A stretch of 42,942 nucleotides of DNA from Thermoanaerobacter sp. Lineage in GTDB: Bacteria > Bacillota > Thermoanaerobacteria > Thermoanaerobacterales > Thermoanaerobacteraceae. The stretch's first letter is position 1, and the number at the start of each line of letters is the position of its first letter. Below are positions 1 to 42,942 of this stretch, piece after piece. The notes below the pieces were generated by a model. That model was not told where the DNA came from, did not search any database, and worked only from the letters and a program-made list of their open reading frames with translations. The DNA lies in assembly GCA_014896455.1 (NCBI GenBank), contig JADBKJ010000010.1:1-42942 (forward strand), read 5' to 3'. The position numbers and the translations under genes were made by a program.

Positions 1-930
1 ATCATGAGCATACCTATTGCTGCAATAAACGATTCTGTCAATCTTTTTAAACAAGTTTTTTGGTGGATTTTTGTCATCACACTAATTGCAATATTATTTA
101 TATCCATCTATATGTCAAAAAAATTTACTCGCCCTATACAAATACTAAAAAACGCTGCTCATCAAATTGCTTCTGGAAATTTAAATGTTAAGATAACTTA
201 CAAAGAAGAAGATGAATTAGGAGACCTTGCAAAATCCATGAATACCATGGTAAAGCAGCTGTCTATTACAGATAAATTTAGAAAAGATCTGATTGCCAAT
301 ATAAGCCATGATTTAAAAACACCTCTTGGCCTTATACGTGGATATTCTGAAATGCTTTTAGACTACTATGGAGACAATAAAGAAAAAAGAGAAAAATATT
401 TAAATACAGTAATTAAAGAAACAGAAAGAATGTCTAAATTAGTAGACGACGTGTTACAGCTTTCTAAGCTCCAATCAGGAATGGTAGAAATAAAAGAAGA
501 ACTTATAGATTTAGAAAAACTTATATTTGAAACTTTAGATATATTTGAAATTCAAATTTTAGAAAAAAATATAGAAGTAAAGCTTAATAATCTTAAGCTT
601 AAGGTAATAGCGGATAGGGAAATGATAAAACGGGCAATTATAAATATAATAAGCAATGCTTTAGCAAGTATGGAAAATGGTGGAATTCTTACTATAACTG
701 CAGAGCCTCAAGATAAAGAAATTTTAATTAAAGTATCAGATACGGGATGCGGCATCCCTCAAAAAGATTTAGAACACATCTTTGACAGATATTATAAAGG
801 AAACAAATCAGGAACAGGGCTTGGACTTGCAATAGTAAAAGAAATATTGACATTACACGGCAGTAAATATGGAATAGAAAGTCAAGAAGGAGTAGGAACC
901 ACTTTTTATTTCACACTAAAAGCGGGTTAA
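1..930 (+). CDS. Sensor histidine kinase, C-terminal part (5' end outside window)
   Basis: Membrane-bound two-component sensor kinase. Counting from the ATG at base 4, there is one membrane segment (about residues 17-37), a HAMP linker (38-90), a HisKA dimerisation helix with the phospho-accepting His102 in the SHDLKTPL motif, and a HATPase domain with N-box (NIISNA), G1 (DTGCGIP), F-box (IFDRYY) and G2 (GTGLGLA). A complete kinase of this class normally has a first membrane helix and an extracytoplasmic sensor before HAMP. These are absent and the frame is open to base 1, so the gene almost certainly starts upstream of the window. No cognate response regulator is visible; it probably lies just upstream. 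The stop codon sits in the loop of a terminator shared with the convergent larC gene. Confidence 0.9.
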   Translation: MMSIPIAAINDSVNLFKQVFWWIFVITLIAILFISIYMSKKFTRPIQILKNAAHQIASGNLNVKITYKEEDELGDLAKSMNTMVKQLSITDKFRKDLIANISHDLKTPLGLIRGYSEMLLDYYGDNKEKREKYLNTVIKETERMSKLVDDVLQLSKLQSGMVEIKEELIDLEKLIFETLDIFEIQILEKNIEVKLNNLKLKVIADREMIKRAIINIISNALASMENGGILTITAEPQDKEILIKVSDTGCGIPQKDLEHIFDRYYKGNKSGTGLGLAIVKEILTLHGSKYGIESQEGVGTTFYFTLKAG

Positions 931-941
931 ACCCCGCTTTT
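918..941. terminator. Bidirectional intrinsic terminator between the kinase and larC
   Basis: The arms AAAGCGGG and CCCGCTTT flank a short TTAAA-type loop. T-runs follow on the + strand (TTTTAA) and the - strand (CTTTTAG). The kinase stop codon (928-930) is in the loop and the larC stop (940-942) is at the edge, so a single hairpin serves both convergent genes. Confidence 0.75.
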
Positions 942-1380
942 AATCTTTAAAAAATAGCAAATCAATGTGTCTTATCACATTCCGGTAAATATCGCTAATT
1001 GAATTCCTAGTCTTTTCAGCAATGGCTTTAACATCTTCATACTCAGGATACGCTTTAATAAGTTTTCCATTTAAATAGCCCTTTTTAACCCTTACTTTTC
1101 CGTAAGGAGTTTCTACAATTGAAAAATCCCTATCCAGTTTATGCCTTAAAACTTCATAATACCTTATGCCAAAAGTAGAAGTTTCTTTAAAAATTATCTC
1201 TTTTAATTTATCAGCATTTTCTTTCTCACAAATTACAGTAATGAGCGTACCCGGCCTTTGCTTTTTCATGATAATAGGAATCAAAAACACATCCAATGCT
1301 CCGTTTTCAAAAAGTTTTTCAAATAGATACTGATAAAACTCTGGATTCATATCATCTATATTAGTCTCTAAAATCATCAA
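940..1380 (-). CDS. larC: LarC, C-terminal part (LarC2), reached by -1 frameshift
   Basis: C-terminal half of LarC, the CTP-dependent cyclometallase that inserts nickel into the pyridinium bis-thiocarboxylate precursor to make the nickel-pincer nucleotide (NPN) cofactor. It has the family block ETNIDDMNPE near its start. It can be read from TTG 1380 or ATG 1377, but no good ribosome site precedes either. The frame is open upstream through the A9 run of larC1, so full-length LarC (about 390 residues) would form by a -1 shift. In Lactobacillus plantarum LarC is known to be made from two frames in this way. It ends in the bidirectional terminator at 918-941. Confidence 0.88.
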   Translation of the reverse strand: MMILETNIDDMNPEFYQYLFEKLFENGALDVFLIPIIMKKQRPGTLITVICEKENADKLKEIIFKETSTFGIRYYEVLRHKLDRDFSIVETPYGKVRVKKGYLNGKLIKAYPEYEDVKAIAEKTRNSISDIYRNVIRHIDLLFFKD

Positions 1381-2114
1381 TGACTCAGGTTTTTTTTTAC
1401 CTCTTCCTCTCCCACATATGTCCTCAAAACATTTGGTATTTCCAAATCTTTGGTACCAGCTCCATATCCTATAGAATTTATAGTCATATCCGGTATACCA
1501 CCAAATTCATTTACTAAAGTTTTTACAATAGAAGCACCAGTTGGCGTTACAATTTCGCCTTCTATATCGCTTTTATACACAGGTATTCCTTTTAAAAGTT
1601 CTGCTGTTGCTGGTGCAGGAACAGGCATAAGGCCGTGTTGAGTTTTTATAAAGCCTGAACTTACCGGCAATGGAGAAGAAACAATCTTATCTGGCTTTAT
1701 CATGTCTATAAGTATCGCCGTACCTATTATATCTACTATAGAATCTACTGCCCCCACTTCATGAAAATGCACTTCTTCAGGAGATTTGCCATGCACTTTT
1801 GCCTCTGCTTCTGCTAATTTCTCAAACATCTCAATACTCATTTTCTTGACTTCTTCTTCCAAATCACTCTTCTCAATGATTTCTCTCACATCTTTCATAT
1901 GCCTATGATGGCGATGCTCTTCCTCATACAATACCTTAAAAGTCCTAGCACTTATACTGTTCTTTTGCGTTTCACCTATCTCTATATCAAAATTGTCCAA
2001 AGCTATCTTCTTTACCTTCTTTTTAAACTCTTCCACATCTACATGAGATAATAATGAACTAATAGTCATATCTCCAGAAATTCCAGCAAAACAGTCAAAA
2101 TATAAGACTTTCAT
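1377..2114 (-). CDS. larC: LarC, N-terminal part (LarC1)
   Basis: N-terminal 245 residues of the nickel-inserting cyclometallase LarC. It begins with the family signature YFDCFAGISGDM and carries a His-rich stretch (EEEHRHHRH, about residues 64-72) suited to nickel binding, followed by the conserved HFHEVGAVDSI and PTGASI blocks. The start ATG overlaps the larB stop (TAATG), so translation is probably coupled. The last zero-frame codons are GTA AAA AAA AAC CTG AGT CAT TGA: a heptamer A AAA AAC lies just before the stop and points to the larC2 frame. It is the third gene of the larE-larB-larC operon. No larA-type racemase is present in the window. Confidence 0.92.
   Translation of the reverse strand: MKVLYFDCFAGISGDMTISSLLSHVDVEEFKKKVKKIALDNFDIEIGETQKNSISARTFKVLYEEEHRHHRHMKDVREIIEKSDLEEEVKKMSIEMFEKLAEAEAKVHGKSPEEVHFHEVGAVDSIVDIIGTAILIDMIKPDKIVSSPLPVSSGFIKTQHGLMPVPAPATAELLKGIPVYKSDIEGEIVTPTGASIVKTLVNEFGGIPDMTINSIGYGAGTKDLEIPNVLRTYVGEEEVKKNLSH
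1389..1398 (-). promoter_or_regulatory. Programmed -1 ribosomal frameshift site in larC
   Basis: On the minus strand nine A residues (1398-1390) are followed by C. In the larC1 frame this reads as codons AAA AAA AAC, which contains the classical slippery heptamer A AAA AAC in the correct phase. A one-base backward slip here joins larC1 to larC2 with no intervening stop (reading on as CCT GAG TCA TTG ATG). The zero-frame stop lies only four codons downstream. No obvious stimulatory stem was identified by eye. Confidence 0.8.
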
Positions 2115-2872
2115 TATGATTTCTCCCCTATCCTATTTATTAAACTGGCAGAATAAGCCGCCCCAAAACCATTATCAATATTTACAACACTTACGCCATT
2201 AGCACAGGAATTAAGCATAGTCAAAAGAGCAGACAAACCGTGAAAGTTAGCACCATATCCTACGCTTGTAGGTACTGCAATTATAGGAGAGCTAACCAAT
2301 CCTCCTAAAACAGTAGGAAGAGCTCCTTCCATACCAGCAACTGCAATTAGTACTCGACATTGTCTGATTTCATCTAATTTATCTAAAAGCCTATGTAATC
2401 CTGCAATTCCAACATCATAAAATCTTTTCACAGTGTTTCCCATAAGTTCTGCAGTAATAGCCGCTTCTTCAGCAACAGGCAAATCAGAAGTTCCAGCAGC
2501 CACTACTCCAATTATGCCTTTTGTCTTATTTATTGGCGTATTTCTTATAGAAATTATACTAGCTTCCTCATAATAGACTGCTTTTTCTACTACCTCTTTC
2601 ACTGCTTCAAAATGTTGTTGTGAGGCTCTTGTCCCCAAAACATCACTCCCATTTTTATACATATTAAAAGCAATTTCTCTAACCTGCTGAGGAGTCTTTC
2701 CTTGACAAAAAATCACTTCAGGGAATCCCTTTCTTATCTCTCTGTGGTAATCAATTTTAGCAAATCCCAAATCTTCATAAGGAAGTTTCTTTAAAGCTTC
2801 TAGTGCTTCATCTATTGATAAATTGTTTTGTTTGAACTCCATTAAAATTTGCAATATTTTCTCATTATACAT
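2114..2872 (-). CDS. larB: LarB, nicotinate adenine dinucleotide carboxylase/hydrolase
   Basis: Carboxylates the pyridine ring of nicotinic acid adenine dinucleotide at C5 and hydrolyses the dinucleotide, the first step of NPN cofactor synthesis. The C-terminal half is a PurE-like domain (GVVAAGTSDLPVAEEA at about residues 122-137, then PTSVGYGANFHG), and Cys223 in NSCANG corresponds in motif to the catalytic cysteine known in the family. Its 252 residues are the usual length. The ATG overlaps the larE stop by eight bases and has GAAGGTGG upstream; the stop overlaps the larC1 start. Co-translation with larE and larC is therefore likely. Confidence 0.93.
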   Translation of the reverse strand: MYNEKILQILMEFKQNNLSIDEALEALKKLPYEDLGFAKIDYHREIRKGFPEVIFCQGKTPQQVREIAFNMYKNGSDVLGTRASQQHFEAVKEVVEKAVYYEEASIISIRNTPINKTKGIIGVVAAGTSDLPVAEEAAITAELMGNTVKRFYDVGIAGLHRLLDKLDEIRQCRVLIAVAGMEGALPTVLGGLVSSPIIAVPTSVGYGANFHGLSALLTMLNSCANGVSVVNIDNGFGAAYSASLINRIGEKS

Positions 2873-3692
2873 TCTTTACCACCTTCACATGAGGTTCATT
2901 TAAGCTGCCAGTTCTGTATCCTTCTAAATCCAGTGCTACATACTTAAATCCAGCCTCTTTAATCCTTTTTACAACTTCCTCCCTTATACATTCTTCAAAA
3001 ATTGTCTCCATCTGCTCCTTTGGAAGTTCAATCCTTGCAACATCTCCATGGTATCTCACTCTAAATCCTGAAAAACCTAAGTCTTTCAAACCTTCTTCTG
3101 CCTTTTCTACCATAGAAAGCTTATCATAAGTTATCTTTTCTCCGTAAGGAATCCTTGAAGCAAGACATGCATAAGAAGGTTTCCACCATGTAGGAAGCCC
3201 CATCTCTTTAGATAAAATTCTTATCTCTTCTTTTTTTATACCACATTCTAACAAAGGGCTTAAAATTCCTAATTCTTTTAAAGCCCTTCTTCCTGGTCTA
3301 AAATCAGACACATCATCTGCATTTGTGCCTTCTAAGATATATTTGAAGCCCTTTTCTTCTGCAATAGCTTTAAACTTTGAAAATAAATTGGATTTACATA
3401 TATAGCACCTATTTAAAGGATTTTTTTTAAATTCTTCTATTTCAAGAATATCATTAAATTCCACAACCAAGTGGGGGAGTCCTATTTTTTTAGCAAGCTC
3501 TACAGCTTCTTTTAATTCACTTTTAGGATGCATCGGAGAAGTGGCAGTAACAGCTAATACTCTATTCCCTAAAACATCGTAACTTACTTTTGCCAAAAAA
3601 GTGCTATCTACACCTCCAGAAAAAGCAATTAATGCATTATCTAACCTTGACAAATATTCTTGCAATTTCCTTAGCTTCCCTTCAATTTCCAT
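2865..3692 (-). CDS. larE: LarE, ATP-dependent sulfur transferase of NPN synthesis
   Basis: Adenylates the pyridinium dicarboxylate mononucleotide and converts its carboxylates to thiocarboxylates. It has the PP-loop SGGVDST (residues 25-31) and the downstream block EGTNADD. Besides Cys176 in SYACLASR, the position of the sacrificial cysteine in Lactobacillus LarE, it has a CxxC pair (Cys96, Cys99; RCYICK). Three such cysteines mark the [4Fe-4S]-cluster type of LarE known from Thermotoga, so this enzyme is probably catalytic in sulfur transfer rather than self-sacrificing; that is inference from motif. The ATG has GGGGGGTG five bases upstream. It is the first gene of the larEBC operon. Confidence 0.92.
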   Translation of the reverse strand: MEIEGKLRKLQEYLSRLDNALIAFSGGVDSTFLAKVSYDVLGNRVLAVTATSPMHPKSELKEAVELAKKIGLPHLVVEFNDILEIEEFKKNPLNRCYICKSNLFSKFKAIAEEKGFKYILEGTNADDVSDFRPGRRALKELGILSPLLECGIKKEEIRILSKEMGLPTWWKPSYACLASRIPYGEKITYDKLSMVEKAEEGLKDLGFSGFRVRYHGDVARIELPKEQMETIFEECIREEVVKRIKEAGFKYVALDLEGYRTGSLNEPHVKVVKNV

Positions 3693-3736
3693 ATTAACAC
3701 CCCCCTATGGTATACCCATCTATATTGCGTATAACT

Positions 3737-3764
3737 ATTTTATCACATATATTAAAATAAACAA
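3737..3764 (-). promoter_or_regulatory. Candidate sigma-A promoter of larEBC
   Basis: The minus strand carries TTGTTT (-35, 3764-3759), a 16-base spacer and an extended -10 TGATAAAAT (hexamer 3742-3737), about 45 bases before the larE start. No other promoter-like sequence was seen in the gap. Confidence 0.5.
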
Positions 3765-3770
3765 AATGTC

Positions 3771-3806
3771 AAAGCGCTTAAAAGTAAAGGCCTTTAAGCG
3801 CTTTTT
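3771..3806. terminator. Hairpin between larE promoter and chemoreceptor 3' end
   Basis: Twelve-base arms AAAGCGCTTAAA (3771-3782) and TTTAAGCGCTTT (3793-3804) flank a ten-base loop. It lies just downstream of the minus-strand chemoreceptor and is the only hairpin there. Its best T-tract (T5) is on the + strand and the minus-strand tail is weaker, so function as the chemoreceptor terminator is likely but not certain. Confidence 0.55.
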
Positions 3807-3813
3807 AATCTAT

Positions 3814-5874
3814 CTAAATTTTAAAAATCTTCACAGCCTCATCTAATTTTACTGCTACCTCTTCTAAATTCTTAGCTGAATCTGTTAGGTTTTCTACAGC
3901 TGAAAGCTGCTCTTCTGCAGAAGCACTTACTTCTTCAGTAGAAGCCGCTGTCTCTTCTGAAATTGCAGAAATACTTTCCATCGATATGACAATTTCATTT
4001 TTCTTTTGTTCCATGGCATTCATCAATGAATTTATATTGTCTATCATTTTTGTAATTCCACTTATAAAAGCTTCAAACTCCATAAAAGCATTTTGCGTAT
4101 CTTTTACAGCTTGATTTTGTTTTTCAATGCTTTTGTCCGCCGACTGCATAGCATTTGTAGCCATATCAATTGCTTGCTGCATCTTTTCTATTATGTCTTT
4201 TATTTGATTGGTAGATTCTGCGGATTGCTGAGCCAATTTTTTTACTTCTTCGGCTACAACAGCAAAACCACGTCCAGCTTCTCCTGCACGGGCTGCTTCA
4301 ATTGCAGCGTTTAATGATAAAAGGTTTGTCTTATCCGCAATTTCTTCTATCACTGCTGTTATAGCACTTATCTTATGAGAATTTTCCTTGATTTTGTTAA
4401 TAGTTTCAAAAACATAAAATGTTGCCTTATTTGTCTCTTCTGAACTTTGTTTTAAAGCCTCTAACTTTTTCAAACCATCAGCTTTGACATCTTCTGCTTT
4501 ATCTGAATATCTCTTCATTTCTTCGGTAGTTTTTAAAATTTCATCTATATCGTTCCCAAATTCCGATATCTTTTGCACGCTTATCGATATTTCTTGTGCT
4601 TGGTCATTAGCCCCTTTTGCTATATCATCTACGGCATTTGCAATATCTTGAACAGATTGTGCTGTTTCATCGCTTATCTCTCTAAAACGAGTTGATGCTT
4701 CTATTAAAGAAACACTCGACTCTTTAACTTTTGTTGCAATAGCCCTTAATTTCTGTACTGTATCATTATATTCCCTTTCTAACACTCCAAATTCGTCTTT
4801 TCTTTTTGCATCAATAAAGGAAGTTAAATCACCTTCTTTTAATTTATTCATGGCTGTTAACATTTTGTAGACTGGTCTTGTAAAGTTTCTAGCAAATAGA
4901 TAAGCGATCACTAGCGAAATGAGTGAAAATATGATTATAATTGCTATAAAAATATTATTAATTCTTGACACTCCAGAAAGATAATCAGATTTATTTACAA
5001 TTCCAACAACTTTCCATCCTGTAGTAGGATTAGTATCAAAAATTACAACACTGTCTTCATTGTTGAAGCGTGTTTGTATTTCTCCTTTTTGTTCTTTGAA
5101 AACATAATTTGCAAAAGATTGTTTATAGAAATTACTTCCTGTCATTTTTTTAGTAGAATCCAAAAAAACTATTCCATTTTTATCGACTAAAAGGACCATG
5201 CCCTTCTGTCCTATTTTTACATCTTTTAGGAGATTTCCTATACCATATAAATTTAAGTCCATTCCTACAACGCCAATCACTTCATTAGTAAGAGGATTCA
5301 ACACGGACTGAGATACTGAAATTACATAATTCCCAGTTGCTTCATCTTTATAAGCATCTGTCCAAAAAGGATTTCCATTAGCCTTCACAGCCCCTATATA
5401 CCACGGTCTAGTAGTAGGGTCAAAATCAGAACTTAAATCAACATGTGGAAAAGTATAAATTTTTTTATCAGATGTCCCATAATAAATTAAAGAGGCATTA
5501 GGAGTCATATTTTTTAAATTTATAAGGACACTGTTTATTTTATCTGTAGTCTCTTCCTCTGTATTTCCTTTAATTAACAAATTAGAATCGCTCTTTGCAA
5601 AATAGCTGAGTTTACTTGCAGTATTATCCAAATAAAGATTTAATTCTTGATTAACTGAGCTAACACTACTACCCATATTAGATAATGTCGAATTAGTAAT
5701 TTCTTGCGCAGAAAACCTATAAGATATGTACCCACTTAAAGCCAAAGAAGAAATTACAATGCCAATAATCATTAAACTTAATTTTGTTTGTATACTCGAA
5801 AGTTTTACCTGATTTTTAAGATTCAATACTTCATTGATATTCCTCATTTTTTTTAAATTTATAGCTTTTTTCAA
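3814..5874 (-). CDS. Methyl-accepting chemotaxis protein with dCache sensor domain
   Basis: Transmembrane chemoreceptor of 686 residues: short cytoplasmic tail, TM1 (about 32-53), extracytoplasmic double-Cache domain (54-305), TM2 (306-328), HAMP (329-381) and a methyl-accepting signalling domain with the conserved tip [20 protein letters not shown]. The sensor has F-x4-R156-x-W158-Y159 and a distal Asp206 (GMDLN). This resembles the amino-acid-binding dCache motif, with Phe replacing the usual first Tyr, so amino acids are a plausible but unproven ligand class. The start is TTG, five bases after GGGGGGGAG. It appears monocistronic, with a sigma-D-like promoter overlapping the end of pgsA. 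Confidence 0.93.
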
Positions 5875-5908
5875 TATATCTCCCCCCCAGATTGATATAC
5901 TATTTCTT

Positions 5909-5936
5909 ATATCGTCTTGTCCTTGTAAAAAGTTTA
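5909..5936 (-). promoter_or_regulatory. Candidate sigma-D (motility) promoter of the chemoreceptor
   Basis: On the minus strand TAAA (5936-5933), a 16-base spacer and GACGATAT (5916-5909) resemble the sigma-D/sigma-28 consensus TAAA-N15-GCCGATAT, with one mismatch in the -10 box. It is 35 bases upstream of the chemoreceptor start, which fits a motility regulon gene. Confidence 0.55.
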
Positions 5937-6449
5937 ATTTCTCCTTGCTCTTTTATAAAATTCAAAAGCATAAATAAAAAATGCTAAAATTGCTAAAGCT
6001 AAAGCTATGAGCATCAATGTAAAACTATAAGGCCATTCAAAAATTGAAAAAATTATAGCTATATAAAAGAAAAGAGTAGCAATTTTTCCGTAATTGTTTG
6101 CGGGTATAGCAATTTTTTGTTTTTTGTAAAGTATTGCGGCTCCTATTATCATTGAAAATTCTTTTATCATTAAAATAGCAATAATAAAAAAAGGAATTAA
6201 ATCTTTTATCCATAAACTGGTCAAAACGGTAAGTATCATCAACTTGTCCGCAAGAGGATCAAGTAAAGTACCCATTTTTGTCACTTGATTATAGTGCCTC
6301 GCTATATAACCATCCAAAATATCCGTAATACCTGATAGAATAAAAATCAGTGCAGCATAAATGTTCCCTTCAGGCACATAAAAAAAAGTATAAACAAAAA
6401 GAGGTATAAGCAAAAACCTAATAAAAGTGAGAAGGTTTGGTATATTCAT
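5934..6449 (-). CDS. pgsA: CDP-diacylglycerol-glycerol-3-phosphate phosphatidyltransferase
   Basis: Integral membrane enzyme that makes phosphatidylglycerophosphate from CDP-diacylglycerol and glycerol-3-phosphate, the committed step to phosphatidylglycerol. The CDP-alcohol phosphotransferase motif D-G-x2-A-R-x8-G-x3-D-x3-D is present as DGYIAR...[11 protein letters not shown] (about residues 45-68). The N-terminal [16 protein letters not shown] and several hydrophobic helices are typical. Its 171 residues are slightly shorter than many homologues but complete. The gene stands alone on the minus strand, and its last codons overlap the promoter of the following chemoreceptor gene. Confidence 0.93.
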
Positions 6450-6502
6450 GTAAACACTCCCTGCTTGTCAAGTTTAATAAAATTATAATACAAAAGAATC
6501 AA

Positions 6503-6525
6503 AAGTAAAAGGCCCTTATCGGGCC
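6503..6525 (-). terminator. Intrinsic terminator of the GNAT-like gene
   Basis: On the minus strand GGCCC-GATAA-GGGCC is followed by TTTTACTTTT. The stop codon TAA of the upstream gene (6516-6518) is in the hairpin loop. Confidence 0.75.
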
Positions 6526-7007
6526 ATGTTTGCTGGGAACTTCATCTCATCCAAAGCTATTCGAAAACTATATCCATCTTCTTCTTTTTTAAAGTCTTCT
6601 ATGTTGGTAAAACATTTAGCAAAAACATCATTTTTTGTGTGGACTTCAATATTTCTTAAATTATACTTTAAAGCTGTCCTTCTCAGCAATGAATTAATTA
6701 TTTCTTGAGCAGTTTCTAATTCTACATTTTCCTTCTTCTCAATATAAATATACATGCTGCTCCTTTTTTGTTGCCAGTCAATATCGTATAGCACACAAAA
6801 GCCTAATTTTACGCCTTCTTTTGTTTCCAACACAAACATTTTCCTATTCTTCCCAAAAGGTATATTTAAAACATTATCTTTCTCTCTAGATATTTTAAAT
6901 AAATCAATTAAAAATTTGACCACATTAATGTCTTGCAACCATAAGGAAAATATTTTTTTGTCTTTTTTCTCTAAATCTTTTATTAAAACTTTTCCATTTT
7001 CTCCCAT
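6516..7007 (-). CDS. GNAT-fold acetyltransferase-like protein
   Basis: Protein of 163 residues whose pattern (an N-terminal VLIKDLEKKD strand-helix, a central FVLETKEGVKLGFCVLYDID strand pair, YIYIEKKE, and a helix ending in a LRNIEVHTKND strand) resembles RimJ/RimL-like GNAT N-acyltransferases. The acetyl-CoA loop (Q/RxxGxG/A) is not clearly present, so it may be a degenerate member and the substrate is unknown. The ATG at 7007 is preferred because AGGTGG lies about eight bases upstream; in-frame GTG codons at 7019 and 7016 fall within that ribosome site. It is a single gene between two terminators. Confidence 0.6.
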   Translation of the reverse strand: MGENGKVLIKDLEKKDKKIFSLWLQDINVVKFLIDLFKISREKDNVLNIPFGKNRKMFVLETKEGVKLGFCVLYDIDWQQKRSSMYIYIEKKENVELETAQEIINSLLRRTALKYNLRNIEVHTKNDVFAKCFTNIEDFKKEEDGYSFRIALDEMKFPANMAR

Positions 7008-7082
7008 TCTCAACACCACCTATCTATTAAATATATATTCTTTACAAATTTCAAAAATCCTGCTTAAAAACAGAAAATAATT

Positions 7083-7089
7083 TTCGACA
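7083..7089 (-). promoter_or_regulatory. Candidate Spo0A box
   Basis: The minus strand reads TTTGTCGAAAATTATT, which contains a perfect TGTCGAA 0A box in an AT-rich context, about 76 bases before the ATG of the GNAT-like gene. Confidence 0.35.
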
Positions 7090-7106
7090 AATAAACAATG
7101 TAGAAA

Positions 7107-7132
7107 TAAAAAAGAGGAGTAAAACCTCCTCT
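7107..7132 (-). terminator. Intrinsic terminator of the Yip1-family gene
   Basis: On the minus strand AGAGGAG-GTTTTA-CTCCTCT is followed by TTTTTATTT, 25 bases after the stop codon of the gene at 7157-7903. Confidence 0.85.
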
Positions 7133-7156
7133 CAGCTTGTTGAAATTTTCATAAAT

Positions 7157-7903
7157 TTATTGCATAGGAACATTTTTAAAAAACTCTGAAAATATGCTTA
7201 TAAAAGTTGCACCTGCAAAAATTATCATTATTATAAATAAAACGACCAAAACTATGTAAGGAAGAAAATATACAAGCACTGCATTCCCCGTACTCATTCT
7301 ATAATTTTCTTTTATAGCTATAATTTCCAAAACAATTACCCATACCGTAAATATCGCTAAAAATAAATACGTAAGTATTAAGCCAGTTCTTGAATTTAAC
7401 AAACGCACAAATAAGTTTACAACAACCATAAAAATCATAGGAAGATTTGCAAACCCTATTGCAGAATACAATCCCTTTGCTGTACCTATCACCACCTCTT
7501 CTTTCTCACCGCTTGCCTTTTGTTCAATTTCAGCGTTATTCTCTTCAATTTGATCAAAAGATACATTATCTTCCACTTTAGCATACATTTTACCTCCTAA
7601 AATTTCCGCTAAAAAGTGATACACTGCTGCATAAACAAAGTAAGTCAAAGGAGCTATAAATATACTCCCAAATACAGCCATCGGAACAAATAAAGCTCTT
7701 AGCCTCCCAACATCAGGCATACCTGAGCTGGAAGTAAAAAAATCTGTACCAGCCATTGTAAACCTATAATTGCTTGTCACAGTCAATAGTCCTGTAACTA
7801 TAATGACAACAGCAGCTTGCCAAATCGGTTTTTCCCTTACAATCTCTTTTATAGTTTCTACCGGCTGAAAAAATATCCCATATAATCTCTCTAAAAAATT
7901 CAC
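7157..7903 (-). CDS. Yip1-domain membrane protein
   Basis: Polytopic membrane protein of 248 residues. The start MNFLERLYGIFFQPVETIKEI is typical of bacterial Yip1-family proteins, and five to six hydrophobic segments follow. Between the first and second membrane pairs there is an acidic, Glu-rich cytoplasmic insert (about residues 108-136, including NNAEIEQKASGEKEEV). The family is widespread in Firmicutes but has no assigned biochemical function; roles in membrane organisation are guesses. The start ATG follows GGGAGGTTATAGA. It is divergent from the PAP2 phosphatase gene, with about 150 bases of promoter region between them. Confidence 0.75.
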   Translation of the reverse strand: MNFLERLYGIFFQPVETIKEIVREKPIWQAAVVIIVTGLLTVTSNYRFTMAGTDFFTSSSGMPDVGRLRALFVPMAVFGSIFIAPLTYFVYAAVYHFLAEILGGKMYAKVEDNVSFDQIEENNAEIEQKASGEKEEVVIGTAKGLYSAIGFANLPMIFMVVVNLFVRLLNSRTGLILTYLFLAIFTVWVIVLEIIAIKENYRMSTGNAVLVYFLPYIVLVVLFIIMIIFAGATFISIFSEFFKNVPMQ

Positions 7904-8052
7904 TTCTATAACCTCCCAATTTTTTAAATTTAAAATTATGCTTATATAAATTTTACCACACTTTTTATTCTTTTCTTTAAATTTTTGTTAAATTTTTAAA
8001 CCGTGAAGGAAAATAAATTTTTTTGGTGAATTATATATATCGAGGTGATAAA

Positions 8053-8922
8053 ATGCAAGCAGAAATATTAAAAGCTATTCAAACAATTTCAAATCCTTTT
8101 TTAGATTATTTTTTTATAGCTGTAACCATGTTGGGAAGCTCAAGTTTTTATTTTATTTTTATTCCAATCTTTTATTGGTGTGTAGATAAAAGATTGGGTT
8201 TAAAACTGGGACTCATTTTGATAAGCTCTATCTATGTAAATACTTTTTTGAAAGAGGCAACAAAAATAGCCAGGCCAATAGGATATCCAGGAATAAGGTC
8301 TATTTTCACACAATCGGCAGGAGGATATTCTTTTCCTAGCGGCCATGCACAAGGTTCTACAACTCTTTGGGGGACTTTAATGGTGCATTATCAAAAAAAA
8401 TGGCTGTGGTATGTAGGAATCGCCATCGTATTACTCGTATCATTTTCGCGAATGTACTTAGGTGTCCACTGGCCGATAGATATTATTGGCGGAATATTGA
8501 TAGCTGTTTTAATAATAATTTTAAGTGAACTTATTGATAGCATCGTGAAAGAAACCAATTTTAACATAAGTTTATCTTTTAAAATTATTTTGTCAATTTT
8601 AATCCCTGCGCTTTTTATATTAATTTTCCCTCACAAGGATATTTATGAATACATGGGCTTGATTTCTGGTACTTTAATAGGTTATTTTATAGACAAAGAA
8701 AAATTTGATTTTACTGTCCATGCTCCTCTTCAAAAGCAAATTTTGAAGTTACTAATTGGCATATTTGTATTTTTTGCACTTAAAGAGGGATTAAAATTTG
8801 TGTTGCCATCTGTAAATATTTTTAACGCTATAAGGTATGCAATTTGTGGCTTATGGCTTTCTCTTGGTGCTCCTTACATATTCAATCTTTTTAAATTAAA
8901 CGATAAAACAATAAAACCATAA
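8053..8922 (+). CDS. PAP2-family membrane phosphatase
   Basis: Integral membrane phosphatase of 289 residues, of the type acting on lipid phosphates such as undecaprenyl pyrophosphate or phosphatidic acid. All three motifs are present: KEATKIARP (K-x6-R-P), SFPSGHAQ (P-S-G-H) and SRMYLGVHWPIDI (S-R-x5-H-x3-D). The C-terminal third adds several extra membrane helices, as in the long Firmicute PAP2 proteins. The ATG at 8053 is chosen over an upstream in-frame codon at 8023 because GAGGTG lies five bases before it. It is a single gene ending at a hairpin shared with the convergent ykuK-like gene. Confidence 0.88.
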   Translation: MQAEILKAIQTISNPFLDYFFIAVTMLGSSSFYFIFIPIFYWCVDKRLGLKLGLILISSIYVNTFLKEATKIARPIGYPGIRSIFTQSAGGYSFPSGHAQGSTTLWGTLMVHYQKKWLWYVGIAIVLLVSFSRMYLGVHWPIDIIGGILIAVLIIILSELIDSIVKETNFNISLSFKIILSILIPALFILIFPHKDIYEYMGLISGTLIGYFIDKEKFDFTVHAPLQKQILKLLIGIFVFFALKEGLKFVLPSVNIFNAIRYAICGLWLSLGAPYIFNLFKLNDKTIKP

Positions 8923-8952
8923 AAATAAGACCTCTTCTTTTTAAGAGGTCTT
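8921..8952. terminator. Bidirectional hairpin between PAP2 and ykuK-like genes
   Basis: Ten-base arms AAGACCTCTT (8927-8936) and AAGAGGTCTT (8943-8952) flank a CTTTTT loop. On the minus strand a T5 tract (8925-8921) follows. The ykuK-like stop (8951-8953) is embedded in the stem. Confidence 0.75.
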
Positions 8953-9439
8953 ATCCAATATTAGCCATACTTTTAGTGTGCTTATCAGCTACTTTGCTAG
9001 CCCCATAAGATGCAGGCTTAACTTGTGCTTCAAATCCACATCCTAACACCATGTTAACTACTTCTTTTATAATATCTCTCGTTTTACCATTTTCCCCTAC
9101 GTCTAAATGAATCTGTATATTTATATCTTTTTTATCAGTTTGATTGATCTTTTCAAAAAGTTGATTCGCTATTTCAATGCTGTAAGTAGCCTCCATAAAA
9201 ATCCGTTGTTTTAAAGACAACACCTTTTTATTATAAAATTTCCTATAATAGTACCTGGCACCCTTCCCTTCTCGGTATATGATTACAGCAGTAACAAAGC
9301 ATACTGATTTACCTGGTTGAGAGTCTGTACCCACCATTAATTTGTAATTAGATTGCCGGTCTCCCTCAACAAATTCCATAATGTCCTCGAACATTTTATC
9401 AATATCCATTTTTCCATTCGTTGGGCTAATGAAATACAA
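8951..9439 (-). CDS. YkuK-family RNase H-like protein
   Basis: Protein of about 162 residues in the DUF458/YkuK family, predicted to have an RNase H-like fold. Conserved blocks are LMVGTDSQ (first acidic residue), IHLDVGENGKTRDII and KPASYGASKVADKH. The function is not established; a nuclease or nucleic-acid-binding role is inferred from the fold. A TTG at 9439 (MYFISPTNGKM) is the likely start because AAAGGAG lies nine bases upstream and the N-terminus then matches the family; the frame is open upstream to 9475. Confidence 0.82.
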   Translation of the reverse strand: MYFISPTNGKMDIDKMFEDIMEFVEGDRQSNYKLMVGTDSQPGKSVCFVTAVIIYREGKGARYYYRKFYNKKVLSLKQRIFMEATYSIEIANQLFEKINQTDKKDINIQIHLDVGENGKTRDIIKEVVNMVLGCGFEAQVKPASYGASKVADKHTKSMANIG

Positions 9440-9549
9440 TGGCCCCATCTCCTTTAACTGCAAATTGCTTAGCACAATTAAATCTTAATTTTAATTTTTA
9501 TTATACACCATTTTCTTAAAAAGTGTATTAAAATTTTTTTATTTTTTTG

Positions 9550-10359
9550 TTAAACTATCAATTTTGTAACAAACAGTATCAAATCTGCAGCTGGTATAAA
9601 TATAAGCTGAGCCAGCAACGTACCCAAAATTTTCCCAAAGACAAGAAGCACTACCATACTGTCCACATCATGTTGTGTCCTTTTACCGCTTAAGGCCTGG
9701 TCAGTTATAAGAGCCGCCACAGGGTCCACTACAACGGTAAACAATACAGTCGCAAACCCGTTTACAATACCCGAAAGCTGACTGGCTGTAATTCTATACT
9801 CAGGAATAATAGCTCCGGCGTAAAGTGAAGATATAACACCTGTGGTGTAAATAGAAGTAATAATAACGTTATATATCAAAAAAGTTTTTGGTATGTTAGC
9901 CTTCCAAACACCTTTTAACATAGACAGCCTTGGCAAAACAATCTTTTTCTTTATCTTTTTTAAATTACTCCATCTAAACCCCTTAAGAATAAGCTTAGGA
10001 ACTGTTCCAGCTCCTTCCATTCCATTTATGGCAACAGTAAAAATCGATACAAAAGTGGGTATAAGAGGTGCTCCTATCACTGACCCTAATGTAGCTGAAA
10101 AAAGTACAATTCTCATATCATTTTGAAGGAGATGAACCTTGTCCATTTTTATCGCCATATCTACAATACTGCCAAGAAAGGGTGCTTGAATCATATTTGA
10201 TAGTCTTGATATCACAGCCATAATGTTAAAAAGCGAAAGAGCAACAGCAAGCTTTCGAGTTCTTACACCAGAAGGTCTTATGGAATAAGAAAGTGTATCA
10301 ATCAAATTTATAACCATCGTAAAGAAAGCTACAATTATGAGTCTTTTTGCATCTATCAT
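9550..10359 (-). CDS. amj: Lipid II flippase Amj
   Basis: Membrane protein of 269 residues (DUF2837/YdaH family). Amj is the alternate lipid II flippase of Bacillus subtilis, which moves the peptidoglycan precursor across the membrane beside MurJ. The N-terminus MIDAKRLIIVAFFTMVINLIDTLSYSIRPSGVRTRKLAVALSLFN, seen in parts, and later blocks PFLGSIVDMAI and GVISSLYAGAIIPEY are characteristic. Six or more hydrophobic segments are present. It is a single gene with its own sigma-A promoter, divergent from the MFS transporter. Confidence 0.87.
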   Translation of the reverse strand: MIDAKRLIIVAFFTMVINLIDTLSYSIRPSGVRTRKLAVALSLFNIMAVISRLSNMIQAPFLGSIVDMAIKMDKVHLLQNDMRIVLFSATLGSVIGAPLIPTFVSIFTVAINGMEGAGTVPKLILKGFRWSNLKKIKKKIVLPRLSMLKGVWKANIPKTFLIYNVIITSIYTTGVISSLYAGAIIPEYRITASQLSGIVNGFATVLFTVVVDPVAALITDQALSGKRTQHDVDSMVVLLVFGKILGTLLAQLIFIPAADLILFVTKLIV

Positions 10360-10396
10360 TTGTTCACATCCGTTTCTTTATTTAAATTCCTTTATA

Positions 10397-10425
10397 ATTA
10401 TATTGTACAATGCTTTTTTTTTCAA
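10397..10425 (-). promoter_or_regulatory. Sigma-A promoter of amj
   Basis: On the minus strand TTGAAA (10425-10420) and TATAAT (10402-10397) are separated by exactly 17 bases, a near-consensus vegetative promoter about 38 bases before the amj start. Confidence 0.7.
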
Positions 10426-10479
10426 CATTTATCTTTTCCCAAAGTTTGTGATATAATCTATGATATCGGAGGGATATAA

Positions 10480-11877
10480 ATGACACAAAAACATTACAGC
10501 AAATGGGTAATTCTTTCTGCAGTCGTCATAGGCAGTATTATGGGACCAATTGATGGAAGTGTTGTCAACATAGCGATGCCAGAATTCACAAAAATTTTTC
10601 ACACTAACATAACAACAGTAAGCTGGGTCTCCATGACATATCTTTTAGTTGTAAGTAGTTTAATGATGACTTTTGGAAGACTTGGTGACATGTTAGGCTA
10701 CAAAAAATTGTATCAATACGGCCTTTTGACTTTTTCAATTTCTTCTGCGATTTTAAGTTTTTCTGTAAACATATATATGTTGATAATTATGAGAGCTATT
10801 CAAGCAGTAGGAGCCGCCATGCTTATGTCAATGTCTTCTGCCATAATTACATCTGTGTTTCCTCCAAACGAAAGAGGTAGAGCTCTTGGCATCAATGCTA
10901 TGTCTATATCAATCGGTCTTGCGATAGGTCCTACATTAGGTGGACTTCTTTTGAAATACTTAGGCTGGCCTTCTATATTTTACATAAACGTACCTATCGG
11001 TATAATAGGTTACATATGGGCTCATATTGTGGTCCCTGACAACAAAGGAGTAGCTGAAAAATTCGATCCTTATGGCTCTATTTCTTTCTTTGCTTTTCTT
11101 GCAAGTCTTTTGCTTTTTATTTCTGAAGGTGGAACATGGGGTTGGTCCTCTCTTACAAGCATAGTCGTATTAGCTATATCAATAGCATCTTTGATAATTT
11201 TTATCAACGTAGAAAACAAAGTAGAGTTTCCTATGTTTGACTTTTCCCTTTTAAAAATAAGGTCTTTCACTTTTGGAAACATAAGTACCATGCTAAACTT
11301 TATGGCTCAATACACAATGACTTTTTTAACCCCTTTCCTCCTTCAACATCTAGGATTTACTACTGAAAAAGCAGGTATAATCATGACTTCTTTCCCTCTC
11401 GTCATGTTCGTCGTAGCACCTTTAAGCGGTATTTTAGCTGATAGATACGGCGCTCAAATTTTATCAACTATTGGTGCACTAATTTCTGCAACAGCCCTTT
11501 TTCTCATGGCAACTTTAACGGAAAAATCTACTATGTTTGCTATTATGGCTCGCCTTGCTCTTTTTGGAATAGGAAATGCTATCTTCCAAACGCCAAATAA
11601 CAGTGCAGTAATGGGAAGTGCACCAAAAAACAGATTAGGGGTAGCCTCCGCCTTCCTTGCAACAATGAGAAATGTAGGAATGGTAATGGGCATCGCAGTA
11701 GGAAGTGCGATATTTACCAACAGGTTAAAAGTCTATCAAGCTCTAAAATTTTCTTCTAATGCAGCCTTTATGTTTGCGATTAGAGAAGCTTATATAACTG
11801 CAGGAATTTTCTCATTGATATGCGCTTTTACTTCTCTGGTGAGAAATAATGTTAAATTAATACAAGGAAAGGATTGA
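10480..11877 (+). CDS. MFS drug:H+ antiporter, DHA2 (EmrB/QacA) family
   Basis: Proton-driven exporter of 465 residues with about 14 membrane segments. The motifs are DHA2-type: GPIDGSVVNIAMPE in TM1 (motif D), GRLGDMLGYKK in the loop after TM2 (motif A) and the TM5 antiporter motif GLAIGPTLGGLL. The substrate cannot be told from sequence; toxic organic compounds are usual. GGAGG lies seven bases before the ATG. The promoter region has GTGATATAAT, an extended -10. ndk follows after five bases, so the two are co-transcribed. Confidence 0.88.
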   Translation: MTQKHYSKWVILSAVVIGSIMGPIDGSVVNIAMPEFTKIFHTNITTVSWVSMTYLLVVSSLMMTFGRLGDMLGYKKLYQYGLLTFSISSAILSFSVNIYMLIIMRAIQAVGAAMLMSMSSAIITSVFPPNERGRALGINAMSISIGLAIGPTLGGLLLKYLGWPSIFYINVPIGIIGYIWAHIVVPDNKGVAEKFDPYGSISFFAFLASLLLFISEGGTWGWSSLTSIVVLAISIASLIIFINVENKVEFPMFDFSLLKIRSFTFGNISTMLNFMAQYTMTFLTPFLLQHLGFTTEKAGIIMTSFPLVMFVVAPLSGILADRYGAQILSTIGALISATALFLMATLTEKSTMFAIMARLALFGIGNAIFQTPNNSAVMGSAPKNRLGVASAFLATMRNVGMVMGIAVGSAIFTNRLKVYQALKFSSNAAFMFAIREAYITAGIFSLICAFTSLVRNNVKLIQGKD

Positions 11878-11882
11878 TTTAA

Positions 11883-12290
11883 ATGGAAACCACTCTTGCT
11901 ATAGTAAAACCCGACGGTGTCAAGAGAGGGCTTATAGGAGAAATATTAAAAAGATATGAAAACAAAGGTTTAAGGCTTAAAGCAGCAAAAGTAATAACTC
12001 CAACAATTGGGCTTTTAGAAAAGCACTACGAGGAACACAAGGGCAAGCCTTACTACAAACCTTTAATACAGTACATGTCCTCAGGTCCTGTCTTTGCAAT
12101 GGTACTAGAAGGAGAAAACGCCGTAAAAATAGTTAGATTATTAAACGGTGCTACTAAAGTGGAAGAGGCCCTCCCTGGAACAATAAGAGGTGATTTTGCT
12201 TCTAGTACTACTTTTAACATTATTCACGGTTCAGATAGTATTGAAGCTGCAAAAAGAGAAATAGCACTGTGGTTTCCTGAATTAGCATGA
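11883..12290 (+). CDS. ndk: Nucleoside diphosphate kinase
   Basis: Transfers the gamma-phosphate between nucleoside triphosphates and diphosphates through a phospho-histidine. The active site His115 is in NIIHGSDS, the N-terminal block ETTLAIVKPDGVKRGLIGEI is typical, and 135 residues is the normal length. The ribosome site AAGGAAAGG overlaps the end of the MFS gene, so the pair is translated from one mRNA. The repeat element A begins 56 bases after the stop. Confidence 0.96.
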   Translation: METTLAIVKPDGVKRGLIGEILKRYENKGLRLKAAKVITPTIGLLEKHYEEHKGKPYYKPLIQYMSSGPVFAMVLEGENAVKIVRLLNGATKVEEALPGTIRGDFASSTTFNIIHGSDSIEAAKREIALWFPELA

Positions 12291-12321
12291 ATATTTTTGT
12301 GGACAAGGCATAAACTCAAAC

Positions 12322-12346
12322 AAGGCGAAGTGACTTCACTTCGCCT
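12322..12346. repeat. Left 25-bp direct repeat/hairpin flanking element A
   Basis: A quasi-palindrome with arms AAGGCGAAGTGA and TCACTTCGCCT. It is identical over 25 bases to 12666-12690 on the other side of repeat element A. It is either a target-site duplication or the boundary hairpin that all copies of the element show. Read leftward it is followed by TTGTTTGAGTTT, a weak T-tract. Confidence 0.75.
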
Positions 12347-12665
12347 CAGTTTGTTGACAAAGTTAAAAAATATTCAAAGGAGATATTTTGCATCGTCGCT
12401 CCGATGTTCCAAAGCGACAAAACTAAAGCTCGACCTTCGGGCTCCGGCAGGGTACCGGGCACAATCGGCCTCCTTGCCTCAGGTGCCCGCCTTCGCCATC
12501 CATGGCTTCGGCCCTGCCTCCACCCTCAGTCTCGCTAAGTTTTGTTACCGCTTTGTAACAAGTCGCACCGATTGCAAAATATCTCCTTTGCGAAAGTTTG
12601 TCTACAGTCTGACAAGTCGCACCGATTGCAAAATATCTCCTTTGCGAAAGTTTGTCTACAGTCTG
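12347..12665 (-). repeat. Fold-back repeat element, copy A (inverted orientation)
   Basis: GC-rich, non-coding dispersed repeat with copies at 25117-25380 and 38550-38811. In this copy the CAGTTTGTTGACAAAG end is on the left and the GTCTACAGTCTG end on the right. The termini are imperfect inverted repeats sharing AAAGGAGATATTTTGCA at both ends. The last 54 bases (12558-12611) are duplicated in tandem at 12612-12665, making this copy 319 bp instead of about 263. Open frames cross it, but their reading frames shift between copies, so no protein is conserved. No transposase is encoded. Confidence 0.85.
12558..12665. repeat. 54-bp tandem duplication at the end of repeat copy A
   Basis: Two adjacent identical units (12558-12611 and 12612-12665), each starting ACAAGTCGCACC and ending CTACAGTCTG. 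The unit is the terminal inverted-repeat segment of the element, and the other copies have it once. Confidence 0.9.
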
Positions 12666-12690
12666 AAGGCGAAGTGACTTCACTTCGCCT
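12666..12690. repeat. Right 25-bp direct repeat; also ATPase stop and terminator hairpin
   Basis: Identical to 12322-12346. The final codons of the Ca2+-ATPase (AAG GCG AAG TGA on the minus strand) are part of this repeat, and the palindrome has the form of a terminator stem that includes the stop codon. Confidence 0.75.
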
Positions 12691-15355
12691 TAGTTAACGG
12701 TACTATATAAGCAGTATAAAGATTGTTAAATACAAATTCTATTGAAGAGAAAAACATCACGACCAGCCAATCATAGCCAGTAAGCACTGTTGTCTTAAAC
12801 ACAACACTTAAAGGTGGAATATATATTGTAGCTAAGAAAAGCAAAAATGATGTCAAAACTGCTAACACCAAGTAAGGATTAGTAAAAATCCCTATCTCAA
12901 AAATTAAATTTCTTTCTGACCTACATTCAAAGGCGTGTATCAGCTCTACCATCACTAATGTAGCAAAAGCTATAGTTCTAGCTTTTTCCAATGTCCCATA
13001 ACTTAATGCAAATACATAAGCTCCAAGAGTACTTACTGCCATTAAAAATCCCACTATAATGATTCTTATACCCAACCCTCTTGAAAATACACTTTCTTTA
13101 GCATTTCTCGGTCTCATCACCATTATATCTTTTTCAGGAGGATCCATCCCTAGAGCTAAAGCCGGCAACCCATCAGTAACAAGATTGACCATTAATATTT
13201 GAATTGGAGCAAGAGGCAATTTTAAGGCCATTAAAGCTGCAAAAAACATAGTCAAAACTTCTCCAAGGTTACAAGAAAGCAAAAATCGTATAAATTTTCG
13301 TATATTGTCATAAATTATTCTTCCTTCTTCAACAGCTGCCACAATAGTGGCAAAATTATCATCTAATAAAATCATAGAGGAAGCCTCTTTTGCAACTTCT
13401 GTTCCTCCTTTTCCCATAGCAATACCTATATCTGCCTCTTTCAAAGCAGGGGCATCATTTACCCCGTCCCCTGTCATAGCTACTGTAAAACCTTTGTTTT
13501 TAAGGGCTTTTACAATTCTGAGCTTATGTTTTGGGGTTGCCCTTGCATAAACACTAATATTTGTACAAACTTTCTCAAGGTCCTTATCGCCCATGTTATC
13601 TAAATCCTGCCCTGTAATCACTTTATCATTTTCCCCTAATATTTTTAATTCTTTTGCTATAGCAGTTGCAGTAATCTTGTGGTCACCTGTTATCATAACC
13701 GGTTTTATTCCTGCCATCTTACATTTTAAAACTGCACCATATACTTCCCCTCGAGGAGGATCTATCATCCCTTCCAATCCTACAAAAACCAAATCTTTTT
13801 CTATAAATTCTGCAACCATTGGAAATTTAGGAGGAAGCTTTTTGTAAGCAAAGGCCAATACTCTCAAAGCTTCCCTGCCAAAACTTTCATTGATATCTAA
13901 TATTCTTTTTTTATCAAAAACAGTAAGGGGTACTTCTTTTCCTTCTGTATATTTATAGGTACAAAGGTCCAATATTACATCTGGAGCACCTTTTACATAA
14001 GCATATTTTTCACCATTTATCTCCACAATAACAGACATCCTTTTTCTATCTGAATCAAAAGGAATTTCCTCCATTCTTTTAGTATTTTCTACCAGCTCAA
14101 GAGAAAGTCCTGATTTGATTGAAAAAGAAAGTATAGCAGCTTCAGTAGGGTCTCCTATGTATTTTTCTTCTTCCAAAGTTTCTCTGCCAATTTTTATCTT
14201 TTTCCTCTTAATCTTTGCGTTATTGCACAATGCCCCTATCTCCACCATCTTTCTAAAAGCGCTTCTCTCTTTATTTCTCATTGTAGTAAATTTTTTACTT
14301 TTATCACCTTTTACTTCAAAAACTTCTTCATCACAAAACACTTTTGTCACAGTCATTTTGTTCTCTGTCAAAGTACCTGTCTTGTCCGTACATATTACAT
14401 TAGTGCATCCTAATGTTTCAACAGCAGGCAATTTTCTTATTAATGCATTTCTTTTAAGCATCCTTTGTACCCCGATGGCCAAAGAAACTGTAACAACAGC
14501 AGGAAGTCCCTCAGGAATAGCAGCAACTGCAAGACTTACACCTGATAAAAACATATAATACAAAGACTCTCCTCTTATTATTCCCAATACTATTACAATA
14601 CCGCATATAGCAAGAGCTCCTGCTACTAATACTTTACCAAGTTTATTGAGTCTTTTTTGTAATGGCGTTTCATCTCCTTCAATATCTTTAATCATTTCTG
14701 CAATTTTCCCCATTTCTGTTTGCATACCTGTAGCAGTTACAATAGCTTTCCCTCTTCCTTTCGTAACAATAGTACCCATATAAACTACATTACTATTAGT
14801 TACTGCCGCTCTTTTTACATTGTTTACAGCTTCCTTGTGGACAGGGACTGACTCACCAGTCAAAATCGATTCATCCACTTCTAAATTATGACTTTCTATC
14901 AAAACAGCATCTGCTGGAACTTTATCTCCAGCCTCCAATATAATAATATCATCTATTACAATCTGAGAAGCCTCTATCTCTTTTTGTTCTCCATCCCTCA
15001 AAACTTTTGCAATAGGCGCTGCAAGTTTTTTTAAAGCTTCCAAAGACTGCTCTGTTCTATATTCTTGGATAAATCCTAATACAGCATTTAAAATGACGAT
15101 TATCGTTATTGTCAAAGCATCCGCTAATTCTCCCATCAAAGCAGAAATTAAAGTTGCTGCCAATAAAACCATCACCATAAAATCTTGAAACTGATTTAAA
15201 AATATTTGCAAAGGACTAACTTTGTGCCCTTCCTCCAATATATTTTGCCCATATTTCAATAACCTTTTTTGCGCTTCTTGACTATTTAAGCCGGTAAAGT
15301 CAGTTTTGTCAAAGTAGTAAATTGTTTGTTGCATTTGCTTCTTACCGTAAGACAT
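12680..15355 (-). CDS. Cation P-type ATPase, probable Ca2+-transporting (P2A)
   Basis: Membrane pump of 891 residues. In order: N-terminal cation-ATPase domain, actuator domain with TGES (166-169), TM4 [10 protein letters not shown] (PEGLP 281-285), phosphorylation site DKTGT with Asp324, nucleotide-binding KGAPD, hinge [12 protein letters not shown], and TM6 [13 protein letters not shown]. The PEGLP and NLVTDGLPA motifs are those of calcium pumps of the SERCA/PMR1 class, so Ca2+ export is the likely role; Mn2+ is an alternative. The ATG follows AAAGGGG. The C-terminal codons are inside a repeat that flanks element A. Confidence 0.92.
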
Positions 15356-15396
15356 CCCAATCCCCTTTCTTAAACTTTTCGCTCTCTAAATAAAAT

Positions 15397-15424
15397 ATGA
15401 GGGCATTCTAAAAAACATGCCCTC
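15397..15424 (-). terminator. Terminator-like hairpin after the DUF2225 gene
   Basis: Eight-base arms GAGGGCAT (15399-15406) and ATGCCCTC (15417-15424) flank a ten-base A-rich loop. The minus-strand tail ATATTTTA is weak. The stop codon (15423-15425) overlaps the stem. Confidence 0.6.
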
Positions 15425-16082
15425 ATTCTTTTAAACTTTGCCATCCATCTCTTGCAAGATTGACTATTAAATTATATCGAGACCTATCAGGATGATTTAT
15501 CACTTTATTATACCATTTTAATGCCTCTTCCCTGTTGCCTAACATTCTATTAAGTTCTGCTATCATATATATGAGAAGTACTTCTTCTTCATATATATCC
15601 GAACCACTATAGGCTTTTATATAAGAATCCAATGCATATTTCAAATATTTTTCTTCATTTACCTTATCATTTAAAATCCTATATATCCAAGCAATTCTAA
15701 GACAAGTCTTCGCAAAAACTATGGGCTTATCTTCTTTTATCTGGGAACAATATAAAGCCAATAAATAGGCTTCTAACGCTTTTTGAGGTGTTCTTTCACC
15801 AGAAAATTCTCTTTTAACCCACTTAGCCGTTACCAGTGATAAGATTTTTTCCTTTTTGTCATTAGTTATTCTGTCAAATTCAGATTCCAAAGCAGCATAT
15901 CCGCAATTTGGGCACACAATAACTTCATAAAAGAAAGGATTAATGCCATCTTTATATTTAGTATAAAAATCTCTTTCTCTTTCTTCCACCTTCAATTGCG
16001 AAGATCTTGCTTTGGTATATGTAAACTCTTTTTTACATACTGGGCATACAGTTTTTTTATCGTACAAATATTTGTTTCCCAA
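15423..16082 (-). CDS. DUF2225 zinc-ribbon protein with TPR-like C-terminus
   Basis: Protein of 219 residues. The N-terminal part has two CxxC pairs (CPVCKKEF and CPNCGYAA) that should form a zinc ribbon, with the DUF2225 block ARSSQLKVEERERDFYTKY between them. The rest is helical and repeats a TPR-like pattern, e.g. LAWIYR-like helices and LGNREEALKWYNKVI. The family function is unknown. A TTG at 16082 (MGNKYLYDKK) is preferred since GGAGGTG precedes it by five bases; the frame is open to 16133, but no ribosome site is there. Confidence 0.82.
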   Translation of the reverse strand: MGNKYLYDKKTVCPVCKKEFTYTKARSSQLKVEERERDFYTKYKDGINPFFYEVIVCPNCGYAALESEFDRITNDKKEKILSLVTAKWVKREFSGERTPQKALEAYLLALYCSQIKEDKPIVFAKTCLRIAWIYRILNDKVNEEKYLKYALDSYIKAYSGSDIYEEEVLLIYMIAELNRMLGNREEALKWYNKVINHPDRSRYNLIVNLARDGWQSLKE

Positions 16083-16141
16083 TATTACACCTCCGTCCAA
16101 CATTAGTCCTATTAAATATTTTAACATACTCATCTACATTT

Positions 16142-16148
16142 TTCGACA
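16142..16148 (-). promoter_or_regulatory. Candidate Spo0A box
   Basis: The minus strand reads GAATGTCGAAAAATG with a perfect TGTCGAA, about 60 bases before the likely start of the DUF2225 gene. Confidence 0.35.
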
Positions 16149-16187
16149 TTCTATAGATAAAAATTAGCTATACCTCAAAAATTGAAA

Positions 16188-17237
16188 TTATTTGTGATTT
16201 ATTATTCTATATGTAAGGCCAATAAGCATAATAATGCCTCCATAACCAGCGATAGGATATAAATAATGAACAAGTTTTGCAAAACCAAACCCACTAGCTA
16301 TAAGGGCCATTCCCCCCGAGGCAACAGTAAAAATCTTATATTTCACTGACCCAATTTCTGTAAACCTTGCCGCAAACCCATATAGATTTCCAACAGCCGT
16401 AGTATATATTTCTGCAATCAAAATAAAACTGTATACAAATTTCAAAACCGGTGAAATTTTACTAGCAACATAAAGCATGGGTATTTCATATAAAGAAGCA
16501 GTAGGCATATTTATAAGAATTGTAAAAAATATCAAAAATGCTCCTAATCCTAATCCAATTCCTCCCAATATAGCTCCCCATCTTAGTTTTGACCTGTCGT
16601 TGGTTTTCTGTCCAAGAGGAGCAAGAATGGCAACTGCCATCAAAAGATTATAGGAAGCATAAAGTATTCCCGACAATGCAAAATTTTTTACTGCAGCTTT
16701 AAAAGGAAAGTCAGCAGTTGTTATAACCGTAATGTCTGTTACATAAAAAAGGGAAAAAATACTCACAATAATTACGGCAAGCAAGAGCAAAGGTACGACA
16801 AAAGAAATGGCAGAAATAACTCCTCCAATTCCTGTTAACACTGTTACAACCGATAATACTGCCATTACTGCACCACCAAAAGCAGAAGAAAGCCCAAATT
16901 GCTCTTCAAAAATTGCCCCACAACCTGCTATCATTGCAGATAGTGCTCCAAACAAAAAAAATGTAACTACTGAATCTATAACCCTTCCAAATAAAGGTCC
17001 CCCAGCTTTCATGATGACCTTTTTATAGGAGGAGGCATTAAGCCTGTTACCTAATCGCAAAATTACATACCCATAAAACACAAACATAAAAATAGCAATT
17101 AAAAGCCCTATAATTCCGTTAATTCCATGGTATACAAAAAATTGCAATATTTCTTGTCCCGAAGCAAATCCCGCTCCTACTACTGTTCCTATATAAGTTG
17201 CAGCAACTTTAAAAGCCGAAATCTCTTTTCTAATCAA
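16188..17237 (-). CDS. YkvI-family membrane transporter-like protein
   Basis: Polytopic membrane protein of 349 residues with about ten hydrophobic segments, related to the YkvI/spore-permease side of the amino acid-polyamine-cation fold. The N-terminal block AATYIGTVVGAGFASGQEI has the unwound-helix glycine motif of that fold. The substrate is unknown. The start is TTG at 17237, because AAAGGCGGG lies seven bases upstream and no other start fits. That ribosome site is also the 3' arm of the hairpin at 17243-17282, and the TTG is at the end of its T7 tract. Confidence 0.78.
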   Translation of the reverse strand: MIRKEISAFKVAATYIGTVVGAGFASGQEILQFFVYHGINGIIGLLIAIFMFVFYGYVILRLGNRLNASSYKKVIMKAGGPLFGRVIDSVVTFFLFGALSAMIAGCGAIFEEQFGLSSAFGGAVMAVLSVVTVLTGIGGVISAISFVVPLLLLAVIIVSIFSLFYVTDITVITTADFPFKAAVKNFALSGILYASYNLLMAVAILAPLGQKTNDRSKLRWGAILGGIGLGLGAFLIFFTILINMPTASLYEIPMLYVASKISPVLKFVYSFILIAEIYTTAVGNLYGFAARFTEIGSVKYKIFTVASGGMALIASGFGFAKLVHYLYPIAGYGGIIMLIGLTYRIINHK

Positions 17238-17282
17238 AAAAATCCCGCCTTTCTTTCTATTTTAAATATATTTTTGGCGGGA
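17236..17282 (-). terminator. Terminator-like hairpin overlapping a ribosome site and start codon
   Basis: On the minus strand TCCCGCC (17282-17276) pairs with GGCGGGA (17249-17243) around a 26-base AT-rich loop, followed by seven T. It lies 28 bases after the stop of the chain-length gene. The 3' arm contains the Shine-Dalgarno sequence of the next gene, whose TTG start uses the last two T of the tract. Confidence 0.6.
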
Positions 17283-17309
17283 GAAAAAATATTATTCTTT
17301 TTCACAATT

Positions 17310-18263
17310 CTACTTTTGTGAAATATTAACAGTTTTTTTAGGACCACTATTCTTCCAATATTCTATAAAGAATACTATAAAAATACTGACCATAAGACCT
17401 AATATAAATGCTATAATTATATTCAATGACTTTTTAGGTGCTACTGGTTTATCAGGTATTAAAGCTTCACTAGTTATAAGAATGCTCTGATTGCCAAGGT
17501 CTGATTCTTTAACCAATTCCAGCATATTATATTTTTCTAACATTATATCTCTTGTGTTTTTTAGTAAATCCAACTGTTTTTGTTTCTGGTCAATTAAAAG
17601 CTTGTCTTGAGAATTTGTTTGAACTTTATTAAGTTCAGCTGTTGCCTCTTTTATTTTATCATTTTGGAGAGTTATAAGTTTGTTTAAAGTTTCGATTAAT
17701 TTATCTGTCTGCCTGTTATTCCTCTCAATGATATAAGTCCGAAAATTTTGAGCTATTGTATCTGCAATTTTTGCCGCAAGCTCTGGATCATTTTCTTTTA
17801 CAGTTACTGTTATAAGATTTGTATTATTAACGACAGAAACTGAAATTTGTTTTTTTAAATTTTCTACTGTGTACTTCTTAGGATCTAATCCTAATTGTTT
17901 TACAGTATTCATAAGGACAATAGGATTAGTAACCTCTTCTTTAAATGCCTCCACTGACATATCAGGATATTTCAAAAGGGAAGACAACAACAAAGATAAA
18001 TCTTTTTCTATGCTGTCACTTTGTACTGTCGGAAGATTTGAATCCTTTCCCGGAAGAATAACCGTGGTATTCGAACCAAAAAAGCCTGTTGCAGGTGTTA
18101 CATCAGTAACAGACAAAGTTGTAGTAGCTTCATAGGCGGGTTTTATTATAAAAAAACTAAACACTGCTGCTACTAAAGTTGCAGCAAGAGTTACAATAAT
18201 GATTGTTTTTTTATATTTTAAAATTACCTCAATAAGTTCTCTTAATGAAATTTCTTCTTCCAA
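17310..18263 (-). CDS. Wzz/YveK-type polysaccharide chain-length regulator
   Basis: Polysaccharide co-polymerase of 317 residues: cytoplasmic start EEEISLRELIEVILKYKK, TM1 (about 21-41), a large extracytoplasmic region with coiled coil (about 190-250), a PDKPVAPKKS proline motif before TM2, and a short basic C-terminus. No tyrosine kinase domain is attached. Such proteins set the chain length of Wzy-dependent or capsule-like polymers at the membrane. It follows galU and the phosphohexomutase on the same strand, which fits exopolysaccharide synthesis. It ends before the hairpin at 17236-17282. Confidence 0.85.
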   Translation of the reverse strand: MEEEISLRELIEVILKYKKTIIIVTLAATLVAAVFSFFIIKPAYEATTTLSVTDVTPATGFFGSNTTVILPGKDSNLPTVQSDSIEKDLSLLLSSLLKYPDMSVEAFKEEVTNPIVLMNTVKQLGLDPKKYTVENLKKQISVSVVNNTNLITVTVKENDPELAAKIADTIAQNFRTYIIERNNRQTDKLIETLNKLITLQNDKIKEATAELNKVQTNSQDKLLIDQKQKQLDLLKNTRDIMLEKYNMLELVKESDLGNQSILITSEALIPDKPVAPKKSLNIIIAFILGLMVSIFIVFFIEYWKNSGPKKTVNISQK

Positions 18264-18305
18264 TTTTATTCCCCTTTCGCTTTAAACTTATTGTGTAATT
18301 GTAAC

Positions 18306-19199
18306 TTAAGCTTCATCCATCACAGGACCTAAGCTTCTCGCAACGTCTAATAAATACCTCTTAAAAGGTTCCCTTAAGTCCTCTCTTTTCAGAGCATACT
18401 CAACAGTTGCCATAAGGTAACCTAATTTATCTCCTACATCATATCTCTTGCCAATAAAATTATAGGCGTAAATTGCTTCATAATTTAAAAGAGTTTTTAA
18501 AGCATCTGTAAGCTGTATCTCCCCACCTGTTCCTGGTGGCGTGTTTTCTAATATTTCAAATATTCTTGGCGTTATTATATATCTTCCCAGAATAGCTATA
18601 TTTGATGGAGCTTCTTCTTTTTTAGGCTTTTCTACGAGATTATTCACCTTATACAATCTGTCCTCAATAGGTGTAGAATCAACAATACCATATTTATCTA
18701 CATCCTCATACGGCACTTCTTGTACCCCAATAATAGAACAGTTGTACCTTTCGTATTGTTCTATCATCTGCTTTAAAACAGGGACTTCCGCATCTACTAT
18801 GTCATCCCCTAAAAGAACAGCAAAGGGTTCATTGCCCACAAATGCTCTCGCACAGTATATAGCATGTCCTAAACCTTTTGGTTCCTTTTGCCTTATATAG
18901 TGAATATTTACCATATTGCTAATATCTTCTACAAGGTGTAAAAGGCTTTCCTTCTTTTTCTTTTTTAACTCCAGCTCCAACTCCACAGATTTATCAAAAT
19001 GGTCTTCTATTGCTCTTTTATTTCTGCCAGTTATTATAAGAATGTCCTCTATCCCCGACTGTATCGCTTCTTCAACTATGTACTGAATAGTGGGCTTGTC
19101 AACAATTGGAAGCATTTCTTTAGGCTGGGCCTTGGTAGCAGGTAAAAACCTTGTACCAAGGCCTGCAGCCGGAATTATCGCCTTTTTTATCTTCACCAT
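18306..19199 (-). CDS. galU: UTP-glucose-1-phosphate uridylyltransferase
   Basis: Makes UDP-glucose from UTP and glucose-1-phosphate. The nucleotide-binding loop [20 protein letters not shown] (about 11-30), the [10 protein letters not shown] lysine motif and the [12 protein letters not shown] block are all present, and 297 residues is normal. It lies 27 bases downstream of the phosphohexomutase that supplies glucose-1-phosphate and upstream of a chain-length regulator. The three form a sugar-nucleotide/polymer operon. Confidence 0.94.
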
Positions 19200-19226
19200 T
19201 TTTTCCTCCCATGCAAGTTTTACAGC

Positions 19227-20594
19227 TTATTTAAACTCTACGCCAAACTTAGCTAAAGCTTCTGAAAGCTCTTTTTTTATCTCTTCTAGTTTTTCTTTTG
19301 TCTTTGCCTCACATCTCACAATAAGCTCTGGTCCTGTGTTAGAAGCTCTAACCAGTCCCCATCCTTCGTCAAACAACACTCTTGCACCATCAACATCTAT
19401 AATGTCGTATCCTTTTTCTTTAAAGTACTCAGTCACACCTTTTACCACATCAAATTTTTTCTCATCGTCACATTCTAGCCTTATTTCAGGTGTTGCAGGA
19501 TATTTAGGAACATCAGCTAAAAGCTCAGACAAAGATTTATCTGTATTAGAAAGTATTCGTAAAAGCCTTGCAGCAGCATATGCCGCATCATCAAATCCAT
19601 AGTACTCATCTGCAAAAAACATATGACCAGACATTTCTCCTGTAAATACAGCACCTAATTCTTTCATTTTTGCTTTTATAAGGGAATGGCCTGTTTTGAA
19701 AAAGATAGGTTTGCCGCCCAATCTCTCAATTTCTTCTACTAATGCCTGAGAACATTTCACTTCTACAATGGCATCGGCACTGGGATGTTTTTTCATTATT
19801 TCTCTCCAATAAAGAATCATCAACATATCTCCCCAAATTATATTCCCCTTATCATCCACAACGCCAATTCTATCACCGTCACCATCAAAAGCTATACCCA
19901 AATCCGCCTTCACTCTTTTTACTTCTTCAATTAAATCTTTTAAATTTTCTTCTTTTACTGGATCTGGGAAATGGTTTGGAAATGTAGGATCAGATTCACA
20001 ATAGAGAGGATATACTTCACAACCTAAGTTATATATAACATCAGGATAAAAATATGAACCTGTGCCATTCCCACAATCGACAACAACTTTAAGCTTTCTG
20101 TCGCCTAATTTAACCTTTTCTTTTATCATGTTAATATACGAATTAATAGGATAAGCATACTTCACATCCCCTGTACCTTTTTCAAATTCGCCTTTTTCTG
20201 CTATATAGTATAGTTTTTTAAGTTCATCGCCATAAATAGTAGAAGGTCCTACCATAACTTTGAAACCATTAAATTGTGGCGGATTGTGGCTTGCAGTAAT
20301 CATCATCCCTGCTTGATAATTGTACAGGACATTAGAATAGTAAAAAGCTGGAGTCGTCAAAACCCCTACATCTAATACATCACAACCTGTAGAAGTAAGT
20401 CCTTTAATCAAAGCATCTCGTATAGGCCTTGATGATAATCTATTATCTCTGCCTACCAGCACATCCTTAATTCCTTTTTGTCTCACATATGTACCAAAAG
20501 CCTTTCCTATTATTTCTGCGGTCTCAGCAGTTAAATCTTCACCCCACACCCCTCTAATATCATACATCCTAAACATGTTTTCATTCAACTTCAA
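19227..20594 (-). CDS. Phosphoglucomutase/phosphomannomutase
   Basis: Alpha-D-phosphohexomutase of 455 residues that interconverts hexose 1- and 6-phosphates. The catalytic phosphoserine loop TASHNPPQFNGFK, the magnesium loop DGDGDRIG, the sugar-binding GEMSGH and the C-terminal phosphate-binding RASNTGPELIVR are in order. Preference for glucose or mannose cannot be read from the sequence; the adjacent galU favours glucose. TTG at 20594 (MKLNENMFRMYDIRG) is the chosen start because AAGGAGG lies nine bases upstream; the frame is open to 20708, but that extension covers a pseudogene remnant. Confidence 0.9.
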   Translation of the reverse strand: MKLNENMFRMYDIRGVWGEDLTAETAEIIGKAFGTYVRQKGIKDVLVGRDNRLSSRPIRDALIKGLTSTGCDVLDVGVLTTPAFYYSNVLYNYQAGMMITASHNPPQFNGFKVMVGPSTIYGDELKKLYYIAEKGEFEKGTGDVKYAYPINSYINMIKEKVKLGDRKLKVVVDCGNGTGSYFYPDVIYNLGCEVYPLYCESDPTFPNHFPDPVKEENLKDLIEEVKRVKADLGIAFDGDGDRIGVVDDKGNIIWGDMLMILYWREIMKKHPSADAIVEVKCSQALVEEIERLGGKPIFFKTGHSLIKAKMKELGAVFTGEMSGHMFFADEYYGFDDAAYAAARLLRILSNTDKSLSELLADVPKYPATPEIRLECDDEKKFDVVKGVTEYFKEKGYDIIDVDGARVLFDEGWGLVRASNTGPELIVRCEAKTKEKLEEIKKELSEALAKFGVEFK

Positions 20595-20701
20595 CTTTCT
20601 CAACCTCCTTTTTATGTCATACAATTTAATTATATAGATAATACTGAAAATCCTCAATACACAATCTTCACAAAATTGTTTCTTGACTTTCCGCAAATAT
20701 A

Positions 20702-20794
20702 TCAACAAGCGTAAACCAGACTCCTTTGTTTAGATACATTTTCAATTACTTCTTCATATCCACTTCGAGTAAAAATAACATACCATTTTTTCAT
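20702..20794 (-). pseudogene. Remnant of a NusG-family antiterminator (LoaP/RfaH-like)
   Basis: A 30-codon reading frame begins MKKWYVIFTRSGYEE, the opening of a NusG N-terminal (NGN) domain, then runs out of homology and stops. GGGGTG precedes the ATG, so the original start is intact. A full protein would be about 170 residues. LoaP-type specialised NusG paralogues are commonly encoded at the head of long polysaccharide operons in Firmicutes, and this remnant heads the phosphohexomutase-galU-chain-length genes. Truncation by deletion is inferred. Confidence 0.6.
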
Positions 20795-20990
20795 TTTTCT
20801 ACACCCCATTTTATAATTTTAGCAATTATTTTTACAAAATTCAACATATAATTTCCAAATCTTATATAAATGAGTATGCGTATGGAAACTTATAAACTCA
20901 GCTATTGTGCTATATTATAATTATTCGAAACAAATTAACGTTTAAAGGGGGGTTTTTGCAAATAGAACACTAAAGATAAAAGAAATAAAA
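20795..20990. other. AT-rich intergenic stretch
   Basis: No gene, repeat or clear promoter recognised. It lies between the NusG-like remnant and the terminator of the lysine-type gene cluster and probably holds the promoter of the polysaccharide genes. A TATAAT is present near 20920 on the minus strand without a convincing -35. Confidence 0.4.
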
Positions 20991-21024
20991 CTAAAGGGCG
21001 GGCATTTGGAAAAAATACCCACCC
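20985..21024 (-). terminator. Strong terminator of the CoA-transferase cluster
   Basis: On the minus strand GGGTGGGTATTT (21024-21013) pairs over 12 positions, with two G-T wobbles, with AAATGCCCGCCC (21007-20996) around a five-base loop, followed by TTTAGTTTTATTT. Confidence 0.75.
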
Positions 21025-21046
21025 CAACTATTGACAAAAAGCCGAA

Positions 21047-21157
21047 AATTTCACTATCATAAATTGTATCCATATCGTTGGAAATCTTGTATGCCGTTTG
21101 TTGCAAAACCCCTTTTGGCTCAATTACACGATGTGTTCCATATTTACATCCTATCAT
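21047..21157 (-). pseudogene. kdd: kdd remnant (3,5-diaminohexanoate dehydrogenase N-terminus)
   Basis: About 37 codons beginning MIGCKYGTHRVIEPKGVL match the N-terminal signature of L-erythro-3,5-diaminohexanoate dehydrogenase of the lysine fermentation pathway, as I recall it (GTHRVIEPKGVLPQ and a following YDNEI-like block, here YDSEI). Homology ends there and the frame runs into the terminator hairpin. The complete enzyme is about 340 residues, so roughly 90 per cent is missing. It starts 33 bases after the CoA-transferase beta subunit on the same strand, as expected for a former operon member. Confidence 0.72.
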
Positions 21158-21190
21158 ACAGTAAAACCTTCTACCTTTCACAAATTCAAA

Positions 21191-21856
21191 TTAAACATCC
21201 ATATATTTAACATCATCTTGTATAATCAAGTCCGCTTCTGTTAAAGACTTGACTTCATCAATTGTAGTTTCCTTATTTATCTCTTTTAATAAAAGCCCTT
21301 CTTTTGTGACCTCAATAACACACAGCTCCGTCACAATGAGACTTACTTTTCCTTTAGCAGTTAGAGGTAGTCTACATTTTTTAAGTATTTTTGGCTGTCC
21401 TTTACCAGTATGTTGCATAGCAACTATAACTTTTTTGGCACCCGTCGCTAAGTCCATTGCTCCTCCCATTCCCGGCACCATTTTACCAGGTATTATCCAA
21501 TTCGCTAAATTGCCCTCTTGGTCTACTTCCAAGCCTCCCAAAACTGTAACATCTACATGCCCCCCTCTTATTAAAGCAAAGGAAAAGGCACTGTCAAAAA
21601 ATGCCGCTCCCGGCAAAACCGTTACATATTGTCCTCCAGCATTCGTAATATTTTTATCTTCTTCTCCTGGTTTAGCCATTGGTCCCATTCCAGTAATTCC
21701 GTTTTCTGATTGAAATATTATATGTACACCTTCAGGAATGTAGTTTGCTACTAACGTGGGAAGACCGATTCCGAGATTTACTAATTGCCCATATTTAAGC
21801 TCTTTTGCCACTCTTTTCGCGATTATTTCTTTTGCTAATTCAGGATTATTTATCAC
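21191..21856 (-). CDS. Acyl-CoA:acetoacetate CoA-transferase, beta subunit
   Basis: Small subunit (221 residues) of a class I 3-oxoacid CoA-transferase. The catalytic glutamate is in [10 protein letters not shown] (about residue 50) and the [19 protein letters not shown] block is typical of AtoA/CtfB. With the alpha subunit it moves CoA between acyl groups and acetoacetate. Flanked by kdd and kce remnants, it is most likely the butyryl-CoA:acetoacetate transferase of lysine fermentation. The GTG start follows GGAGGG at the end of the alpha gene, four bases away, so the two subunits are coupled. Both subunits look intact. Confidence 0.9.
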
Positions 21857-21860
21857 TGTC

Positions 21861-22511
21861 TTACCCTCCTTTTACGATATAATCAACCAAAACACCTGGT
21901 GTCATGACATCTTCTGGTTTAAACTCTCCCACTTTTACAATTTTTTCAGCTTCTACTATTACAGTTTGAGCAGCTAACGCCATGAGGGGATTGAAATTCC
22001 TCGTTGTTCCTTTGTAGTAAATATTTCCAAATTCGTCAACAATGCTTCCTTTCAAAAGAGCCACATCCGCGCCAAGAGGCAATTCTAACAAATATTTCTT
22101 TCCATTAACTGTAATCTTTTCCTTCCCTATTTCTACAACCGTACCTACTCCTGTAGGGGTCAAAATACCTCCTAGCCCTGAACCATATGCCCTTATTCGC
22201 TCTACTAAAGTACCTTGGGGAACTAATTCTACTTCAAGCTTCCCTTCATTCATAAGTCTTCCTGTCTCTGGATTGGTACCTATATGAGAAGTTATAACTT
22301 TTTTTACAAGACCTGCTACAACTAATCTTCCAATGCCTCTGTCAGGAAAACTGGTATCATTAGCAATTATAGTCAAATCCTTTACCTTCATATCTATAAG
22401 TAGATCTATTAATCTCTCTGGGGTACCGTTGGCAAGAAAGCCGCCAATCATCATAGTCATGCCATCTTTAAGCAAAGGTTTTAAATCCTCAAGCTTTACA
22501 ACCTTATTCAT
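21861..22511 (-). CDS. Acyl-CoA:acetoacetate CoA-transferase, alpha subunit
   Basis: Large-partner subunit (216 residues) of the same class I CoA-transferase. It has the CoA-binding block [16 protein letters not shown] near the N-terminus and the family blocks [15 protein letters not shown] and [20 protein letters not shown]. The ATG overlaps the stop of the kce remnant (ATGA), showing that the kce reading frame was once directly coupled to it. Expression now would depend on the sigma-54-like promoter at 22875-22891. Confidence 0.9.
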
Positions 22512-22812
22512 GGCTTCACCTCTAACACCAAAATTTTTCTGGCCTCTGGAGGAGTAACAATCTCTCTTCTAAACTTCCTTGTAATCTTAACTACTTTTCA
22601 ACTAACTCTCCATTAAATTTTGCCAATACTCCTTTGGTAATGTATATATTATCTTCAAACCTAACCCTTACATGGCCTTCTGTCAATATAGCCATAGTAG
22701 CTACAGAAAATTCATATCACCCTACGCCAATAACAGTAAAAGTACTGTCTTCTGGAATACTCTCTTTTAAAAATATAAAATCTCTTATCTCACCAAAAAT
22801 ACCGCCTGGCAC
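22508..22812 (-). pseudogene. kce: kce remnant (3-keto-5-aminohexanoate cleavage enzyme C-terminus)
   Basis: The minus strand encodes the C-terminal third of a BKACE-family enzyme: ESIPEDSTFTVIGVG, then an in-frame TGA, then EFSVATMAILTEGHVRVRFE and DNIYITKGVLAKFNGELVEK. A +1/-2 type frameshift at about 22590 leads into VVKITRKFRREIVTPPEARK and the native stop. A full enzyme is about 270 residues; the N-terminal two thirds are gone. A GTG at 22812 with GGAGGTG upstream suggests that the original ribosome site or an upstream gene's site was retained. Loss of function is certain if the sequence is correct. Confidence 0.8.
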
Positions 22813-22874
22813 TATCGTCTCCACCTCCTTAACTTTTAGAATATTTTTAAGAAAATGATTTCAGGCTTTTTATA

Positions 22875-22891
22875 CGCAAAATATATGCCAA
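22875..22891 (-). promoter_or_regulatory. Sigma-54 (-24/-12) promoter of the kce/CoA-transferase unit
   Basis: The minus strand reads TTGGCATATATTTTGCG: GG (22889-22888) and GC (22877-22876) are separated by exactly ten bases, with TTGGCA and TTGC elements as in the sigma-54 consensus. It lies about 60 bases before the kce remnant start. Confidence 0.7.
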
Positions 22892-22904
22892 TAAAAATAA
22901 CAGT

Positions 22905-23040
22905 GCTGGAACCTTGCCGGAGTCCGATGTCGAGCTTATATTTTTGCTAGAATATTGTCTTTTGCTTAATTTTAGTCATTACCGGAGTGACGATGCAAAA
23001 TATCTCCTTTGAATATTTTTTTAACTTTGTCAACAAACTG
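22905..23040 (+). repeat. Fold-back repeat element, partial copy D
   Basis: Right half only. GCCGGAGTCCGATGTCGAGC matches the core, and ACGATGCAAAATATCTCC through to TTTGTCAACAAACTG matches the right end of copies B and C. Between them about 20 extra bases, including the TTTTGC motif at 22942-22965, replace the usual sequence. The left half is missing. CAAACTG is repeated once after the end. Confidence 0.75.
22942..22965 (-). promoter_or_regulatory. Candidate activator-binding site for the downstream sigma-54 promoter
   Basis: Two TTTTGC direct repeats 18 bases apart (22942-22947 and 22960-22965, + strand), with TTGTC between them. The same arrangement occurs at 24841-24864. It is 50-75 bases upstream of the -24 element. 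Confidence 0.5.
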
Positions 23041-23047
23041 CAAACTG

Positions 23048-23075
23048 AAAGGAGGCTTGTGAGCCTCCTTTTTTT
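23048..23075 (+). terminator. Terminator-like hairpin at the right edge of repeat copy D
   Basis: AAAGGAGGC-TTGTGA-GCCTCCTTT is followed by further T (T7 in all) on the + strand, directed away from the repeat. It lies six bases from the permease stop codon, so on the minus strand it may also serve the permease, but there the T-tract is poor. Confidence 0.75.
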
Positions 23076-23081
23076 GAATGC

Positions 23082-24464
23082 TTAATTTTTTTGAATGTTT
23101 AATGCACTGTGATATCTTCCATAAGCAAAGTAAATTACCAAGCCCACCAGCATCCATCCACCAAACCTTATCCATGTAACAACTGGAAGATTTGCCATAA
23201 GATAAAGACTAAAAGCAGCAGTCAATGGTGCAACTATCCACACAAAAGGAACGCGGAATTTTCTCTCTACATGAGGCATTTTTACCCTTAAAACTAAGAT
23301 ACCGATAGATACCAAAACAAACACCGACAATGTCCCTATATTGGTAAGTTCAATTATTATATCAAGAGGCAGAAAACCCGATATTATTGCAGCTAACAAG
23401 CTTGTAATTATAGTATTTATGTGAGGCGTTCTATATTTGGGATGCACATGAGAAAATACTTCAGGTAAAAGCCCATCCCTTGCCATAACCATAAATATTC
23501 TTATTTGACCATAAAGAGTTATAATAAGAGTAGATATCATACCTATAACAGCACCTGTAGCCACTAATGCCGAACCCCAGTTGATTCCTATACTCATCAA
23601 TGCCCCCGGCAAAGCATTGTCAGGAACAATCTCTTTATATGGCACCATACCTACTAACACAAAAGCCACTGTAATATAAAGTGCAAGTATAACTATCATC
23701 GCCATCATCAAGCCTAATGGCACATTTTTTTGAGGGTTCTTTGTCTCCTCCGCTGCAGTAGAAACTGCATCAAAGCCTATATATGCAAAAAATACTATCG
23801 CTGCAGCAGACATTATACCTTTCCAACCATATGGTGCAAAAGGAGTTAAGTTAGATAATTTTACATGGCGTATTCCAATAAAAATAAATAAAAGTATTAC
23901 CGCAATTTTTAAAACTACTATCAAATTATTGGAAATAGCAGTTTCTTTTACACCTCTATACAAAATCCATGCAGCAAAAGCAACTATTAAAATTGCTGGC
24001 AAATCCATTATTCCTCCATAAATAGGAGGTTTTGTTACAATTTCCGGTAAAGTTATGCCAAAAGACTTTAAAAGACCTACAAAAGTTCCCGACCACCCTG
24101 ACGCTACCGCACTTGCTGAAACCAAATATTCTAAAAGCAAGTCCCATCCTATTATCCAAGCAATAATCTCACCAAAAGCCACATAGGAATAAGTATATGT
24201 ACTTCCAGCAACAGGAAACATTGTAGCTAATTCAGCAAATATAAGAGCAGCTAAAGCAGCAGTTATACCACCAATTATATACGAAACTATAACAGCTGGA
24301 CCTGCTCTTAACGCACCTTCACCAGTTGCAACAAAAATACCTGTCCCTACAACAGAGCCTATTGCTAAAGCTGCAAGGTCAATAGCTGTTAGTTTTTTTG
24401 CTAGATCTGCTCGTTCTGCCGCCTCCAACAGTTGTTCTGCGGACTTCTTTCTAAATAAATCCAT
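23082..24464 (-). CDS. APC-family amino acid permease, cationic amino acid transporter type
   Basis: Transporter of 460 residues with 12 predicted membrane helices. The N-terminal ALAIGSVVGTGIFVATGEGA has the unwound TM1 motif (GxGIF) of the APC superfamily, and FAELATMFPVAGSTYTYSYV and FFAYIGFDAVSTAAEETKNP are characteristic of the CAT/YfnA branch, which carries cationic amino acids such as lysine. This suits the lysine-fermentation remnants beside it. The ATG has GAGGGGG upstream. A sigma-54-like promoter lies about 265 bases upstream, so it was probably controlled with the CoA-transferase unit. Confidence 0.9.
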   Translation of the reverse strand: MDLFRKKSAEQLLEAAERADLAKKLTAIDLAALAIGSVVGTGIFVATGEGALRAGPAVIVSYIIGGITAALAALIFAELATMFPVAGSTYTYSYVAFGEIIAWIIGWDLLLEYLVSASAVASGWSGTFVGLLKSFGITLPEIVTKPPIYGGIMDLPAILIVAFAAWILYRGVKETAISNNLIVVLKIAVILLFIFIGIRHVKLSNLTPFAPYGWKGIMSAAAIVFFAYIGFDAVSTAAEETKNPQKNVPLGLMMAMIVILALYITVAFVLVGMVPYKEIVPDNALPGALMSIGINWGSALVATGAVIGMISTLIITLYGQIRIFMVMARDGLLPEVFSHVHPKYRTPHINTIITSLLAAIISGFLPLDIIIELTNIGTLSVFVLVSIGILVLRVKMPHVERKFRVPFVWIVAPLTAAFSLYLMANLPVVTWIRFGGWMLVGLVIYFAYGRYHSALNIQKN

Positions 24465-24727
24465 CCAGAATCCCCCTCATTTAAAAATTTGTTAATTATT
24501 AAGCTCAATAACTTCCATAAATATTCAATACTTCTTTATTATGCCCCCTTTCTTTAGATTTAATAATAAATTCAAAGTTAATATTGGTATTTAAATTCAT
24601 TAAAGTATAACTTAAGTATAATTGCATCTTTTTGATGAATACATTTATACTGCAACTTCCAAAAATCTTTCTCCTATTTGTCCTTTGTTTCAATCAATTC
24701 TTTGAATAAATTCATAACTAAAGGTGA
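24465..24727. other. Leader of the permease gene, no gene seen
   Basis: AT-rich stretch between the sigma-54-like promoter and the permease ATG. A 62-codon open frame (24505-24693) has no recognisable features or ribosome site. The long leader (about 250 bases) may hold sequence left from a deleted gene. Confidence 0.4.
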
Positions 24728-24743
24728 TGCAAATTTTATGCCA
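24728..24743 (-). promoter_or_regulatory. Sigma-54 (-24/-12) promoter upstream of the permease
   Basis: The minus strand reads TGGCATAAAATTTGCA: GG (24742-24741) and GC (24730-24729) are ten bases apart, with TGGCA and TTGCA as in the sigma-54 consensus. Confidence 0.7.
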
Positions 24744-24840
24744 TATATTTTTATTTCTTTTTTTAAACGAAATGCTGAAATTTAAATTAAACACTATAAA
24801 GACTTTTACTTCTATTTCTTCAACTACAATTCTATAAACA

Positions 24841-24864
24841 TTTTGCTTGAAAGTTGTCTTTTGC
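24841..24864 (-). promoter_or_regulatory. Candidate activator-binding site upstream of the permease promoter
   Basis: TTTTGC repeats at 24841-24846 and 24859-24864 (18-base offset) with TTGTC between them. They match the motif at 22942-22965 and lie about 100-120 bases upstream of the -24 element, a normal enhancer distance for a sigma-54 activator. Confidence 0.5.
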
Positions 24865-24889
24865 CTAAAATTAAGCAGAAAATTTAAAA

Positions 24890-25021
24890 TTAAAAAGCTA
24901 TTTTTAACATCTTTATTTTATATTGCAGTGTTTGCCTTGTAATACCTAAAATTTCTGCCGCTCTATTTATATTGGCGTTTGTTTTTTTCATCGTCTTAGA
25001 AATAAGTTTATACTCTTTCGT
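24890..25021 (-). pseudogene. C-terminal remnant of a sigma-54-dependent activator (Fis-type HTH)
   Basis: About 43 codons end with NRAAEILGITRQTLQYKIKM and a stop. This is the Fis/HTH_8 DNA-binding tail of enhancer-binding proteins such as RocR/PrdR-like regulators. An in-frame TGA precedes it (25022-25024), and none of the AAA+ domain (GAFTGA, Walker motifs) is present upstream, where repeat copy B now lies. It sits at the head of two units with sigma-54-type promoters, so it was probably their activator. Confidence 0.75.
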
Positions 25022-25090
25022 TCACTCCTTTTATGTTTTCCCCTAGTTGCCAATTAAATAATAACAAATCAATCGGAACATTATAGATAC

Positions 25091-25115
25091 AAAAAAAGAA
25101 TGCATAACGCATTCT
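25091..25115 (-). terminator. Hairpin at the left edge of repeat copy B, T-tract outward
   Basis: On the minus strand AGAATGC-GTTAT-GCATTCT is followed by seven T. It is one base from the CAG end of the element. Confidence 0.75.
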
Positions 25116-25116
25116 A

Positions 25117-25380
25117 CAGACTGTTGACAAACTTTCGTAAAGGAGATATTTTGCATAAGGAGCGACTTGTTACAAAGAGGTAACAAAACTTAGCGAGACT
25201 GAGGGTGGAGGCAGGGCCGAAGCCAAGGATGGGAAGGCGGGCACCTGAGGCAAGGAGGCCGATTGTGCCCGGTACCCTGCCGGAGCCCGAAGGTCGAGCT
25301 TTAGTTTTGTCGCTTTGGAACATCGGAGCGACGATGCAAAATATCTCCTTTGAATATTTTTTAACTTTGTCAACAAACTG
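25117..25380 (+). repeat. Fold-back repeat element, copy B (full, 264 bp)
   Basis: Begins CAGACTGTTGACAAAC and ends TTTGTCAACAAACTG. The AAAGGAGATATTTTGCAT near the left end is perfectly inverted as ATGCAAAATATCTCCTTT near the right. The GC-rich core holds nested complementary segments (GGCAGGG with CCCTGCC, GGGCAC with GTGCCC, TTGTTAC with GTAACAA, TCGCT with AGCGA), so a transcript would fold into a long branched rod. No transposase; the open frames are not conserved between copies. Confidence 0.88.
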
Positions 25381-25381
25381 C

Positions 25382-25406
25382 GAGAGTATTTCGTATACTC
25401 TCTTTT
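25382..25406 (+). terminator. Hairpin at the right edge of repeat copy B, T-tract outward
   Basis: GAGAGTAT-TTCGT-ATACTCTC is followed by TTTTATT on the + strand, one base from the CTG end of the element. Its sequence is unrelated to the left-edge hairpin. Confidence 0.75.
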
Positions 25407-25454
25407 ATTATTGTATATTTTGTGATAGAATTAACTTAAACATACCACATATAT

Positions 25455-25587
25455 TGTTTATCTCACCTACATCAAAAATAAATTCTTGATAGTTTAGCTC
25501 GTCTTCAACTTCTCCCCATTAAAACATTCCGCAGTCAACAAGAAACTTAGTCTTTTCCGTCTCAACTAAATAGCATGAGCCTGTAAC
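25455..25587 (-). pseudogene. Remnant of a beta-CASP metallo-beta-lactamase RNase
   Basis: In the minus-strand frame starting at 25590 the sequence reads VTGSCYLVETEKTKFLVDCG, then MF, a TAA and WGEVEDELNYQEFIFDVGEI. This is the N-terminal region of the YSH1/RNA-specificity class of MBL-fold hydrolases, just before where the HxHxDH metal motif should follow. Homology stops after GEI. The first ten or so residues are replaced by the adjoining nucleotidyltransferase gene, so this is a deletion scar. Confidence 0.72.
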
Positions 25588-25846
25588 CATTTGCAGAATT
25601 TAATACTACCAAATCTATATCATCTCGTTTAAATATTGAAACCAAATCGCCAATTAAAGCAAGTTTGTCCATAGGATCATATCCATTCCCTAAAAGTACC
25701 GCAATATCAAGATCACTATTTTTTGTATTAGTGCCTTTACTATATGAGCCAAAAACATATATCAACTTTATGTCATATTTACCCTTTAAATATTGCAAAT
25801 TTCTCTTAAATATTTCTTCCACTTCTTTTAAATCTCTCTGAACCAC
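25562..25846 (-). CDS. MNT-type nucleotidyltransferase, 3' end replaced by deletion
   Basis: Minimal nucleotidyltransferase of about 94 residues. The catalytic motif is GSYSKGTNTKNSDLDIAV and the third acidic strand is DDIDLVVLN. Family members of the MntA type continue for another 30-40 residues. Here the last dozen codons are out-of-frame sequence from a beta-CASP RNase remnant, so the protein is truncated, though the catalytic core is present. GTG at 25846 is preferred, with GAGGTG six bases upstream. A HEPN partner toxin is not seen. The gene lies 42 bases after jetD on the same strand and could be cotranscribed with it. Confidence 0.7.
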   Translation of the reverse strand: MVQRDLKEVEEIFKRNLQYLKGKYDIKLIYVFGSYSKGTNTKNSDLDIAVLLGNGYDPMDKLALIGDLVSIFKRDDIDLVVLNSANGYRLMLFS

Positions 25847-25887
25847 TACAGACACCTCTTTAAGAAGGCATACTTATTACCTTAATT

Positions 25888-27183
25888 TTACCACTCCCCC
25901 TTACCTTCTTCAATCAATTTTATATCATTTATAATATCATCTATTATAAGCTCCTGATACCCTGCTTTTTTTATTATTTTCATCTCCTTTGCCACATCAA
26001 AGAGTAAAGGTGATTCAATCTTATTTAGCTTACTAAGCCTTACATCATTTATGACTTCATTTGAAAGAGATTTTAAATAATCTTCTACATCGTACCTTAA
26101 AAAATGAAACTTGTCTCTATACCTTTTGTATAATCTATCTGCTATTGTCAAACCCTCTGGATCAAAATCTCCCGAGTAATATATCTCTGTCCCTTCTTTA
26201 TAAAGCATGTCCAAGAGCAGGAGAGAAGAAAGTTTTGGCTGGCCATATGTGCATACAAGAGGAAATACTTTATTTGTAGCATCTATTAAAGATGTAAAAA
26301 CTGAAGGATTCTCTACAACATACACTTTCTTAGAAAGGCTTATGACCCTCTCAATTTTACTCAAATTTAAAAGAGGAAGTTGCAAGACTTGATTACTTTC
26401 ATAAGCAGCTTTAAATACTTGATTTTCCGTATCGCCCTCATATGCTAAAAGTCCTGAGAGTGTGACATAATTGGATATTTCATCTATCAAAATGCCAACG
26501 TTGTAATAAAGTTCTGATATTTCTTCACTTCCTTTTACTTCATTAAGCCCCATTAAAGTGCATAAAGCATTTATAAACATACTTCCGGCTTCTGTATTTG
26601 AATCAAAATAGTGAGGATTACGTGCAATCTGGGAAGAAAACACCGGCAGTCTTTTCTTTTCCCCTTTATAAACAGGCAAATTGTTTATGGCATCGCATAC
26701 GTATATTATATCTTTTTTTAATCCGGCCTTATCATTTAAATACCTCTGATTTACTGTCCTTACCCCTACAGCGGTTCCCTCATACAAACTTTTTAGCCAA
26801 TCAATGCACTTACATCCCTGGTATTTAGAGAAGAGCTCTTTAAAGAACTCTTCTCTTTCTTTTGCCAATATTTCCATATCCTCTTTTTTGCTGGTGAGTT
26901 TTTCGCCAAAATAGTATTCCAGTATGTCTTTTAGCGTATACTCCTCAAATCGCGTATTTTTTAGCGACTCTTCAAACTTTGCCACGTCAATGGATGCAGA
27001 TTTTTTTGTCCTATAGTCTTTTTTAAAATGGTTTGTAAGTACTTCTTTTTCATCTTCCGTAAGATTATCAAGCTTTACAACGCCTCCAAGACGTCCTAAA
27101 CTTCTGTACTTTTCCCGTATACCTTCAAAAATCCTCTTGTATCCTTTTTTTTCTTTAAAATATTTAAGTTCTTCTTTATTCAT
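25888..27183 (-). CDS. jetD: Wadjet JetD nuclease (DUF3322/DUF2220-type, TIGR02679-like)
   Basis: Nuclease subunit (431 residues) of the Wadjet anti-plasmid system. The C-terminal Toprim-like domain shows Glu291 (VYVVENPSVF) and the acidic pair Asp339/Asp341 in YYSGDFDPEGLTIADR, the expected metal site. The N-terminal arm domain (GRLGGVVKLDNLTEDEKE) is typical. In studied Wadjet systems JetD cuts closed-circular DNA that JetABC has extruded. The ATG overlaps the jetC stop by eight bases, so it is the last gene of the jetABCD operon. All catalytic residues look intact. Confidence 0.92.
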   Translation of the reverse strand: MNKEELKYFKEKKGYKRIFEGIREKYRSLGRLGGVVKLDNLTEDEKEVLTNHFKKDYRTKKSASIDVAKFEESLKNTRFEEYTLKDILEYYFGEKLTSKKEDMEILAKEREEFFKELFSKYQGCKCIDWLKSLYEGTAVGVRTVNQRYLNDKAGLKKDIIYVCDAINNLPVYKGEKKRLPVFSSQIARNPHYFDSNTEAGSMFINALCTLMGLNEVKGSEEISELYYNVGILIDEISNYVTLSGLLAYEGDTENQVFKAAYESNQVLQLPLLNLSKIERVISLSKKVYVVENPSVFTSLIDATNKVFPLVCTYGQPKLSSLLLLDMLYKEGTEIYYSGDFDPEGLTIADRLYKRYRDKFHFLRYDVEDYLKSLSNEVINDVRLSKLNKIESPLLFDVAKEMKIIKKAGYQELIIDDIINDIKLIEEGKGEW

Positions 27184-30100
27184 TTACAGCACCCACCCCA
27201 AGAGCGGCAACCTCCTCTTTTTCAGGAAGTATAAGATGCTTTACTTTTCCATCCCACAAATACTTCATGACCAATACAGCCTTTGCATTTTTTGGCCTTA
27301 CAAGTTCATAAATTGAAAGCTTGGGAACAGTGTCATAATCTCCCCATAAAACCTGCGAATTCATTATATAATTAAATCTTAGATCTTCAATCAGTTTAAA
27401 CATATCCCTTATGTTTGTGTCATCAACTCCTGCAAATGCTTCATCTAGAGATATTATGCGAGGTGCAGTCGGCGATGCTCCCTCATATCTTGAGTAAACC
27501 GCGGAAAATAAAGGTATATACATGGCCATCGCTTTTTCTCCACCGCTTAGCTTATTAAAAGCATTATCAGTAAGCTCCTTGCGGCTTTCCCCTTCTTTTC
27601 GGTAGTAAAGCTTAAACTCAAACCAATCTCTGTAATCTAATATTTCTTTCATAATCTTGTGAAAAGTTTCTGTATTGTTTTTTTCCTCCATTGCCCTCCT
27701 GGCTCTTTCTACTTTTGACCTAAAATGATTTACGACTTTATCGAAGACTTCCTTTTTCAGCATATCAGCATCGGATTTTAAAATATCCACAAGCTCTTTT
27801 GTATCAAGTTCTTCTTCATTAGAAGCAGGAATGCTTCTCCACTCAATAGAGAACTTAAGTCCGCTGGAAGTATCCCTTTCAGACATGAGTTTGTTCATTT
27901 TCTTTACCCATTCTTCTGCTTTAAAAATCTTTGCTCTTATCTTAATTCCCACATTGTGCATTATAATCTCTTCAAAAAGAATCTTATCAGTCTCTCTTAA
28001 AAGGCTTTCATTCGCCATTATATCCTCTTCAATATTAGAATAAAGTGTATATAATGAAACAACTTTACCATTTATATTTGCCGTAATATTAAGTCTTCTC
28101 TGCTTACTCCTTACTTCTTTTATTCTTTCATTGTCTCCCTCATAAACTTCATCAAAGATATTGCCAATTGAAAGCCCATATTCTAAAAGTTCGTTGCGAG
28201 TTTCAAAATACACATTTTGAAGTCTCTCTGTAAACTTTTCTCTGTCAAAGCCCGCCTTGTCAAAAAAGCCTTTGTATTCAGAAAGAATGCTTTTACTTAA
28301 TTTTAACATATCCTCCATTTCAACCTCTTGCTTGACAAAGCCAAGTGCTAATTCCCTTTTTAAACCCTCTTCAACAATATTGTAAATTTTCTCTTTAAGA
28401 TGAATCTCTTCTTCAATGTTTAAAAGGTCTTTTAAGCTTCTCTGTAGCCGCTCCTCAAGTTTTGCTTTTTCGGCTGATTTATTTGTAATCTCTTTAGGTA
28501 TTTCCTCCAGCCTTTTTAGGCAAATCTCCAGTTCTTTTTCAATTTCTTCAAGTCCAAGTTCTTTTAATGTCTCTTTTAGCATCTCAATTTTCTTAACAGA
28601 ACTCTGTATTTTGTTTTCCAGTACGTCTATTTCGTACTTTAAGTTATCAATATCGTATTCTAAATCTTGTTTTTGCTGCAATAACATTTCTTCGTTTGAA
28701 ATGTGTAAAACATATTTGTTGTATAGTATTTCCACTTCATTAAGCCCTGAAGCGTATTCTTCCGCATATTCATACGCAGAAGAATAGGTATCAATATCTG
28801 GATGTATGTTTATGCCAGATGTCAATTCTCTTACAACAGCTTTCTTTTTCTGAAGGTCCTCAAAACAGTTTTTAACTGTGAAAAGCTGTTCATCCAGTTT
28901 ATGAGATGTGTATTCGTAATCAGCCTTTGCCGTTTTTAAATATCTATATGCTTCTTCAATATCTTCTTTCCCGGGAAATGCCGAATATTCGTAATCCAGC
29001 CTCTGTATCCTTGATTTTTTTGCATTTATTTCCTCATCGATTGCAGATATTTCAGCTTTTATAGCCTGTATTTCTTCTTGTATAGATTTAATAAGCTCTT
29101 CCCTGTAGCGCTTTCTAGACTCACTCCCTATGTACTTTGATTTAACTTTATCCCGTGCTTTCCCTTTTATTACTCCTATTCCATATGTGCCATTTGAATC
29201 TATATAGGTTGTCCCGCTTTCTTCGGATACAAATATATTGCTTAAAGCGTCTGAAATATCTTCTGGTGAAACTCCTTCTTCATTGTCAACTACTTTAAAA
29301 TATTGAGATACATTTAACATCATATTAAAGCTTCCAGGCATAACATATTTATCCGCCATATTGCTGTCCATTTGAAGAGCTTTTTCAAAATATTCTTTTG
29401 GGACGATAAGAGCATCCAAAAGCCCCATGTCTTCTATCGCAGCTTCTATATTGCCTCTTGTCTTATCATCCACATCCTCTTTAAAATCAATCGCCATGTA
29501 AAGAGGAATGTAAGGAATTCCAGCTTCTTTAAGCCTTTTTCTGTTGTTTAAGACCTGTTCATCTCTTTCAGGCTCAGGATCTTTTTTGTTTTTCCATTCC
29601 TCCAATAACTTTTCTTTCTCATGAAGCTGATTTTCTTTTACCTCTCTTTGATTTTCTAATCTTAAAATTTCTTGCTGAATTCCATTTAGTATTTCCTCAT
29701 AGGGTTTTCTCACAAAAGCCAAAATATCATCAAATCCTTTATCCTCTCCATACGCCAGTATGACACGGCTTAAGCCTTCCAGTTGGCTACTTAAAAGCTT
29801 AAGTTCTGCATTGCCCTGTGACCAACTATAAACTCTTTCAACGTATTCTCTTTTTTGTTCATCAAAAAGCCTTTCTACCTCATTAAGCTTTTTAGCCCTG
29901 TCTTCTCTTTCTTTTTTAAGCCTTTCCTGCTCACAAAGTGCGGCATCATACCTTTTATTTGCTTCTATTTCTTCTCTCAATGCACTTACCGCACGCTTTA
30001 TTTTATCTTTATGCTTTTTTAATTCATTTTTCCAATAAGTAAAATCAAATTCTTTTCCATACACTTTTTTAAGTTCACTTACAGAAAACTCATGTTCCAT

Positions 30101-31342
30101 GAAATCTATATCCTGTGCAATTGAAGATATATCCTCTAATTTATCCTGTAGTTCTTTATCCAGTTTGTATTTTTGTTCCTCAGTGTTTTTTATCTTCCTT
30201 TCCAAACCATAATATTTATCTTGTTTATTCCGGAGTTCTTCTTCTTTTTTAGACTTATCCTCCAAATACTGTTTATACCTATTCTCTTCTTCTAATAACT
30301 CCTTTTGGGTTCTTTTAGCATCACCACTTGAAAGCTGTTCTTCCTTTTTCTTTAAGGCCTCTCTTTCACTTTCAAGAGAAATGATGTCATTTCCTAAGTT
30401 TTTTATTGTACTTCTGTAATTTTCAATATCTTTAGTTAAATTATCGTATTCTTTTTTTGATGCGTATAAATCGCTGTATGCCTTTACTAAATCCCCAGCC
30501 TTTTCATAAAGAATGTATCTGTTATAGTTGTCGTACTCATTTTTAAGCTTTTTTACTGCAGCCATATTCCTGTAAAGAACATCAAGGTGCATCTTAATCT
30601 GGTCCATGTTTTCTATGGTTTCTGAAAGAGGCCTCAAATCATCATCTGTGAGAGAAGGCAGTGAAGCTTTCATAATTTCATATATCACAGTAGGCCTGAA
30701 GTCTTTGGAAAGCTTTGGACTTCTAAGCTGTATCAGCAGTTTTATGAGCTCGTCGTATTCCTCGATAGAACTAAAGCCAAAAATGTATTTATTGACCATT
30801 TCCATGTACTCTTTTTGGCTTTCAACTACTTCTCCGCCTTCACCTATTCTATTCTTAAGTTCTTTTTTGGTAAGTGGGACTTTTACTCTTTTGCCGTCAT
30901 CGCCTATTTCCATTTTGTATAAAAAGAAGTCGATACCTATACGCCTGCCGTCAAGTATTACAAAGCCCCAAAAGTCCATATTTTGATGCCTTTTCGCCTT
31001 TAGTCCAATGCCTATTGTAATGTAGCTGTCTTTTTTCTCTTTTTTAAATTCCATGAAAAGATAGCCAGTTCTTTCATCGAGCCCGCTTACCTCTTCTTCC
31101 CCAAGAAGATAGTCCTCAAGCTTTCTCGCCTTTGAGCCAAAGGGATCGAGTCTTTCAGGACTTTTGTTGCCATCTAATACTAAAGGTATGAAACTCTGCA
31201 TTGTCACTGACTTTCCAGAACCATTAGCACCTCTTAAAAGAAGCCTTCCATCTGCAAACTCAAATATTTCATCATCATAATACCAAAAATTAAGAAGCCC
31301 AATCCTGTTAATCATCCATCTTTCAGCTAATTTTTCACTCAT
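27176..31342 (-). CDS. jetC: Wadjet JetC, SMC/MukB-like ATPase (TIGR02680-like)
   Basis: Motor subunit of about 1388 residues. The N-terminal head has Walker A GANGSGKSVTMQS (about residues 38-50) and the family segment LDPFGSKARKLEDYLLGEE. Two long antiparallel coiled-coil arms flank a hinge-like region near the middle (GIPYIPLYMAIDFKED). The C-terminal head has the signature NKLSGGEKAMAMYIPL and Walker B RIISLDEAFAGVDD. It should form a loop-extruding complex with JetA and JetB. ATG at 31342 (MSEKLAERW) is chosen, with AAAGGAG and GAAGGTG upstream; it overlaps the jetB stop by eight bases. Confidence 0.94.
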   Translation of the reverse strand: MSEKLAERWMINRIGLLNFWYYDDEIFEFADGRLLLRGANGSGKSVTMQSFIPLVLDGNKSPERLDPFGSKARKLEDYLLGEEEVSGLDERTGYLFMEFKKEKKDSYITIGIGLKAKRHQNMDFWGFVILDGRRIGIDFFLYKMEIGDDGKRVKVPLTKKELKNRIGEGGEVVESQKEYMEMVNKYIFGFSSIEEYDELIKLLIQLRSPKLSKDFRPTVIYEIMKASLPSLTDDDLRPLSETIENMDQIKMHLDVLYRNMAAVKKLKNEYDNYNRYILYEKAGDLVKAYSDLYASKKEYDNLTKDIENYRSTIKNLGNDIISLESEREALKKKEEQLSSGDAKRTQKELLEEENRYKQYLEDKSKKEEELRNKQDKYYGLERKIKNTEEQKYKLDKELQDKLEDISSIAQDIDFMEHEFSVSELKKVYGKEFDFTYWKNELKKHKDKIKRAVSALREEIEANKRYDAALCEQERLKKEREDRAKKLNEVERLFDEQKREYVERVYSWSQGNAELKLLSSQLEGLSRVILAYGEDKGFDDILAFVRKPYEEILNGIQQEILRLENQREVKENQLHEKEKLLEEWKNKKDPEPERDEQVLNNRKRLKEAGIPYIPLYMAIDFKEDVDDKTRGNIEAAIEDMGLLDALIVPKEYFEKALQMDSNMADKYVMPGSFNMMLNVSQYFKVVDNEEGVSPEDISDALSNIFVSEESGTTYIDSNGTYGIGVIKGKARDKVKSKYIGSESRKRYREELIKSIQEEIQAIKAEISAIDEEINAKKSRIQRLDYEYSAFPGKEDIEEAYRYLKTAKADYEYTSHKLDEQLFTVKNCFEDLQKKKAVVRELTSGINIHPDIDTYSSAYEYAEEYASGLNEVEILYNKYVLHISNEEMLLQQKQDLEYDIDNLKYEIDVLENKIQSSVKKIEMLKETLKELGLEEIEKELEICLKRLEEIPKEITNKSAEKAKLEERLQRSLKDLLNIEEEIHLKEKIYNIVEEGLKRELALGFVKQEVEMEDMLKLSKSILSEYKGFFDKAGFDREKFTERLQNVYFETRNELLEYGLSIGNIFDEVYEGDNERIKEVRSKQRRLNITANINGKVVSLYTLYSNIEEDIMANESLLRETDKILFEEIIMHNVGIKIRAKIFKAEEWVKKMNKLMSERDTSSGLKFSIEWRSIPASNEEELDTKELVDILKSDADMLKKEVFDKVVNHFRSKVERARRAMEEKNNTETFHKIMKEILDYRDWFEFKLYYRKEGESRKELTDNAFNKLSGGEKAMAMYIPLFSAVYSRYEGASPTAPRIISLDEAFAGVDDTNIRDMFKLIEDLRFNYIMNSQVLWGDYDTVPKLSIYELVRPKNAKAVLVMKYLWDGKVKHLILPEKEEVAALGVGAVNE

Positions 31343-32486
31343 CTGCACCTTCTCCTTTTTCAAAATCTAGAGGATATTCACCAATTAACTTTGCCGCCAT
31401 AGGCAATATTTTAATAGAATGCAATTCCTCAACTCTTTTTATCATCTTAAAGCTTTCCATGTTTTCAATGACCTCTTCTATAAGCTGCCTTTCACCCATC
31501 TCCCTGTAAGACTTATACCAACCATCACTAAATCTTTCCTTTACTTTCAAAATAATATTTATAAATTCTGCTTCAGTTATATCTATAGTATCATCAGGAT
31601 TATAGGCGAGTTTTCCATCTTCAATCATTTCCCTTATAATTTTATTTACCTGCAGCATTATATCAGATATGTTTTTGTTTTTGTCGGGAAAATAGGACTT
31701 TAAATATTTGTTGTCATTAAAGAGAACAAAAGCAGAAGTTTTGTGGAGGTGAAGTTTTGCATCAAGATATTCCTCTAAATCTTTCGCTATAGTATTTCTG
31801 TAATTTTTTATATACATGAAGTCTTGGTCATCAGGTCCTTCACTATACACAGAAGGTGAAAGAATAAGTTTTCGGTACGCCCTGCGTCTTCTCTGTATAA
31901 CCGCATCTTTGGGGTTTGAAAGATTTAAATCCTCCTGCAAAAAATCCTCAATCTTCATGTCTTCTGTAATTTCTCTGTTAAAAGACCTCAAAAAATACCT
32001 TGAAATGCCTGTGTTTTCGTAAAGTACTTCAGTATCTTCACTTTCTGAAAACCTCTCGTGGTCACCATCATCTATTTTAATTATGCCAATATCTACAGCA
32101 AAATTGAGCACCCTCACAAGTGACTTTCTGTGCTGAAAAAGCGTCCAATCTACTTTATCAGGTCCATCATATTGCGCCTCTATGTATTCCGTTATATTAG
32201 ACAGCACAAACTGGTCTTCTGGTCCTTTATCCTCCAAAAAAGCTAAAAGCAAACACAAAAATGCATAATCCATAGGCATTTGAAATGCATCTATCCCCAT
32301 CCACTCTTCAACATCTGACGGCACTTTTTCTAACTTAATAATATATGGGTTTATAATCAATCTATATCCTAACTTCTCTTCAACAAAAGGTTTTATTTTA
32401 TTCTCAGCATCTCTTATTTTGTTGAAATTTTCTCTATCCTCTCTCAGTATCCAAAAATTTTCAAGAAGCATCTGAAGTTCTTCCAT
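31335..32486 (-). CDS. jetB: Wadjet JetB, KITE-like subunit (DUF2398, TIGR02678)
   Basis: Accessory subunit of about 383 residues, analogous to MukE. The recognised family blocks are ENFWILREDRENFNKIRD near the N-terminus, RRRAYRKLILSPSVYSEG (about 206-223) and RERFSDGWYKSYREMGERQL-like sequence near the C-terminus. ATG at 32486 is preferred over an earlier in-frame codon because GAAGGTG precedes it by five bases, placing the start ten bases after the jetA stop. Its role is to bridge JetA to the JetC dimer. Confidence 0.92.
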   Translation of the reverse strand: MEELQMLLENFWILREDRENFNKIRDAENKIKPFVEEKLGYRLIINPYIIKLEKVPSDVEEWMGIDAFQMPMDYAFLCLLLAFLEDKGPEDQFVLSNITEYIEAQYDGPDKVDWTLFQHRKSLVRVLNFAVDIGIIKIDDGDHERFSESEDTEVLYENTGISRYFLRSFNREITEDMKIEDFLQEDLNLSNPKDAVIQRRRRAYRKLILSPSVYSEGPDDQDFMYIKNYRNTIAKDLEEYLDAKLHLHKTSAFVLFNDNKYLKSYFPDKNKNISDIMLQVNKIIREMIEDGKLAYNPDDTIDITEAEFINIILKVKERFSDGWYKSYREMGERQLIEEVIENMESFKMIKRVEELHSIKILPMAAKLIGEYPLDFEKGEGADE

Positions 32487-32496
32487 TTTTTCACCT

Positions 32497-33984
32497 TCAA
32501 TCCACAAACTCAATTACAATATCAGGCATATCAAGATTACCATCCGTGCATTTCAAAACCGCTCTTTCGCCATTCTTTGGCATGTGAAGTCTGTATGTTC
32601 TGCCATCTTCTGTTTTTCCTGTAAAGCCATTTCTTGCTATCGCTTTTCCTATCCATTTAAGTATCGTTGCCCTCACAAAAGGTTTTACAACAGGTAAATC
32701 CTTTATCCTTATTCTATTGCCGACAATGCAACTTGCTATTATTTCATCTTCTATATTTTTCTGATTGAGATAGTCCATCAGCATCTCCGTCTTGTCAGCA
32801 CTTTTATCAATAATCGCATTTGTCTTAACAGAATTACTGTAGCTCCTTGTTTTTGGCTTTATAATCACTTTAAAGGGCTGTTCTTCCCATACGCTATGGT
32901 TTACACTTTCTGTCTTTCTTTCAAAATCACCTTTTATGTGCCTTGTGTAAAAGCAACCGAAAACCGCCGCAGACAAAAGGTGTGCTTCTTTTATATTGCT
33001 TGCTTTTGCAAACATTTTAGAAAGAGCAATATATTCATTCTTTCTGCTGGCAGCTTTCATCCTGTTTTCTGCTATTCTCGCCGCATACATTGTTATTTTT
33101 CTTATTATTTCGTTTGATATATTAAGAAGCCTCACTGCCTCGCTGTCTTCAAAATTATGACCTGTAAACCAAAAAGATATGTTATTCCACTTATCCATCA
33201 AATCTTCTTTTACTTCCTCTTCATTTAAAACCCTGTCAATTCTTGGGATACTCATTTCATATTGGCATAACTTATCTACAACGGAATTGACAACCTCCGG
33301 ACTCACCTTTTTCAAAAAGCTCTCTATGGCAACAGAAAATCTCTGAAGGTCTTTTATAAAATCTCTTAAATATTCTATAAGCTTGTCTTTGTAAATTATA
33401 AACTGCTCTGACTTCATAAGTTCATCAGCGTTAGAACTTTGAAGACTTGCAATGTAATCTGTCGCATTGTGATATATATTTTCAAAGTCGGTATTGAGGT
33501 CTTCCCACCATCTGTTTATTTCCTGTAAATCCTCTTTTTTCGCCATTTCATTTATCTTTATTAAATTGCGGTAAATCCTTTCAAATAAAGACGGCTGTAG
33601 TGACCCACCATAACCGACGATGCTTTCCAGCCTTATGGTCATTCTCTCTATCTCAATAGAATATGGACTTAATTGATACCTGAATTTTTTGTTTTTAAAT
33701 TCGTCAATCGTAGAAGCTTTACTGGTATCTTGTGTCGCAATAAGGTTTTTCCATTCAGTAAGTGCTTTTAAATCCTGCTCACATTTTTCCATTGTATAGT
33801 CGGAAAACACATCAAATTGACTTACATATTCATATACATCCTCTTTGTACAGCCAATATTTAAATTTCTGGTACTGTTCATAAAAATACCTCATGATGAG
33901 GCGATATCGAGAAGCATTTTCCGCAGACAAATACTTTACCTCTTCAATCGGTTTTATCACATTCAAATCAAGTTTATCTTCCAT
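32497..33984 (-). CDS. jetA: Wadjet JetA, kleisin-like subunit (DUF2397, TIGR02677)
   Basis: First gene of the operon; 495 residues. It has the family N-terminus EVKYLSAENASRYRLIMRYF, the middle block GYGGSLQPSLFERI (SLQ-type motif seen in this family) and a C-terminal winged-helix-like part ending DGRTYRLHMPKNGERAVLKC. It is analogous to the kleisin MukF and links the JetC heads. The ATG follows AAGGTG. No promoter was identified with confidence in the AT-rich 50 bases upstream. With jetB, jetC and jetD it completes a type I Wadjet system. Confidence 0.92.
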   Translation of the reverse strand: MEDKLDLNVIKPIEEVKYLSAENASRYRLIMRYFYEQYQKFKYWLYKEDVYEYVSQFDVFSDYTMEKCEQDLKALTEWKNLIATQDTSKASTIDEFKNKKFRYQLSPYSIEIERMTIRLESIVGYGGSLQPSLFERIYRNLIKINEMAKKEDLQEINRWWEDLNTDFENIYHNATDYIASLQSSNADELMKSEQFIIYKDKLIEYLRDFIKDLQRFSVAIESFLKKVSPEVVNSVVDKLCQYEMSIPRIDRVLNEEEVKEDLMDKWNNISFWFTGHNFEDSEAVRLLNISNEIIRKITMYAARIAENRMKAASRKNEYIALSKMFAKASNIKEAHLLSAAVFGCFYTRHIKGDFERKTESVNHSVWEEQPFKVIIKPKTRSYSNSVKTNAIIDKSADKTEMLMDYLNQKNIEDEIIASCIVGNRIRIKDLPVVKPFVRATILKWIGKAIARNGFTGKTEDGRTYRLHMPKNGERAVLKCTDGNLDMPDIVIEFVD

Positions 33985-34158
33985 AACACTTCACCTTGCA
34001 TTTATATTTCATATATATTGTAAACTTAATACTCCCTCATTTCAATTTATTTTTTGACTTTTTAAAACAAACACCCCTATCATTTCACACAATTAGTGGA
34101 AATAATAAGGGTTTTAAAAATCTTCGCATCATTTTCACTTTTAAGCATTCCATTTCTG

Positions 34159-34245
34159 TCTGGGATTCTTCGTCATACTTCGCACTTCTCAGAATGACAT
34201 AGGCAGAGATATCATCCTGAGGCGCAGCTGAAGGACCTCAGGCCC
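34159..34245. repeat. Imperfect inverted intergenic repeat (GGGATTCTTCG...CAGAATGACA type)
   Basis: The left arm CTGGGATTCTTCG through CTCAGAATGACAT is roughly complementary to the right arm ATCATCCTGAGGCGCAGC through CTCAGG. Sequences of this form (rationale: GGATTCTTCGC..TTCGC..TCAGAATGACA) recur between genes of many unrelated bacteria, as I recall. It is GC-richer than its surroundings and non-coding. It separates the MIF-like gene from jetA; the remaining sequence from 33985 to 34158 shows no gene. Confidence 0.5.
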
Positions 34246-34275
34246 CTTAGCATTGACCATAATATTAATACCCTC

Positions 34276-34626
34276 TTAAAAAGTACCTCCATTATAACCC
34301 CAATTTTGTCCTTCTACCTCTTGGATAACTATATAAATATTGTCTTTTCTATAACCCAAAACCTTATTTAAAATATCACAAATCCTTTTTGATATTTCTT
34401 CCTTTTGTCCCCTTTGAAGTTTGCCAACAAGCTTTATCTCTACAATGCCACCCCCTTCAAGAGGTTGACCACGGAAAAATATATCCTCTTCTTCATTAAA
34501 TCTCACCATAAGCCAATTTTCACTTTTCCCTGCAACTTCATACATCACATCAGCAAATTCTTTCTTTAAAATTTCTTTCTTTTCTGATGCAATCTTTTCT
34601 TTTGTAATTAAATTTACAATTGGCAT
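34276..34626 (-). CDS. MIF/tautomerase-superfamily protein
   Basis: Small protein of 116 residues. It begins MPIVNLITKEKI, so Pro2 would become the N-terminal catalytic base after Met removal, as in tautomerases. The C-terminal block DNIYIVIQEVEGQNWGYNGG lines up with the [20 protein letters not shown] end of macrophage migration inhibitory factor as I remember it, and the length equals the MIF family. Probable keto-enol tautomerase, substrate unknown. It lies 30 bases downstream of hicA on the same strand and may share its transcript. Confidence 0.75.
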   Translation of the reverse strand: MPIVNLITKEKIASEKKEILKKEFADVMYEVAGKSENWLMVRFNEEEDIFFRGQPLEGGGIVEIKLVGKLQRGQKEEISKRICDILNKVLGYRKDNIYIVIQEVEGQNWGYNGGTF

Positions 34627-34656
34627 TAAATCTCACTCCTTTCCAATAATAGACCA

Positions 34657-34878
34657 TTATAAATGTTTTTTAAATTCCTCCAATGACATTCCTGCCTGTT
34701 CGAGAATACTCTTTAACGTTCCTTTAGCTATCTCATAATGTAACGGTACAATAACTACTTTACCATCTGGGTTCTTAAGCTTTATATGACTACCTTTTTG
34801 AGAAATCTTCTCAAATCCAAATTCTTTTAGTGCTCTCAAAATTTTGTCTGGCGGCAGAACTGGATATTTCGATCCCAT
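34657..34878 (-). CDS. hicA: HicA-family mRNA interferase toxin
   Basis: 73-residue toxin with a double-stranded-RNA-binding-like fold. The active-site histidine lies in KISQKGSHIKLKNPDG, followed by the typical VPLHYEIAKGTLKSILEQAG. In known systems it cleaves mRNA and is neutralised by HicB. Its ATG overlaps the hicB stop by one base (TAATG), with the antitoxin gene first; both orders are known. Confidence 0.92.
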   Translation of the reverse strand: MGSKYPVLPPDKILRALKEFGFEKISQKGSHIKLKNPDGKVVIVPLHYEIAKGTLKSILEQAGMSLEEFKKHL

Positions 34879-35084
34879 TATATTGCTACCTCCACTGTTG
34901 TTATAAATAGCGGTTTCTCTTCCAGGTCAAGCTCTCCATTTTCATAATACAACTCTAATGCTTCTTTTAGATTATCTAATGCCTCCTCTATAGTTTTCCC
35001 CTGAGATGCAACACTGTTTTCAATACACTTTGCTACATACCAATTTTCTTCTTTTTGAATAACTACAGTAAACTTAACTTTCAT
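34878..35084 (-). CDS. hicB: HicB-family antitoxin
   Basis: 68-residue antitoxin with the partial RNase H-like HicB fold: FTVVIQKEENWYVAKCIEN, then SQGKTIEEALDNLKEALELY. It is short and lacks the C-terminal helix-turn-helix of longer HicB proteins, so autorepression may rely on another element. The ATG has GGGGTGATAGT upstream, and an extended -10 (TGTTAAAAT) lies about 35 bases before it. Confidence 0.9.
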   Translation of the reverse strand: MKVKFTVVIQKEENWYVAKCIENSVASQGKTIEEALDNLKEALELYYENGELDLEEKPLFITTVEVAI

Positions 35085-35147
35085 ACTATCACCCCACCAA
35101 AATTCTTATTTTAACACAATTAGTATTATTTACCTTACCCACATCCA

Positions 35148-35525
35148 CTACCCTATTTCCCTCCCCTCTTTCTCTATTTCCTTTAACAAAGCCTCCGTAG
35201 CATCCCGTTGTGTAACTATACTCACTTTATAAGGCCTTGCAATATTCTCTATCTCAACAAACATTGTCCAGTAGCTAAACTTTTCATCATCCCAATCATC
35301 TACAAAAATATCAATATCTGAAAATTCCCAAAAATCAAATCCCCTTACCAGTGATCCATACAAGACAACTTTACTCACATTATATTTTTCTTTCAAAAAT
35401 TTAGCAATCTTATACGCTTTATCTAATGCATCCTTTTTTCGTATTTCTAGCATTTCTTTCTCTTTTTTACTCTTTAACCGCCAATTTTCACGTATTTTCT
35501 TTTTCTCTTCATCAGTGATACTCAT
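35148..35525 (-). CDS. Nucleotidyltransferase-domain protein
   Basis: Protein of about 125 residues. A basic N-terminal helical region (KKKIRENWRLKSKKEKEM) precedes a Pol-beta-like nucleotidyltransferase core with VVLYGSLVRGFDFWEFSDIDIF and a third acidic strand weakly represented by RPYKVSIVTQ. The family includes antitoxin-like MNT proteins, but no HEPN partner is adjacent. The ATG at 35525 is likely, with GGTGAG close upstream; an in-frame GTG at 35537 is possible. It lies 63 bases upstream of hicB. Confidence 0.75.
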   Translation of the reverse strand: MSITDEEKKKIRENWRLKSKKEKEMLEIRKKDALDKAYKIAKFLKEKYNVSKVVLYGSLVRGFDFWEFSDIDIFVDDWDDEKFSYWTMFVEIENIARPYKVSIVTQRDATEALLKEIEKEGREIG

Positions 35526-35584
35526 CTTACTCACCACACAAAATTCTGTACATATATTCTACCATTTTATAGCATTTATATCAA

Positions 35585-36847
35585 TCACCCAACAAAGCTC
35601 ATAAGAAGCATCGCGTTTAAAACCGTCACTATTATTCCTATAGTCCATAACAATACTTTATAAAGCAATGTATTTGCAAACTTACCCATGACCTTTTTTG
35701 AAGAAGTCAAATAAATGAGCAAAAAAATTGTAATGGGAAGCTGTACACTTAAAAACATCTGCGAATAAACTAGTCCTTGAAAGGGACTTTTTACAAAGAA
35801 TATTATTAGCACTGCAAAAATATATGTAATTGCTACACCAACTTTTGTATGTGCATCTTGTATATCATAAGGTTCTCCATATATCCCCGCAAAAATGCTT
35901 CCACCTGCCATACCTGCTGTTATAGATGAAGAAATTCCTGCTAAAAGAAGAGCCAAAGCAAAAACCACTGCTGACGCATTTCCTAAAAGAGGTTTTAGCA
36001 TCTGCTGTGCTTGATTAAGCTCCGTTACAGTTACATTATTGGTAAAAAAAGCCGATGCTGCAACAATAATCATAGCACTGTTTATTCCCCAACCTATTAT
36101 CATAGAAAAGATAGTGTCAAAATACTCATAATTAAGCTGTTTCACTATGACTTTCTCATCTTCTAAATTCCACTGTCTGCTTTGTATTATCTCCGAGTGC
36201 AAAAACAAATTGTGAGGCATAACAACAGCACCAAGCACACTCATAATTATAGGCATAGAACCTGCTGGAAATTCTGGTTTCACCCAGCTTGAAGCTACCT
36301 CTGCCCATTTCACATCAACTAGCGAAAGCTCAAATATAAAAGAAATGCCAATAAGAGATACAAAACCTATAATCCACTTTTCCAACTTTTTATAGGAATT
36401 TGTATAAAGCATCCATGAAACAAATAAAGCAGTAATCAAACTTCCTACCTTTATAGGTATCTTAAAAAGCATTTGAAGGGCTATCGCGGCACCTAAAATT
36501 TCTGCCATCGCTGTCAAAATCGCTGCAAAGACAGCTGAAATAAGAACTAACCTTGAGATAAAAGGCTTTAAAAACTTAGTTGCAGCTTCAGACATGCAAT
36601 AACCTGTAACTATACCCAGATGTGCAGCATTATGTTGAAGTATAATGAGCATGATAGTAGATAAAGTCACCATCCATAAAAGCTTATAACCGTAAGACGA
36701 CCCTGCAGCAACATTAGAAGCCCAATTCCCCGGGTCAATAAAGCCAACAGTAACCAATAGCCCCGGACCTATGTATTTAATAAAATCTAGCGCCATAAGT
36801 TTAGGGCGATGTTTACCTTTAAATAAATTTTTGAGTTTTGTAATCAT
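35585..36847 (-). CDS. NRAMP-family divalent metal transporter
   Basis: Transporter of 420 residues with 11 membrane helices. The TM1 metal-binding motif DPGN is at 38-41 (GFIDPGNWASN) and the TM6 motif MPH at 210-212 (VVMPHNLFLHSE). The methionine that favours Mn2+/Fe2+ over Mg2+ or Ca2+ is present. The ATG follows GAGGTG by five bases. The gene starts 22 bases after rtcB on the same strand, so it is likely cotranscribed with that Mn2+-dependent ligase. Proton-coupled Mn2+ or Fe2+ import is the probable role. Confidence 0.9.
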   Translation of the reverse strand: MITKLKNLFKGKHRPKLMALDFIKYIGPGLLVTVGFIDPGNWASNVAAGSSYGYKLLWMVTLSTIMLIILQHNAAHLGIVTGYCMSEAATKFLKPFISRLVLISAVFAAILTAMAEILGAAIALQMLFKIPIKVGSLITALFVSWMLYTNSYKKLEKWIIGFVSLIGISFIFELSLVDVKWAEVASSWVKPEFPAGSMPIIMSVLGAVVMPHNLFLHSEIIQSRQWNLEDEKVIVKQLNYEYFDTIFSMIIGWGINSAMIIVAASAFFTNNVTVTELNQAQQMLKPLLGNASAVVFALALLLAGISSSITAGMAGGSIFAGIYGEPYDIQDAHTKVGVAITYIFAVLIIFFVKSPFQGLVYSQMFLSVQLPITIFLLIYLTSSKKVMGKFANTLLYKVLLWTIGIIVTVLNAMLLMSFVG

Positions 36848-36869
36848 TTGTTCACCTCATTTTAAAATT

Positions 36870-38321
36870 TTAATCTGCACCTTTTACAACTGCAAGAGGC
36901 ACAAACCGAGCAACAGGTATAGTAATTTCTCTTTTCTCAAGAACAGATACAACCTCTTCTACATCTTTGTAAGCAAGTGGTGACTCATCAGCGATATCTT
37001 TATAAGACCGAACATTGTATACTACATTTCTCATAGCCTTTTCAAATTCCTCTTTACTGATTTTTTTAGCCTTATTTCGTGAAAGCCTTCGTCCTGCTCC
37101 GTGATTCACAGAATAAAAGGTCTCTGCCGCTTTTTCTGTGCCAACCACCACATAAGAACCTGTACCCATACTACCGGGAATAAGAGCAGGATGTCCTGAT
37201 TCTTTGTAAAAAGAAGGATTTTGAGGATGTCCTGATGGTAAAGCCCTTGTGGCTCCTTTCCTGTGGACAAGAAGTCTTCTTCCACCGTGTATTTCCCATT
37301 TAGCAATATTGTGAGCAACATCGTACACTAACTGAAATCCCATAGATTCAGAAGATTTTTTCAAAACATCTTCAAAAGCTTTCATTACATCAAACATAAT
37401 TATCTGTCTGTTTGAAAAAGCAAAATTAACTGCTGCTGCCATCGCTTTATAGTAATTCTGCCCTTCCTTTGATTTTATAGGGGCTGCTGCAAGCCCTTTT
37501 TCAGGTACCTCAATTTCATATTTTTTCGCCGCTTCCCACAAAATCTTTGTATAATCTGTAGCAATCTGGTGCCCAAACCCTCTGCTTCCCGTGTGAATCA
37601 TAATGACAATTTGCCCCTTAAAAAGCCCAAATTGTCTTGCCAATTTTTCATCCAAAATAGAATCAACTCGCTGAATCTCTATAAAGTGATTGCCTCCTCC
37701 TAAAGTGCCAAGTTGTTCTTCTCCTCTTTCCTGTGCTTCTTTTGATACCGCAGAAAGATCAGCTCCTTCAAGCTTTCCTCCTTCTTCAATATACTCCAAA
37801 TCAGATTTTTTGCCAAAACCCGCTTTAATCACAGCTTCTACCCCTCTATGCACTACATCATCAAAAATTACCCGTGTAATACCCTTGTGTTTTCCCTTTT
37901 TCCCTATGCCTGTAGGAACATAATACTCGATCCGTTCTATAAGCTTATATAGAAGCTCTTTATTAAAATACGCTGCTTCAAGGCTAGTTCTTAAAAGCCT
38001 TACACCACAATTAATATCATACCCTACCGCTCCAGCTGAAATGACCCCTTTCTCTTCTATTGCCATAACTCCTCCGATAGGAAGCCCAAACCCCTCATGG
38101 ATATCTGGCATACCTATAACAGGTTCCACAACTCCGGGAAGACTAGCAGCATTGACAAGCTGCTTCAAAGACTGGTCTTCATGCAAAAATTCTTTTAACG
38201 CATCATTCACATATATTATAGCATCCACTTTCATTTTCCCAAACTTGGGAATTCGCCATCGATTAATCCCATCTTTTACAACTGCATATCCCTGTATAAC
38301 TTCTACCCCATAAGGATTCAC
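36870..38321 (-). CDS. rtcB: RNA-splicing ligase RtcB
   Basis: GTP- and Mn2+-dependent ligase joining RNA 2',3'-cyclic phosphate or 3'-phosphate ends to 5'-OH ends, in tRNA splicing or RNA repair. Diagnostic blocks are PDIHEGFGLPIGGV, GYDINCGVRLL (the metal-binding cysteine), LGGGNHFIE, HTGSRGFGH and VNHGAGRRLSR, which contains the histidine that takes the GMP. All are intact. GTG at 38321 (MNPYGVEVIQG) has GAGGGGAAG upstream and is preferred; the frame continues to TTG 38348 without a ribosome site. A promoter with TGATATAAT or TTGAGA-N17-GATAAT lies between 38350 and 38430. Confidence 0.93.
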   Translation of the reverse strand: MNPYGVEVIQGYAVVKDGINRWRIPKFGKMKVDAIIYVNDALKEFLHEDQSLKQLVNAASLPGVVEPVIGMPDIHEGFGLPIGGVMAIEEKGVISAGAVGYDINCGVRLLRTSLEAAYFNKELLYKLIERIEYYVPTGIGKKGKHKGITRVIFDDVVHRGVEAVIKAGFGKKSDLEYIEEGGKLEGADLSAVSKEAQERGEEQLGTLGGGNHFIEIQRVDSILDEKLARQFGLFKGQIVIMIHTGSRGFGHQIATDYTKILWEAAKKYEIEVPEKGLAAAPIKSKEGQNYYKAMAAAVNFAFSNRQIIMFDVMKAFEDVLKKSSESMGFQLVYDVAHNIAKWEIHGGRRLLVHRKGATRALPSGHPQNPSFYKESGHPALIPGSMGTGSYVVVGTEKAAETFYSVNHGAGRRLSRNKAKKISKEEFEKAMRNVVYNVRSYKDIADESPLAYKDVEEVVSVLEKREITIPVARFVPLAVVKGAD

Positions 38322-38520
38322 TCCCTTCCCCTCATTATTCTCCCACAATTAACGAATAGAAACATATTATCATCTACATCACAATCTTTCTCAATTGTCC
38401 TGCCATTTCCTTCTTAATTTTATTATATCACACTTTACTTCACTTTTAAGTATTCGCAATAGTCTGGGATACCCAAGGAGAAACAAAAAATCCTCTAAAA
38501 CATCTAACCAGATTCATTAC

Positions 38521-38549
38521 AAAAAAGGTACTAATTGCTTAGTACCTTT
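38521..38549 (-). terminator. Hairpin at the left edge of repeat copy C, T-tract outward
   Basis: On the minus strand AAAGGTACTAA-GCAA-TTAGTACCTTT is followed by further T (T6). It directly abuts the CAG end of the element and can terminate minus-strand transcription coming from the aldo/keto reductase operon. Confidence 0.8.
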
Positions 38550-38811
38550 CAGACTGTAGACAAACTTTCGTAAAGGAGATATTTTGCAATCGGTGCGACT
38601 TGTTACAAAGCGGCAACAAAACTTAGCGAGACTGAGGGTGGAGGCAGGGCCGAAGCCAAGGAGGGCGGAGGCGGGCACCTGAGACAGGACGTCGCCTGAC
38701 GGGGTACCCTGCCGGAACCTGAAAGTCGAGTTTAGTTTTGTCGCTTTGGAACATCGGAGCGACGATGCAAAATATCTCCTTTGAATATTTTTTAACTTTG
38801 TCAACAAACTG
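38550..38811 (+). repeat. Fold-back repeat element, copy C (full, 262 bp)
   Basis: Same orientation as copy B. It begins CAGACTGTAGACAAAC and ends TTTGTCAACAAACTG, with the inverted AAAGGAGATATTTTGCA segments. The outer two thirds are nearly identical to copy B. The apex between GGGCACCTGAG and GGGGTACCCTGCC differs, with several substitutions and indels, yet still contains a local CAGG...CCTG hairpin. No conserved reading frame. Confidence 0.88.
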
Positions 38812-38838
38812 AGGCAAGGGTTCAACCTTGCCTTTTTT
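38812..38838 (+). terminator. Hairpin at the right edge of repeat copy C, T-tract outward
   Basis: AGGCAAGG-GTTCAA-CCTTGCCT is followed by further T (T6 in all) on the + strand, directly after the CTG end. No + strand gene lies upstream that could need it. Confidence 0.8.
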
Positions 38839-38901
38839 CATTAGATTTTATAAAAGGTTTTAATTTTAAAGTGAGATAGGAAGCGATAAATGCTTTCGCC
38901 T

Positions 38902-39816
38902 TTATGGTAATTTATTCTCTGCAGCCTTATATAACTCATACCATTTCTCTCTTGTGAGTTCAATATCTGCTGCCTTACAAATGTCTTTCAATCGAGCAGG
39001 ATTTGTCGTACCAACAATAGGTTGTATCTTTGCAGGATGTCTTAAAATCCACGCAATAGGTATAGCAATACTGGGTACTCCTTTTTGTATAGCTATCTCA
39101 TCAATTTTTTCATTCAATTCCTTAAATTTCTCATTTCCCAAGAAAGTCCCCTCAAAAAATCCATACTGGAAAGGAGACCATGCTTGTATAGTAATTCCTT
39201 TCAACCTGCAATACTCCAGGACACTTCCATCTCTATTTATCGCTTGATCTACCTTCATATTCACATTAAAACCAAAATCAATCATACCAGTATGAGCAAT
39301 ACTAAACTGCAATTGATTTACAATAATTCTTTGATTTAAATATTTACTCAAAAGCTCAATCTGCATAGGGTTAAAATTGCTCACACCAAAATTTCTAACC
39401 TTTCCACTGCTATGCAATATCGAAAATGCCTCTGCAACCTCTTCTGGTTCCATCAGAGTATCAGGCCTATGTAATAGTAAAATATCTATGTAGTCAGTTC
39501 CAAGCCTTTTCAAACTTCCCTCTACAGATTTTAATATGTGTTCCTTTGAAAAATCGTAATAGCCGTTTCTTATTCCGCATTTCGTCTGTATAATAATTTT
39601 TTCCCTTAAGTCTTTTTTCTTTTTTAAAACTTTTCCAAATACTTCTTCTGACTTTCCTCCTCCGTATATATCAGCGTGGTCAAAAAAGTTTATGCCCTCT
39701 CCCAAAGCAGTATCAATAAGCTCTTCTACCTGCTTTATAGGTTTATCGCTTATTCTCATGCACCCCAAAGCTATGGAAGAAGCTTTTATCTCATTGCCAA
39801 TATTTATATACTTCAC
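38902..39816 (-). CDS. Aldo/keto reductase (YdhF-like)
   Basis: NADPH-dependent oxidoreductase of 304 residues with a TIM-barrel fold. The catalytic tetrad is visible as Asp (FFDHADIYGGG), Tyr in the same motif, Lys (IIQTKCGI) and His (LLLHRPD). The cofactor-binding part is PIVGTTNPARLKDI near the end. The substrate is unknown. It is the last gene of the minus-strand group H-NOX receptor-yfcE-reductase, 25 bases after yfcE. Only a weak hairpin follows; the strong terminator on this strand is the left hairpin of repeat copy C. Confidence 0.9.
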   Translation of the reverse strand: MKYINIGNEIKASSIALGCMRISDKPIKQVEELIDTALGEGINFFDHADIYGGGKSEEVFGKVLKKKKDLREKIIIQTKCGIRNGYYDFSKEHILKSVEGSLKRLGTDYIDILLLHRPDTLMEPEEVAEAFSILHSSGKVRNFGVSNFNPMQIELLSKYLNQRIIVNQLQFSIAHTGMIDFGFNVNMKVDQAINRDGSVLEYCRLKGITIQAWSPFQYGFFEGTFLGNEKFKELNEKIDEIAIQKGVPSIAIPIAWILRHPAKIQPIVGTTNPARLKDICKAADIELTREKWYELYKAAENKLP

Positions 39817-39841
39817 CTTTCACACCTTCTCCTTTCAATTT

Positions 39842-40381
39842 TTACTCGATAATTCTCTCTCCATTTTCCAGATTAATCACATAAGCTTTGTCTTTCTCAA
39901 TTTCAATAAACCCAATGGAATTTACCTCTCTCTTGCTAAGAGAAGTGGAACCGGGATTTATCAGAGTACATTTGCCTATCTTTTTCACAACAGGGATGTG
40001 AGTATGGCCTACAATAAAGTAGTCTAAACTGTATCTTAAAATGAGCTTTTCTATCCCCTCATCAGTCAGCAGATGCCCGTGATTTACCATAATCCTTTTC
40101 CCTTCAATTACGGTAAAAACATAAGGTGTAATGGGTACATTAATAACCATCTGGTCTACATAGGCATCACAGTTTCCCTCCGCTATGAGGATAGGAATCT
40201 CACAGGAATTTATCGCCTCTGCCAGCTTTTTAGGGTCGTACCCTTCCGGGAGGGGATTTCTAGGCCCATGATAAAGCACATCACCAGCGTGCAGTATAAT
40301 ATCACATTCTTTCAAAAACCTAAACGCCTTCTCCCAGGACTTATAATCCCCGTGAGTATCACTTACAAGCCCTATTTTCAC
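39842..40381 (-). CDS. YfcE/MJ0936-family metallophosphodiesterase
   Basis: Calcineurin-like phosphodiesterase of 179 residues. The metal-binding series is complete: VSDTHGD, LHAGDVL, EGNCD, VNHGH and GHTHIP. Members hydrolyse phosphodiesters in vitro, but physiological substrates are mostly unknown. GTG at 40381 is chosen (MKIGLVSDTHGD) because AAGGTGG lies five bases upstream; the frame is open to 40399. It starts 14 bases after the H-NOX chemoreceptor, so they are cotranscribed. Confidence 0.9.
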   Translation of the reverse strand: MKIGLVSDTHGDYKSWEKAFRFLKECDIILHAGDVLYHGPRNPLPEGYDPKKLAEAINSCEIPILIAEGNCDAYVDQMVINVPITPYVFTVIEGKRIMVNHGHLLTDEGIEKLILRYSLDYFIVGHTHIPVVKKIGKCTLINPGSTSLSKREVNSIGFIEIEKDKAYVINLENGERIIE

Positions 40382-40395
40382 AAATACCACCTTCT

Positions 40396-42204
40396 TCAAA
40401 CTTTGTATTTATCAAGCTCCTTCTTAAAGTTTGTAACAAGTGTCTCCATCTGCTTTATCTGCTCTATAAATTCCCTTATTCTGTTTGAATACTCTGTAAC
40501 ATTGGCACTCATTTCTTCAGAAGAAGCCGAATTCTCTTCTGAAATGGCTGCCAGATTTTCAAGATGCCCGAAGACCTCTGAAAGCTTCTCTGCCTCTTCA
40601 TAAAGCCTGTTTGCAGATTCCACTATCACGCTTGATATCCCTGCAACCTCTTCTGTAGCCATTGTATTTTTTTCTACCACCTTCTCCAGAGTGGAAATGC
40701 TCTTTTTAAGCCTTTCAAACTGAGAACTTATTTTCTCTGCCAGAGTCTCTACCTGACTTGTAAAGTTGACCAGGCTTTCTGTTATGGTCTTTACCGCATT
40801 TTTCGAATTTTCAGCCAAATTCCTCACTTCTTCTGCTACCACGGCAAACCCTCTTCCTGCTTCTCCTGCCCTTGCCGCCTCAATAGCAGCATTCAAAGCA
40901 AGCAAATTAGTCTGATCTGAAATCTCCTCTACAGTAGTAACTATTGCCATGATATCTTTAGCGTTATCTGAAAGCACCTTGCCCATTTCGTATATACTAG
41001 AAAAATCCACTTCTACCTGTGACAACTCCTTTGCAACGTCTGTTACATCGGTATTTGCCCTTTTTATATTTCCTATAGAATTTTCCAGTTTTTCATTGCT
41101 CTCCTTGCTAGTTCCTGCAATCTCATTTATCTTTTTTATATTTTCGTCCAGTATTCCGACAGCCCTTTCTATCTCTTCTGCCTGATGAACTGTAGAAGAA
41201 GCTACATCATTCACCACAGAAGATATATCTTCAGACACCCTCTTCATGTTCTCTGCAATCTCATTAAACCTGTGAACAAAATTGTGCATGTCGTCTGTGC
41301 CGCCTTTTAAAAACAGCATGTCCTTCTTAATAATATCTTTTACGCTGTTTAACTCCTCTGCAATAGCTTCAAAAACGTCACCGCTTTCTAGTTTAAACTC
41401 CTCTTCTAAATTTCTGTCTCCCATGATTTTTACAAATTCATGAAGATTCTTTGAAGGCATATTCAAAACATAAGAAAATAGGCACGTAAATGCTCCTATT
41501 ATAAATGCGCCAGAAAAGCTTTTTAGAAGGTCCCATGAAGATACAAATCCTACTACCAAAAAGCCTATGATAAAGCTCCATAAAGCCAGTTTAAAAGAGT
41601 TGCTCCTTATAAAGCCAAAACCAAGTATTTTCCCCCAGACATTTTTCTTATACTCAAAAACGGGGTTTTTAAATTTTATCCTTACTTTTAGCCTTGAAAA
41701 GCCATCTTTTTCGCCTCTTTCGACCTCTTCCACTGAAATTTCTTCCTTGAAAAATTTAGAACTACCCTCTATAAGCCCTAAAAAGTAATCGTACATCTTT
41801 CTTTTAGAAACGTACTCCATTTCAATGGCATCTTTTGCAACAGGCTTTGCAATAAGCCTTGGAGGAGTGGCTCCTTTTATCATTTTGGTAAGCTGTAGGT
41901 GTACCTCATCCATCATCATTAAAAAATTCACTAGCCTTCTCCCTGCAAAATAGGAGGGAAACCATTCGCTAAAAGTCTTTATATTCTGCCTTCCTACCTC
42001 TCTCCATATTTCGTTGACACTTTTGCCTGTAATCTCGCTCACTTTTGCAAAAATTCTCTTAACTTCATCGTCCTCAATGTCTTCTAATGGCGTAATTACC
42101 CTGTCTACCTCCCAACCCACACTTTTTAAAGATTCATCAACCACTTCACTCCCGTAAAGGTCCCTTAGAGTCTTTATCCATGTCCCGACGATTGTCCCCT
42201 TCAA
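40396..42204 (-). CDS. H-NOX (haem O2/NO sensor) chemoreceptor, Tar4H type
   Basis: Chemoreceptor of 602 residues with a cytoplasmic haem-nitric oxide/oxygen-binding domain at the N-terminus (1-188), two membrane helices (about 205-255), then a methyl-accepting domain with [20 protein letters not shown]. Numbered from TTG 42204, the haem ligand is His102 (DEVHLQLTK), the YxSxR motif is Tyr131-Ser133-Arg135, the pocket Pro is 115, Ile5 is present and the distal Tyr140 that stabilises bound O2 is present. This is the arrangement known for the Caldanaerobacter protein, so O2 binding is expected. TTG is chosen because GGGGAG lies eight bases upstream; GTG 42213 falls inside that site. Likely role: avoidance of oxygen. 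Confidence 0.95.
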
Positions 42205-42245
42205 TTTTCTCACTCCCCAGTAATAATGTATTATTCTTAATTATT

Positions 42246-42252
42246 TTCGACA
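42246..42252 (-). promoter_or_regulatory. Candidate Spo0A box
   Basis: The minus strand reads TTTTTTGTCGAAAATAATT with a perfect TGTCGAA, 42 bases before the H-NOX receptor start. Confidence 0.35.
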
Positions 42253-42267
42253 AAAAATAATTTTATT

Positions 42268-42819
42268 TCACTGCTTAACTTGAACAATTTTTCTCTTTTC
42301 AAAAGTTTCACCTTTTATTTTTTCAAGTTCTTCAATAACCTTCTTTACCGATTCTTCATCTGCCTTTTCAATATTTACAACAGAATAAAAACCTTCCTCC
42401 ATCTGAGGAACCTTTAGAATCATTACCTTTTTTCTCATTTCCTCCTCGGGTACTACCCACTCTTTTTCTCTCATGGCATTTTGCTTAAACACTGTCTCCA
42501 GAGGAGGATTGATAAAAACAGCTATCACAGGTTTTTTAAACCACCCAGCCCACCTTATCCATTTATATCTGCTGCTTCTCGTAAGATTTGTCGCATCTAA
42601 AACTACTGTCTTCCCAAGCTTTAAATTGCCTATAACGGCAGAATGCACTATAGACCACACCTGCTTTTCCACCCTTGGGTCAAATGTAACTCCAAAAAAG
42701 TATTTGCGCACCTCATCAGAACTTACTACAACTATATCAGGCCGTTTTTTCTTGAGCTCTGCCGCAAAAGTTGACTTGCCAGCACCCGGAAGCCCTACGA
42801 GAAGGACAAGAGCCCCCAT
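42268..42819 (-). CDS. P-loop kinase, polynucleotide-kinase-like AAA protein
   Basis: Protein of 183 residues. Walker A is GLPGAGKST (9-17). VVSSDEVRKYFFG and VVLDATNLTRSSRYKWI follow, then a lid with REKEWVVPEEEMRKK. This series resembles the 5'-kinase domain of the T4 Pnk/Pnkp group (D in the substrate loop, DATN, basic lid), so phosphorylation of a 5'-OH end or a small substrate is plausible; a zeta-toxin-like kinase is an alternative. The ATG follows GGGGAG. It lies 63 bases upstream of the H-NOX receptor on the same strand. Confidence 0.75.
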   Translation of the reverse strand: MGALVLLVGLPGAGKSTFAAELKKKRPDIVVVSSDEVRKYFFGVTFDPRVEKQVWSIVHSAVIGNLKLGKTVVLDATNLTRSSRYKWIRWAGWFKKPVIAVFINPPLETVFKQNAMREKEWVVPEEEMRKKVMILKVPQMEEGFYSVVNIEKADEESVKKVIEELEKIKGETFEKRKIVQVKQ

Positions 42820-42887
42820 TCCTCTCCCCTCATTCTCTTTTATTTAACTCTATTTTAACAAGTTTGAGCCGTAAAACAAAATTTTTT

Positions 42888-42942
42888 CTATGCCATTACT
42901 TTTACAATCACCTTTATCGCTGTCTCTATAGCTTTTACCATA
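42888..42942 (-). CDS. Possible 3' end of a gene extending beyond the window
   Basis: The minus strand at the window edge has an open frame ending KAIETAIKVIVKVMA and TAG. Only 17 codons are visible, so no family can be assigned. A gene upstream on this strand is expected here given the spacing to the next start. Confidence 0.35.
   Translation of the reverse strand, partial: MVKAIETAIKVIVKVMA

Follow-up and report, generated by a model that had tools for sequence, protein, structure and literature searches.

A Thermoanaerobacter MITE with a TwoAYGGAY-related core, very probably moved by an IS1182-family transposase into terminators whose whole hairpins are duplicated

The repeat occurring four times in the analysed stretch of Thermoanaerobacter DNA (42,942 nucleotides, here called the window) is a MITE of about 264 bp without coding capacity, which is very probably moved by an IS1182-family transposase, inserts at terminators with duplication of the whole hairpin, and carries a core related to RF01731. 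The copies and their adjoining features in the window are as follows.

12322..12346, no strand: left hairpin of copy A, AAGGCGAAGTGACTTCACTTCGCCT, one of the two copies of the target-site duplication
12347..12611, minus strand: MITE copy A, 265 bp, ends CAGTTTGTTGACAAAGTT / CAGACTGTAGACAAACTT
12403..12562, minus strand: TwoAYGGAY-like core of copy A (aligned to positions 1-168 of the RF01731 model with 26.7 bits and E 0.046, which is under the gathering score of 43)
12612..12665, minus strand: incomplete copy (54 bp) of the CAGACTGT end, repeated in tandem next to copy A
12666..12690, no strand: right hairpin of copy A, with the identical 25 nt, the other copy of the target-site duplication
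22905..23040, plus strand: copy B, left-truncated, right end retained
23048..23071, no strand: hairpin right of copy B, AAAGGAGGCTTGTGAGCCTCCTTT
25097..25116, no strand: native target hairpin of copy C, AGAATGCATAACGCATTCTA, present once where G001 lacks the element
25117..25380, plus strand: MITE copy C, 264 bp
25381..25446, no strand: chimeric DNA to the right of copy C, comprising hairpin GAGAGTATTTCGTATACTCTC plus about 66 bp of the L011/L197/L237 locus
38524..38549, no strand: native target hairpin of copy D, AAAGGTACTAATTGCTTAGTACCTTT, single at the empty sites of G002, G006, and G008
38550..38811, plus strand: MITE copy D, 262 bp
38812..38896, no strand: chimeric DNA to the right of copy D, comprising hairpin AGGCAAGGGTTCAACCTTGCCT plus 85 bp seen elsewhere in G009 (L269)

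An earlier note on this DNA had described three full copies and the half copy B, a common inner terminal motif, and the position of all preserved ends within 0-7 bases of terminator-like hairpins with outward-facing tracts, all of which was confirmed in the window. The inner motif, AAAGGAGATATTTTGCA, occurs eight times with up to two mismatches, compared to 0.07 occurrences expected from shuffles, and the TIR pattern with the same tolerance yielded 200 matches genome-wide versus 4 with the reversed pattern. The genome search proposed in the note revealed at least 40 near-full copies in the window's own genome, a lower bound because just 40 of the 128 candidates were scored and copy D lies outside these 40, as well as copies in the nine further Thermoanaerobacter genomes of the ten-genome set. 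The element is short (262-265 bp), multi-copy, and devoid of a transposase gene, and no ORF of at least 80 aa is fully contained in a copy. The 54-bp repeat beside copy A is possibly an assembly artefact, because some of the other copies in this draft genome are likewise followed by partial repeats.

A transposase with matching ends, as the note had suggested looking for, is present in the genus on an IS of 1560-1566 bp, which belongs to the IS1182 family as judged from its match to NF033551 above the curated cut-off (best score 497.7 bits). The MITE has its terminal inverted repeats in common with this autonomous element of its genus: the ends of both are near-identical, the clear match being limited to positions 1-21 and the last 16 bp, while the MITE core does not match the IS1182-family IS. 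No IS1182 transposase above the cut-off was detected in the window's own genome, whose assembly is 90% complete (best E 4.6e-13); this genome retains a decayed IS copy of 934 bp (L077), and three terminators occupied by the IS in G008 are occupied by the MITE there. As judged from the near-identical ends, the MITE appears to borrow the transposase of the resident IS1182-family IS, which would act on it in trans; the missing above-cut-off transposase in the window's own genome speaks against this.

The mode of insertion is evident from four complete genomes, in which 63 elements out of 85 end matches were analysed, comprising both IS and MITE copies. The whole terminator hairpin (17-33 nt) is duplicated at 44 of them; among the controls, this applies to 5 of 2000 swapped pairs and to none of the 693 shifted pairs. 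These duplications are distributed over both size classes (33/47 MITEs, 11/16 IS-sized elements), and four of six further elements of 331-333 bp, beyond the initial length limit, show them as well. Nearly all are centred on the hairpin dyad within 0.5 nt (42/44), their borders lie 1-3 nt outside the outermost G:C pair in 32-33 of the 44 cases, and at least six of the outer eight positions are paired in 38. The mean pairing of the outer eight positions amounts to 0.83 in frame versus about 0.3 when shifted by one base, but the duplication length correlates only moderately with the length of the G:C-bounded hairpin (r 0.57). The duplication is missing at 5 of the 16 IS-sized elements, the end pairings of three of which are doubtful (L204, L221, L222); L215 and L229 show no obvious hairpin at the insertion site. 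Insertion at palindromes or hairpins, the target behavior of the IS1182 family, is seen here as well, and the note was right in viewing the element as mobile but non-autonomous and as very strictly tied to terminators in its choice of target.

A mechanism consistent with these features would start with the TIRs of the MITE, CAGACTGTNGACAAACTT / CAGTTTGTTGACAAAGTT, being bound and cut in trans by the IS1182-family transposase. The shared enzyme would recognise a Rho-independent terminator hairpin, presumably as a cruciform or hairpin intermediate, and join the element at two points by the stem base, symmetrically about the dyad. Repair would then leave the entire hairpin as a direct repeat on either side, the structure actually observed. 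Both T-tracts face away from the element because the target consists of A-tract, hairpin, and T-tract, and each duplicate keeps its outer tract. A gene running toward the element, as is the case on at least one side of 42 of the 47 MITEs, would lose its first U-tract, read into the element, and reach the far hairpin. The conserved TwoAYGGAY-homologous fold, with two hairpins presenting GGA in the loop, is located between the ends.

The note had also considered a structured RNA without recognising a named family. The structured-RNA suggestion holds alongside the mobile-element reading, and both parts of the element can now be named: its ends are those of an IS1182-family IS, and its core is, by covariance and pairing, homologous to TwoAYGGAY RNA (RF01731), albeit with scores below the gathering score of 43. 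The core of L040 gave a full-length match of 39.5 bits (E 6e-4), and a sister genus reaches 42.7 bits. Copy D gave no RF01731 match, no Thermoanaerobacter copy attained the gathering score among the matches listed, and a search of the window with Rfam at the gathering threshold returned nothing. Relatives with IS1182-like ends exceed this score (L291, 51.8 bits; L320, 63.3 bits), and the above-cut-off TwoAYGGAY copies in other families are flanked by the same kind of ends. In an alignment of 96 cores, 75.6% of the cells at RF01731 pairs are paired, compared to 32-38% when the pairs are slid, and the stem covariation the note had wanted examined is seen as changes on both sides at 22 of the 50 pairs; an RNAalifold consensus from a MAFFT alignment was poor and was set aside. 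G-A mismatches are held at fixed places in the stems, and the family's base pairs are accompanied by two hairpins with AYGGAY-type loops, although the loop in many cores reads AAGGAT, AAGGAG, or similar rather than AYGGAY. Of the 96 cores, 90 retain the GGA itself in loop 1, 92 in loop 2, and 88 in both, while the neighbouring loop bases vary.

This pattern of conservation raises the possibility that the core is a selected CsrA-binding RNA, serving as a decoy or 3'UTR module, and that the element is not simply a parasite but regulates genes post-transcriptionally while being mobile, which we consider conceivable but doubtful. Besides the GGA loops, the CsrA consensus sequence ACARGGATGT is found in 21 of the 96 cores. 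CsrA is present in all ten Thermoanaerobacter genomes and, more generally, in 53/56 genomes with TwoAYGGAY versus 232/342 others (Fisher p 8.8e-6, treating genomes as independent and ignoring phylogeny) or, by genus, in 41/43 versus 154/223 (p 1.2e-4, again ignoring phylogeny). CsrA binding has earlier been proposed for TwoAYGGAY in the available text of one report (PMC4333381). Against this stand the lack of a significant sense bias (the genes running in are exclusively sense at 16 MITEs and exclusively antisense at 9), the two cores L055 and L066 of G003, which have lost the GGA of either loop despite the presence of CsrA in that genome, and the counts of G-U versus A-C (165 versus 157), which do not tell the strand. 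The GGA loops and the co-occurrence with csrA are consistent with, but no proof of, a mobile CsrA-binding RNA. The more specific proposal that a putative CsrA-binding RNA is the cargo of a terminator-homing transposable element, with a fleet of decoys dispersing itself over the 3' ends of tens of genes, is rather unlikely. If it were true, each insertion would turn one terminator into two, the RNA being transcribed from the upstream gene and terminating at a signal already in place, and TwoAYGGAY overall would be a mobile-element-borne regulatory RNA across many Bacillota.

Alternatively, the whole fold may be required at the DNA level for transposition, in which case TwoAYGGAY would be no RNA at all. 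This is unlikely, even if TwoAYGGAY lies between inverted repeats of several sequences in different genera, as expected of MITEs: the fixed G-A mismatches, the GGA loops, and the CsrA association fit an RNA better, and MITE and parent IS have nothing but their ends in common. A parent IS was also sought for the TwoAYGGAY elements of five other genomes (G067, G144, G153, G193, G286), yielding IS1182 matches in three of them, one above the cut-off, but no IS ends shown to match those of the elements; the link between MITE and parent IS is therefore direct only in Thermoanaerobacter.

The empty sites in relatives that the note had asked for were found for copies A, C, and D, each with one hairpin. 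At the site of copy A, equal gap lengths had led to the notion of an old insertion common to several species, which was rejected, as the site is occupied by a small gene of no relation and one hairpin in G001, G004, G006, and G008. Not every relative is clean at this site, because the hairpin in G005 is adjoined by an element remnant of 52 bp (83%). The unlike stems on the two sides of copies C and D are due to their chimeric right flanks, which are probably a misassembly. True recombination or gene conversion between copies is quite improbable: the flank replacement of about 50-85 bp seen at C and D would be in line with it, but the flank of one single locus recurs on that side in 19 of the 40 own copies, including L007 and L011, the only two that also carry the hairpin of that locus on the left. 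Moreover, G005 contains a MITE at the copy-C site with the native hairpin, slightly diverged, on both sides, and the hairpins on the two sides resemble each other, reaching at least the 99th percentile of swapped pairs, in 54/63 copies from complete genomes, compared to 16/40 in the draft. The differing stems reported earlier are thus a feature of this assembly and not of the element in general.

It is hardly credible that the hairpins belong to the element itself and evolve fast within a self-insulated transcription unit, even if each preserved end in the window has one with its T-tract outward, because the same hairpins are single at orthologous element-free sites, match in sequence across the two sides of one copy and not between sites, and follow the same pattern at IS copies. 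The hairpins are host terminators, duplicated whole as target-site duplications, and not parts of the element. The proposal of a structural part of the element is thereby refuted by the very finding the note had named as speaking against it, the presence of the hairpin in strains lacking the element.

ISfinder lists long variable repeats for IS1182. Among known systems, IS1272/TnSha1 resemble the parent IS in that they insert into hairpins and show no preference for a primary sequence; of their first seven target hairpins, five were confirmed to be terminators. According to the available text (PMC4923244), however, their blunt cuts remove a portion of the stem and no target duplication results. 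The Thermoanaerobacter IS, in contrast, precisely duplicates the whole hairpin and shares this behavior with a MITE. The findings indicate that an IS1182-type transposase is able to read its target by shape, the duplication spanning the hairpin and not a fixed stagger, and they provide a precise substrate for testing cruciform recognition. SPRITE, BOX, and RUP are likewise short non-coding intergenic repeats with secondary structure, and SPRITE carries a terminator-like sequence, as far as the accessible part of that report goes (PMC10969869), whereas the terminator is target and not cargo here. In the portions available of the respective reports (PMC2864571, PMC4333381, PMC7657543, PMC11701678, PMC11661157), TwoAYGGAY is a candidate RNA whose function is unknown, and no link to mobile elements is drawn. 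The core shares with it a full-length covariance match, two GGA-loop hairpins, and the G-A stem mismatches, and differs from the Rfam members in its score. Re-reading this family as a mobile-element core in five bacterial families (f1, f15, f35, f55, f75) bears on the calling of candidate RNAs from repeated DNA. The accessible literature on IS1182, terminator or hairpin insertion, MITEs, TwoAYGGAY, and CsrA decoys yielded no description of the element.

The main text available for the T. kivui megatransposon TnCO-1 (PMC12056078) places the start of duplication 1 at 1,839,957 with an IS1182 gene; it contains no words beginning with 'MITE' or 'palindrom', and its terminator passages concern other matters. 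G006 carries the IS at 1,841,581, a position which fits this start and suggests that G006 is T. kivui. The IS1182-like element of TnCO-1 is probably the same IS as described here. Since this IS would then be the one linked to the adaptive megatransposition of T. kivui reported in 2025, MITE ends are candidates for substrates of recombination in genomes of this kind.

The repeat of about 264 bp is an IS1182-type MITE which targets terminators, duplicates the whole terminator hairpin and carries a TwoAYGGAY-like fold inside; its ends, target, duplication, empty sites and core homology are demonstrated. All four copies in the window, A (12347-12611, - strand), B (a half copy, 22905-23040), C (25117-25380, + strand) and D (38550-38811, + strand), lie where the earlier note had placed them. 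The window's own genome (2.22 Mb in 33 contigs, 90% complete) contains at least 40 near-whole copies of the 264-bp sequence (40 of 128 candidates scored). Of 61 genomes searched, 18 match the repeat. Ten of them make up the whole Thermoanaerobacter set, seven belong to a second genus in the family (g2) and have a single match apiece, and the last is more distantly related. Only diverged copies are present in the Thermoanaerobacter genome G003, and two of these (L055, L066) represent a diverged family of about 72-74% identity with short stems and other loops, e.g. GAAA, in place of both AYGGAY hairpins; G003 encodes CsrA. More than one MITE type in the genus appears to use the CAGACTGT end: it occurs as in the MITE, next to other sub-terminal sequence, at L216, L223, L225 and L241, and together with a different sub-terminal sequence and a related core at L185 and L213.

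An IS1182 transposase scores above the curated cut-off of model NF033551 in seven of the ten Thermoanaerobacter genomes. The full-length insertion sequence (IS) is 1560-1566 bp long, starts with CAGACTGTTGACAAAATA and finishes with TGCTTTGTCAACAAACTG, with one or two bases differing in some copies, while the corresponding termini of the repeat are CAGACTGTNGACAAACTT and AACTTTGTCAACAAACTG. Only the first 21 and the last 16 bases of the two are clearly similar, the remaining short matches having E values of 0.6 or worse. The window's own genome yielded only weak matches to the IS1182 model (best E 4.6e-13), including a decayed 934-bp copy located 26 bp from a MITE (L077), and the MITE is presumably mobilised in trans. 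The IS copy L226 (G006, 1841581-1843146) probably corresponds to the IS1182 element that lies at one border of TnCO-1, the T. kivui megatransposon (PMC12056078).

The hairpins flanking each copy, regarded in the earlier note as either a structural part of the element or a very strict insertion target, are target-site duplications. A search for ends in four complete genomes (G001, G006, G008, G009) gave 85 hits, 63 of which have a second end within the length limits: 47 are MITE-sized (184-330 bp) and 16 IS-sized (920-1572 bp), the latter including the doubtful end pairings L204, L221 and L222. Among the 22 hits left out, six have their second end at 331-333 bp, just past the limit, and the others have no acceptable second end, including the IS copies L161 and L163 with a right end off pattern. 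A direct repeat of 17-33 nt abuts both ends in 44 of the 63 elements (33/47 MITE-sized, 11/16 IS-sized), as compared to 5 of 2000 swapped-flank controls (left and right flanks from different copies) and 0 of 693 controls with the boundaries moved outwards. Four of the six 331-333-bp elements also have such a repeat, of 20-40 nt. Left-right flank similarity reaches at least the 99th percentile of swapped pairs in 54 of 63 elements (all except L157, L190, L204, L208, L215, L221, L222, L229 and L240); judged by their flanks, many elements without such a direct repeat carry the same hairpin on both sides in a decayed form. At least six of the outer eight positions pair in 38 of the 44 repeats, and the mean pairing of these outer bases, 0.83, falls to about 0.3 after a one-base frame shift. 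The centre lies within half a base of the dyad of the best hairpin in 42 of 44 repeats, the end lies 1-3 bases beyond the outermost G:C pair in 32-33 of 44, and repeat length correlates moderately with hairpin length (r 0.57, n=42). No evident hairpin is present at the sites of the IS copies L215 and L229. Transposition may involve a hairpin or cruciform intermediate.

At the site of copy A, the flanks are joined over a single AAGGCGAAGTGACTTCACTTCGCCTT in T. wiegelii (G009), and the hairpin occurs once, adjoining an unrelated small gene, in G001, G004 (one base different), G006 and G008. The genus may have seen repeated insertion at this terminator, because an element remnant (L243, C15; 52 bp, 83% identical) adjoins the single hairpin in G005 and the picture in G007 is similar, as judged by eye. 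The copy C site contains AGAATGCATAACGCATTCTA once in G001 and a MITE (L063) with a slightly diverged AGAATGCATAACGCATTCTA hairpin on both sides in G005; G009 probably also has a MITE there, with CAGTCTA abutting the hairpin. The copy D site contains GGTACTAATTGCTTAGTACC once in G002, G006 and G008, the loop in G008 having one inserted base. Three terminators are occupied by the IS in G008 but by the MITE in the window's genome, with flanks of 93-98% identity, which match on both sides for L203/L022 and L188/L017 and on one side for L209/L005. To the right of copies C and D in the window, about 66 bp and 85 bp, respectively, are sequences of other loci of the genus. They probably reflect misassembly of the draft, since the flank of one locus is found on that side in 19 of 40 own copies, and like hairpins flank 16 of 40 own copies versus 54 of 63 elements in complete genomes.

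The duplication accounts for the outward-pointing T-tracts: a terminator with an A-tract on one side and a T-tract on the other, when doubled, keeps the A-tract at the outer side of the left hairpin and the T-tract at the outer side of the right-hand one. Taking the longest ORF per flank as the neighbouring gene, at least one adjacent gene points into the element in 42 of 47 MITEs (both sides 17, left only 16, right only 9, neither 5), and these genes stop at a median of 22-23 bp from the MITE. Copy A lies between the converging ndk and P-type ATPase genes. Transcription may read in from adjacent genes.

The core of a sister-genus copy matches TwoAYGGAY (RF01731) over the full 168 positions with 42.7 bits (Rfam gathering score 43). 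The own-genome copies scored stay below the gathering score, with a top value of 39.5 bits, 26.7 bits (E 0.046) for copy A and no RF01731 match for copy D, and two of 12 further loci tested match. The core is homologous to TwoAYGGAY. When the RF01731 pairs are mapped onto 96 distinct family cores, 75.6% of cells are paired and 22 of 50 mapped pairs show changes on both sides; sliding by 1-3 columns lowers these values to 32-38% and 9-15, respectively. As the sequences are related, the comparison does not amount to a probability. G-A mismatches are retained at fixed places in both hairpins. Loop 1 contains GGA in 90 of the 96 cores and loop 2 in 92, with both loops containing it in 88; the loop bases around it vary. 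CsrA binding has been proposed for the TwoAYGGAY family (PMC4333381), and the core may likewise bind CsrA. A csrA gene is present in all ten Thermoanaerobacter genomes, and CsrA occurs in 53 of 56 TwoAYGGAY genomes versus 232 of 342 others (Fisher p 8.8e-6, phylogeny ignored); two of the three without it are 63% and 75% complete. Points against are the neglect of phylogeny in this comparison, a sense bias of the MITE relative to neighbouring genes that is not significant (47 MITEs), and the loss of both GGA loops in two G003 cores.

RF01731 reaches E 0.01 or better in 56 of 398 genomes of the phylum and exceeds the cut-off in 33; at least 38 of the 56 have two or more matches (six candidates per genome scored). 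Outside the family, 90 loci in 38 genomes (30 + 60) were inspected. IS1182-like ends with up to two mismatches of 12 are present in 26 of 178 scanned flanks versus none of 178 reversed flanks, and those with three mismatches in 19 versus 14. At ten loci, spread over five genomes (families f15, f35, f55, f75), neither end exceeds two mismatches, and at 14 loci neither exceeds three, with L353 as a doubtful fifteenth; hairpin repeats occur on both sides in five both-ended loci (L279, L291, L320, L322, L349), a count without its own control. The TwoAYGGAY fold moves with ends of at least two kinds, because other inverted ends also bound cores in several genomes, e.g. GAGTCACGGGGACGGTTCT in G275. 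The cores of L303 and L304 in that genome lie between GAGTCACGGGGACGGTTCT-type inverted ends unlike those of IS1182, which suggests mobilisation by another transposase type. In g2, the only match to the core (L049-L054, locus positions about 1492-1709) sits at one conserved intergenic site; it has no recognisable IS1182 ends and is bounded by the short inverted repeats GACAATTTTGA/TCAAAATTGTC. Its orientation relative to the flanks in L052 and L053 is opposite to that in L049, L050, L051 and L054, which points to either an inversion in place or more than one insertion.

A type II Wadjet defence operon (25888-33984, - strand) lies between copies C and D, as assigned by PADLOC:

32497-33984, - strand, JetA
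31335-32513, - strand, JetB
27176-31363, - strand, JetC
25888-27183, - strand, JetD

It is flanked by small proteins encoded at 25562-25855 and 35148-35537 (- strand), which match candidate defence models PDC-S09; the former also matches Pfam nucleotidyltransferase domains.
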